Shown: positions 1 through 38,372 of the stretch, piece after piece
Position numbering within the stretch: position 1 is the first letter of the stretch
Layout: every line of letters starts with the position of its first letter
From: Geminicoccaceae bacterium
GTDB lineage: Bacteria > Pseudomonadota > Alphaproteobacteria > Geminicoccales > Geminicoccaceae
Assembly (NCBI GenBank): GCA_007694015.1
Contig: RECO01000159.1
Location: 1-38,372, forward strand
Direction of reading: 5' to 3'
DNA length: 38,372 bases
The notes under the pieces: generated by a model
Told to the model about the DNA's origin: nothing
Databases searched by the model: none
What the model saw: the letters and a program-made list of their open reading frames with translations, nothing else
Made by a program: the position numbers and the translations under genes

Positions 1-39
1 CCGGTGGTCGAGGCGAACGAGCCGGACGACGACACGTGA
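1..39 (+). CDS. C-terminal end of an unidentified gene (partial)
   Basis: The frame from base 1 is open for 12 codons and ends in TGA at 37-39, reading PVVEANEPDDDT. The acidic tail is followed at once by the purine-rich flank of a palindromic element, which also follows other gene ends in this window. Nothing can be said about function. The assignment as a gene end rests only on the open frame and the position. Confidence 0.4.
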   Translation, partial: PVVEANEPDDDT

Positions 40-246
40 AGCGAGCAAGGAAAGGGAAGGAAAGGGAAGGCAAGGCAAGGCAAGGCAAGCAAAGGGGGCT
101 TTTGGCCCCCTTTGGAACCCCCAAGCCACAGCGATGGGCGACAGGGCAAGCCCTGTCGCCCATCGCTGTGGCTACTTTCCAACTGCCAGCGGCAACGCCG
201 CTGGCCGGGGGTCCTAGGGGGCCAAAAGCCCCCTAGCCCTTGCCTT
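40..246. repeat. Palindromic modular element, copy A1 (complete)
   Basis: Purine-rich AAGG/CAAGG tract (40-93), then left arm 94-122 (gggggcttttggccccc followed by tttggaaccccc). Inner hairpin A has perfect 23-bp arms at 124-146 and 151-173 with loop caag. A linker actttccaact follows, then inner hairpin B (gccagcggc / aac / gccgctggc, 185-205), and the right arm 207-233 ending gggggccaaaagccccc, which is complementary to the left arm. The pyrimidine-rich mirror flank tagcccttgcctttta runs into the stop of the minus-strand gene. The element lies between two convergent gene ends, so it may also work as a bidirectional terminator, although there is no U-tract. Confidence 0.85.
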
Positions 247-951
247 TTACGCCTCGCCCTTGATGCGGGCGTTTTCATAGCGTTTGCGGTTGCTTTCGTT
301 GGGCGGGTAGAGGCCGGGCAGGGCGGCGCCGGCTTCGACCTCCTTGCCGATCCAGGCTTCGAGGCGTTCCTGTTCGAGGCCGGCGGCGACGACTTCGCCC
401 ACGAGGTCTTGGGGAATGCAGACGGCGCCGTCCTGGTCGCAGACGATGACGTCGCCCGGAAAGACGGCGACGCCGCCACAGCCGATGGGCTGTTCCCAGG
501 CGACGAAGGTGAGGCCCGCGACGGAGGGCGGTGCGGCGGTGCCAGAAGCCCAAACGGGCAGGCCGCTTTTCTCGACGCCTTCGAGGTCGCGGACGACGCC
601 GTCGGTGACCAAGGCGGCCACGCCGCGCTTGGCCATGCGTGCGCAGAGGATGTCGCCGAAGATGCCGGCGTCGGTGACGCCCATGGCATCGACCACGGCG
701 ATGCAGCCTTCGGGCATGGCCTCGATGGCGGCACGCGTGGAGGTGGGCGACGACCAGCTCTCGGGCGTGGCGAGGTCTTCGCGCGCCGGCACGAAGCGCA
801 GCGTGAAGGCAGGCCCGGCGATGCGCTGCCCCTCGCCCACCAGCGGCATCGGTCCGCGCAGCCACACGTTGCGGAGCCCCTTCTTCAACAGCACGGTGGT
901 GAGCGTCGCGGTCGAAATGCGCGTCAGATTGTTCGCGAGTTCGGGGTTCAT
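247..951 (-). CDS. RraA-like / HMG-aldolase family protein
   Basis: Encodes 234 aa of the RraA-like fold, shared by the RNase E regulator RraA and by class II 4-hydroxy-4-methyl-2-oxoglutarate or oxaloacetate aldolases/decarboxylases. The family signature is visible as VTDGVVRD, with Arg121-Asp122 the expected metal/substrate pair, preceded by a glycine-rich FGDILCARMAKRG segment. The ATG at 951 overlaps the stop of pxpA by 4 nt (ATGA), so it is translated with the 5-oxoprolinase genes. The length is some 70 aa above E. coli RraA and fits the metabolic RraA-like enzymes better. The substrate cannot be read from sequence. The operon position suggests a 2-oxo acid or an accessory role in oxoproline or cyclic-amide use; that is inference. 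Confidence 0.85.
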   Translation of the reverse strand: MNPELANNLTRISTATLTTVLLKKGLRNVWLRGPMPLVGEGQRIAGPAFTLRFVPAREDLATPESWSSPTSTRAAIEAMPEGCIAVVDAMGVTDAGIFGDILCARMAKRGVAALVTDGVVRDLEGVEKSGLPVWASGTAAPPSVAGLTFVAWEQPIGCGGVAVFPGDVIVCDQDGAVCIPQDLVGEVVAAGLEQERLEAWIGKEVEAGAALPGLYPPNESNRKRYENARIKGEA

Positions 952-1736
952 GGCTGGGCCTTCGGGTGGGTCAAATGGAAAGGTGCGAGCGTGACGCCCG
1001 CGAGTTCGAGCCGGCGGCGGATCGTCCGCGCCATGGTCAAGGCCTCGGGACCGTCGCCGTGCACGCAGATGGTTTCGGGCCGGACCTTGAGCTTCTGGCC
1101 GTGGATCGAGGTGATGGCCCCTTCCTCCAGCATGCGGAGCACGCGGTCGGCCGCCTGATCGGGGTCGTGGAGGACGGCGCCGGGGAGGTTGCGGGCGACC
1201 AGCGTGCCGTCGTCGTTGTAGGCACGGTCGGCATAGACCTCGCGCACGTGCGGCTGGCCGAGATCGGCTGCGGCCCGCTCCAAGGCGGTCGCGGCCATGG
1301 CGACCACGATGAGGTCGGGATCGCTCGCCCGCACCGCACCGACGAATTGGCTCGCCAGCTCGTCGGACTCGCTCGCCATGTTGCCGAGCGCGCCGTGGCT
1401 CTTGACGTGGGTGACGAAACCGCCGTGGGCGCGGGCGATCGCCTGCAGTGCGCCCAATTGGTAGCGCACCATGGTGGCCAGTTCCTTGGCGGTCAGGCCG
1501 AGCACGCGGCGGCGGCCGAAGCCCTGTTTGTCGTCGAATCCCGGATGGGCGCCGATGCCGACACCGTTGGCGAGTGCGCGCTCGACCGTCTGGTCCATCA
1601 CCACCGGATCGCCCGCATGAAAGCCGCAGGCGATGTTGGCGCTGGTCACGATCTCCAAAAGCGCCTCGTCGGCGCCCATCGACCACGGGCCGAAGCTCTC
1701 GCCGAGATCGGCATTCAGGTCCACGGTGAGCGTCAT
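948..1736 (-). CDS. pxpA: 5-oxoprolinase subunit PxpA (LamB/YcsF family)
   Basis: Encodes 262 aa of the LamB/YcsF family. With PxpB and PxpC it forms the ATP-dependent bacterial 5-oxoprolinase that opens pyroglutamate to glutamate in the cytoplasm. Visible family motifs in order: DLNADLGESFG at the N-terminus, ANIACGFHAGDP, IGAHPGFDDKQGFGRR, HVKSHGALGN, EVYADRAYNDDGTLV and ICVHGDGP. Length is normal for the family. The start overlaps the stop of pxpC by 4 nt and its own stop overlaps the RraA-like start by 4 nt, indicating one translationally coupled operon. The HVKSHGALGN segment differs slightly from the common VKPHGALYN. Confidence 0.95.
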   Translation of the reverse strand: MTLTVDLNADLGESFGPWSMGADEALLEIVTSANIACGFHAGDPVVMDQTVERALANGVGIGAHPGFDDKQGFGRRRVLGLTAKELATMVRYQLGALQAIARAHGGFVTHVKSHGALGNMASESDELASQFVGAVRASDPDLIVVAMAATALERAAADLGQPHVREVYADRAYNDDGTLVARNLPGAVLHDPDQAADRVLRMLEEGAITSIHGQKLKVRPETICVHGDGPEALTMARTIRRRLELAGVTLAPFHLTHPKAQP

Positions 1737-2773
1737 TGGTCGTCCATGTCCCCACTGATGACGCCGTCGATCAAGTTGACGGACAGAAGATAGGCCACGT
1801 CGTCGAGCGAGCGCAGCACCGGCCGCACCGCGGCGGCCAACCCGCCGAGCTCATGACGGTAGCGCTTCAAGGCCTCGACCGCCATGGCCTCGCTCACCGG
1901 CTGGAAGCGAAAGCGGGCACCTGCGGGCAGCTGGGCCAAGGCCGGCAAATCGGCGGTGATGACGGTGGCGAGCCGCGGATAGCCGCCCGTGGGCTGACGG
2001 TCCGCGAGCAGCACGATCGGCTTGCCGTCGCCCGGAATCTGCACGTCGCCCAGGACGACCGCGTCCGAGATGAGCGTCAGGCTGCGTTCGGTCACGAACG
2101 GCGCGCCCTGGAAGTCGAGCTTCATGCCCATGCGGTCGCGCGCGGGCGTCACGGTGAAGGTGGTGGCGGTGAAGCGCTCGCGTTCGGCCGGGGCGAACTC
2201 GCCCGCCTGCACGCCCCAGAGCACCCGCACCACCTTCGGATGCTCCTCCCAAGGGCTATCGAACGTCAGGCCGACCTTGCCCGCCGCGTCGGGGCCGGCG
2301 ACGAGCCGGTCGCCCGCCCGCAGGAGCCGCCCCTGATGCCCGCCGAACACCGCGCGCAGATGCGTCGAGCGCGAGCCCAGCACCCTTGGCACCTCGATCC
2401 CGCCGCCGAGGTGGAGATAGCCATAGACACCGCTGTCCGGCTCACAGCCACCGAGGGCCAGCACCTGGCCGGGCTCGATCACGAAGCTCGTGTTCCAGCG
2501 CACGGGCCGGCCGTCGAGCGACGCCTTGAACGCCGCCCCCGTCAACGCCACCCGCACCGCACCGCCGAAGGCCTCGTACTGGCCGCCCATCCCGACCAGT
2601 TCGACCGCAGCGAGGTCGGGCGCTTGCCCCAGGATGGCCGCACCGGCGACCAGGGCGCGCGGGTCGACGGCACCGCCCTCGGCCACGCCCTGCCGCTGAT
2701 AACCGGGGCGGCCCAAGTCCTGCACCGAGGCGGCGAGCCCGGCCTGGCGAACGATCAGCCCCCGTGCCGTCAC
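1733..2773 (-). CDS. pxpC: 5-oxoprolinase subunit PxpC (KipA/urea-amidolyase-type)
   Basis: Encodes 346 aa of the biotin-dependent carboxyltransferase-like family (KipA, PxpC). The N-terminal QAGLAASVQDLGRPGYQRQG is the hallmark opening (typically G..t.vQDlGR.G..h.Gv..gGa.D). GGYPRLATVI near the C-terminus matches the conserved GGYP region. It partners with PxpB, and the pair resembles the two halves of urea amidolyase/allophanate-hydrolase-like enzymes. It overlaps pxpB upstream and pxpA downstream by 4 nt each. No anomaly seen. Confidence 0.95.
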   Translation of the reverse strand: MTARGLIVRQAGLAASVQDLGRPGYQRQGVAEGGAVDPRALVAGAAILGQAPDLAAVELVGMGGQYEAFGGAVRVALTGAAFKASLDGRPVRWNTSFVIEPGQVLALGGCEPDSGVYGYLHLGGGIEVPRVLGSRSTHLRAVFGGHQGRLLRAGDRLVAGPDAAGKVGLTFDSPWEEHPKVVRVLWGVQAGEFAPAERERFTATTFTVTPARDRMGMKLDFQGAPFVTERSLTLISDAVVLGDVQIPGDGKPIVLLADRQPTGGYPRLATVITADLPALAQLPAGARFRFQPVSEAMAVEALKRYRHELGGLAAAVRPVLRSLDDVAYLLSVNLIDGVISGDMDDQ

Positions 2774-3510
2774 GCGATCGGCTCCACGCGCGCCACCGCC
2801 TCGCCCGCATGGGCGCGGGCCAGGAGCGTTGCCGCCTCTTCGGCACCGATCGCCTCGAATACCAACTCGTCCCCCGCCTGCAGCAAAAACGGCCGTTCGC
2901 GCTCCAAATCGAAGGCGAGAAAGGGGCTCTTACCGATCACCCACCAGCCGGTCGGCACGGTGGTCGAGGTCAACACCGTCTGCCGCACCGCGACCGCAAT
3001 CGAGCCAGGCGGCACCGCCGCCCGCACCTGGTTGCGCCGTGGCAGCGCCCACGCCTCGCCCAACATGCCCGTGTAGACGAAGCCCGGCGCAAAACCGAGC
3101 ATCCGCACCCGCTGCGCCGCCCGGCCATGGTCGGCGATCACCTCGGCCTCGCTCATGCCGAGCCTTGCCGCCACCTCGGCCAAATCGGGCCCGTCCTCGC
3201 CGCCATAATGCACCGGCACGAACCAACGCTTACGGCCCGCGGGCGGCTCCGAGGCCAACCAGTCGCGCTCGGTCAGCCACGCCTGCAGCCGTTCGGCCAG
3301 CCGCTCCGGCGCCAACACCAGCGGATCGAACCGCACCAGCACCGACCGGATCGTGGGCGCCGTCTCGACGATACCTGCCAAGCCGGCAGCGCGGACATGG
3401 GCATCGAACGCGATCACGGCATTGTTGACGGCATCGTCCGTGCGCTCGCCGAAGTCGACGAGCCAAGCGGTATCGCCTGCCAGATGCAGCTTGGGGGGCT
3501 CGGAAATCAT
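2770..3510 (-). CDS. pxpB: 5-oxoprolinase subunit PxpB (KipI family)
   Basis: Encodes 246 aa of the KipI/PxpB family, first gene of the pxpB-pxpC-pxpA-rraA-like operon. Conserved segments are GDTAWLVDFGE near the N-terminus, ERDWLASE, VPVHYGGEDGPDL, the core MLGFAPGFVYTGML, and GWWVIGKSP. The ATG at 3510 (MISEPPKLHL) was chosen because homology begins right after it. The frame stays open further upstream, but there it translates repeat sequence of a palindromic element. No strong Shine-Dalgarno precedes 3510, so the start carries some doubt; another in-frame ATG lies at 3570. Confidence 0.92.
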   Translation of the reverse strand: MISEPPKLHLAGDTAWLVDFGERTDDAVNNAVIAFDAHVRAAGLAGIVETAPTIRSVLVRFDPLVLAPERLAERLQAWLTERDWLASEPPAGRKRWFVPVHYGGEDGPDLAEVAARLGMSEAEVIADHGRAAQRVRMLGFAPGFVYTGMLGEAWALPRRNQVRAAVPPGSIAVAVRQTVLTSTTVPTGWWVIGKSPFLAFDLERERPFLLQAGDELVFEAIGAEEAATLLARAHAGEAVARVEPIA

Positions 3511-3570
3511 GCACCGGAAGGCGCCCCGTCTCGCCCGCCATGTCAAGCACGGAACGTGCTGAGCAGCCAT

Positions 3571-3720
3571 GAGGGGAAGGCAAAAGAGAAAGGGGGGACT
3601 TGATGGTCCCCCCTTGAACCCCCCAGGCAACGGCGTTGCCGTTGCCACTTTTCAAGTGGCAGCGGCAGAGCCGCTGCTCGGGGGTCCTAGGGGGCCAAAA
3701 GCCCCCTAGCCTCTTCCCTG
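3571..3720. repeat. Palindromic modular element, copy A2 (complete)
   Basis: Same layout as copy A1 with different inner stems. Left hairpin ggggggac ttgatg gtcccccc (3592-3613), then ttgaacccccca. Hairpin A is ggcaacggc/gtt/gccgttgcc (3626-3646), the linker is acttttcaagt (3647-3657), and hairpin B is gcagcggc/aga/gccgctgc (3659-3677). The right arm gggggtcctag plus gggggccaaaagccccc lies at 3680-3706, almost identical to the right arm of A1. Purine-rich flank on the left (gaggggaaggcaaaag), pyrimidine-rich on the right. It sits downstream of the thiolase gene and upstream of pxpB on the same strand. The left arm does not match the right arm here, so this copy mixes two arm types. Confidence 0.85.
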
Positions 3721-3737
3721 ACGTTCTTCGCGCCGGC

Positions 3738-4910
3738 TCAGCGCTCCAGGCACATGGCGATGCCCATGCCGCCGCCGATGCAAAGGGTGGTGAGCCCCTT
3801 CTTGGCGTCGCGCTTCTGCATTTCGTGGAGCAGGGTGACGAGCACGCGGGTGCCGGACGCGCCGACCGGGTGGCCGAGCGCGATGGCGCCGCCGTTGACG
3901 TTCACCTTGTTGGTGTCCCAGCCGAGGTCCTTGTTGACCGAAATGGCCTGCGCCGCGAAGGCCTCGTTGGCTTCGATCAGGTCGAGATCCTGTTGGTTCC
4001 AGCCGGCCTTTTCCAGCGCCTTGCGCGACGCGGGGATCGGGCCGGTGCCCATGATCTCCGGCGGCACGCCGGCCTGCGCCCAGGACTTGATGTGGGCGAG
4101 CGGCTTGAGGCCGCGCTTCGCCGCCTCTTCGGCCGTCATGAGGACGACGAACGCGGCACCATCGTTGATGCCGGAGGCGTTGCCGGCAGTGACCGTGCCG
4201 TCCTTCTTGAACGCCGGCGGGATCTTGGCGAGCTGCTCTTTCGACACGCCCATGCGGGGGAACTCGTCGGTGTCGAAGGTGATGTCGCCCTTGCGGTTCT
4301 TGATCACGAACGGAACGATTTCGTCCTTGAACTTGCCGGCCTTGATCGCCGCCTCGGCCTTGTTCTGCGAGTTGGCGGCAAAGCCGTCCTGCTCGTCCTT
4401 GGTGATCTGCCACTTCTCAGCGATGTTCTCGGCGGTGCCGCCCATGTGATAGCCGCAGAACGGGTCCATCAGGGCGTCCTTGAGCATCGTGTCGACGAAC
4501 TTCAAGTCACCCATTTTCTGCCCGGCTCGGAGATGCGCGGCATGCGGCGCCATGCTCATGCTCTCGATGCCGCCGGCAATGACGATGGAGCTGTCGCCTT
4601 CCTTGATCGCCTGGCTGCCCATCGCCACCGTCTTGAGGCCGGAACCGCAGAGCATGTTGATCCCGTAGGCCGGCACCTCGACCGGCATACCGGCACCGAG
4701 TGCCGCTTGGCGCGCCGGGTTCGGACCCTGCGCCGCATTGAGGATCTGACCGACCATGATCTCGGAAACTTCGCCCGGCTCGACACCCGACCGCTCCAAC
4801 ACGGCCTTGATCACGGCGCTACCCAGTTGGTGCGCCGGAACCATGCCCAGCGTCCCGTTGAACGAACCGATGGCGGTGCGTGCGGCTGCGACGATGACGA
4901 CGTCGGTCAT
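3738..4910 (-). CDS. Acetyl-CoA C-acetyltransferase (thiolase)
   Basis: Encodes 390 aa, a normal length for biosynthetic/degradative thiolases (PhaA/AtoB type) that condense two acetyl-CoA to acetoacetyl-CoA or run the reverse. Active-site residues are visible: Cys88 in INMLCGSGL, His347 in [14 protein letters not shown], and Cys377 in [10 protein letters not shown], close to the Zoogloea numbering 89/348/378. NEAFAAQ is also present. The ATG at 4910 has GGGAGAAGGGC just upstream. The gene stands alone, with no phaB or CoA-transferase beside it, so polyhydroxybutyrate synthesis, ketone-body use and amino-acid catabolism all remain possible. A palindromic element follows its stop. Confidence 0.95.
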
Positions 4911-5092
4911 GCCCTTCTCCCAGATCGTGGTGATGCCCCGAATGGCGTTGCGCTAGGCGCTTAAAGAGGAGTGCTCCCCGTGCCAATTGGCTATTTGGTC
5001 CGAGCACCTTTGCGCCTCTCGGTTGCGCAGGCCGGGCAGAAGCGGCAAGAGAAGGCCGCGATCACGGCGCGTCCGCTGGCTTGCTGCACCGC

Positions 5093-6187
5093 TCAAACCC
5101 GGGTGATTCGGCCCAACAGCGCCGACCTGACGGCGCCGGTCGCGGAAGGCACGTTGGCCGGGATGCCGTGGAGCCGGCAGGCGGCCAGAAGGGCGAAGCC
5201 GATGGCCTCCTTGGCATCGACGGGCAGGCCGTGGGCGTCGCTGGTCTCGAGCACGACACCATTGCCGAGTCGGCGGGCGAGTTCGGCCATGAGGGTGAGA
5301 TTGCGGACCCCGCCGCCGCTCGCGATCAGGCGGCGGGTGCCGGGTGCGTGGGCGCGAATGCCCCGGGCGATGGCTTCGGCGGTGAAGGCCGTGGCGGTGG
5401 CCAGCCGGTCGCACCAGTCCTGCCGGCTGGTCGGCGGATCGGCCCCGAGCCAATGGTCGACGAAGGCTGGGCCGAATTGCTCGCGGCCGCAGGACTTGGG
5501 CGGTGGTGCTGCCAAAAAGGGGTCACTTAGGAGGTCGTCGAGCCCGCGATCGTCGACGACGCCCGCAGCCGCCCCAGCGCCATCGCGGTCGCAAGTGTCG
5601 GCAAAACCACGCCGCGCCAGCTCGTCGATGATCATGTTGCCGGGTCCGACGTCGAAGCCCTGCACCTCCCCCACGGCCGGCAGCAGCGTGACGTTGGCGA
5701 TGCCGCCGATGTTGAGGGCGACGCGGTCTTCGTCGGCACGGTGCAGGAGGGCGCGGTCGACGAAGGGGATCAAGGGGGCGCCGGCGCCGCCGACGGCGAT
5801 GTCGCCCTGGCGGAAGTGGCTCACCACCGGACAAGCGAGGCGCGCGGCCAAAAAGCTGGGCTCGCCCAACTGCCAACTGACGGCACCGCTCTCGTGGTAG
5901 ACGGTCTGACCGTGGCTGCCGACGAGGTCGGGCGTGAAGCCGTGGCCCGTCGCCACGGCACGCGCCGCCTCGGCGAACCAGCGGCCGAGTGCTTCGTCGA
6001 GCCGGGCGAGCCCCGCCAGATCGAGCCGATCGAGGTCGTCGAGTTGGGCGCGCAAGCCCACCGGCAGGGCCACCGCCGCGAAGGCGACCAGCCGGCAGGC
6101 GAGCTTCGGAGCGACCGTCACCTCGCAGAGCGCCACGTCGAGCGCATCCATCGAGGTGCCGGTCATCAAGCCGACGACGCGCACCAC
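5093..6187 (-). CDS. anmK: Anhydro-N-acetylmuramic acid kinase
   Basis: Encodes about 364 aa of the AnmK family, which hydrolyses and phosphorylates 1,6-anhydroMurNAc to MurNAc-6-phosphate in peptidoglycan recycling. Family motifs: GLMTGTSMDALDVAL (phosphate loop), GSHGQTVYH, LNIGGIANVTLLP, DVGPGNMIIDELAR and ASGGGVRNLTLMAELARRL. The GTG at 6187 (or the adjacent GTG at 6184) is preferred because homology starts there and a GAGGAG sequence overlapping the stop of the SDR gene can serve as ribosome binding site. A further in-frame GTG at 6232 would overlap the SDR gene by 26 nt. No other recycling genes are in view. Confidence 0.92.
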   Translation of the reverse strand: MVRVVGLMTGTSMDALDVALCEVTVAPKLACRLVAFAAVALPVGLRAQLDDLDRLDLAGLARLDEALGRWFAEAARAVATGHGFTPDLVGSHGQTVYHESGAVSWQLGEPSFLAARLACPVVSHFRQGDIAVGGAGAPLIPFVDRALLHRADEDRVALNIGGIANVTLLPAVGEVQGFDVGPGNMIIDELARRGFADTCDRDGAGAAAGVVDDRGLDDLLSDPFLAAPPPKSCGREQFGPAFVDHWLGADPPTSRQDWCDRLATATAFTAEAIARGIRAHAPGTRRLIASGGGVRNLTLMAELARRLGNGVVLETSDAHGLPVDAKEAIGFALLAACRLHGIPANVPSATGAVRSALLGRITRV

Positions 6188-6206
6188 TCCCGGTCCCCGG
6201 CGCTCC

Positions 6207-6986
6207 TCAGAGCGTGCCGGGGAAGTTGCCACCGTCGATCAACAGGTTCTGGCCGGTGATGTAGCCCGCCTGAGCCGAGCAGATGAACGCGCAGTACTCA
6301 CCGAACTCGAAGGGCGTGCCGTAGCGCTTGGCCGGGTTGGTGAGCTTGCGCGCCTCCCAAACCTTCTCGAACGACTGGCCGGTCTTTTTGGCGGTCGCTT
6401 CGGTGGTGCCACGCAGGCGGGCCGTCTCGAACGGGCCGGGCAAGAGGCCGTTGATGGTGACGTTGTGCTCGACGGTCTTTCTGGCGATGCCCGCAACGAA
6501 GCCGGTAAGGCCGGCGCGCGCACCGTTGGAAAGCCCCAAGACGTCGATCGGCGCCTTCACCGCACTCGAGGTGATGTTGACGATGCGACCGAACTTGCGC
6601 GCGATCATGCCGTCGACCGTCGCCTTGATCAGCTCGATCGGGGTCAGCATGTTGGCATCGACCGCCTTGATCCAGTCGTCGCGGGTCCAGTCGCGGAAGT
6701 CACCGGGCGGCGGGCCACCGGCGTTGTTGATCAGGATGTCGGGCGCCGGGCAGGCGGCAAGCGCCGCTTCGCGCCCCACTTCGGTGGTGATGTCGCCGGC
6801 GACGGTGATGACCTCCAACCCGCTGTCCCGTTCGATCTCGGCCTTGGCGGCTTCGAGCTTGGCGGGGGTGCGGCCGGTGATGACGACGTGCACGCCGTTC
6901 ATGGCGAGGGACCAGGCGCACGCCTTGCCCAAGCCTTCGCTGGCCGCACACACCAAAGCCTTCCTACCGGCGATGCCTAAGTCCAT
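6207..6986 (-). CDS. SDR-family oxidoreductase with atypical active site
   Basis: Encodes 259 aa with a classical short-chain dehydrogenase layout. The dinucleotide loop is CAASEGLGKACA near residue 13 (a Ser-rich variant of TGxxxGIG), followed by ITGRT, DILINNAGGP and a C-terminal YITGQNLLIDGG. The catalytic YxxxK expected after ITSS is absent. The aligned segment reads GLSNGARAGLTGF, with Asn and Arg in the positions of Tyr and Lys. Related SDRs with LSN.xR segments exist, so this is a subfamily trait rather than decay. It often gets labelled 3-oxoacyl-ACP reductase, but the substrate is unknown. The ATG at 6986 overlaps the end of hdaA by 10 nt. Confidence 0.88.
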   Translation of the reverse strand: MDLGIAGRKALVCAASEGLGKACAWSLAMNGVHVVITGRTPAKLEAAKAEIERDSGLEVITVAGDITTEVGREAALAACPAPDILINNAGGPPPGDFRDWTRDDWIKAVDANMLTPIELIKATVDGMIARKFGRIVNITSSAVKAPIDVLGLSNGARAGLTGFVAGIARKTVEHNVTINGLLPGPFETARLRGTTEATAKKTGQSFEKVWEARKLTNPAKRYGTPFEFGEYCAFICSAQAGYITGQNLLIDGGNFPGTL

Positions 6987-7738
6987 GGGGTCGTTTCCTC
7001 TCGTTCGTGGTGGTCGTGAAGGGCGTGGCCCAGCCGTTGCAGCGCGTCGCGCGCCAGCGCCGTGGTGATGGGGCGCCTTCTCTCAAGGGCCAGCGCGTCG
7101 AGCAAGCCCACGAGGCGGCGCGCGGCCACGAAGGACCGCTCCATGCGCGCCACCAGATAGTGGACGACCTGGGGTCCTACGCGCAATTGCCGGTCGGCGA
7201 GTTGTTTGACCAGCACCGCCGCCAGGAGGGCGTCATCGATCGGGTCGATGGCGACCGTCGGCGCGGCCAGCAACCGCGAGCGCAGATCGGGGAGCCGCGG
7301 TCGCCACACCGCCACCGGAAAGGCCGAGGTCAGCACGAGCCCCCGCCCTTCGGCGCGCGCCAGATTGACCAGGTGGAACAAAAACGTCTCGTCGCTGCAG
7401 CGTTCGCCGTCGTCGACCACCCAAGAAGCCGCCTCGGCCCAAGCCGCCGGCGGCTCTGCCAGGCCCGCGGCCTCGAGCCATAGGGCAGAGCGGCGTTCGG
7501 CCCAGATGCGGGCGAGGTGGGTCTTGCCGGAGCCGGGGGGACCGGTCAGCACCAAGACGGGATCCTGACCTTCGGGCCAGCGCGCCAGGAGCGCATGGGC
7601 CACGCGGTTGCACGGGGCGACCAGAAAATCCTCGGCCCGCATCCGATCGGTGATCGGCAAGGCCAGCGGCAACTGTTCGGGGGCTCGGTGGTGCGGCTGT
7701 GGAAAGAGATCGTCCACCGCGGCCTCGGCGCGGCTCAA
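6977..7738 (-). CDS. hdaA: DnaA regulatory inactivator HdaA
   Basis: Encodes about 253 aa, a DnaA-like AAA+ protein lacking the DnaA DNA-binding domain. In Caulobacter-type bacteria HdaA binds the beta clamp and promotes ATP hydrolysis by DnaA after initiation. Seen here: an N-terminal EQLPLAL clamp-binding motif, DFLVAPCNRVAH, Walker A GPPGSGKTHLA, Walker B-like SWVVDDGE, and a C-terminal lid region. The start is proposed as TTG at 7738, which overlaps the upstream stop (TTGA) and has GAGGGG about 6 nt upstream. A GTG at 7717 is the alternative. It follows the CDP-alcohol transferase gene directly, a neighbourhood common in alphaproteobacteria. Confidence 0.88.
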   Translation of the reverse strand: MSRAEAAVDDLFPQPHHRAPEQLPLALPITDRMRAEDFLVAPCNRVAHALLARWPEGQDPVLVLTGPPGSGKTHLARIWAERRSALWLEAAGLAEPPAAWAEAASWVVDDGERCSDETFLFHLVNLARAEGRGLVLTSAFPVAVWRPRLPDLRSRLLAAPTVAIDPIDDALLAAVLVKQLADRQLRVGPQVVHYLVARMERSFVAARRLVGLLDALALERRRPITTALARDALQRLGHALHDHHEREETTPWT

Positions 7739-8277
7739 CGTTCGCCCCTCACCTGCAGCACGCGCTGCAAGTAGATGCCGAGCGAGACGAGCGACGTGGT
7801 CAAGACGACCGCCCCCAACAGCGTGACCGCCGCCTCCGGCAGCCAGCCGGCCGCCACGGCGACGGCGACGAGCAAGAGGGTGAAGGCGGCGGCGGTATGG
7901 ATCTTGCCGATCATCAAGGGCGCCAGGGGCTCGTTCGGGGCGCCCGACACGAGGGCACCCGCCGCCACCAGGACTTCGCGGCCGACCAGGACGGCCACCA
8001 CCCAGGGCGGCAGCGCGCTGGTCCACCAAAGGGTGCCGAGGACGGTGGCGATGAGCAGCCGGTCGGCCGCACTGTCGAGCCAGGAGCCGAGGGTGGTGGC
8101 GCCGAAGCGGCGCGCCAGCCAGCCGTCCAGGGCATCGGAGAGGGCGGCGAACAGAATCAAGCCGAAGGCGATGCCAGCCTCGCCGACCAGCACGAAGTAG
8201 CCCGCTGGCGGGATGGCCAGGATGCGCAGGATGGTGACGATGTTGGCGTAGGGTCGAGCACTCACGGTCGCGGTCAT
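7735..8277 (-). CDS. CDP-alcohol phosphatidyltransferase family membrane protein
   Basis: Encodes 180 aa with several hydrophobic segments, as expected for enzymes that transfer a phosphatidyl group from CDP-diacylglycerol to an alcohol. The signature D-x2-D-G-x2-A-R-x-G-x3-D-x3-D is visible as SDALDGWLARRFGATTLG followed by SWLDSAAD. The length fits PgsA-type phosphatidylglycerophosphate synthases, but paralogues of this family often have other acceptors, so no symbol is given. The ATG at 8277 overlaps the DUF2066 stop by 4 nt and starts where homology begins (MTATVSARPYANIVTILR). Confidence 0.88.
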   Translation of the reverse strand: MTATVSARPYANIVTILRILAIPPAGYFVLVGEAGIAFGLILFAALSDALDGWLARRFGATTLGSWLDSAADRLLIATVLGTLWWTSALPPWVVAVLVGREVLVAAGALVSGAPNEPLAPLMIGKIHTAAAFTLLLVAVAVAAGWLPEAAVTLLGAVVLTTSLVSLGIYLQRVLQVRGER

Positions 8278-9404
8278 AATGGCGGTATGGGCTCCGGTGC
8301 TGCGGCGCCGCGCATCAGCCGCCAACCCGCAGCCGCTTCGTCCTCCAGGCGCCAACCGAACCGGGCGAGGCTCGACTGCAGCTGGTCGACACCGCCCGCC
8401 ACCTCCAACTCCAACACGGCCTCGCGCCGCGTCAGGCTGCGCACGGCGGTGGACTCGACCTCGGCCAAACCCTCGATCTCGGCGCGCAGCCGGGCCCAGC
8501 TCATCAGATCCTCGATCGGGGCGATCACCGTCAGGGTCTGGCGTGGGCCCGCCGGCACGGTGGCGCGGTCGCGCACACGCTGTTCCAGGCTCGCCTGCAT
8601 CTCGCTGACGGCACGGTCCAGGCTGACCTCGAGCGGCTCGTCGGCGCTCAGCCGGACGACCGACCGAAACGCCGGCTCCGACGGCCCGCCATAGCGCCGC
8701 GCCTCCAAGATCAGCGGTTCGTCGGCGGCGCCGCTGCCCTGCAACCGCGCCAGCACGACTTCACTCACGCCGTAGCGGGCGGCCAACCGCTGCATCGCCG
8801 CCACGTCGGCGCGGGCCGCCTGGTCGGCATCCAACAGGCTCAAATCCTGGAGGTCGCCCAAGGGCACGACGAAGCGGGCCAGGGAATCGTCGCTGATCGT
8901 GCGGTCGATCGCGGCCTTCCACGCATTGTCGCGCTCCCAGAGCCGGAGCCCGCTACCCGTCTCCCAGAGCGGCACCAGCAAGGCGGGCGGGCCGGCATCG
9001 CGCACGAAGCCCAACCCCTCGCCGCGCAGGAGAGTTTCGACCGCGGTCTGGTTGTAGGTCACGGCGATGGTGGCGGCGTAGGTGCCGGGGCCGACCGTCT
9101 CCTCCAGCACCTCGAAACTGGCGACGAAGTCGTCGATGTTGCGGCCCTGCAGGCTCGGCATGGCCTGGCCGCGCTCGCCGGTGAGCCGCTGCAACAACCG
9201 CTCCAAACCTTCGCGCTGACCCCGATCGATGGCGATGAGCTGGGCTTGCACCGCATCGCTGGCGGTGGCGTTCACCCGGATGTCCGAGACCCGAAAGCCG
9301 GATTCCTGCGCCAGGACGACGCCCGTGGCCGCAACCCAGACGATCAAGCCGAACAGCCAGCGGGGCGAGGGGCAGAGCCGATGCAGGAGAAAGATTGCGC
9401 TCAC
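8274..9404 (-). CDS. DUF2066 family exported protein
   Basis: Encodes 376 aa. Residues about 15-32 form a hydrophobic signal sequence ending VVLAQESG, so export to the periplasm is likely. The following region (SDIRVNATASDAVQAQ, then GLERLLQRLTG) matches the DUF2066 family, usually found upstream of hdaA in alphaproteobacteria; its function is not established. The start is GTG at 9404, 62 nt from the divergent purM. The stop overlaps the CDP-alcohol transferase start by 4 nt, making a three-gene unit DUF2066-CDP-alcohol transferase-hdaA that probably continues into the SDR gene. Confidence 0.85.
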   Translation of the reverse strand: MSAIFLLHRLCPSPRWLFGLIVWVAATGVVLAQESGFRVSDIRVNATASDAVQAQLIAIDRGQREGLERLLQRLTGERGQAMPSLQGRNIDDFVASFEVLEETVGPGTYAATIAVTYNQTAVETLLRGEGLGFVRDAGPPALLVPLWETGSGLRLWERDNAWKAAIDRTISDDSLARFVVPLGDLQDLSLLDADQAARADVAAMQRLAARYGVSEVVLARLQGSGAADEPLILEARRYGGPSEPAFRSVVRLSADEPLEVSLDRAVSEMQASLEQRVRDRATVPAGPRQTLTVIAPIEDLMSWARLRAEIEGLAEVESTAVRSLTRREAVLELEVAGGVDQLQSSLARFGWRLEDEAAAGWRLMRGAAAPEPIPPL

Positions 9405-9466
9405 GGGCTCGAAACCTATGGTGCTCGGCGACTGCGTCCAGCCGCTCTCTTATCGAGCCCATCCCG

Positions 9467-10552
9467 ATGACACAAGCGCCGCCCCCGACCAACACCCCCG
9501 ACGCCTACCGCGAGGCGGGGGTCGACATCGCCCTGGGCAACGCCTTCGTCGCCGCGATCGGCCCCGCCGTCGCCCGCACCCACCGGCCCGGTGTGATGGG
9601 CGCGATCGGCGGTTTCGGCGGCGTGTTCGACCTCTCGGTCCTGGCCATGACCGACCCGCTGCTGGTCGCCGCCACCGATGGCGTGGGCACCAAATTGCTG
9701 CTCGCGGAGGCGGTCGGGGTGCATCGCGGTCTCGGCATCGATCTGGTTGCCATGTCGGTCAACGACATTGCGGTGCAAGGCGCCCAACCCCTCTTTTTCC
9801 TCGACTATTTCGCCACCGGCCGGCTGGAACCCGAGGTTGCCGCCGAGGTCGTGAACGGCGTCGCCGATGCCTGTGCGGAGAGCGGCTGCGCGCTGCTCGG
9901 CGGCGAGACGGCCGAGATGCCGGGGGTCTATCCGCCCGGCCGCTTCGACCTCGCGGGCTTTGCCGTCGGTGCGGTCGAACGCAGCCGGCTCCTGCCCAGG
10001 CTCGACCAGGTGCGCGAAGGCGACGTCGTCCTGGCGGTCGCCAGTTCCGGTCTGCACAGCAACGGCTTTTCGCTGGTGCGCCGGATCGTCGAGACGAGCG
10101 GTGCCGACCTCCAAGGGCCGGCTCCCTTCGCTCCCGCCACGCGCCTCGCCGACGCGCTCTTGACCCCGACCCGCCTCTACGTCCGCGCCTGCCGCGTGCT
10201 GGCGGGTGCGGGTGCGAGCGCCCTCGCCCACGTCACGGGCGGCGGTCTGTTGGAAAACCTGCCGCGGGTGATGCCCCAAGGGACGGCAGCCCGCCTCGAC
10301 CTCGACAGCTACACCCTGCCGCCCCTCTTCGCCTGGCTCGCCGCAGCCGGTGCGCTCGACCGCACCTCGCTCGCGCGCACCTTCAACTGCGGCATCGGCC
10401 TGCTCGCGGTGGTCCCAGCCGAACGCACGGCCGCGGCCCTCGAAGCCCTTTACGACGCGGGCGAGACGGCTTGGCAGGTGGGCGAGATCGTGGCCGGCAA
10501 CGGCGCACCGGAGGTCGAACTCCAGGGCGGGCACGGGTGGCCCCAAGCGTGA
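9467..10552 (+). CDS. purM: Phosphoribosylformylglycinamidine cyclo-ligase
   Basis: Encodes 361 aa. PurM makes aminoimidazole ribotide from FGAM with ATP in purine synthesis. Family motifs: YREAGVDIALGNAFV, ATDGVGTKLLLA, NDIAVQGAQPLFFLDYFA, GGETAEMPGVY, SSGLHSNGFSLVR, AHVTGGGLLENLPRVMP and FNCGIGL. The ATG at 9467 was chosen because homology begins at TPDAYREAGVD; the frame upstream is open but overlaps the divergent promoter gap. It is coupled to purN by a GTGA overlap. Confidence 0.97.
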   Translation: MTQAPPPTNTPDAYREAGVDIALGNAFVAAIGPAVARTHRPGVMGAIGGFGGVFDLSVLAMTDPLLVAATDGVGTKLLLAEAVGVHRGLGIDLVAMSVNDIAVQGAQPLFFLDYFATGRLEPEVAAEVVNGVADACAESGCALLGGETAEMPGVYPPGRFDLAGFAVGAVERSRLLPRLDQVREGDVVLAVASSGLHSNGFSLVRRIVETSGADLQGPAPFAPATRLADALLTPTRLYVRACRVLAGAGASALAHVTGGGLLENLPRVMPQGTAARLDLDSYTLPPLFAWLAAAGALDRTSLARTFNCGIGLLAVVPAERTAAALEALYDAGETAWQVGEIVAGNGAPEVELQGGHGWPQA

Positions 10553-11208
10553 GGCCCGCCCGCGTCGCCGTGCTCGCCTCCGGCAGCGGCTCGAACCTGC
10601 AAGCGCTGCTCGATGCCGCGGTGGGCGAAGCCCCCTTCCGCATCACCCAGGTCGTGGTCAACCGCGCGGATGCCTTTGCGCGGGTGCGGGCGGAACGTGC
10701 CGGCGTGGCGGCCACGCTGGTCGATCACACCCGCTTCGCTGGTCGGGAACCGTTCGAGGCGGCCATCGACGAGGTGCTCCGGGCCGCCGGCATCGAGTGG
10801 GTCTGCCTCGCTGGCTTCATGCGCGTCTTGACGCCCGGCTTCGTCGAGCGCTGGCGGGATCGGATGCTGAACGTGCACCCGTCGCTCCTGCCCGCGTTCA
10901 CGGGCCTCCACACGCACCGCCGGGTGCTGGCGGCGGGCCTCAAGATCACCGGCTGCACCGTGCACGTGGTACGGCCTGCGCTCGACGACGGCCCCGTCGT
11001 CGTGCAGGCGGCCGTGCCGGTGGTGGACGGCGACGACGAAGCGAGCCTCGCCGCGCGCGTCTTGACGATGGAGCACCGGGCATATCCCCTGGCGCTCCGC
11101 CTCCTCACCTCGGGTGCGGCGGTGGTCGACGGCGAGCGGGTACGCCTGACCCGCCCCGTCGCCAGCGCCCCGTCCGGCCTCCTCTGGCCGGACGGCGCTG
11201 GTCGCTGA
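10549..11208 (+). CDS. purN: Phosphoribosylglycinamide formyltransferase
   Basis: Encodes 219 aa. PurN transfers a formyl group from 10-formyl-THF to glycinamide ribonucleotide. Motifs: VAVLASGSGSNLQALLDA at the N-terminus, LAGFMRVLTPGF, the catalytic LNVHPSLLPAFTGLHTH (Asn and His), and CTVHVVRPALDDGPVVVQ with the conserved Asp. The start is GTG at 10549, overlapping the purM stop by 4 nt. The last codons form a strong hairpin (see 11162-11201), and the stop abuts the convergent ndk stop with no intervening base. Confidence 0.96.
   Translation: MRPARVAVLASGSGSNLQALLDAAVGEAPFRITQVVVNRADAFARVRAERAGVAATLVDHTRFAGREPFEAAIDEVLRAAGIEWVCLAGFMRVLTPGFVERWRDRMLNVHPSLLPAFTGLHTHRRVLAAGLKITGCTVHVVRPALDDGPVVVQAAVPVVDGDDEASLAARVLTMEHRAYPLALRLLTSGAAVVDGERVRLTRPVASAPSGLLWPDGAGR
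11162..11201. terminator. Strong hairpin inside the 3' end of purN, candidate bidirectional terminator
   Basis: Left arms ccagcgc (11162-11168) and cgtccggcc (11171-11179) pair with ggccggacg (11186-11194) and gcgctgg (11195-11201). The result is a 16-bp stem with a two-base bulge and a 6-nt loop. It lies within the last codons of purN just before the zero-gap convergent stops of purN and ndk, where a terminator is expected but no intergenic room exists. There is no T-tract on either strand, so intrinsic termination is uncertain; an mRNA 3'-end barrier is equally possible. Confidence 0.5.
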
Positions 11209-11631
11209 TCAGCCGACGATTTCGATACCGGAGAAGAAGAACGCGATCTCCTGCGCCGCCGTCTCCGGCGCATCCGAGCCGTGCACCGAATTGGCTTCGA
11301 TGTTGAGGGCGAAGTCCTTGCGGATGGTGCCGGCAGCCGCCTTCGCCGGGTCGGTGGCGCCCATCACCTCGCGGTTCTTGGCGATGGCGTTCTCGCCTTC
11401 GAGCACCTGCACGACCACCGGACCCTTGGTCATGAAGGCGACCAGCTCGCCGTAGAACGGGCGCTCCTTGTGCACGGCGTAGAACGCCTCGGCCTGCGCC
11501 TTGGTCAGGTGCAGCCGCTTCTGCGCGACGATCCGGAGGCCCGCCGCCTCGAAGCGGGCGTTGATCTGCCCCGTCAAGTTGCGCTCGGTCGCGTCCGGCT
11601 TGATGATCGAAAGGGTGCGTTCGTTGGCCAC
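11209..11631 (-). CDS. ndk: Nucleoside diphosphate kinase
   Basis: Encodes 140 aa, the usual length. Ndk balances NTP pools by ping-pong phosphate transfer through a phospho-histidine. The active site [10 protein letters not shown] is present with His117, and the N-terminal [11 protein letters not shown] is typical. Translation starts at GTG 11631 with GGAG about 9 nt upstream. It is convergent with purN and divergent from the barrel-protein gene at 11810. Confidence 0.97.
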
Positions 11632-11809
11632 GCTGGTCTCCAGGGATGTGGGGGGACAAGTCGCGGCGGCTTATAGCGAAGCCCTCGCCAGGCTGGAAGG
11701 CCGCGCCGCGCACCGCCCGTTGACGGCCGCGCCGCAAGCCCTAAAGGCATGAAAACGACGTCGCGCGGCGCACCCGCCCCGGGTTGCGCGCGAAAACGGG
11801 ATCACCAAC

Positions 11810-12712
11810 ATGCGTGCCATGGGCGCGGTCTTGCTTGCCTCGGGCCTCTCTGTGGCGGCGCCGAGCGCTTGGGCGCAGGAGCGTGTTGCCGTGGCCGATC
11901 CCTGGAGCTTTCGCGTCCTCGGCGGCTATGCGCACCAGTTCGAGACCAACATCGACGGCGGCGGCGACCTCACCGTCGATCGAGCCCTGGTCAACGTGGG
12001 AGCCAGCTACGCCTTCGATCGGCGCACCAGTGCGGGCGTCACCCTTGCCTATCGCTTCGACAGCTTCGATTTCGGGGGCAACGCGGGCTTTGCTGCCTTG
12101 CGCCCCTGGTCGGACGTCCACGAACTGCAACTCTCCGCACCGCTGCGCCGGCCGTTGGGCGAGCGGGTCGACGCGTTCGTGACACCCCAGATCGCCTGGA
12201 GTGCCGAAACGCGTGCTGGCTTCGGTGACGCCTTCACGGGCGGTGCCATCGGCGGTGCGGCCTATCGGATCAACGACGACCTCGCGCTCGGCGCCGGTGT
12301 GGGCATCTTCAGCGAGATCGAGGACGATGCCAGCATCTTTCCGATCCTGATCATCGACTGGCGCCTTTCGCCCACACTGTCGCTCACCACCACGCCGTCG
12401 ACCGGGCTGACCCGCGGCCCGACCTTGAACGCCAACTGGCGCCCGATCGAAGCGTGGACCTTCACGCTCGGCGGCGGCTACGAAAACTACCGCTTCCGCC
12501 TCGACCGCGACGACGGCGTCGGCCAGGAGAAAGCCTTTCCCGTCTATGCAGCCGCGAGCTTCGAGCCGCAGCCGGGTTTCGTCGGCAGTCTGGTGGCCGG
12601 TATGGCGCTCGGCGGCCAAGTCCGCTTCGAAGATCGCGACGGGCGCCTGATCGCGAAGGAAGATTACGACCCCGCCCCCTTCCTCGGCGTCAGCCTGCGC
12701 GCGCGCTTTTGA
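11810..12712 (+). CDS. Predicted outer-membrane beta-barrel protein
   Basis: Encodes 300 aa. An N-terminal signal sequence (MRAMGAVLLASGLSVAAPSAWA) is followed by alternating polar/hydrophobic strands such as VNVGASYAFDRRTSAGVTLAY and FTLGGGYENYRFRL, and the protein ends in ...VSLRARF, a terminal-Phe motif recognised by the BAM complex. It resembles uncharacterised DUF6268-like barrels, but the family assignment is tentative. A second ATG at 11819 could also be the start. It is convergent with the DUF1194 gene, only 5 nt apart. Confidence 0.75.
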   Translation: MRAMGAVLLASGLSVAAPSAWAQERVAVADPWSFRVLGGYAHQFETNIDGGGDLTVDRALVNVGASYAFDRRTSAGVTLAYRFDSFDFGGNAGFAALRPWSDVHELQLSAPLRRPLGERVDAFVTPQIAWSAETRAGFGDAFTGGAIGGAAYRINDDLALGAGVGIFSEIEDDASIFPILIIDWRLSPTLSLTTTPSTGLTRGPTLNANWRPIEAWTFTLGGGYENYRFRLDRDDGVGQEKAFPVYAAASFEPQPGFVGSLVAGMALGGQVRFEDRDGRLIAKEDYDPAPFLGVSLRARF

Positions 12713-12717
12713 GCGGT

Positions 12718-13521
12718 TCAGTCGAAGCGCTGCATCCGCTCCATCCAGCGCCGTTCACCGCTCAGGCAGTCGTAGCCGCTTGGGCTGAATTGGGCCGGGA
12801 CGATGCGCGGCGGCGGCGTCCAGCCGGCGATCTCCAAAATCAGCTTGCGCTGGATGGCTTCGCCGAAGTGCTCGATGTCCTGGATCGGGACCGAGAAGGC
12901 GCCGAAGCCGCCGATGACGCATTCCTCGTAATAGACGTCGAGATCGTCGACGTTGTACCAGGCGGCGGGCGGTGGATCGATCAGCATGGGCAGGCCGTTG
13001 ATGGTGATGCCCTGGGCGAGCACCCGCTCGCGGGCGGCCAGTACCGGCTCGCCCTGGTTGTTCGGCCCATCGCCGGAGACGTCGATCACCCGGCGAAACC
13101 CCTGAAAGCCGTTGTCTTCGAACAGCTCCAGCGAGACCTGTAGGGCGTAGGAGATCGAGGTCCGCCGTGCGCGGTTCAGCGGCGCGGCGCGGATGGCGGC
13201 GGCAAAGCGCCTCGCATCGTCCGCCGAGGCGATGCGCTGCCAGGGCACGGTGACGAAGTGGCTGCCAACCCCGGCCCACTCCATGAAGACGACGGCGATG
13301 GCCCCGTTGAAGCCCGATTTGATCGCCTCGATCACCTCGGGCGATTCGATGGCATCGGCGTAACCTTGGCGCTGGATGGTCAACTCGCCGAGGTCCATCG
13401 ACAGCGACACATCGGCGGCGAGCACCAATTCCAGGTCGACCGGTTCGTCGGCAAGGGCCGGCGGGGCGAAGGCGACGAGCGCAAGCATGGCGAGCAGGCG
13501 ACGGCAACCGCGAGGATCCAT
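12718..13521 (-). CDS. DUF1194 secreted von Willebrand factor A-like protein
   Basis: Encodes 267 aa with a signal peptide (LLAMLALVAFAPPALA, cleavage before DEPVDLELVL). The LVLAADVSLSMD segment has the D-x-S-x-S pattern of a metal-ion-dependent adhesion site. DVSGDGPNNQG and WAGVGSHFVTVPWQ match the DUF1194 family, common in alphaproteobacteria and without known function. The protein probably acts in the periplasm. The start is ATG 13521; upstream lies a partial palindromic element rather than another gene of the unit. Confidence 0.85.
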   Translation of the reverse strand: MDPRGCRRLLAMLALVAFAPPALADEPVDLELVLAADVSLSMDLGELTIQRQGYADAIESPEVIEAIKSGFNGAIAVVFMEWAGVGSHFVTVPWQRIASADDARRFAAAIRAAPLNRARRTSISYALQVSLELFEDNGFQGFRRVIDVSGDGPNNQGEPVLAARERVLAQGITINGLPMLIDPPPAAWYNVDDLDVYYEECVIGGFGAFSVPIQDIEHFGEAIQRKLILEIAGWTPPPRIVPAQFSPSGYDCLSGERRWMERMQRFD

Positions 13522-13584
13522 GGCACAGCCTCCGTCAACATGACGTCCAGCTGATCAACCTGTCATCCCCACTCACCCCGGACA

Positions 13585-13735
13585 AGGTGGCGGCGGCGTC
13601 AGCCGTCGCTTGGGGGGTGCCGGGGGGACCATCAAGTCCCCCCGTTTCTTGCTTACCCCTTACCTACCCCTTCGCGCCCCTTGCCTTGCGCTTCGCGCCC
13701 TTTGCCTGCCTCTTCGCGCGCCTTGATCCACCCGC
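13585..13735. repeat. Palindromic modular element, copy A3 (right half)
   Basis: Hairpin B type gcggcggc/gtca/gccgtcgc (13590-13609, one G-T pair) is followed by ttggggggtgcc and the terminal hairpin ggggggac catcaa gtcccccc (13622-13643). That hairpin is the exact reverse complement of the left hairpin of copy A2. The flank is a pyrimidine-rich tract of repeated ttacccc/cgcgcccttgcc units (13644-13731), which overlaps the 3' end of holC. There is no recognisable left arm or hairpin A. Confidence 0.75.
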
Positions 13736-14180
13736 CTTCGGGTCGTTGCTGCCAGTAGACCAGCTTGGCGCCGCGCTCGCGCCAGCTGATCCAGCGCTCC
13801 CGCGCCGCCGCCACCGCCGCTGCGTCTTGACCGTCGAACAGGTCGACCACCCGCTCGAAGGGCGCATCCGCGTCGGGCAGGAGGCCGTCGACGGTGACCA
13901 GCACCGTCGCCCCATTTGGATTGGCCACGTTCGGGGCGAGGTAGATCGGCTGTTTGGCAGCGAAGCCCGTGGCCGCCGTGCCGTGGGGGAGAAAGCTGTC
14001 GGGGCGAAAGGCCCAGAGCCAGCGATCGAGGTGGTCGAGGTGCTCGCTGTCCCGCGCCACCAGCACGAGGCGCAAGCCTTGGCTGGTGGCCTTTTCCAGG
14101 AGCGGCGGCAGCGCCTCGTCGAGGCTCGAGCGGGTGAGGTGGTAAAAGCCAACCTCGGCGATGTTGGTGGGTTGCCTCAC
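13653..14180 (-). CDS. holC: DNA polymerase III chi subunit, with repeat-derived tail
   Basis: Encodes 175 aa. Chi links the clamp loader to SSB. The body (MRQPTNIAEVGFYHLTRSSL, ARDSEHLDHLDRWLWAF, SFLPHG, GATVLVTVDG) matches HolC, which usually ends near residue 145-150. The last 20 or so residues read AREEAGKGREAQGKGREG and further, a low-complexity basic tail encoded by the purine-rich flank of palindromic copy A3. The tail therefore looks like recruited repeat sequence. The start is GTG 14180, overlapping the pepA stop (GTGA), an order (pepA-holC) common in proteobacteria. Confidence 0.93.
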   Translation of the reverse strand: MRQPTNIAEVGFYHLTRSSLDEALPPLLEKATSQGLRLVLVARDSEHLDHLDRWLWAFRPDSFLPHGTAATGFAAKQPIYLAPNVANPNGATVLVTVDGLLPDADAPFERVVDLFDGQDAAAVAAARERWISWRERGAKLVYWQQRPEGGWIKAREEAGKGREAQGKGREGVGKG

Positions 14181-15649
14181 CCCTCGAACGCGTCCTGGAC
14201 CAGCCGGTCGACCAGGCGCACGCCCCAGCCGGTGCCGCCCCTGCCGCCGACCGGATGCTCGCTTTCGGTGAAGCTGGTGGCCGCCAGGTCGACGTGCGCC
14301 CAGGGGCCGTCGCCGACGAAGGCTTCGAGGAACGCAGCCCCGATCGAGGCCCCGGCCTGCCCCGGCTTGCCGATGTTCTTGAGGTCGGCGATCGGGCTTT
14401 CCAGCTGCTTGGTGTAGCCCTTGCCCAAGGGCATCCGCCAGAGCGTCTCGCCCGTGGCCTCACCGGCATCGAGCAGCTTGGCGGCGAGGTCGTCGTCGTT
14501 GGCGAAGAGGCCTGCGTGCTCGTAGCCGAGCGCCACGATGATGGCGCCGGTGAGCGTGGCGAAGTCGATCATCGCCTGGGGCTTTTGGGTCGCCTTCACG
14601 TGCGCCAGCACGTCGGCCAGGACGAGGCGCCCCTCGGCGTCCGTGTTCAACACCTCGATGGTCTTGCCGGCGAGCGAGGTCACGACGTCGCCCGGCCGCT
14701 GCGCGGTGCTGGAGGGCATGTTCTCGACCAGGCCGATGGCGCCCACGACGTTGGCCTTGGCCTGGCGGCGGGCGAGCGCGTGCAGGGCGCCGACCACCGT
14801 CGCCGCCCCCGCCATGTCGCACTTCATGGTTTCCATGCTCTTGGGCGGCTTCAAGGAGAGGCCGCCGCTATCGAACACCACACCCTTGCCGACCAGCGCC
14901 AAGGGGGCGCGGTCGTCACCAGCGCCTCGCCAATGCATCAAGACGGTGTAGGGCGGCATTCGGCTGCCCTGGGCCACCCCGAGCAGTGCGCCCATGCCCA
15001 GTTCGGCCATGGCGGCCCGATCCAACACCGTCACCTCGACGCCGAGCGACGTCAGCTCCTTGGCGGCAGCGACAAAGGCGTCGGTGTCGAGGCTGTTGGC
15101 CGGCCGGTTGACCAGATCGCGGGCGAGGTGGGTGCCGGCGACGACGGCTTCACGCGCCGGCCAAGCTGCGGCAAGCGCCACCGCGTGCGGTGTCGCCACG
15201 TTCAACGCAGCCAGCTTCTTGGCGCCGTTCGTCTTCGCGGGCTTGAATTGATCGAACCGGTAGCTGCGCAATGCCGTGCCCTCGACCAGGCCCAGGGTCA
15301 CGGCGTCGCCGGCGGCTTCGACCAGCAGCGTCAACCGCTCCAGCTTGCGGGCGAGCGCCGCCGTGGCGAGCCCAGCGCCGAGTTCGACCGCGTCCTTTAC
15401 CGGCAGTACCTCCGGGGTCGGCACGGCCCACAGCAACACCCGGTCCCAGCCGGCCGCGGCAGGCACGACGACGTCGACGATCTGCCCTCGATCGAGCGGC
15501 AGGCCGGCCAACTCCAGGGCGCGGCGCAGGAGGCCGCCACTGGCTTCGTCGATCGCGCGGGCGGTGGCGCCCATGCCGCCATCGACACCGACCACGACGG
15601 CCAGGGCACCCGCACCACGGGCCTCGGGGGTGACGAACCGGATCTCCAT
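14177..15649 (-). CDS. pepA: Leucyl aminopeptidase (M17)
   Basis: Encodes 490 aa. This cytosolic dizinc aminopeptidase removes N-terminal residues. Metal and catalytic residues are visible as Lys255 and Asp260 in GKGVVFDSGG, Asp278 in MKCDMAGAATV, and Asp337/Glu339 in the M17 signature NTDAEGRLVLAD. Length is normal for the family. The ATG at 15649 lies 89 nt from the divergent lptF start, the standard pepA/lptF arrangement. Some members also bind DNA; nothing here tests that. Confidence 0.97.
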   Translation of the reverse strand: MEIRFVTPEARGAGALAVVVGVDGGMGATARAIDEASGGLLRRALELAGLPLDRGQIVDVVVPAAAGWDRVLLWAVPTPEVLPVKDAVELGAGLATAALARKLERLTLLVEAAGDAVTLGLVEGTALRSYRFDQFKPAKTNGAKKLAALNVATPHAVALAAAWPAREAVVAGTHLARDLVNRPANSLDTDAFVAAAKELTSLGVEVTVLDRAAMAELGMGALLGVAQGSRMPPYTVLMHWRGAGDDRAPLALVGKGVVFDSGGLSLKPPKSMETMKCDMAGAATVVGALHALARRQAKANVVGAIGLVENMPSSTAQRPGDVVTSLAGKTIEVLNTDAEGRLVLADVLAHVKATQKPQAMIDFATLTGAIIVALGYEHAGLFANDDDLAAKLLDAGEATGETLWRMPLGKGYTKQLESPIADLKNIGKPGQAGASIGAAFLEAFVGDGPWAHVDLAATSFTESEHPVGGRGGTGWGVRLVDRLVQDAFEG

Positions 15650-15738
15650 GAAGGCTCTACCTCGACGTAAAGGAGCGTGTGCAACGCTCGCGCTAGGCCC
15701 TAGAAGTTGCGTGGGTTTTAGGCCAGTATCAAGATCCC

Positions 15739-16851
15739 ATGAAGCTGTTGACCCGCTACCTGTTCCGTCAGCTCCTGGCCCCCACCCTGCTCGCCTTGGT
15801 GGCGTTTGCGGGTGCGGTTTGGGTATCGCAGGCGCTGCGCTTCGTCGACCTCATCGTCAACCAGGGCCTCTCGGTCCTGGCCTTTCTCTATCTAACCGGC
15901 CTGCTCGTTCCCTCGCTGGTTTTGGTGGTCTTGCCCTTTGCCGCCTTCATCGGCGCGCTCGCGGGCTACCAGAAACTGCGCGCCGAAAGCGAGCTCAGCG
16001 TCTGCCGCGCCGCCGGGCTCTCGGATTGGCAGTTGGCCAAGGGGGCGATGGTGCTCGGCAGCCTGTTCATGGTGGTGAGCCTCGTCGTCAGTCTCTACGT
16101 CATGCCGTCGGCCTATCGTCATTTTCGCACCTTGCAACACGACCTCAGCCGCGACGTCTCCGCGGTGGCGATCCAAACCGGGGTCTTCACCTCCCTTACC
16201 TCGGGCTTGACCGTGCACGTCAGCGAACGGCTCCCGTCGGGGGAGCTCGGCGGCATCCTCGTCCACGACACGCGGCGCCCGCACGGGGCCGTGACCCTCC
16301 TCGCCGATCGGGGCGATCTGGTGCGCGGCGCCACGGGTCCGTTGCTGGTGCTGCGGGAAGGCAGCTATCAGGAGCGTGCCCGCGACGGCAGCCTGTCGGT
16401 GGTCTATTTCGACGACACCACCGTCGACCTCACGGCCGGCCTCGAAGACGATTTCGATCGCGCGCTCAAGACGCGGGAGATGTTCCTCGGCGAGCTCTTC
16501 GCCACGGCCGCGGTGGCCGAGAACCAACGCCAGCGGCGGCTGATGCTGGTCGAAGCGCACGAGCGCTTGAGTTGGCCCTTGGTGTCGTTGGCGCTGCCCT
16601 TGCTGGCGGCTGCAACCGTGCTCGGAAACCGGGCGGTGCGCGACGGCGGTTGGCGGGTGTCGCTGCTCGCCACGGCCATGGCGATCGGTGTGGTCGCGCT
16701 CACCCTCACCACCAACAACGTCGCCAAGAACGACCTCGCCCTCCTGCCGGCCCTCTACGCCGTGCCCTTGGTGGCCATCGCGCTCGCCGTCTTCACACTG
16801 CTGCGCGGCGGGCTGGTGCAACCTGTCCCCCGGCCGAGAGCCGCCGCGTGA
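15739..16851 (+). CDS. lptF: LPS export ABC permease LptF
   Basis: Encodes 370 aa. LptF and LptG form the inner-membrane part of the LptB2FG transporter that extracts LPS and feeds the Lpt bridge. The N-terminal LTRYLFRQLLAPTLL and AESELSVCRAAGLSDWQL (coupling-helix region) are characteristic. There are three hydrophobic segments before and three after a periplasmic domain at about residues 130-265. First gene of lptF-lptG-lptD-surA-rsmA; lptG starts in its stop (GTGA). Confidence 0.95.
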   Translation: MKLLTRYLFRQLLAPTLLALVAFAGAVWVSQALRFVDLIVNQGLSVLAFLYLTGLLVPSLVLVVLPFAAFIGALAGYQKLRAESELSVCRAAGLSDWQLAKGAMVLGSLFMVVSLVVSLYVMPSAYRHFRTLQHDLSRDVSAVAIQTGVFTSLTSGLTVHVSERLPSGELGGILVHDTRRPHGAVTLLADRGDLVRGATGPLLVLREGSYQERARDGSLSVVYFDDTTVDLTAGLEDDFDRALKTREMFLGELFATAAVAENQRQRRLMLVEAHERLSWPLVSLALPLLAAATVLGNRAVRDGGWRVSLLATAMAIGVVALTLTTNNVAKNDLALLPALYAVPLVAIALAVFTLLRGGLVQPVPRPRAAA

Positions 16852-17981
16852 GTGGCCCGAGCCTCGCCCTGGAACGCCGCTCCACGGCCGTGCTGCCGTG
16901 GACGCTCGGCCGTTACGTGGCGCGGGTCACCTTGTGGAACGTGCTGGTCGTGGCCTTCGCGTTCACCGTCTTGGCCTTGATGATCGACCTCATCGAGCAG
17001 TTGCGGCGCACGGCCGGACGCGACGTCTCGTTCCTGGATGCCTTGGAACTCGCGGCGTACCACGTCCCGGCGCTGTTGGGGCGGATGTGGCCCTTCGCCG
17101 TTCTGTTCGGCGCGATGCTGGCCTTTTGGCGGCTCAATCGCGGCAACGAGTTGGTGGTGGTCCGCGCCGCCGGCGTCTCCGCTTGGCAATTTCTCCTGCC
17201 GGCGTGTCTGGCGGTTGCCGCCCTCGGCGTGGTGGTCGTGACGGTCTTGCATCCGATCACCGCCGCCCTGACGGCGCGCTACGAACAGCTCGAAGCCACC
17301 GTGTTCGGCCGCGACACCGATCTCTTGGTGGTCTCGCCACAGGGCATCTGGCTGCGGCAGAGCACCCCCGACGGCAAGGTGATCTTCAACGCCGCGCGCA
17401 TGCAACCCGACGACCCGTTGCGCCTGGAGCGCGTCGTCGTGTTCGACTACGACGCCGACGGCCGCTACCGAGCGCGGATCGATGCCGCGCGCGCCACGTT
17501 GGGCGCCGGGCACTGGCAACTCGATGATGCCATCCGCTCCGATGCGGCCGGTCTGGAGCGTCCAGTGGGGACGGTCCGACTTGCCACCGAACTCGCGGCC
17601 GACAGCGTGCGCCAGGGCCTGCGCGACCCGGACACCCTCTCCTTTTGGGACCTGCCAGGCTACATCCGCGTCCTCGGTGAGCTCGGCTTTCCGGCCCGCG
17701 CCCATCTCGTCTATTTTCAATCGCTCCTGACCACGCCGCTGTTCTTCGCCGCCATGCTGATCACCGGCGTGAGCGTCACCTTGCGCTTTCAGCGCCGCGG
17801 CGGGATGGGCGCTCTGGTCGTCTTGGGCCTGGTTGGCGGCTTTGCCTTTTTCGTCCTGGTCGACGTCGTGCACGCGCTCGGGGCCGCCGGGCAATTGCCG
17901 ACCTGGTTCGCCGCGCTCGCGCCGAGCGCGGTCGCGCTCATGATCGGCAGTGCCGTGCTGTTCCAGTTGGAGGACGGTTGA
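16848..17981 (+). CDS. lptG: LPS export ABC permease LptG
   Basis: Encodes 377 aa. It has the same six-helix plus periplasmic jellyroll plan as LptF, with WTLGRYVARVTLWNVLVV at the N-terminus and NRGNELVVVRAAGVSAWQF as the coupling region. The GTG start at 16848 overlaps the lptF stop (GTGA), and its TGA shares one base with the lptD ATG (TGATG). It supplies the second half of the LPS extraction channel. Confidence 0.95.
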   Translation: MSGPSLALERRSTAVLPWTLGRYVARVTLWNVLVVAFAFTVLALMIDLIEQLRRTAGRDVSFLDALELAAYHVPALLGRMWPFAVLFGAMLAFWRLNRGNELVVVRAAGVSAWQFLLPACLAVAALGVVVVTVLHPITAALTARYEQLEATVFGRDTDLLVVSPQGIWLRQSTPDGKVIFNAARMQPDDPLRLERVVVFDYDADGRYRARIDAARATLGAGHWQLDDAIRSDAAGLERPVGTVRLATELAADSVRQGLRDPDTLSFWDLPGYIRVLGELGFPARAHLVYFQSLLTTPLFFAAMLITGVSVTLRFQRRGGMGALVVLGLVGGFAFFVLVDVVHALGAAGQLPTWFAALAPSAVALMIGSAVLFQLEDG

Positions 17982-20161
17982 TGCGGGCGTCGACCACCTG
18001 CCTCGTCGGCGCCGCGATCTGGCTGTTCGCTTCCTCCGCGGTGGCGCAGTTGCTGCAGCCGCCGACGGGTGCGGCGGAGGGCGACGACGAAGTCCTGCTG
18101 GAGGCCGAAAGCCTCGCCTACGACCAGGCGACCGACCGCGCCATCGCCCGCGGCCGGGTGTTCTTCGCCCGCGGTGCGAGCACGCTCTTCGCCGACGAGG
18201 TGATCTACGACCGGGCGGCGCGCACCGTCGAGGCGCGCGGCAACGTCGTCCTGGTCGACACGCAAGGCGACAGCTACTTCGCCGAGCGCATGGTGCTGGA
18301 GGACGACCTCGCCCGCGGCTTTGCCGAGAGTATCGGTGCCCGCTTGGTGGACTCGTCGATGCTCGCCGCTCGCCGCGCCGACCGTGAGGGGGCCACCACC
18401 CGGCTCACCGACGTGGCGTACACGCCGTGCGAAGTCTGCGAGGAGCGCGGCCCGACGTGGCAGCTGCGCGCCAGCACCGTGGTCCACGATGCCGACGAAC
18501 GGATGGTCACCTACCAGAACGCCTGGCTCGAAGTGCGCGGCGTGCCGGTGTTCTACACCCCCTATTTTGCCCATCCCGATGGCACCGAGGGACGCAAATC
18601 CGGGCTCTTGACCCCCACCTTCGGCTTCGACAGCGAGTTGGGTGCCACCTTGGAGACGCCCTATTACTGGGTCCTCGCACCGAACCGCGACGTCACCATT
18701 CGACCCACCTTCACCACCGAGGAACGCGCCGTCCTCGCATTCGATCTGCGCGACCTGCAAAGCTTCGGCCGCACCGATCTGACCCTGAGCGGCACCTATG
18801 CCAGCATCGGCCTCGGCAACGACAATCGCGAAGACCGCTTTCGCGGCCATGTCGAGGGCACCGGCCGCTATCGGCTCGGCACCGATTGGCGGGGCGACCT
18901 CGATCTGAGCCTCGCCACCGACCAGACCTATCTTCGCCGCTACGGTATCAGTGGCGCCAACGTCCTGACCAACCGGGCCAGCGCCTACCGCATCGAGAAC
19001 GATCGCTTCGTCGACGTCGCCGTGCTCGGCTTTCAAAACCTCCGCGCCGACCGCGACCAGGGCCAAGTCCCCTACGCGCTGCCGCAGCTGCGCAGCGAGT
19101 TCACCGGCCGCTTCGACGGCTTCGGCGCGAATTGGCGCGTCACGCCCGACGTCTTGACCCTGTACCGCCCGGACGGCCGCGATACCCGCCGCGCCTCGCT
19201 CCAGGGCGAAGTCGATGCGAGCCGCATCTCGCCCCTGGGCGACGTGTTCACCGCCCGTGCCAGCCTGCGCGGCGACGTCTATTCGGTCACCGGCGACGTC
19301 GAGACCGGGGTCGACGACGGCACCACGCGGCAAACCGCGCGGGCCATGCCACGCGCGAGCCTGGAATGGCGCCGCCCCTACAGCCGTGCCGCGACCGACG
19401 CCGACGGCCTCACCTACACGATCGAACCCGCGGCAACGGCCCAATGGGCGCCAACCGGGTTCGCCTCATCGCGCATCCCGAACGAAGACAGCCTCGATAC
19501 CGAGTTCGACGAGACCAACCTCTTTGCCACCAACCGCTTCACCGGCCTCGACCAGTGGGACGAGGGCAGCCGGATCACCTACGGCGTGCGCACGGCGGCG
19601 AGTGCCCCCGACCGCGAAATCTGGTCGGTGTTCTTGGGCCAGAGCTACCGGATCAGCGAAACCGACGTGTTCGACAACGTGAGCGGCCTCGAGGACCAGC
19701 TGTCCGACTTCGTCGGCCGGGTCGGCCTCAGCCCGCACCCCTGGGTCGACCTCGACTACCGCTTTCGCGTCGCCGCCGGCTTCGGCGATCTGTCCAAGAG
19801 CGACCTGAAAGTCGTCGGCGGGCCGCCCCGCTTTCGCCTCGGCGTCGCTCATCTGCTGCTCGACGAGGAACGCGGCGGCCTCGGCCGACGCGAGGAATTG
19901 CGCGGTGCGGCGAGCTTCCAGCTGACGGATCACTGGTCGTTCATCGCCAACACTCGGCTGGACCTGGACGACAACAGCCGAATCCTCGATAGTTACGGGC
20001 TGAGCTACGTCGATGACTGCCTCGTGTTCGTACTCGGCGTCGAGCAGAATTTCACCCGCGACCGCGACGCCCGCTCGTCGACCACCGTCGCTTTTCGCGT
20101 CAGCTTCCGCAATCTGGGCGGGTTCGACTACGGCCTGGCCCTGCCGGGCAGTGCCAACTAA
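17981..20161 (+). CDS. lptD: LPS-assembly outer-membrane protein LptD
   Basis: Encodes 726 aa. LptD with LptE inserts LPS into the outer leaflet. The signal peptide ends around ASSAVAQ. An OstA/LptA-like N-domain follows (LLEAESLAYDQATDRAIARG, ARGNVVLVD), then a large barrel. Cysteines sit at 150 and 153 (TPCEVCEERG) and at 680 (VDDCLVF), so one inter-domain disulphide is plausible; E. coli uses four Cys. The ATG at 17981 (TGATG) is preferred to a TTG one codon earlier. The neighbour surA encodes the chaperone that helps LptD fold. Confidence 0.95.
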   Translation: MRASTTCLVGAAIWLFASSAVAQLLQPPTGAAEGDDEVLLEAESLAYDQATDRAIARGRVFFARGASTLFADEVIYDRAARTVEARGNVVLVDTQGDSYFAERMVLEDDLARGFAESIGARLVDSSMLAARRADREGATTRLTDVAYTPCEVCEERGPTWQLRASTVVHDADERMVTYQNAWLEVRGVPVFYTPYFAHPDGTEGRKSGLLTPTFGFDSELGATLETPYYWVLAPNRDVTIRPTFTTEERAVLAFDLRDLQSFGRTDLTLSGTYASIGLGNDNREDRFRGHVEGTGRYRLGTDWRGDLDLSLATDQTYLRRYGISGANVLTNRASAYRIENDRFVDVAVLGFQNLRADRDQGQVPYALPQLRSEFTGRFDGFGANWRVTPDVLTLYRPDGRDTRRASLQGEVDASRISPLGDVFTARASLRGDVYSVTGDVETGVDDGTTRQTARAMPRASLEWRRPYSRAATDADGLTYTIEPAATAQWAPTGFASSRIPNEDSLDTEFDETNLFATNRFTGLDQWDEGSRITYGVRTAASAPDREIWSVFLGQSYRISETDVFDNVSGLEDQLSDFVGRVGLSPHPWVDLDYRFRVAAGFGDLSKSDLKVVGGPPRFRLGVAHLLLDEERGGLGRREELRGAASFQLTDHWSFIANTRLDLDDNSRILDSYGLSYVDDCLVFVLGVEQNFTRDRDARSSTTVAFRVSFRNLGGFDYGLALPGSAN

Positions 20162-20179
20162 CGAGAGGACGCTCCGATC

Positions 20180-21133
20180 GTGCGCTTGAGGTGGCCCCGA
20201 ACACCGTTTCGCCTATTGCTCGTCCTTGCCGCATGGCTCGCCGTGGCCCCGTTGCCGGCGGCAGCGCAGGCGATCGTCGCCGTGGTCAACGACGACGTGG
20301 TGACCGATCTCCAGGTCGAGCAACGCGTCCTGCTTGCGCTTTTCGCCAGCAACCAACGACCGACCGCCGAGGCCGCCGAACGGCTCTGGCAGCCGGTCCT
20401 GCGCACCCTGATCGACGAACGCCTGCAGGTGCAGGAAGCTCGCCGCCTCGGCATCGAGGTCACCAGTGCCGATATCGACGCCGCCGTTCGCGACGTCGCC
20501 CAGCGCAACAACGTCAGCGTCGAAGTCATGCTGGCAGACCTCGCCCGCGGCGGCGTCAAGGAGGAAACCTTCCGCGACCAGCTCCGCGCCCAGCTCGCCT
20601 GGGTGCAGGTGGCGCGCCGCCAACTCCTGCGCCGCGCCATCGTCACCGACGTCCAGATCGACCAAACCCTGGAACGGCTGACCGCGGGTGGCGCCCAATA
20701 CCGCCTCGCCGAAGTGTTTTTGCCGATCGACAGCGAAGCCAATGCGCCGCGGGTCCTGCAGGACGCCGAACGGCTGCGCGAGGCGGTGCGCCGCGGCGCC
20801 GACTTTGCCGGTCTCGCCCAGCAGTTCTCGGCCTCGCCCAGCGCCGAGCGCGGCGGTGACCTCGGCTGGATCCCCGCCGAAAACCTGCCGCCCGAACTTT
20901 TGAACATCATCGCGGGCCTGGCCGACGGCGAAGTCAGCGCGCCGTTGCGGACACCCGACGGCGTCTACCTCTTCCGCCGCCTCAGCCAGCGCACCGCCGG
21001 CGAACGCATCGAGGCCGATGCCGCCATGCGCGAACAGGTGGTCCAGCGCCTCCGGGAAGACGCCATGGAGCGCTTGGCCGCCCGCTACCTCCGGAATCTC
21101 CGCCAGGAAGCCTTCATCGACCTCAGGCTTTGA
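20180..21133 (+). CDS. surA: Periplasmic peptidyl-prolyl isomerase/chaperone SurA
   Basis: Encodes 317 aa. Signal peptide (LLLVLAAWLAVAPLPAAAQ), then the SurA N-domain opening AIVAVVNDDVVTDLQVEQR, a LIDERLQVQEARRLGI helix, and one parvulin domain from about residue 170 (AEVFLPID to YLFRRL, with SAERGGDLGWIP). E. coli SurA has two parvulin domains; single-domain forms are usual in alphaproteobacteria. The GTG start at 20180 follows a GAGAGGAC ribosome site, 18 nt after lptD. Its stop overlaps the rsmA start as TTGA. Confidence 0.93.
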   Translation: MRLRWPRTPFRLLLVLAAWLAVAPLPAAAQAIVAVVNDDVVTDLQVEQRVLLALFASNQRPTAEAAERLWQPVLRTLIDERLQVQEARRLGIEVTSADIDAAVRDVAQRNNVSVEVMLADLARGGVKEETFRDQLRAQLAWVQVARRQLLRRAIVTDVQIDQTLERLTAGGAQYRLAEVFLPIDSEANAPRVLQDAERLREAVRRGADFAGLAQQFSASPSAERGGDLGWIPAENLPPELLNIIAGLADGEVSAPLRTPDGVYLFRRLSQRTAGERIEADAAMREQVVQRLREDAMERLAARYLRNLRQEAFIDLRL

Positions 21134-21993
21134 GCGCCCCCCTCACCGCCGGCCTGCCGAGCCTCAAAGCCACCATCGAGGCCACCGGCCTGCGCGCCGA
21201 CAAAAGCCTCGGCCAGCACTTCTTGACCGACCCCGCCATCCTTGGGCGCATCGCCGAAGCGGCGGGGCCGCTGCACGATCTGACCGTCCTCGAAGTCGGC
21301 CCGGGCCCGGGCGGGCTGACGCGCGCCCTGCTCGACGCCGGCGCGCAACGGGTCGTCGCCATCGAGCGCGACCCGCGCTGCGTCGCGGCCCTCCAACCCC
21401 TGGTTGATGCCGCCGGCGGCCGCCTCCTGGTCCTCGCCGGCGACGCCCTCGCCCTCGACCATCGCCGCGTGGTCAGCGGCCCCTGCACGATCGCGGCCAA
21501 CCTGCCCTACAACATCGGCACCGAACTGATCGTCCGCTGGCTCAGAGTACCGGCCGACATCCAACGCCTCGTCGTGCTGGTGCAAAAGGAAGTCGGCCAA
21601 CGCCTGCAAGCCCAACCGGGCACCAGCGCCTATGGCCGCCTCGCCGTGCTCGCGCAATGGGCGAGCCGGGTCGAAGGCCTGTTCGACCTGCCGCCCGGCG
21701 CCTTTCAACCACCGCCCAAGGTCCACTCGCGCTTGATGCGCCTCACCCCCTACCCCAGCCCGCCGATCCCGGCCCGGCTGCACAGCCTCGAGCGCATCAC
21801 CGCCGCCGCCTTCGGCCAACGCCGCAAAATGCTCAAAACCAGCCTCAAAGCTGCCCATCCCGACAGCCTCGCCCTCTGCACGCTGGCCGACATCGACCCC
21901 ACCCGCCGCGCCGAAACCCTCGACCTCCAAGCCTTCGCCACCCTCGCCAACGCCCTCGACCAGCTGACGTCGCAGGGTCCCGACCAGAGGTGA
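21130..21993 (+). CDS. rsmA: 16S rRNA dimethyladenosine transferase
   Basis: Encodes 287 aa. RsmA (KsgA) dimethylates A1518 and A1519 in late 30S assembly. Motifs: KSLGQHFLTDP, the SAM-binding VLEVGPGPGGLTRALLD, VVAIERDPR, ANLPYNIGTELI (N-L-P-Y catalytic motif) and FQPPPKVHSRLMRL. The start is TTG at 21130 inside the surA stop. In many relatives pdxA lies between surA and rsmA; here it is absent, so the two are directly coupled. Confidence 0.96.
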   Translation: MSAPLTAGLPSLKATIEATGLRADKSLGQHFLTDPAILGRIAEAAGPLHDLTVLEVGPGPGGLTRALLDAGAQRVVAIERDPRCVAALQPLVDAAGGRLLVLAGDALALDHRRVVSGPCTIAANLPYNIGTELIVRWLRVPADIQRLVVLVQKEVGQRLQAQPGTSAYGRLAVLAQWASRVEGLFDLPPGAFQPPPKVHSRLMRLTPYPSPPIPARLHSLERITAAAFGQRRKMLKTSLKAAHPDSLALCTLADIDPTRRAETLDLQAFATLANALDQLTSQGPDQR

Positions 21994-22263
21994 AACGGCG
22001 CTGGCAGCAGCTGTCATGGGCCTGAGCCCTATGCTCGGCCTTGCGCCCATGCAGGTGATGCGGCGCCGCCAGCGCTCGGTCCGGTCTTGCAAGGACCTCC
22101 ATCCTGGATCGTTGGTCGACGAATCGATGTCCGAGGCACCAGTTACCAGCTCAGGCGGTGAACGCCGGTCAGGCCTGTGCCAATTAACCCAACATCGTCA
22201 TGGCGGCCGTTCACGCCCGGCCAAGGGACGAGGGGCAACGTTCGAGTTCGAGGGGGACACGTG

Positions 22264-23493
22264 ATGGGCAAGGACGCTCGGGCGCCACGAGGAGGCACGA
22301 CGGAGCCGGGCTCGCCAGGGGAGGTGTTTCGGGCGTTCTTGAAGCTGGGGCTCACCTCGTTCGGCGGCCCGGTGGCGCACATCGGTTATTTCCGCGACGA
22401 GTTCGTCCAGCGCCGCCGCTGGTTCGACGAGCGCGCCTATGGCGACCTCGTCGCACTCTGCCAGTTCCTGCCGGGGCCGGCGTCCAGCCAGGTCGGCATG
22501 GCCATCGGCCTCTCGCGGGCGGGCTTCGCCGGTGCTGCCGCCGCCTGGACCGCCTTCACCCTGCCGTCGGCGCTGCTGCTCGTGCTCTTCGCCTTCGGTG
22601 TCGCCGCCACGGGCGACATCGCCGAGGCTGGCTGGCTCCGCGGCCTCAAGATCGTCGCCGTTGCGGTGGTGGCCCAGGCCGTGCTGGGGATGGCGCGGAG
22701 CCTCTGCCCGGACCGCGAGCGCGCGACCTTCGCCGTCGTCGCTGCGGCCATCGTCCTGTTCCAGCCAACCGCGTTCGGCCAGGTCGGGGCCATCGTGCTC
22801 GGCGGCCTCGCCGGCCTCCTCCTGCTGGGCCGCGACGGCGGCGACGGTCGCGCATACTTCGCCGTGCCGGTCAGCCACGGCACCGCAAACCTGGCCCTTG
22901 CCGCCTTCTTCCTTCTCCTGATCGGCCTGCCCTTCCTCGCCGCCGCCTCCGGCTCGATGACGCTGGCGCTGATCGACGGCTTCTACCGCGCCGGCTCCTT
23001 GGTGTTCGGCGGCGGCCACGTCGTGCTGCCGCTGCTTCAGGCCGAGGTGGTCACCCCCGGCTGGGTCGACCGCGACGACTTCGTCGCCGGTTATGGCGCA
23101 GCGCAGGCGGTGCCGGGGCCGCTCTTCACCTTCGCCGCCTATCTGGGCGCGGTGATGCAGGTGCCGCCGACCGGCGTCGCGGGAGCGGTGATCGCGCTGC
23201 TCGCGATCTTCCTGCCCTCGTTCCTCCTGGTGGTCGGCACCCTGCCCCATTGGGACGCGCTGCGCGCCCGGCCGCAGGCGCAGTCGGTGTTGAAGGGCGT
23301 CAACGCCGCGGTGGTCGGCATCCTGCTCGCCGCGCTTTACGATCCAGTCTGGACCACGGGCATCCACGTCCCCGCCGACTTCGCCCTGGCGACGGCGGCC
23401 TTCCTCCTCCTGACGATGTGGCAAACCCCGCCCTGGCTGGTGGTAATCCTGACTTCCGCCGGCGGTGCGGCCCTCACCGCCACCGGCTGGTAA
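22264..23493 (+). CDS. chrA: ChrA-family chromate transporter
   Basis: Encodes 409 aa, the long two-domain CHR form. The duplicated motif is visible as FLKLGLTSFGGPVAHIGYF plus LCQFLPGPASSQVG in the first half, and YRAGSLVFGGGHVVLPLL plus AQAVPGPLFTFAAYLG in the second. There are about ten hydrophobic segments. The family exports chromate; some members may carry other anions. The ATG at 22264 follows GAGGGGG. The 270 nt upstream hold no gene I can support. No chrB or regulator is nearby. Confidence 0.93.
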   Translation: MGKDARAPRGGTTEPGSPGEVFRAFLKLGLTSFGGPVAHIGYFRDEFVQRRRWFDERAYGDLVALCQFLPGPASSQVGMAIGLSRAGFAGAAAAWTAFTLPSALLLVLFAFGVAATGDIAEAGWLRGLKIVAVAVVAQAVLGMARSLCPDRERATFAVVAAAIVLFQPTAFGQVGAIVLGGLAGLLLLGRDGGDGRAYFAVPVSHGTANLALAAFFLLLIGLPFLAAASGSMTLALIDGFYRAGSLVFGGGHVVLPLLQAEVVTPGWVDRDDFVAGYGAAQAVPGPLFTFAAYLGAVMQVPPTGVAGAVIALLAIFLPSFLLVVGTLPHWDALRARPQAQSVLKGVNAAVVGILLAALYDPVWTTGIHVPADFALATAAFLLLTMWQTPPWLVVILTSAGGAALTATGW

Positions 23494-23683
23494 TCGGAAA
23501 TCGCAACACGGCTCGTCGAGGTCGGCTCGGACGTCGGCGGCGCGCCCGACCGCAGCATCCGCAGGATCGGTTCATGGCACCAATGGCCGGCCTCGGGCCG
23601 CGAGCGGCTTGACCACCATCAAGGCGGGCGATGCGCCCAACCGGCAGGATCGGGTCGGATCATCGCGGCTGAGGAGAGACGAC

Positions 23684-24121
23684 ATGCGGACGCGCAAGGC
23701 GCAAAGGTTGGTGCTGGTGGTGGGCGCACTCGGGCTCCTGGGCGCTGCAACCGGCCTCGTCCTCGCCTCGCTCGGTCAAAACGTCGCCTTCTTCAGTTCG
23801 CCCACCGCCATCCTCACCGGCGAGACCAAACCGGGCACCCGGCTGCGGCTGGGCGGGATCGTCCTCGAAGGCACCGTCGTCCATCAGGACGTGCAGGTGC
23901 GCTTTGCGATCACCGACTACGCCCACGACATCCCGGTCCTCTACACGGGCATTCTCCCCGACCTCTTCCGCGAAGGCCAAGGCGTTGTTGCCATCGGCCA
24001 GGTCGACGCCGACGGCATCTTCCAAGCCGACGAAATCCTGGCCCGCCACGACGAAGGCTACATGCCGCCCGAGGTGAGCCAGGCGCTCAAGGACGCCGAA
24101 CACTGGCTCCCTGAGCTCTAG
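23684..24121 (+). CDS. ccmE: Cytochrome c maturation heme chaperone CcmE
   Basis: Encodes 145 aa. CcmE is anchored by one N-terminal helix (LVLVVGALGLLGAATGLVLA) and carries heme covalently in the periplasm. The heme-binding region ILARHDEGYMPPEV has His122 and Tyr126, at the same four-residue spacing as E. coli His130/Tyr134. The ATG at 23684 follows GAGGAGAGACGAC. The other ccm genes usually adjacent (ccmF, ccmH) are missing here. The TAG stop (24119-24121) lies in the terminal CTAG of a MITE-like element, so the very end of the gene was set by that insertion. Confidence 0.94.
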   Translation: MRTRKAQRLVLVVGALGLLGAATGLVLASLGQNVAFFSSPTAILTGETKPGTRLRLGGIVLEGTVVHQDVQVRFAITDYAHDIPVLYTGILPDLFREGQGVVAIGQVDADGIFQADEILARHDEGYMPPEVSQALKDAEHWLPEL

Positions 24122-24284
24122 CGCGTTTCCCGGTTAGGTAGCGCACGGGCCATCCCTCACCCCCGCCCGGCCACCCATGGCATCGTACACTCGTGGGTGG
24201 CCGGCCACCCCAAGCTGCAAAACAGCTTGGGGACCCCGGCGGGCGGGGGTGCGGGATGGTCAAGCCTTTCGGGAAACGCTCTAG
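24118..24284. mobile_element. MITE-like element, family B copy 1 (inverted, with extra hairpin)
   Basis: Bounded by CTAG at 24118-24121 and 24281-24284. The left end agcgcgtttcccggttagg and right end tcaagcctttcgggaaacgc are the two distinct ends of the family in reverse order relative to copies 2-4. The core is a palindrome around ggccacccatgg..cgtgggtggcc with an additional hairpin ccccaagctgcaaaacagcttgggg (about 24212-24236). There is no coding capacity. The CTAG flanks fit the YTAR-type target duplication of IS5-group elements, which is inference. Confidence 0.7.
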
Positions 24285-24400
24285 TGCACAGGCGCATTCG
24301 GAGCGTTCCGCTCCGGATGCGCCGTTGATGCACTAACTCCATGGAATCGTGCAGCTTTGGCGCAGTCGGACGTGATTCGTCCGACTGCGCCGCTGCACTA
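24282..24400. repeat. Two tandem palindromes with TGCAC borders
   Basis: The first unit is tagtgca (24282-24288), stem ggcgcattcggagcg / ttc / cgctccggatgcgcc (24291-24323, one mismatch), tgcacta (24329-24335). The second unit is gtgcag (24349-24354), stem ggcgcagtcggacg / tgatt / cgtccgactgcgcc (24359-24391, perfect), ctgcac (24393-24398). Both share the ggcgca.tcgga pattern and the same outer border but differ in stem detail. They lie in the 5' region of msrB and may be a degraded mobile element or a transcript structure. Confidence 0.65.
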
Positions 24401-24469
24401 GCTGCGTCGGCCCGTGGCCAAAGTGGCGGCGTTGCACTACCTCTGGCGTGCCGAACGAGGAGGTACGCG

Positions 24470-24877
24470 ATGGAGAAGATCACCAAGAGCGACGCCGAGT
24501 GGCGCGAGCAGTTGAGCCCCGAGGAATACCACGTCGCCCGCGAGCACGGCACGGAGCGGGCCTTTTCCGGCCGTTACTGGAGCACCAAGGCGAAGGGCAC
24601 CTATGTCTGCGTCGGCTGCGGCCTGCCGCTCTTCTCGTCCGAAACCAAGTTCGACAGCGGCACCGGTTGGCCCAGCTTCTGGGCGCCGATCGATCCCGCT
24701 CACATCGCCGACAAGGAAGACCGCAGCTGGTTCATGCGCCGGACCGAAAACCTCTGCGCGCGTTGCGACAGCCACCTCGGCCACGTCTTCCCCGACGGCC
24801 CCGCACCGACGGGGCTCCGCTACTGCATGAACTCGGCCGCGCTCAAATTCGTGCCTGACGACACGAAGGCGGAATAG
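24470..24877 (+). CDS. msrB: Peptide-methionine (R)-S-oxide reductase
   Basis: Encodes 135 aa. MsrB reduces methionine-R-sulfoxide in proteins. Zinc-binding CxxC pairs are present (CVGCG and [12 protein letters not shown]), along with SGTGWPSFW and the catalytic Cys in RYCMNSAAL. The start ATG 24470 has a strong GAGGAGG site, overriding an open frame further upstream. It appears monocistronic, flanked by repeats on both sides, which suggests its own promoter in the palindromic stretch upstream. Confidence 0.96.
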
Positions 24878-24917
24878 TCGAGCGGCAACGGCCGACGCGC
24901 CTGTGCAGCCGTTTGGC

Positions 24918-25083
24918 GTTAGCGCGTTTTCCGAAAGGCTTGACCATCCCGCACCCCCGCCCGGCCACTTATGGAATCGTCCACTCGTGGGTGGCCAGCC
25001 ACCCCAAGCTGCAAAGCAGCTTGGGGACCCCGGCGGGCGGGGGTGCGGGATGGGCGAAGCGCAACCTAAACGGCACACGCGTT
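24918..25083. mobile_element. MITE-like element, family B copy 2 (core flipped, with extra hairpin)
   Basis: Left end ttagcgcgttttccgaaagg with gcttgaccatcccgcaccc, right end gggatgggcgaagcgcaacc to cacacgcgtt. The core has the same genomic orientation as in copy 1 and also carries the extra ccccaagctgc..gcagcttgggg hairpin, but the outer arms are reversed relative to copy 1. The core is thus inverted with respect to its own ends. It occupies most of the msrB to small-gene gap. Confidence 0.7.
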
Positions 25084-25139
25084 GGCGCCGTTGCCGTGCC
25101 CTGAGCCGCGAGTTACCTTCCGAGCGAAGGAGAGCGACG

Positions 25140-25343
25140 ATGGCCATGGAATTCCTCCGCAAATTGCGGGATCGCAAGCGGCGGGTCGCAGCGCTGGAGC
25201 AGGCGAGCGAAGCGTTGCAACGCATCCCGCCCGAAGATCGCATCGTCGTGCTCGACAAGGATGGCCGCATCGCGCTCGTGCGCTCGCGGCAGGACGTCAA
25301 CGCCGCACTGCGGCGGGCAACCGCCGCGCGCAATGCCTCCTAG
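25140..25343 (+). CDS. Small protein of unknown function (67 aa)
   Basis: Starts at ATG 25140 with AAGGAG 8 nt upstream. It is strongly basic at the N-terminus (LRKLRDRKRRVAALEQASEA, probably helical), followed by EDRIVVLDKDGRIALVRSRQ, which looks like two short strands, and an Ala/Arg tail. Its end overlaps the next gene by 11 nt, implying translational coupling. I do not recognise a family. Support is the ribosome site, codon pattern and coupling. Confidence 0.6.
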   Translation: MAMEFLRKLRDRKRRVAALEQASEALQRIPPEDRIVVLDKDGRIALVRSRQDVNAALRRATAARNAS

Positions 25344-25932
25344 CCAGCGCCCGTCCACGCCGCTCGACGTCGTCCGCCATTTCATTGCCGATGCCGACGC
25401 CCGCGGCGAGGACCAGGTCGTCGCCTACATCGCCATCGGCAAGTTCGCCCATGATCTCGACCGATGGGCGCAGGAATTCGCCCAGCGCAAGGGGCAAGAA
25501 CCCACCGACACCGAATTGGCCGAATGCGTCCAGGGCACGCCGATCCATCGCTACGACGAGATGCTCGCCTTCGCCCAAACCACCTTCGCCCAAGCCGCCT
25601 ACGAGTTCCTGGAGCCCACGATCGACGAGCAACGCCAGCAGGGCGACGAGCAGCGGCTGGCACGCACCGCCCAAGCCGCCGAAGCCTTCCTCCGCTACCA
25701 CGACAGCGATCGCTTCGACCGGCTGTTCCGCGACCTGGAGCGCATCGTCGCCGCCGACACGGCCGCCAAGGAACCGCTCAACCGCCTGTGGGACTTCGGC
25801 GGCCACGTGCTGCGGGGCGTGCTGGTCACGCTCGTCATCACCCTCCTGCTCTACGTCACCCTCATCCTGCTCGGCGCCGAAATCGGCCCCCGCGAGCTGA
25901 TCCAGCGCATCTTCAGCCCCGAGGGCGGCTGA
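25333..25932 (+). CDS. Unknown protein with C-terminal transmembrane helix (199 aa)
   Basis: A mostly helical, charged protein (RHFIADADARGEDQVVAYIA, ATAKEP-type segments, many Glu/Gln/Arg) with one hydrophobic segment near residues 160-183 (VLVTLVITLLLYVTLILLGA). This predicts a tail-anchored inner-membrane protein with a large cytoplasmic part. The ATG at 25333 inside the preceding gene is taken as start because the upstream frame overlaps that gene almost wholly. No family recognised; it probably works with the 67-aa protein. Confidence 0.65.
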   Translation: MPPSQRPSTPLDVVRHFIADADARGEDQVVAYIAIGKFAHDLDRWAQEFAQRKGQEPTDTELAECVQGTPIHRYDEMLAFAQTTFAQAAYEFLEPTIDEQRQQGDEQRLARTAQAAEAFLRYHDSDRFDRLFRDLERIVAADTAAKEPLNRLWDFGGHVLRGVLVTLVITLLLYVTLILLGAEIGPRELIQRIFSPEGG

Positions 25933-26020
25933 CGAATTGCCAGCTTCGCCGACGGATTGATCGCCTCCCGCCGTCTGCCTACAACCAGGCCTAGAACGAC
26001 GAACGGGGAGGCTAACCAAA

Positions 26021-27730
26021 ATGTCGTCATCGTCGCTCGACGCCCTCGTCGAGGCCTATCGTCACGGCCAGCTCGACCGCCGCAGCTTCATCCGCAGCGC
26101 CACCGCCACCGGCGTCACCCTCGGCGTGGCGACGAGCCTCGCCACGCTGCACGGCAACACCGCCCATGCCAGCGCCACGACCGCCGTCGACGCCATCGCT
26201 CCAGCCTATGATTTCATCGTCGTCGGCTCGGGCTCGGCCGGAGCCGCCCTCGCCCACCGCCTCGCCACCACCAGCGACGCCCGCGTCCTGGTCTTGGAGG
26301 CCGGCGGTCCGGACGACATCCCCGAAATCCACGACCCGCGGCAATGGGGTGCGGCCCTCGGCACGGCGGCGACCAAGTGGTTTCAAACCACGCCCCAGCC
26401 GCACACCCTGGACCGCATCCACAACTGGCCCCGCGGCCACGTGCTCGGCGGCACCAGTGCCCTCAACGCCATGGTCTTCGCCCGCGGCCACCGCAGCGAC
26501 TTCGACCACTGGGCCTATGAGGGTAATGCCGGCTGGGACTACGCAAGCGTGCTGCCCCACTTCAAGGCCTTCGAAGACTACGAGGGCGGGGCGAGCGAGC
26601 TCAGGGGCAGCGGTGGCCCCCTGCACGTCTCCAAGCCGCAGCCGGGCAAGCGCCATCCGGGCGCCGAGGCGTTCATGGCCGCCGCCGCGGACATGGGCTT
26701 TCCCGAAACGCCGTCGATCAACGGCCCGGTGATGGAGGGCCCGGCCTGGGTCGACCTGACCATCAAGGACCAAAGGCGGCAGTCGACCGCCGTCGCCTTC
26801 CTCAAGCCGGCGATGGCCAGGCCCAACCTCACCGTCCTGACCGACGCGCCGGTGACCTCCTTGACCTTCGACGGCAGCCGCTGCACCGGTGTCAACTATC
26901 TGCACGGCGGTGATCTCCGCAGCGTCCGCGCCGAGCAGGAAGTCATCCTCGCCGCCGGCGCCATCGACAGCCCGCGCTTGTTGCTGCTCTCGGGTATCGG
27001 CCCCGCCGACGAACTCGGGCCCCTCGGCATCACCCCGGTCGTCGACCTCGCGGGCGTCGGCCGCAACATGCAGGACCACGTCCTCGGCGGTGGTCCCAAC
27101 TACGTCGCCCCGCATGCCCTGCCCGTCTCCGAGTACAACCACTCCGAGGTCTATATGTGGTGGCGCTCGGATGCGCGGCTGATCGCCCCGGACGTCATCG
27201 TCCTCTACGTCAGCGTGCCCTTTGCGACCGACGCGTTCGAGCTCGCCGGCGGCGAGCACGGCTGGTGCATGCTCTCGGGCCTCGCCCGTCCCTCCAGCCG
27301 CGGCTCCTTGCGTCTCGCCTCGGCCGACTTCGCCGACCCGCCGATCGTCGACCCCAACTACCTTGCCACCGAGCAGGACCGCCGCGCCTTCGCCTACGCC
27401 ACGGAACTCGCCCGCGAACTCGCCCTGCACCCGGCCTATGCCGACCAGCGTGCCCGTGAAGTCCTGCCCGGCGCCGACGTCCAGGTGGGCACGCCCGCCT
27501 GGGACGAATTCGTCAAGAAATCCGCCCACACCTACTTCCACCCGACCTCCACCTGCCGGATGGGCATCGACCAGATGGCGGTGGTGGACCCGTCCTTGCG
27601 CGTCTACGGTATCGAAGGTCTGCGCGTCGCCGATGCCTCGGTCATGCCATCCATCACCACCAGCAACACCAACGCCCCCAGCATCATGATCGGCTGGAAG
27701 GCGGCGGAACTGATCCGCGAACGGCGCTAG
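26021..27730 (+). CDS. GMC-family FAD oxidoreductase with Tat signal
   Basis: Encodes 569 aa. The N-terminus has a twin-arginine motif (DRRSFIR, Arg20-Arg21) and a hydrophobic stretch, with cleavage likely after AHA near residue 50, so a folded periplasmic flavoenzyme is expected. The Rossmann loop is VGSGSAGAALAHRL at about residue 68. GMC signatures are HVLGGTSALNAMVFARG and AGAIDSPRLLLLSGIGP. His507 (HPTSTCRMG) and Asn551 (SNTNAPS) are 44 apart, as His466/Asn510 in choline oxidase. The substrate is an alcohol, unknown. A strong GGGGAGG site precedes the ATG. The TAG stop is the border of a MITE-like element. Confidence 0.93.
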   Translation: MSSSSLDALVEAYRHGQLDRRSFIRSATATGVTLGVATSLATLHGNTAHASATTAVDAIAPAYDFIVVGSGSAGAALAHRLATTSDARVLVLEAGGPDDIPEIHDPRQWGAALGTAATKWFQTTPQPHTLDRIHNWPRGHVLGGTSALNAMVFARGHRSDFDHWAYEGNAGWDYASVLPHFKAFEDYEGGASELRGSGGPLHVSKPQPGKRHPGAEAFMAAAADMGFPETPSINGPVMEGPAWVDLTIKDQRRQSTAVAFLKPAMARPNLTVLTDAPVTSLTFDGSRCTGVNYLHGGDLRSVRAEQEVILAAGAIDSPRLLLLSGIGPADELGPLGITPVVDLAGVGRNMQDHVLGGGPNYVAPHALPVSEYNHSEVYMWWRSDARLIAPDVIVLYVSVPFATDAFELAGGEHGWCMLSGLARPSSRGSLRLASADFADPPIVDPNYLATEQDRRAFAYATELARELALHPAYADQRAREVLPGADVQVGTPAWDEFVKKSAHTYFHPTSTCRMGIDQMAVVDPSLRVYGIEGLRVADASVMPSITTSNTNAPSIMIGWKAAELIRERR

Positions 27731-27855
27731 CGGGTTTTCTGAAATGCTTGACCATCCCGCACCCCCGCCCGGACGCCCACGAGTGTACCCTTGCATGGGC
27801 GGCCGGGAGCGGGTGCGGGATGGGCGAAGCTCAACCCAAACCGAATACGCGCTAG
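27727..27855. mobile_element. MITE-like element, family B copy 3
   Basis: Bounded by CTAG at 27727-27730 and at 27852-27855, each within gcgctagcgg-like context. Left end gcgggttttctgaaatgctt then gaccatcccgcacccccgcc. The core is a short palindrome cgcccacgagtgtac..tgcatgggcgg without the extra hairpin of copies 1 and 2. Right end gggatgggcgaagctcaacc to atacgcg. It separates the GMC gene from the deacetylase gene and provides the GMC stop codon. Confidence 0.7.
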
Positions 27856-27902
27856 CGGAACGGGCCTGCGTTCCGTGACGCCCCAGGAAGGGAGCCACGT
27901 TC

Positions 27903-28847
27903 TTGTCCACCGACCGCCTGCGCTGGCCGCTGGAGCGCCACCACGGCGCGCCGTCCCGTGATTTTCGGGGCTATGGCCCCGATCTCCCGAACATGGCCTG
28001 GCCGGGTGGGGCGCGGGTCGCCGTCTCGTTCGTGGTCAACGTCGAGGAGGGGGCGGAACTCAGCCTCGGCGACGGCGACGAGGCCAACGAGCACGTGTTC
28101 GAGATCGTCGAGCGCATCGAGGGTGCGGTCGATCTCTGCATGGAGAGCCACTTCGAATACGGCACCCGCGCCGGCTATTGGCGCATCATGGACGTCTTGG
28201 AGCGGCACGGGGCAACGGCCACCATGAACGCCTCGGCGCGCGCCGTCGCCCGCTCGCCCTGGCTCGCCCGCGATGCCAAGGAACGCGGCCACGAGGTCGC
28301 GGCGCACGGCTATCGCTGGGAGCGCCATGCCTGGTTCGACGAGGCCCAGGAGCGCGCCTTGATCCGGCGGACGGTCGAGGCGATCCGGGACGCCTGCGGC
28401 GAGCGCCCGATCGGCTGGCACACCCGCTCCTCGGCCTCGCCGCACACCCGCCGCCTGCTGCTGGAGGAAGGCGGCTTCCTCTACGACAGCGATGCCTACA
28501 ACGACGACGTGCCGTTCGTGGTCGAGGTCGCGGGCACGCCGCACCTGGTGCTGCCCTACGCGTTCGACACCAACGACATGCGGTTCTTCGCCCAAGGCGG
28601 CTTCACCTTCGCCGACGACTTCACCCGCTATTGCAGCGACGCCTTCGACTGGCTGTGGGACGAGGGTGCCAAGGTCCCGAAGATGATGACCATCGGCCTG
28701 CACTTGCGGATCATCGGCCGGCCGGGCCGGATTGCCGGTCTCGACCGGCTCTTGGCGCACATGCGGGCCAAGGGTGGGGTGTGGTTCGCGAGCCGCTGCG
28801 AAATCGCCCACCACGCCCGCACCCGCCTCGGCCTGGCGCCCGCATGA
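27903..28847 (+). CDS. PuuE-like polysaccharide deacetylase-fold hydrolase
   Basis: Encodes 314 aa. It resembles the metal-independent allantoinase PuuE and its relatives: ARVAVSFVVNVEEGAE, EYGTRAGYWRIMDVLERH, EVAAHGYRWERHAW, and the very characteristic SSASPHTRRLLLEEGG with FLYDSDAYNDDVPF. The NodB-type metal Asp is not evident in the first motif. The likely chemistry is hydrolysis of a cyclic ureide, amide or N-acyl bond; allantoin itself is not proven. Start TTG 27903 follows AGGAAGGGAG. Its stop overlaps the downstream amidase start (ATGA), tying both to one pathway. Confidence 0.85.
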   Translation: MSTDRLRWPLERHHGAPSRDFRGYGPDLPNMAWPGGARVAVSFVVNVEEGAELSLGDGDEANEHVFEIVERIEGAVDLCMESHFEYGTRAGYWRIMDVLERHGATATMNASARAVARSPWLARDAKERGHEVAAHGYRWERHAWFDEAQERALIRRTVEAIRDACGERPIGWHTRSSASPHTRRLLLEEGGFLYDSDAYNDDVPFVVEVAGTPHLVLPYAFDTNDMRFFAQGGFTFADDFTRYCSDAFDWLWDEGAKVPKMMTIGLHLRIIGRPGRIAGLDRLLAHMRAKGGVWFASRCEIAHHARTRLGLAPA

Positions 28848-30250
28848 CCCCAGCCACGGCGTTGGCCGCGGCACTCCAGCGCGGCACCACCTCCGCCGTC
28901 GCCGCGGTCGAAGCCTCGCTCGCCCGCATCGAGCAGCTGGAGCCGACCCTTCAGGCCTTCGTCACCGTGGCCGGCGAGCAAGCCCTCGAGCGCGCACACG
29001 CGCTCGACCGCCATCACGGCCAGCACGGACCGGTCGGCCCGCTGCACGGCATGCCCGTCGCCATCAAGGACCTGACGGCGACGGCGGGCATTCGCACCAC
29101 CCAGGGCTCCAGGCGTTTCGCGGGCGCGGTGCCGACCGAGAACGCCGCCTGCGTGCAGCGCCTGCTCGACGCCGGCGCCATCGTCATCGGCAAGACCAAC
29201 ACGCCCGAATTCGGCTTCGGTGCCGTCTGCACCAACGCCTTGCGGGGGCCGACGGTCAACCCGTGGAACCCCACCCTCACCTCCGGCGGCTCCAGCGGCG
29301 GTTCGGCCGTGGCGGTGACGACGGCCATGGTGCCGCTCGCCCACGGCACCGACTTCGGCGGCTCGGTGCGCACGCCGGCCTCGTTCTGCGGCTGTGTCGG
29401 CCTCAGACCGACGCCGGGGCGGATCGCCGACCCGGAGCGCGCCCTGGCGTGGAACGGCCTTGCGACCCACGGCGTGCTCGCGAGGTCCGTCGACGACGCC
29501 GCCTTGATGCTGGCGGTCATGGCGGGCCCGCACCCGGACGATCCGACTTCGCTGGGCCTGGCACCGATCAGCCCGAGCGGCACCGAACCGCGCCACGTTC
29601 GGGTCGCCTACAGTGCGGCGCTCGGCGAAGCCTTCCGCATCGACGCCGAGGTCCATGCGTGCTTTCGAGAGGCCGTCGACGGGGTGGCTGCCGCCTTCGA
29701 CCAGGTCGAAGAGGCTGCCCCCGACGTTCGGGGCGGCGAGGCCGCCTTCAAGACCTTGCGCGCCGCCCTCGGCTGGCATGGCAACCGGGCGCTTCTGGCC
29801 GCCGGCACGGACGACTTGAGCCCCTCCTTCATCTGGAACGTCGAAGCCGGCCGCGACGTCGGCATCGAGGCATTCTTGGCGGCCGAACAGACCCGCAGCC
29901 GCGTCTTCCGCCAGTTCCAGGCCTTCTTCCAGCGCTTCGACCTCTTGGTCCTACCGTCGGCGAGCGTGCTGCCCTTCCCCAACGCGCAAGGCGAGGTGGA
30001 CACGGTCGGGGGCGTCGCTTGCGCCACCATCATCGACTACCTCGCACCGACCTTTCTCATCTCGCTCGTGGGCTTGCCGGCGTTGAGCCTGCCCGCGCTG
30101 GTGACCGCGGACGGCCGGCCCTTCGGCCTGCAATTGGTGGCCCCGCCCTTCGCCGAAGGCAGGCTGCTTCAGGCTGCCCGCTGGCTCGAGCGTCAGGCCG
30201 GGTTTTGCCACCGCCCACCGCCCGAACTCCGCAGCGGCGATCAAGGGTGA
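28844..30250 (+). CDS. Amidase-signature enzyme (first)
   Basis: Encodes 468 aa of the amidase-signature family (Ser-cisSer-Lys triad). Lys75 lies in PVAIKDLTATAG, cis-Ser150 in TSGGSSGGSA and nucleophile Ser174 in GTDFGGSVRTPASFCG; the 24-residue spacing of the two serines is as in characterised members. It hydrolyses a carboxamide to acid plus ammonia. The substrate is not deducible; members include acylamidases, allophanate hydrolase and GatA. Lack of gatB/gatC nearby speaks against a tRNA role. Coupled to the PuuE-like gene; its end overlaps the convergent racemase gene by 10 nt. Confidence 0.93.
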   Translation: MTPATALAAALQRGTTSAVAAVEASLARIEQLEPTLQAFVTVAGEQALERAHALDRHHGQHGPVGPLHGMPVAIKDLTATAGIRTTQGSRRFAGAVPTENAACVQRLLDAGAIVIGKTNTPEFGFGAVCTNALRGPTVNPWNPTLTSGGSSGGSAVAVTTAMVPLAHGTDFGGSVRTPASFCGCVGLRPTPGRIADPERALAWNGLATHGVLARSVDDAALMLAVMAGPHPDDPTSLGLAPISPSGTEPRHVRVAYSAALGEAFRIDAEVHACFREAVDGVAAAFDQVEEAAPDVRGGEAAFKTLRAALGWHGNRALLAAGTDDLSPSFIWNVEAGRDVGIEAFLAAEQTRSRVFRQFQAFFQRFDLLVLPSASVLPFPNAQGEVDTVGGVACATIIDYLAPTFLISLVGLPALSLPALVTADGRPFGLQLVAPPFAEGRLLQAARWLERQAGFCHRPPPELRSGDQG

Positions 30251-30984
30251 AGGGTGCTGCCATCGACGGTGAAGAGACGGCCGAAGTGATGCAGCGGGGC
30301 CATGTCGACTTGAGCGCGGGCCAGGGTGGCCCAGAGGGTGAAGGCGACCGAATCGAGGATGGTGATGCCGAGTTCGGCCTCCAGGGCCCGAGCGATCATG
30401 GGGCCGCGCATGTTGGTGCAGACGATGGCGATGGCCTCGGGACGCGCCTTGGCCACCTCCCGGCAAAGTTCGGCGATGCGCGCTTCGGAGACCTCGGCAA
30501 AGGCGAAATTGTCGCTGGTCTCCAGGTGCCGCTCGGCCACGACCTCGACGCCGATCGCCGCGTAATTGGCGATGATGCGCTGCTGCACGGACCCGACATA
30601 AGGGGTCACGAGGGCGAGCCGGCGCACGCTCATGGCCGCGAGCAACGCGTTCAGACCCAGGATGGCGCTGGTGGTGGCCACACGCGTCTGCGCCTCCAGC
30701 GCGCGGGTGAGGGCCACGTCCTTGTCGAAGCCGAGCCAACTCGACGAGGTGCCGTTCCAGGCCATGACGTCGACCTTGGCGTCGACCAGGAGGTCGGCTG
30801 CCGCCTGCATCGGCGCCAGGTCGAACTGTTGGTTGGCCACAGCGTCGAGCGAGATGGTCAGCACCCGCAACCGCGAGAAATGCGCCGTGACCTCGGGGAA
30901 AAGCGGGGCCAGCAGGGCTTGGGTGTAGGGCTCGACGACGGTGTTGGACGACGGCGTGAGCATGCCGATGCGGGTCGGGGACAA
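30241..30984 (-). CDS. Asp/Glu racemase superfamily, arylmalonate decarboxylase/maleate isomerase-like
   Basis: Encodes about 247 aa. The opening SPTRIGMLTPSSNTVVEP is typical of the maleate isomerase/AMDase branch. In isomerases and racemases two cysteines act; here the first site is Gly78 (AWNGTSSSW) and only Cys189 (IVCTNMRG) remains, as in arylmalonate decarboxylase (Gly74/Cys188). Decarboxylation of a malonate-type acid, or a one-cysteine isomerisation, is therefore more likely than racemisation. Start taken as TTG 30984 from homology; ATG 30963 is the fallback. It is the only minus-strand gene of this catabolic region, divergent from the cyclase. Confidence 0.85.
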   Translation of the reverse strand: MSPTRIGMLTPSSNTVVEPYTQALLAPLFPEVTAHFSRLRVLTISLDAVANQQFDLAPMQAAADLLVDAKVDVMAWNGTSSSWLGFDKDVALTRALEAQTRVATTSAILGLNALLAAMSVRRLALVTPYVGSVQQRIIANYAAIGVEVVAERHLETSDNFAFAEVSEARIAELCREVAKARPEAIAIVCTNMRGPMIARALEAELGITILDSVAFTLWATLARAQVDMAPLHHFGRLFTVDGSTLHP

Positions 30985-31115
30985 AGCAGGAGCCTCGATG
31001 GTGGAGCGAAGCGCGTATACAGACCGGAGATGGAAGGGGACGCAAGGCTCTCGCACCTTGCCCATCTGGCGGGCATCGTGCTCAATGGCTATGCGGACTG
31101 CGCAGCCTTGGCTTC

Positions 31116-31131
31116 CAACGCGCAAGCGTTG
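31116..31131. promoter_or_regulatory. Inverted repeat in the racemase/cyclase divergent gap, possible operator
   Basis: caacgc (31116-31121), spacer gcaa, gcgttg (31126-31131), a perfect 6-bp palindrome midway in the 253-nt divergent region 30985-31237. Such a site could bind a dimeric regulator controlling both directions, but no regulator gene is in the window and no clear -35/-10 boxes were found. A second gttgcaaacg-like half site occurs near 31148. Weak evidence; a chance palindrome is possible. Confidence 0.25.
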
Positions 31132-31237
31132 CGAGGGTGGCACGGCCGTTGCAAACGAACGGCACCAACGAAGACGATGACTGGGTGAGGACGATGATCG
31201 GCAACGGTGAGACCAGCAGCGTGCGGAGGCTTGGCCC

Positions 31238-31930
31238 GTGCGCTTGATCGACCTTTCCCGCGAAATCCGCCACCGCGGCCCCACCCTGCCCAACCATCCC
31301 CCGGTCACCATCGTCCCCTACTGGACGCACGACGATGCGCGCGAAGCGGAGGGCGTTGCCTTCACCATCGCCACCCTATTCATGACGCTCGGCGACCACA
31401 GCGGCACGCACATCGACGCGCCCCGTCACTTCGACGCCTCGCCGGATGCCTTGTCCATCGACCAGATGCCGTTGGAGCGCTTCTTCACCGAGGCGGTCTG
31501 CCTGGATCTCTCCCACAAACCCCTGCGCAGCGACATCGAGGTGGCCGACCTCGAGGAGGCCGAAGCAGCATCCGGCGTCACCATCCAGCCCGGCGACACC
31601 GTCCTTCTGCACATGGGCGTCGAGGCGCGGCTCGGCGAAGGTCCGGGCTATCTGACCGACTTTCCGGGCCTCACCAAGGCAAGCGCCGAGTGGCTGGGCC
31701 ACAAGGGCGTCGGTATCTTCGGCGTCGAGGCGCTGAGCCCCGGCCGGCCCTTCAAGAACAATTTCGAAGTCCACATCGCCTGCCGCGATTTGGGTTTCAC
31801 GCACATCGAGGGCCTCGTGAACCTCGACAAGCTCGTCGGCCAGGGGCGGTTTCGCTTCATCGGCTTTCCGTTGCGGATCAAGGGCGGCACCGGCAGCCCG
31901 ATCCGCGCCGTCGCCTGGCTCGACGGCTGA
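31238..31930 (+). CDS. Cyclase-family (PF04199) metal hydrolase
   Basis: Encodes 230 aa of the family that includes kynurenine formamidase KynB and isatin hydrolase. The metal-binding motif is intact: GDHSGTHIDAPRHF (H-x-GTH-x-D-x-P-x-H-F). The N-terminal RLIDLSREI and the IQPGDTVLLHMG segment also fit. It hydrolyses a formamide, lactam or similar bond; the substrate is unknown. The start is GTG 31238 with GGAGG 9 nt upstream. The TRAP genes follow after 47 nt on the same strand, suggesting that the imported compound or a derivative is its substrate. Confidence 0.92.
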   Translation: MRLIDLSREIRHRGPTLPNHPPVTIVPYWTHDDAREAEGVAFTIATLFMTLGDHSGTHIDAPRHFDASPDALSIDQMPLERFFTEAVCLDLSHKPLRSDIEVADLEEAEAASGVTIQPGDTVLLHMGVEARLGEGPGYLTDFPGLTKASAEWLGHKGVGIFGVEALSPGRPFKNNFEVHIACRDLGFTHIEGLVNLDKLVGQGRFRFIGFPLRIKGGTGSPIRAVAWLDG

Positions 31931-31977
31931 CCCGTCCCCACTTCGTTCCCACCCGCTTCATCCGAGGGAGATAGCCC

Positions 31978-33027
31978 ATGCGCATCCATGCCACGGCGAC
32001 GTTGGCCGCTGCGGCGGCGTTGTTCGCCACCACCACCGCCGGCGCCGAGACCATCCGCCTCAACGTTTCCGGGCTGGTGTCGACGCACATCCACCACACC
32101 GCCTTGGAGCGCGCCTTTTTCGAGGGCTTGGCCGAGCGCACTGGGCTCGACGTCCGGGTGAACTTCAACCCGCTCGACGTCATCGGCGTCACCATGGACG
32201 ACACCATGCGCATGGCCGGTGACGGCACCTTCGACATCGTGCAGTCGACCATCGGCAGCGTCGCCCGCGACGACACCTTCCTGGAAGGCATGGACCTCAT
32301 GGGGGTGTCGCCGACCTTGGCCGACCTGCGCGAGGCCGTGGACGCCTTCCGCCCGGCCCTTACCGCGCGCGCCGAAGAACGCTTGAACGTCAAGGTCCTG
32401 GCCGTCTGGCCGTTCGGCCAGCAGCACGTGTTCTGCAAGGAGCCGATTTCGAGCCTGACCGACCTCCGCGGCAAGCGGGTGCGCAGCTTCAGCCGCAGCA
32501 TGTCGGCGGTGCTGGAATATGTCGGCGCCACGCCGGTTTCGATGCCGTTCGCCGAGGTCTACCCGGCGTTGCAGCGGGGTGTGGTCGAATGCGCGATCAC
32601 CTCGATCACCTCGGCCAATAGCGGCAGCTGGCCCGAGATCACGACGCACGTCCTCGCCATCGCGCTCTCGAACGGCATCAACGCCCACTTCATGAATCTC
32701 GACAGCTGGAACGCGCTGTCGCCGGAGGCCCAAGAGGCCTTCACCGAGGCCTTCAAGGAGGCGGAGGACGCGTTCTGGGATCTCACCGAGAGCATGTACG
32801 ACGACGCCATGCGCTGCAGCACCGGCCTCGAGCCCTGCGAACACTACAACCGCTTCAACATGACCCGGGTCGATCCGAGCGAGGCCGATCTGGCGCTGCT
32901 CGCCGAGGCCGTCGACAACGTGGTGCTCGACGTCTGGGCGAATGCCTGCCAGCCCCGCGCCGAATGCGTCGAGATCTGGAACGCGACCGTCGGTGCCGTC
33001 CGCGGCTTCGAGATGGCGGCGAACTAA
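31978..33027 (+). CDS. TRAP transporter solute-binding protein (DctP family)
   Basis: Encodes 349 aa with a signal peptide ending ATTTAGAE. DctP features: TFDIVQSTIG, a KVLAVWPFGQQHVFCK strand, SSLTDLRGKRVRSFSRSMS with the conserved Arg that binds the ligand carboxylate, and PFAEVYPALQRGVVECAITS. It is longer than average at the C-terminus, with several Cys (CSTGLEPCEHYN, NACQPRAECVE) that may form disulphides. The ATG has GGGAG upstream. First gene of a dctP-dctQ-dctM unit, separated from dctQ by a large hairpin array. Confidence 0.93.
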   Translation: MRIHATATLAAAAALFATTTAGAETIRLNVSGLVSTHIHHTALERAFFEGLAERTGLDVRVNFNPLDVIGVTMDDTMRMAGDGTFDIVQSTIGSVARDDTFLEGMDLMGVSPTLADLREAVDAFRPALTARAEERLNVKVLAVWPFGQQHVFCKEPISSLTDLRGKRVRSFSRSMSAVLEYVGATPVSMPFAEVYPALQRGVVECAITSITSANSGSWPEITTHVLAIALSNGINAHFMNLDSWNALSPEAQEAFTEAFKEAEDAFWDLTESMYDDAMRCSTGLEPCEHYNRFNMTRVDPSEADLALLAEAVDNVVLDVWANACQPRAECVEIWNATVGAVRGFEMAAN

Positions 33028-33029
33028 GA

Positions 33030-33131
33030 AAGCGCTTCGGGGGGCTTTTGCCCCCCCCGCGCCCCCCAGGCAGCGGCAAGGCCGCTGCCACTTTTCGAAG
33101 TTGCCGTGGCGCCAGCCACGGCCGGGGGTTT
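33030..33131. repeat. Palindromic modular element, copy A4
   Basis: Left arm cggggggcttttgcccccccc (33038-33058), hairpin A ggcagcggc/aag/gccgctgcc (33069-33089), linker acttttcgaagtt (33090-33102), hairpin B gccgtggc/gcca/gccacggc (33103-33122), then the right arm beginning gggggtttcc. The plan is the same as A1 and A2, again with its own stem sequences. The right arm continues into five tandem hairpin units. Confidence 0.85.
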
Positions 33132-33340
33132 CCAAGGGGGCATAAAGCCCCCTTGGCTTTCCCTCACCCTTCCCTTGGGGGGCATAAAGCCCCCTTGGCT
33201 TTCCCTCACCCTTCCCTTGGGGGGCATAAAGCCCCCTTGGCTTTCCCTCACCCTTCCCTTGGGGGGCATAAAGCCCCCTTGGCTTTCCCTCACCCTTTCC
33301 TTGGGTGGCCAAAAGCCCCCTTGGCTTCCTCCCTTACCTG
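33132..33340. repeat. Five tandem 42-bp hairpin units between dctP and dctQ
   Basis: The first unit is a perfect palindrome ccaagggggc/ataaa/gcccccttgg (33132-33156). The cataaag loop recurs at 33141, 33183, 33225 and 33267, and as ccaaaag at 33309, each exactly 42 bp apart. Between hairpins lies ctttccctcacccttccc, the pyrimidine flank of the family. The fifth unit carries the gtggccaaaagccccc arm variant found in A1 and A2. The array looks like tandem amplification of the right arm of copy A4. It may stabilise or separate dctP mRNA from the permease mRNA. Confidence 0.9.
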
Positions 33341-33354
33341 TTGGAGTGGGTCTC

Positions 33355-33924
33355 ATGCTCGATCGGGTTCACGCGTTTCTCGAAGGCACGACCCGGTTGG
33401 GGGCGATCCTGGCGGGCTATGCGCTGTTGGGGTTGGCGCTGGCCATTTGCGCCGAGATCGCGCTCCGGCGCTTGGCCAATTTCTCGTTGCAAGGCGTGGA
33501 CGAGGTCGGCGGCTACGTGCTCGCCGGCATCTCGGGCTTTGCCTTTGCCTTCGGCTTGATGCAGCGCGCGCACACCCGGATCGACATCGTGTTGCGGCTG
33601 ATGCCGGCCTGGGGTCAGGCGACCTTGAACCTCTTGGCGGCCGTGATCTTTGCCGGCATTGCCGTGTTCATGGCCGTGCGCGCCCATGCCACGCTGGACC
33701 GGAGCCTGCAGCTCGGAAGCCTCGCCTCCACCCCGTTGCAAACACCCTTGTGGATCCCCCAGACCATCTGGCTGGTCGGGCTCACCCTGTTCGCCGTGGT
33801 CGCCGTGTTCCTGGCTTTTCGCGCCGTCGTCGCCGTGTTCGAGGGCACGCGGGCGGTCAACGCCATCGCCGGGCCGCCGACGCTGCAGGAGGAAATCGAC
33901 GCCGAGCGGAGTGACCGGCCATGA
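33355..33924 (+). CDS. TRAP transporter small permease (DctQ family)
   Basis: Encodes 189 aa with four hydrophobic segments (LAGYALLGLALAICAEIAL, YVLAGISGFAFAFGL, LLAAVIFAGIAVFMAV, IWLVGLTLFAVVAVFLAF). QGVDEVGGYVLAGI and QRAHTRIDIVL match the family pattern with the conserved Arg-Asp. The ATG at 33355 follows GGAG. The frame upstream is open through the repeat array only because the unit length is a multiple of three. dctM overlaps its stop by 4 nt. Confidence 0.92.
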   Translation: MLDRVHAFLEGTTRLGAILAGYALLGLALAICAEIALRRLANFSLQGVDEVGGYVLAGISGFAFAFGLMQRAHTRIDIVLRLMPAWGQATLNLLAAVIFAGIAVFMAVRAHATLDRSLQLGSLASTPLQTPLWIPQTIWLVGLTLFAVVAVFLAFRAVVAVFEGTRAVNAIAGPPTLQEEIDAERSDRP

Positions 33925-35222
33925 TCGACGCTGCGGGCGCTCTCGGCGGCTTCGCCTTCCTCTTGATCCTGATGTTCCTAGGATTGCCGGTGGGCGTCGC
34001 CATCCTGGTCATCAGCATCGCCGGGGCCGCCATCTTCATCGGCTGGCGGCCGGTGATGGCCTACGGCACCCAGACCTGGTCCTATCTCAACAACTTCGTG
34101 CTCACCGCCGTGCCCTTGTTCATCCTGTTGGGTGAATTGCTGCTGCGCGCGGGCCTGACCGAGAAGATGTACACCTCGCTCTCGGACTGGGTGCGGGGCA
34201 TGCCCGGACGGCTTTTGCACACCAACGTCTTTGCCTGCGGCCTGTTCTCGGCCGTTTCGGGCTCGTCGGTGGCGACCGCCGCCACCATCGGCACGGTGGC
34301 GCTGAAGGACTTCTCCAAGCGCGGCTACAACGACCGGCTGGTGCTCGGTACGATCGCGGCGGGTGCCACCCTCGGCATCCTGATCCCGCCGAGCATCAAC
34401 CTGATCATCTACGGCGCGATGACCAACACCTCGATCGGCCGCCTGTTCATGGCCGGTGTGGTGCCGGGTTTGCTGCTGATCGGCGTGTTCGTGATCGCCA
34501 TCATGCTGATCGCCGCCGCCCGGCCGAAGCTGATCGGCGGCGCCGACGCGGTCGATCCCTTGCCCGTGCGCTTGAAGCGGCTGCGCTATTTGCTGCCGCC
34601 GCTTGCCATCTTCGTCATGGTGATGGCGACGATCTATCTCGGCTGGGGCACCCCCACCGAAGCCGCTGCCGTCGGCGTCGGCATGGCGCTGGTGCTGGCC
34701 GCCGCCAATCGCCGTTTGAGCTTCCATTATCTGCACGAGGTGTTCGTCTCGACGGTGCGGCTGACGGCGATGATCCTGTTCATCCTGACCGCCGCACTCT
34801 TCATGAACTTCATCATCGGCTTCCTCGGCGTCCCACGCGCCATGACACAGCTGGTGAGCGATCTCGGCCTGACGGTGGCCCAGACCATCATGGTCTTGAT
34901 CATCTTCTACTTCGTGCTCGGCCTCTTCATGGAGGCCTTGGCGATGATGGTGGCGACGGTGCCGGTCATCTTCCCCCTGATCATCTTTCTCGGCATCGAC
35001 CCGATCTGGTTCGGCATCTTTCTCGTCTTGATGATGGAGGTGGCACTGATCACCCCGCCGATGGGGCTCAATCTCTACGTGGTGCAGGGCATTCGCGGGC
35101 GCGGCTCGATCAACGACGTGTTCATCGGCGTCATCCCGTTCATCTTCTGCATGTTCGTCGTCGTGGCGCTGATCATCGCCTTCCCCGGCATCGTCACCTG
35201 GCTGCCGAATTTGATGTTCTGA
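33921..35222 (+). CDS. TRAP transporter large permease (DctM family)
   Basis: Encodes 433 aa, the sodium-coupled translocating subunit with about 12 membrane segments. Characteristic stretches: TAVPLFILLGELLLRAGL, FACGLFSAVSGSSVATAATI, GATLGILIPPSINLIIYGA, GWGTPTEAAAVG and ALITPPMGLNLYVVQGI. The ATG overlaps the dctQ stop (ATGA). It completes the importer; ligand identity should follow the DctP protein. Confidence 0.95.
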   Translation: MIDAAGALGGFAFLLILMFLGLPVGVAILVISIAGAAIFIGWRPVMAYGTQTWSYLNNFVLTAVPLFILLGELLLRAGLTEKMYTSLSDWVRGMPGRLLHTNVFACGLFSAVSGSSVATAATIGTVALKDFSKRGYNDRLVLGTIAAGATLGILIPPSINLIIYGAMTNTSIGRLFMAGVVPGLLLIGVFVIAIMLIAAARPKLIGGADAVDPLPVRLKRLRYLLPPLAIFVMVMATIYLGWGTPTEAAAVGVGMALVLAAANRRLSFHYLHEVFVSTVRLTAMILFILTAALFMNFIIGFLGVPRAMTQLVSDLGLTVAQTIMVLIIFYFVLGLFMEALAMMVATVPVIFPLIIFLGIDPIWFGIFLVLMMEVALITPPMGLNLYVVQGIRGRGSINDVFIGVIPFIFCMFVVVALIIAFPGIVTWLPNLMF

Positions 35223-35226
35223 GCCC

Positions 35227-36459
35227 GTGTCCGAACCCAACGCCCTCGACGCGGCGGCCCAACACCAGGGGCTAGGCGCCTTCACCCAACTCGTGGACCG
35301 GCTGGGTGCCGGGCCGGTCATGGCGGTGAAGGACAACATCGACGTCAGGGGCCTTGTCACCGCCGCCGGCATCGGGGCCTGGCGCGACCGGGTCGCCACC
35401 GCCGATGCCGAGGTGGTCGCCCGCTGGCGCCGGGCCGGCGGCGAAATACTCGGCAAGACCAACATGCACGAGGGTGCCCTCGGCGTGACCACCGACAACG
35501 CCGCCTTCGGCCGCTGCCACAACCCGGCCGTGCCCGGTGCCGTGCCCGGCGGCTCCAGCGGCGGGTCGGCCGCGGCCGTCGCCGCCTGCATCGTCGACGT
35601 TGCCCTCGGCACCGACACCATGGGCTCGGTACGCATCCCGGCGAGCTATTGCGGTATCGTCGGCTTCAAGCCGGGCTTCGCCGTGCTCCCCACCACCGGC
35701 GTCGTCCCGCTGAGCTGGACCCTGGACCACGTCGGCCTCCTCGCCCGCGACGTGACGGCGGCCCGCGTCGCCTTCGCCCAGCTCGCTGGCCCGGCCCCAA
35801 GACGCAGCGAGACGCCGAGCCAGCGCCGCTTTCTGGTCCCCTCACAACTCGACGACCTGGAACTGGCCCCGAGCGTGCGCCAAGCCTTCGAGGCCGCCCT
35901 TCGGGCCTTGGCCGCCCAGGGCCACACGGTAACCCAGAGCCGCCTCGACGGCTGGCAAGCGGACGAACTGCGCCGCGACGCCCTCCTCGTTGCCGAGGTC
36001 GAAGGTGCGGTGCTCTTTCAAGACCTCATGGCGGAGCCTTCGAGCGACATCACCCCCGCCTTCCGCGCCCTGCTCGACTACGGCCGCCGCCTGCCCGCCC
36101 CGCGCTACGCCCTCGCTTTGCACCGCTGCCAGAGCTTCGGCCAACGCCTGCAACGGCAACTGCGCGACTACGACGCCTGCCTCCTCCCCACCACGCCTGC
36201 CCCGGCCTTCCCCCACGACACCAAGCCCCCCGCCGACGTCGCCACCCTGACGGTGCCCGCCAACGCCGCCGGCCTGCCCGCCCTCTCCCTCCCCCTCCCC
36301 GTCACCGGCCCACCCATCGGCCTCCAACTGATGACCGCCCCCGAACGCGACCACGAACTGTTGACGCTGGCAGGTGAGGTGGAAGCCGTGATCGGGCGAG
36401 AGGAAAAGAAGAAGGAAGCCAAGGGGGCTTTTGGCCCCCTTGGAAACCCCCGAGCCTGA
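35227..36459 (+). CDS. Amidase-signature enzyme (second), C-terminus from repeat
   Basis: Encodes 410 aa. The triad is intact: Lys35 (MAVKDNIDVRG), cis-Ser110 (PGGSSGGSAAAVAA) and Ser134 (GTDTMGSVRIPASYCG). The N-terminus is about 40 residues shorter than in the first amidase. It starts at GTG 35227, 4 nt after dctM, so it is co-transcribed with the TRAP importer and probably acts on the imported compound or a product. The last 18 or so residues (REEKKKEAKGAFGPLGNPRA) are encoded by the flank and left arm of palindromic copy A5, with the stop inside the element. Confidence 0.93.
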   Translation: MSEPNALDAAAQHQGLGAFTQLVDRLGAGPVMAVKDNIDVRGLVTAAGIGAWRDRVATADAEVVARWRRAGGEILGKTNMHEGALGVTTDNAAFGRCHNPAVPGAVPGGSSGGSAAAVAACIVDVALGTDTMGSVRIPASYCGIVGFKPGFAVLPTTGVVPLSWTLDHVGLLARDVTAARVAFAQLAGPAPRRSETPSQRRFLVPSQLDDLELAPSVRQAFEAALRALAAQGHTVTQSRLDGWQADELRRDALLVAEVEGAVLFQDLMAEPSSDITPAFRALLDYGRRLPAPRYALALHRCQSFGQRLQRQLRDYDACLLPTTPAPAFPHDTKPPADVATLTVPANAAGLPALSLPLPVTGPPIGLQLMTAPERDHELLTLAGEVEAVIGREEKKKEAKGAFGPLGNPRA

Positions 36460-36501
36460 TCGATTGCGGGACGTGCGTCGCACGTCCCGCAATCGATCAG
36501 G
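36405..36501. repeat. Palindromic modular element, copy A5 (left half)
   Basis: Purine-rich flank gaggaaaagaagaaggaagcc, left arm gggggcttttggccccc (36423-36439) then ttggaaaccccc. Hairpin A has perfect 22-bp arms, cctgatcgattgcgggacgt plus gc (36455-36476) and its complement (36480-36501), with loop gtc. The left arm equals that of A1, while the hairpin A stem is unrelated. No right arm follows directly. Confidence 0.85.
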
Positions 36502-36698
36502 CCAGTTGGAGACTGGGGGAAAGGGCTGCGACCAACGGCGCAAAAGGTATCCGGGAAAGATTTTTCAAGTCATGCATAGACAGGAGAAAATGCGTTCTTG
36601 GGTTCGTTCGGCAATTCGGGAGTTCGACGTTTATGCCGCGTCGCGCCGAGCCGCACCGGGCACTCTCCATCGATTCTGCTTGCCTTCCTAAATCAAGT
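36502..36698. other. Spacer between two half-elements, with a possible 33-39 aa reading frame
   Basis: This 197-nt stretch separates the left half (A5) and right half (A6) of the palindromic family. It is visibly richer in A/T in 36540-36620 than its surroundings. A frame from ATG 36590 (AGGAG 4 nt upstream) or ATG 36572 runs to TAA 36689-36691, encoding a basic peptide MRSWVRSAIREFDVYAAS and further. I do not recognise it, and chance is a fair explanation. Confidence 0.25.
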
Positions 36699-36775
36699 CC
36701 GACGGCCGTGGCCGTCGGTCGGGGGGTGCAGGGGGCCAAGCCCCCTGCTTCCTGCCTTCCTCTACCCACCCTTGA
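36682..36775. repeat. Palindromic modular element, copy A6 (right half)
   Basis: tcaagt (the linker end seen in A2), hairpin B ccgacggc/cgtg/gccgtcgg (36699-36718), tc, then right arm ggggggtgcagggggccaag ccccc (36721-36745) and a pyrimidine flank cttcctgccttcctctaccc. It lacks the left arm and hairpin A, which are present 200 nt upstream as A5. Confidence 0.8.
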
Positions 36776-36788
36776 ACACCCGTAGCGG

Positions 36789-36989
36789 CTAAGCGCTGCG
36801 CGTCGTTGCGCGCCCGCGCTCGACCGCGGCGCGCACGCGGGCGTGGACGGCGAGGAGTTCGGCCAAGGGATCGCCGCCGGCCGGGGTGACATGTGCGTGC
36901 CTCGCCTCGAGCTGGGCGTCGTGCAGGGCAGAGCCGCGCTCGGCCACGGGCGCGCGGGCGACAACATTGAGGATGGGGGTCATCTTCAT
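36789..36989 (-). CDS. Small protein of unknown function (66 aa)
   Basis: ATG 36989 is preceded by a near-consensus AGGAGGTAAGCCC, the strongest ribosome site in this part of the window. The protein begins MKMTPILNVVARAPVAERGS, then QLEARHAHVTPAGGDP and an Ala/Arg-rich helix (AELLAVHARVRAAVERGR). No signal or membrane segment is apparent and no family is recognised. It stands alone on the minus strand, with a palindromic element after its stop and a structured leader before its start. Confidence 0.6.
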   Translation of the reverse strand: MKMTPILNVVARAPVAERGSALHDAQLEARHAHVTPAGGDPLAELLAVHARVRAAVERGRATTRSA

Positions 36990-37024
36990 GGGCTTACCTC
37001 CTGGGCCGACGCGGGTGGCCGGGA

Positions 37025-37078
37025 GGTGAGCCGCCGAGGGAAGCTTGGCTTACCGGGGGCTCACCCGGACAGGCCGGG
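37025..37078 (-). promoter_or_regulatory. Structured leader upstream of the 66-aa gene
   Basis: On the minus-strand transcript, ggtgagcc (genomic 37025-37032) can pair with ggctcacc (37058-37065), and cccgg (37064-37068) with ccggg (37074-37078). The two stems share two bases, so they may be mutually exclusive. The segment lies 36-90 nt before the start codon. It could be an attenuator or riboswitch-like leader, or chance pairing in GC-rich DNA. The rest of the gap up to the MITE at 37243 shows nothing else convincing. Confidence 0.25.
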
Positions 37079-37242
37079 TCGGCATCGATTGATCGACACT
37101 GGCCTCCCGACGGAACGACGGATCGTTCGCCGGGAGCCGACTAGAGCAGCTTTCCATCGGTCTTTTCGAATGGTTGCACAGGGTTGCCCGGAGCTTGCCA
37201 GACGGGCGAGATATCGGCCGCAATGCCCTGATTGTCAATGCC

Positions 37243-37371
37243 CTAGAGCGTTTTCCGAAATGCTTGACCACCCCTCACCCCCGACCGACCACCCACGAGT
37301 GTACGATGCCATGGGTGGCCGGGCGGGGGTGCGGGATGGCCCGTGCGCTACCTAACCGGAAAACGCCCTAA
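37243..37371. mobile_element. MITE-like element, family B copy 4
   Basis: Begins CTAG (37243-37246), left end agcgttttccgaaatgcttg, core palindrome gaccacccacgagtgtac..tgccatgggtggcc, right end gggatggcccgtgcgctacc taaccggaaaacgcc, finishing CTAA (37368-37371). It matches the reverse complement of copy 1 closely, minus the extra hairpin. It sits about 100 nt before uppP and could affect its promoter. Confidence 0.75.
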
Positions 37372-37472
37372 CGGGGCCAAACCCCAAGCTTTGCGGCCAA
37401 GACGTCGTACCGCGCTGTGGCCCAGCCGACCTTTCGCTGGCAGCCGGGCCCGATCTCGTCTACGCGCCTGCC

Positions 37473-38330
37473 ATGACCTACCTCGAAGCGATCATCCTGG
37501 GCATCGTCCAGGGCGTGTTCATGTTCGTGCCCGTGAGTTCCACGGCGCATCTGGTGCTCACCCAGCATTGGCTGATCGCTCAGGGGTCGGCGCTGCCGCC
37601 GCCGGAAAGCCCGGCGATGATCCTGTTCGACCTCGTCGTCCATGTCGGCACCATGGTCTCGGTCGTCGTCGTCTTCCGCCAAAGCCTGCTCTACCTCGTC
37701 CGCAGCACCCTCGCCCAAGCCTGGACACTGGCCCGCGGCCATCCCGTCATCGGTCCCTCGCTCTGGCTGGTGCTGATGGGCGCTTTGACCGTGTTCGTCA
37801 CCGGCGTGCTCGGCCTGATCTTCAAGCGCAGCATCGAGATCGCCTTCGCCGCCCCCGAGATCATCGTCGTCACGTTGACGATCACCGGCATCCTCTTGTG
37901 GCTCACCGACCGCCTCGGCCCCCGCACGGTCGGCCTGAAGGGCATCGGCCCCCGCATCGCCCTCATCGTCGGCGCCGCCCAAGCCCTCGCCCTCGTCCCT
38001 GGGATCAGCCGCTCCGGCATCACCATCATCGCCGGCCTCTTCGCCGGACTGAAGCGCCGCTGGGCCGCCGAATTCAGCTTCCTCGTCGCCATCCCCACCA
38101 TCCTCGCCGCCACCGCCTTGCAAAGCCTGGAAGTGATGAACGCCGGCGGGCTCGACGGCGTCGGCCCCGGCCCCCTCCTGGTCGGCTTCCTCGTCTCCGC
38201 CGTCGTCGGCATCTACGCCTTGAAGCTCGTCCTCGCCCTCCTCTACCGCGCGCGCCTCAAGGTCTTCTCCTTCTACATCTGGACCTTCGCCGCCCTCATC
38301 GCCTTCGGCGTCCTCGACGTGGCGAAGTAA
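37473..38330 (+). CDS. uppP: Undecaprenyl-diphosphatase UppP/BacA homologue, missing a conserved Glu
   Basis: Encodes 285 aa with about eight hydrophobic segments. The UppP family dephosphorylates undecaprenyl diphosphate at the membrane for reuse in cell-wall synthesis. The second motif is intact (LVPGISRSGITI), as is SSTAH in the first. But the first motif, normally (E/Q)GxTEFLPxSS, reads QGVFMFVPVSS: the glutamate matching E. coli Glu21 is Met17, and the other acidic position is Gln13 (Gln is common there). It may be a divergent subfamily with altered catalysis. No Shine-Dalgarno is obvious before ATG 37473. Confidence 0.85.
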   Translation: MTYLEAIILGIVQGVFMFVPVSSTAHLVLTQHWLIAQGSALPPPESPAMILFDLVVHVGTMVSVVVVFRQSLLYLVRSTLAQAWTLARGHPVIGPSLWLVLMGALTVFVTGVLGLIFKRSIEIAFAAPEIIVVTLTITGILLWLTDRLGPRTVGLKGIGPRIALIVGAAQALALVPGISRSGITIIAGLFAGLKRRWAAEFSFLVAIPTILAATALQSLEVMNAGGLDGVGPGPLLVGFLVSAVVGIYALKLVLALLYRARLKVFSFYIWTFAALIAFGVLDVAK

Positions 38331-38372
38331 CGCTCGAGGCAGGCAAGCAAGGAAGGCAAAAGAAGCAAGAAA
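38331..38372. repeat. Purine-rich flank, probable start of another palindromic element
   Basis: Directly after the uppP stop, the sequence aggcaggcaagcaaggaagg caaaagaagcaagaaa resembles the tract leading into copy A1 (gcaaggcaaggcaagcaaag). A further family A copy probably continues past the window edge. Confidence 0.5.

Follow-up and report, generated by a model that had tools for sequence, protein, structure and literature searches.

REPIN-like dispersed palindromic repeats with long, well-paired and variable stems in the genome of a Geminicoccaceae bacterium

Introduction

REPINs, which are doublets of REP sequences that form hairpins (Bertels and Rainey 2011), commonly carry compensatory changes in their spacers (PMC3116915). 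REP families of the GTAG and CGTC superfamilies show a position bias in the genome, and their published stems measure 5-13 bp (PMC3733652).

It is a long-standing question how the two sides of a stem remain perfectly paired as the sequence changes. If compensation proceeds via G·U intermediates, the mispairs expected differ from those left by direct copying from arm to arm, and in rRNA data G·U takes part in 78.5% of two-step compensations (PMC8794818). Hairpin maintenance by template switching has been proposed for RNA genes (PMC8794818) and mitochondrial palindromes, and concerted arms have been described in palindromes of Nematomorpha mitochondria (PMC6649704) and in inverted repeats of nematodes (PMC1803023).

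A stretch of 38,372 nt from a Geminicoccaceae bacterium (GCA_007694015.1, RECO01000159.1), hereafter the window, contains palindromic repeats of this general kind. An earlier note had listed six copies (A1-A6) with constant arms and copy-specific inner hairpins, and had proposed that either a copying mechanism or selection for structure keeps the hairpins paired. The observation is real and bigger than the six listed copies. Conserved ends and compensating hairpins are already known from REPINs; what is new here is the unusual length and unusually good pairing of the stems.

Structure and distribution of the family

The host genome (3.81 Mb in 322 contigs, 93% complete and broken up at repeats) contains 343 occurrences of the outer-hairpin search pattern GGGGGCNNNNNGCCCCC, as compared with 5 for the reversed control; further copies, without which the earlier note would not have upheld its family, are thus abundant beyond the window. 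Elements were extracted from 1.66 Mb (44% of the genome), the portion on which the counts by gene context also rest, giving 52 complete left-right elements and 210 half-units. Each half-unit combines three parts: an outer G/C hairpin, which is conserved, a clamp of CCCCC/GGGGG, and an inner hairpin that is either short (8-9 bp) or has a long stem, typically of 22-25 bp. In type 1, a long stem follows CCAAGGGGGCTTTTGGCCCCCTTGGAAACCCCC; in type 2, a short hairpin follows CTAGGGGGCTTTTGGCCCCCTAGGACCCCC; and type 3 has GGGGGGACTTGATGGTCCCCCC with a short hairpin. Half-units are joined as inverted (head-to-head) pairs, namely h1-h1 (25), h1-h3 (17), h3-h1 (9) and h3-h3 (1), and type 1 ends are sometimes tandemly amplified along with the flanking tract, in A4 and at further loci. 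When the elements are aligned, the outer arms and clamp are invariant, hairpin B is conserved, and the long stem is variable with some conserved positions.

The exact outer arm occurs 144+134 times in its own genome and 0 times in 398 further genomes sampled from the phylum. A covariance model of the kind suggested in the earlier note, made from 13 long-stem elements, gave 127 matches in its own genome and 0 in 31 other genomes of the same order. Sequence searches revealed no homologue in these 31 relatives, no copies among the remaining members of a class-wide sample of 385 genomes, and no homologue in plasmids, phages and viral contigs. Within the reach of these searches, the family is found in this lineage alone.

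The family is BIME-like in the broad sense, being a dispersed, intergenic mosaic of few palindromic unit types, and shares with E. coli BIMEs (PU types Y, Z1 and Z2) the head-to-head joining of several half-unit types and the tandem arrays. Like REPINs (PMC3116915), it has two conserved inverted ends, a variable hairpin-capable spacer, an intergenic location, many copies and a restricted lineage; the 52 complete elements have invariant ends and a covarying spacer. Unlike REPINs, it has ends that are themselves G/C hairpins, inner stems of up to 25 bp that are mostly perfect, and purine/pyrimidine flanks, and it has neither a GTAG tag nor a RAYT gene that could be found. Among 186 inner hairpins, GTAG or CTAC immediately precedes 0, whereas GTAG follows 0 and CTAC follows 2; a terminal CGTC precedes none and follows 6, although the short stems, at 8-9 bp, have the length typical of CGTC-type REPs (8-9 bp, with a loop of 4-5 nt). 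The absence of GTAG and the lack of a terminal CGTC set the family apart from REPs, as does the retention of conserved mismatches by E. coli REPs. Integron attC sites have conserved outer boxes and a variable self-complementary middle with extrahelical bases, and follow genes. Conserved ends, a self-complementary variable middle and a post-gene position are common to both, but no cassette array was seen here and the stems are perfect without extrahelical bases.

Neither of the drivers suggested in the earlier note, a REP-associated transposase or a reverse transcriptase, was found in the host genome. A search for RAYT (TnpA-REP, Y1 transposase; PF01797) gave no match in this genome, 93% complete and fragmented at repeats, while five control genomes were positive. 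Since the assembly is incomplete and fragmented and REPtrons can be lost, the absence of RAYT is weak evidence. One DDE_Tnp_1 gene is present, unlinked to an element. With regard to a MITE of a DDE transposon, inverted ends are present, and purine tracts blur the limits of the elements too much for target-site duplications to be called. As neither the GTAG tag nor a RAYT transposase was found, the family is classed as REPIN-like and not as REP/RAYT.

Copies in the window

Direct reading of the window, with all copies on the + strand, confirmed the six palindromic copies. A1 (91..236), supported by sequence, a hairpin scan and a covariance-model match of 115 bits, is a complete element with an outer hairpin (94-110), long hairpin A (124-173; 24 bp, 2-nt loop), linker (174-184), hairpin B (185-205) and inverted outer hairpin (217-233). 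A2 (3588..3710), also complete, was identified by its sequence, its linker and 69 genome matches when used as a query. It comprises a type-3 outer hairpin (3592-3613), short hairpin A (3626-3646), linker (3647-3657), hairpin B (about 3658-3677) and a type-2 outer hairpin (3690-3706). The third complete element, A4 (33038..33155), was recognised by sequence and by direct and inverted repeats, and includes an outer hairpin (about 33041-33058), hairpin A (33069-33089), linker (33090-33101), hairpin B (33103-33122) and a type-1 outer hairpin (33136-33152). A4 is prolonged by an array (33136..33327) in which the outer hairpin and its pyrimidine tract are repeated in tandem, with period 42 and 4.6 copies.

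The full build attributed to all six copies is therefore present in A1, A2 and A4, but not in the others. A3 (13584..13646; sequence and an inverted match to A2) is a right half-unit alone, without hairpin A, and consists of a short hairpin (about 13588-13607) and a type-3 outer hairpin (13622-13643). A6 (36699..36748; sequence) is likewise a right half-unit lacking hairpin A, with a short hairpin at 36699-36718 and an outer hairpin somewhere inside about 36729-36748. A5 (36419..36502) is a left half-unit alone, in which a type-1 outer hairpin (36423-36439) is followed by a long hairpin (36454-36502; 24 bp, 1-nt loop) that is perfectly paired although the right half is lost. The A1 and A5 stems are, as first described, perfect and different in sequence, but each is 24 bp long and not 23 and 22 bp.

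The linker acttttcaagt, thought to be conserved, is matched exactly in A2 alone; A1 has ACTTTCCAACT, A4 has ACTTTTCGAAGT, and A5 has no linker. In A2, the linker and its flanking bases (CCACTTTTCAAGTGG) form a small stem-loop of their own, and hence a complete element is a row of five hairpins within one imperfect palindrome. The neighbours of the window copies are convergent or tandem genes or, for A5, the extreme 3' end of an ORF. No Rfam match at the gathering threshold was found anywhere in the window.

Genomic position

Genes were called by codon usage, which gives approximate calls. Of 164 sites in the 1.66 Mb, 2 lie within called genes, both at the 3' extremity, and 44 are at edges of contigs or of analysed stretches, repeats being disruptive to assembly. 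The 118 classified intergenic sites are 35 convergent, 70 tandem and 13 divergent. Relative to the available gaps of at least 60 bp, 35/82 convergent, 70/351 tandem and 13/175 divergent gaps are occupied (chi-square p about 2e-10), a bias to sites downstream of genes with avoidance of divergent gaps that is shared with BIMEs and REPs. In tandem gaps, 59 of the 70 sites are closer to the upstream stop; the median spacing to this stop is 30 bp, and that to the next start 97. The location of all copies at gene 3' ends thus holds for the window, but genome-wide is just a strong tendency (13 of 118 divergent).

Such a bias would be expected if the hairpins acted at the RNA level, as transcribed 3' ends or bidirectional terminators that protect or end mRNAs, with compensatory evolution keeping them paired. 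Consistent with this, the outgoing tails are rich in pyrimidines and in T (0.35-0.44, as compared with 0.16 in sequence following genes generally), and terminator scoring found a few of the outer hairpins to be terminator-like. However, the T-rich tails are symmetric irrespective of gene direction, and between tandem genes the two tails of an element, sense and antisense, are alike (78-80% pyrimidine), which marks them as the element's own and not those of a directional terminator. Long U runs are absent, and avoidance of promoters accounts for the 3' bias equally well. With the mispair data below, selection at the RNA level is unlikely as the force that maintains pairing.

Pairing and divergence of the stems

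Thirty-two long stems, with arms of typically 22-25 bp, were compared after two spurious or duplicate rows had been taken out by eye. Twenty-one are perfect, and mispairs amount to 16 of ~735 positions, while the median identity of arms between copies is ~52%, as compared with 42% in shuffled arms. In 22 aligned stems of equal length, 97.4% of the cells are paired and both sides have changed at 20 of the 23 pairs. The covariation score of these stems is 0.81, against 0.17 when shuffled and at most 0.15 with slid partners, and was attained by 0 of 500 shuffles. Ten stems examined later, found with the covariance model, which favours paired stems, include 7 perfect ones, with 5 mispairs in 234. 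These data strongly support the central claim of the earlier note, namely that the stems stay paired as their sequence changes.

The second base pair at the foot of the outer hairpin behaves in the same way, being AT in 56 cases, TA in 43 and CG in 35, with Watson-Crick pairs in 135 of 138 and G-T in 0. Several positions also covary in the short hairpins, where 24 of 130 copies (8-bp hairpins) have an inherited A·C mismatch.

An ordinary MITE or REP family, with pairing due to chance or assembly, might be envisaged, as MITE-like repeats occur in the same genome and repeats disturb its assembly (the 44 edge sites). One of them, a 119-bp CTAG-flanked repeat present in 13 copies, served as a control; several copies are inserted within the CTAG of type-2 arms. 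Its copies are near-identical and carry inherited mispairs, which is the ordinary pattern and the opposite of that in the hairpin family. Together with a covariation above that of every shuffle, this makes an ordinary family extremely improbable. The contrast originally drawn with REP and BIME copies, which were said to lose pairing, was nevertheless too strong, given that compensatory changes are common in REPIN spacers (PMC3116915).

The stems differ between copies, as had been claimed, but they are related and align as a single lineage with position-specific conservation. A single alignable lineage with decaying pairing had been named as evidence against the claim; the lineage is there, but pairing has not decayed. 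The nearest stems are separated by one or two compensated base pairs, an identical 23-bp stem is present at two loci on different contigs (C145 and C147), and two separate loci (L127 and L050) have the same stem with common uncorrected mismatches. Thus, dispersal appears to copy the stem unaltered, with no replacement of whole units.

These relationships bear on the suggestion that stems are regenerated as units, by snap-back synthesis or palindrome completion giving each copy a new stem at dispersal. Perfect stems of different sequence, and a perfect 20-nt inverted flank outside one element (L038), are what it would produce. Its difficulty lies in the alignable lineage, in nearest pairs that are one or two compensated base pairs apart and in stems shared by loci, one pair of which inherited its mismatches; regeneration of whole units is accordingly very improbable. 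Nor is there an evident donor from which arms could have been captured, as 14-mers of the arms occur at most 4 times over both strands of the genome, two of these from the hairpin itself.

Maintenance of pairing

Pooled over the 32 and the ten later stems, the mispairs are about 5 G-T, about 6 A-C and about 10 others, with no excess of G·U over A·C. This suggests that mispair types are close to the raw outcome of mutation, unlike tolerated G·U steps. Folding energies show that one mismatch loses on average 4.5 of 49 kcal/mol (9%), so selection for stability should tolerate a mismatch and has a weak target. Truncated elements with a long stem (n = 7) include 5 perfect ones and have 2 mispairs in 164. 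As G·U is not in excess, a mismatch costs little and truncated stems are still paired, templated correction from arm to arm is favoured and is better supported than selection for RNA structure. This preference for correction over selection is drawn from the mispair types and the truncated copies, both of which are few (21 mispairs and 7 truncated stems). Of the two explanations offered originally, copying-type maintenance is therefore the better supported, although not as regeneration of whole units.

Selection for a perfect single-stranded DNA hairpin would leave much the same pattern. If an enzyme (HUH transposase, integrase or other) reads the folded strand, well-paired copies would spread and compensations would be selected. 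Watson-Crick pairing alone, with no preference for G-U, is what DNA recognition predicts; the layout is that of REPINs, for which compensatory changes are reported (PMC3116915), the outer arms are the invariant part, and the identical 23-bp stem in C145 and C147 points to recent spread. However, the genome lacks a RAYT/Y1 transposase detectable by a search with positive controls, perfect stems persist in truncated halves, and the mismatched stem at two loci indicates that a mismatch is no bar to dispersal. This explanation is rather unlikely.

We consider that there is about an even chance that the elements are non-autonomous REPIN/BIME-like repeats, private to the lineage, whose stems are kept paired mainly by quasipalindrome template-switch correction. 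The unit consists of two inverted half-units; copies of it would have spread through the genome, and they persist mainly directly downstream of genes. A point mutation in one arm would be removed, or copied to the other arm, by template switching within the palindrome during replication, and the sequence would thereby be free to drift while the palindrome mends itself. The hairpins may also act at mRNA 3' ends, by stabilising them or as weak bidirectional terminators, but such a role would not be needed for pairing. Correction is not universal, given the inherited A-C in 24 of 130 short hairpins and the two loci sharing mismatches. Moreover, the loops of the long stems remain A-rich and are not inverted; hence they lack the loop-inversion footprint that some template switches leave.

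In a stricter form, template switching at replication would make the arms evolve in strict concert with no selection on the structure, giving a self-repairing selfish palindrome, and correction would depend on length, 23-bp stems being corrected and 8-bp hairpins able to keep inherited mismatches. This form is tentative, and we lean against it. Perfect arms that drift together with few intermediate mismatches are also seen in the cases for which template switching or repeat conversion has been proposed (PMC8794818, PMC6649704, PMC1803023). Unlike those cases, which concern rRNA, mitochondrial genes and eukaryotic gene pairs, the present one is a bacterial dispersed repeat with tens of parallel copies in a single genome.

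In its non-coding DNA, the genome offers a single stem in dozens of diverged versions, truncated ones included, and the value of the family is that of a natural test system for concerted evolution of palindrome arms and palindrome correction. Should comparison of strains confirm template-switch correction, the covariation of a bacterial repeat would by itself be no proof of a selected RNA structure, with consequences for all searches for non-coding RNA that rely on covariation.

Flanking tracts

The common outer arms, the purine tract before and the pyrimidine tract after the element were all described correctly: in 51 complete elements, purines make up 94% of the left and 8% of the right flank nearest the element, and the asymmetry fades over ~30 nt. 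For elements between tandem genes, it does not differ between the sense and the antisense side. As the composition of the tails is equal whatever the gene direction, the purine/pyrimidine asymmetry is a property of the element. An origin of the flanks by locus-specific extension of the palindrome was rejected, since the mean similarity within a locus (6.86) equals that between loci (6.65). The sole outlier of this comparison is L038, where the 20-nt inverted flank resembles arm copying in a single case.

Flanks and surroundings of the first-family elements

At the host-genome locus L038 (positions ~7740–7910), the two arms of the element differ in type, yet beyond the element its purine and pyrimidine flanks are perfect inverted repeats of each other over 20 nt, possibly a trace of arm copying. 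In the window, the outer hairpin (36423–36439) of the left half-unit A5 is crossed by an ORF (35227–36459), the 3' end of which falls in the long stem of A5. Reading of its translation indicated a putative amidase-like product, the final codons and stop of which would be supplied by A5. Contigs C161, C81, C214, C12, and C298 of the host genome start or finish within or near first-family elements; hence a mobilising gene flanked by such elements may be absent from the assembly.

Other palindromic repeats

A palindromic MITE-like repeat of 119 bp, with CTAG at each border, lies at 24282–24400, and 12 more copies were found in the host-genome loci read. Several copies, e.g. at L048, L125, and L041, are inserted within the CTAG of first-family type-2 arms, the arms that precede a short inner hairpin. 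The CTAG-bounded repeats are adjoined in places by copies of a third palindromic family with the ends CCATCCCGCACCCCCGCCCGG and CCGGGCGGGGGTGCGGGATGG, which is present in the window at 24118–24288, 24915–25088, 27723–27858, and 37239–37374 and has 40 copies in 1.66 Mb of the host genome.

Follow-up and report, generated by a model that had tools for sequence, protein, structure and literature searches.

Does the region between positions 27903 and 36459 encode one catabolic route and, if so, for which kind of compound? The window, that is, the whole stretch of DNA analysed, comprises 38,372 nucleotides of contig RECO01000159.1 from a Geminicoccaceae bacterium. The original prediction had listed in this region a PuuE-like hydrolase, two amidases, an AMDase-like enzyme, a cyclase and a TRAP importer; Pfam bears out all these families, with small corrections to the positions:

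27903-28847, plus strand: PuuE-like ring-opening hydrolase, polysaccharide-deacetylase fold, 'PuuE-B' clade (Pfam PF01522)
28844-30250, plus strand: amidase 1, amidase-signature family (PF01425, 333 bits)
30241-30984, minus strand: AMDase-like enzyme, Asp/Glu racemase superfamily, single catalytic Cys (C189), TTG start (PF17645, 69.7 bits)
31238-31930, plus strand: cyclase-family metal hydrolase, relative of isatin hydrolase and kynurenine formamidase (Pfam PF04199)
31978-33027, plus strand: TRAP solute-binding protein DctP (PF03480; NF037995 over cut-off)
33355-33924, plus strand: TRAP small permease DctQ, 189 aa (PF04290)
33921-35222, plus strand: TRAP large permease DctM (PF06808; TIGR00786, 318.8 bits, over cut-off)
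35227-36459, plus strand: amidase 2, amidase-signature family (PF01425, 263.9 bits)

The family matches of these ORFs are strong and the third-position GC is of coding type in most of them, indicating that they are not chance ORFs. The PuuE-like gene has a TTG start with AGGAAGGGAG upstream and, as predicted, overlaps amidase 1 by 4 nt (ATGA, 28844-28847); the predicted spacing of 47 nt between the cyclase and DctP was also recovered. An overlap had been claimed between the TRAP permease and amidase 2 as well, but the DctM stop (35222) and the GTG start of amidase 2 (35227) are separated by a 4-nt gap, and the real overlap, of 4 nt, is that of DctQ and DctM (33921-33924). The AMDase-like gene, whose opposite orientation the original prediction left unstated, is convergent with amidase 1, their 3' ends overlapping by 10 nt, and thus forms no operon with any other gene of the locus. 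Altogether, the locus comprises three transcription units rather than one, and no regulator gene is present inside the cluster.

The PuuE-like protein aligns over its full length with the solved PuuE allantoinases (1z7a and 3cl6; E 1e-84) and shares with them the HGYRW and DTNDMRF motifs. However, it reaches only 320.8 bits with the PuuE allantoinase equivalog model TIGR03212 (cut-off 424.6), within the range of 263-321 bits of PuuE-B clade proteins, compared to 534.2 bits for a Halomonas PuuE and 395.5 bits, itself just under the cut-off, for another PuuE (C27) of the same genome. In our tree, the true-type PuuE, including the C27 and Halomonas copies, are grouped with a support of 97/96 and the window protein falls outside, in a clade tied to ABC importers, hydantoinase and racemases, whose support as a single group is only 68/99. 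The window protein is the second PuuE-family paralogue of its genome, and on account of score, clade and the presence of the C27 copy we do not class it as a canonical allantoinase.

An ordinary second set for purine ureides (allantoin or allantoate), with the PuuE-like protein as an isoallantoinase that receives its substrate through a purine TRAP importer, would agree with this full-length likeness and with a Halomonas superlocus that holds true PuuE, AllE and AllA. Marine SAR116 and SAR11 have purine operons including PuuE, allantoin racemase or a purine TRAP transporter, the latter being among the listed SAR116 purine genes (PMC11698098). Nevertheless, we consider such a set quite improbable, since the genome already has a PuuE of the true group (C27, beside a weak ureidoglycolate lyase match), PuuE-B lies under the TIGR03212 cut-off and outside that group, and in the window we recognised no enzyme acting on allantoate or ureidoglycolate.

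The overlapping PuuE-like and amidase 1 genes could also be read as a pair opening a cyclic imide, i.e., a cyclic imide hydrolase followed by a half-amidase, with dicarboxylate products. There is a two-step precedent in the nicotinate catabolism of Aspergillus, in which gene deletions and metabolite analysis placed the imidase HxnM, related to the cyclic imide hydrolase of P. putida, before the amidase HxnN (PMC9304392); there too, a ring opener with the polysaccharide-deacetylase fold precedes an amidase. Yet the window protein lies on the PuuE branch, away from the cyclic imide hydrolase/HpPgdA branch of HxnM, and its match to PuuE allantoinase (E 1e-84) contrasts with E 7e-13 for 3qbu, the closest solved relative of HxnM. 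This pathway, which would moreover have no maleate isomerase downstream, appears unlikely.

The AF2 model of the AMDase-like protein (pLDDT 96) has the maleate isomerase/AMDase fold. The best fold match is to maleate cis-trans isomerases (2xec, 4fq5; TM 0.86), with which the protein shares a PSSN motif. In contrast to these two-Cys enzymes, and in agreement with the single-Cys enzyme originally predicted, C189 is its sole catalytic Cys: in the alignment, G78-T79 and C189 are invariant in 43/43 clade members, whereas neither the window protein nor any of the 43 has a counterpart of the first catalytic Cys of maleate isomerase. For this reason, the maleate-type acid suggested at the outset finds no support, and a maleimide route ending in maleate isomerase is ruled out. 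The lack of the first Cys combined with a catalytic second one corresponds to the G74/C188 pattern of AMDases (pattern and motifs from PMC4996985). Further similarities to arylmalonate decarboxylase (EC 4.1.1.76; NF052327) are the fold (TM 0.81), G-T-S at the first site and the Tyr of the oxyanion hole, and true AMDases likewise have TRAP, ABC or TTT neighbours (PMC4996985). However, identity is only ~25%, the motifs PPAxGxVPxE, LMGTSLSF and ILLSCGGL are replaced by TPSSNTVVEP, AWNGTSSSW and AIVCTNMRG (thus PSSNT for PPAxG and CTN for CGG), and the NF052327 score is 62.9 bits for a cut-off of 225. The ectoine utilisation protein EutA (TIGR02990) is matched with 78.9 bits for a cut-off of 318. 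The AMDase-like enzyme is a member of a distinct single-Cys clade, neither maleate isomerase nor curated AMDase, for which substituted malonates are a possible substrate class.

The cyclase belongs to PF04199 (109.8 bits, cut-off 23.1), and its sequence HSGTHIDAPRH fits the metal motif HxGTHxDxPxH found in isatin hydrolase and kynurenine formamidase (5nmp, 4j0n, 4cz1). It remains under the arylformamidase cut-off (TIGR03035; 63.2 bits, cut-off 223), and its best match to solved members is weak (E 3e-15). No tryptophan-catabolism genes were recognised near it, and with this low score we rejected a tryptophan/kynurenine route. The closest orthologues (66-68%) are found in other gene contexts. 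Both amidases have an intact Lys/cis-Ser/Ser triad, in the motifs AIKD-GGSSGGS-GTDFGGSVR (amidase 1) and AVKD-GGSSGGS-GTDTMGSVR (amidase 2). The nearest relatives of amidase 1 (49-54%), in Azospirillum and Leptolyngbya, adjoin an AMDase-like gene; that of amidase 2 (49%) is in Tistrella.

The importer has its P, Q and M subunits in order. Translation of DctQ probably starts at the ATG at 33355 rather than at 33106, because the 5' part of the longer frame is a repeat array. Transfer of a ligand from solved DctP structures was dropped, the best matches (4nap/4pgn; ~196 residues, E 1e-18) being too distant.

At least 541 relatives of the AMDase-like protein were confirmed in genome contigs. Of 80 contig loci with an AMDase-like gene, 49 have a DctP-type TRAP beside it, a proportion that reflects a sample ranked by similarity, since it falls to 2/18 in an evenly drawn class sample. 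HydA (dihydropyrimidinase), the usual companion of the TRAP and AMDase-like pair, adjoins the AMDase-like gene in 46/80, and a PF04199 cyclase occurs in 0/80. AMDase-like/TRAP neighbourhoods span Hyphomicrobiales, Rhodobacterales, SAR116 and Halomonas. In the latter, AMDase-like-DctPQM-HydA sits between a block encoding PuuE, ureidoglycine aminohydrolase and ureidoglycolate lyase and another encoding a TPP enzyme, a xylose-isomerase-like protein and an NAD-binding dehydrogenase. HydA is not encoded in the window; the orthologue of this genome is located on a separate 3.7-kb contig. The order cyclase-amidase-cyclase-HydA-DctM in G102, where HydA accompanies two cyclases and an amidase, weakens the idea that the cyclase simply substitutes for HydA.

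PuuE-B genes adjoin hydantoinases, racemases, an amidase and, once, in another alphaproteobacterium, cyclase and TRAP genes; a TRAP-cyclase-amidase neighbourhood is present in Indioceanicola. PuuE-B and AMDase-like genes occur together in 5 genomes for 0.5 expected (hypergeometric p 6e-5, without correction for kinship). Both are present in the plasmid cluster of Salipiger sp. CCB-MM3 (NZ_CP014599, 220-236 kb), with the order ABC-PuuE-B-amidase-racemase, then HydA-AMDase-like-DctPQM-amidase. It resembles our locus in the PuuE-B-amidase pair, the AMDase-like gene and DctPQM followed by an amidase, but it has HydA, a second racemase and an ABC importer, lacks a PF04199 cyclase, and its amidases (32-35%) are not close orthologues of those of the window. 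A literature search found no description of the AMDase-like/TRAP/HydA cluster, which is a weak negative.

The conserved co-occurrence expected by the original prediction is therefore seen for parts of the set, i.e., the TRAP/AMDase-like, PuuE-B and cyclase-amidase-TRAP contexts, but no other genome examined has all six genes together. Combined with the three transcription units and the absence of a shared regulator, this would suit mere neighbours without a common pathway (PuuE paired with an amidase, the AMDase-like gene by itself, and an operon of cyclase, TRAP and amidase), the more so as cyclase and amidases come from common, versatile families. We nonetheless think that chance proximity is improbable: TRAP/AMDase-like and amidase 1-type/AMDase-like pairs recur adjacent in distant lineages, as do PuuE-B/cyclase/TRAP and TRAP/cyclase/amidase.

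The recurrence of these components around HydA, Asp/Glu-type racemases and the Halomonas allantoin-pathway genes supports the predicted import of a cyclic ureide, in line with the SAR116 and SAR11 purine operons mentioned above. The region is probably a catabolic neighbourhood supplied by the TRAP importer, its substrate being an anionic cyclic ureide or imide that resembles hydantoin or a dihydropyrimidine. DctPQM would import the acid; the PuuE-like enzyme and/or the cyclase would open the ring by C-N hydrolysis, giving a linear acid with a carbamoyl or amide group; ammonia would then be released by the two amidases, and the single-Cys enzyme may act at an alpha carbon, isomerising or decarboxylating either the intact compound or the ring-opened one. 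As originally stated, no textbook pathway matches this exact combination, but the accompanying exclusion of hydantoin and uric acid degradation was too strong, the parts being relatives of those systems. In our best reading, the locus is one more combination, with a TRAP importer, of a widespread, apparently uncharacterised cyclic-ureide/hydantoin toolkit, which other bacteria assemble from HydA, Asp/Glu-type racemases and importers of either the TRAP or the ABC type. If so, 'polysaccharide deacetylase', 'cyclase', 'amidase' and 'Asp/Glu racemase' families, usually annotated singly, would join one catabolic class with specific importers, and the AMDase-related clade would have a short testable substrate list. 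More speculatively, and with considerable doubt on our part, the native function shared by this clade could lie in ureide/hydantoin catabolism, where the enzymes would isomerise or decarboxylate the ring acid or its carbamoyl product; bacteria would then combine one importer-isomerase core with various ring openers (HydA, PuuE-B, PF04199 cyclase). This would point to a natural function for some members of a family about whose part in metabolism little is known.

Searches across the window recovered no Rfam families or tRNA genes, and a sigma-70 consensus scan, uninformative at 69% GC, gave no promoters. The 3' end of amidase 2 runs into a dispersed palindrome (36420-36442).

The window (contig C2 of a fragmented, 93% complete draft genome of 3.8 Mb in 322 contigs) contains the following import and hydrolase genes, and Pfam searches bore out every gene family named in the original prediction:

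27903-28847, + strand: PuuE-like hydrolase, TTG start
28844-30250, + strand: amidase 1, ATGA overlap with the PuuE-like gene
30241-30984, - strand: arylmalonate decarboxylase (AMDase)-like enzyme, TTG start, 3′ end sharing 10 nt with the 3′ end of amidase 1
31238-31930, + strand: PF04199 cyclase
31978-33027: TRAP protein DctP
33355-33924: DctQ
33921-35222: DctM
35227-36459: amidase 2

Gene strand and spacing point to three transcription units; the AMDase-like and cyclase genes diverge from each other and are some 250 bp apart. The predicted overlap between DctM and amidase 2 is in fact a 4-nt gap. No regulator gene was found within the cluster. A GMC oxidoreductase with a twin-arginine-like N-terminus is encoded on the same strand (26021-27730, +), 172 nt 5′ of the PuuE-like gene; no conserved link between the two was seen. 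The same contig carries a further cyclic-amide-opening system, a 5-oxoprolinase (PxpABC)-like set of LamB/YcsF and CT_A_B carboxyltransferase genes (948-3648, -).

Along its full length, the PuuE-like protein matches solved PuuE allantoinases (E 1e-84); it matches 3qbu, which of the solved structures is closest to the fungal cyclic imidase HxnM (PMC9304392), much more weakly (E 7e-13). Its score of 320.8 bits lies under the PuuE equivalog cut-off (TIGR03212, 424.6). In a tree of 42 sequences, it clusters with proteins of 57-70% identity (support 68/99), a clade referred to here as PuuE-B, and falls outside the true-PuuE group (support 97/96), which holds the Halomonas PuuE and a second PuuE of the same genome (contig C27, 395.5 bits), whose gene adjoins a weak ureidoglycolate lyase match.

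The predicted structure of the AMDase-like protein (pLDDT 96) resembles maleate isomerase (TM 0.86) and AMDase (TM 0.81). The protein presents G-T-S at the position of the first catalytic Cys of maleate isomerase and a single invariant Cys, C189; the first Cys is absent and C189 present in 43/43 relatives. This single-Cys pattern argues against classical two-Cys racemisation and against maleate isomerisation, and thus against the maleate option of the malonate- or maleate-type acid originally proposed. The protein scores far below the curated models of both AMDase (62.9 vs 225 bits) and the ectoine utilisation protein EutA (78.9 vs 318 bits), and it lacks several AMDase motifs given in PMC4996985.

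Neighbourhoods were analysed within 10 kb for the best 80 of at least 541 genome-contig loci retrieved with the AMDase-like clade, many from Halomonas, using genes called by a simple codon-composition script and homologues defined by identity thresholds picked for this analysis. Among these 80 loci, a DctP-type TRAP protein occurs in 49, a dihydropyrimidinase (HydA) in 46, both in 35, an Asp/Glu-type racemase in 28, an amidase in 16, a PuuE-type protein in 14 (four of them PuuE-B) and the cyclase in none. In an even sample of alphaproteobacteria, the clade is present in 18 of 385 genomes, counting that of the window; among loci from the other genomes, HydA was found in 11/18 and TRAP in only 2/18. 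PuuE-B and the AMDase-like clade co-occur in five genomes (0.5 expected, p 6e-5, by a statistic that ignores kinship), with the two genes at most 30 kb apart in two of the five.

Individual loci display several arrangements. In Salipiger, ABC-PuuE-B-amidase-racemase adjoins HydA-AMDase-like-DctPQM-amidase; in Paracoccus, amidohydrolase-DctMQP faces AMDase-like-GntR-HydA. An amidase-1-type enzyme adjoins the AMDase-like gene in Azospirillum brasilense (54%) and Leptolyngbya (49%). The Halomonas AMDase-like-DctPQM-HydA block is flanked on one side by PuuE (534 bits), ureidoglycine aminohydrolase and ureidoglycolate lyase, and on the other by a TPP enzyme, a xylose-isomerase-like protein and an NAD-binding dehydrogenase, a combination reminiscent of a glyoxylate carboligase route. 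Another variant of the gene set, on an accessory plasmid of Sinorhizobium meliloti HM006 (locus L161), combines a class V aminotransferase, DctPQM, an amidase, a FAH-family protein and an AMDase-like gene in one array.

Both amidases retain their triad motifs. The cyclase carries the motif HSGTHIDAPRH, and its closest solved structures are isatin hydrolases. In the alphaproteobacterium G084 (contig 92), PuuE-B lies tail to tail with a 42% identical cyclase; TRAP genes come after the cyclase, and upstream there is a hydantoinase B subunit. Other orders are TRAP-cyclase-amidase (Indioceanicola), cyclase-amidase-cyclase-HydA-DctM (genome G102) and cyclase-amidase-ABC-amidohydrolase (G001, Geminicoccaceae). 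Since the highest-identity orthologues (66-68%) sit in other contexts, the cyclase family is versatile and its tie to this gene set is only suggestive.

The recurring partners are ring-opening C-N hydrolases, amidases, Asp/Glu-superfamily isomerases and an importer. We infer that an anionic cyclic ureide or imide would be imported, its ring opened and its amide bonds hydrolysed. The purine-use genes listed for SAR11/SAR116 include a purine TRAP transporter, PuuE and allantoin racemase (PMC11698098), so TRAP import in ureide catabolism has already been proposed. The exact gene combination appears new; each component and most pairings are known from other genomes.

Elsewhere in the same genome, two dihydropyrimidinase-like genes and an amidase adjoin a second, distant AMDase-like gene (28%; contig C149, locus L158), possibly forming another ureide set. 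A 3.7-kb contig carries a HydA orthologue (C211:129-1532, 59% to Salipiger HydA) at its edge, beside a pyridine-nucleotide oxidoreductase. The genome contains 82 forward matches (at most one mismatch; 0 for the reversed control) to a dispersed palindrome, CAAGGGGGC-(4 nt)-AGCCCCCTTG. In the window it is found within 33133-33327 and at 36420-36442: one copy opens a 42-bp tandem array of 4.6 copies (33136-33327) in the dctP-dctQ interval, and another reaches into the 3′ end of amidase 2, coding for its odd C-terminal tail.
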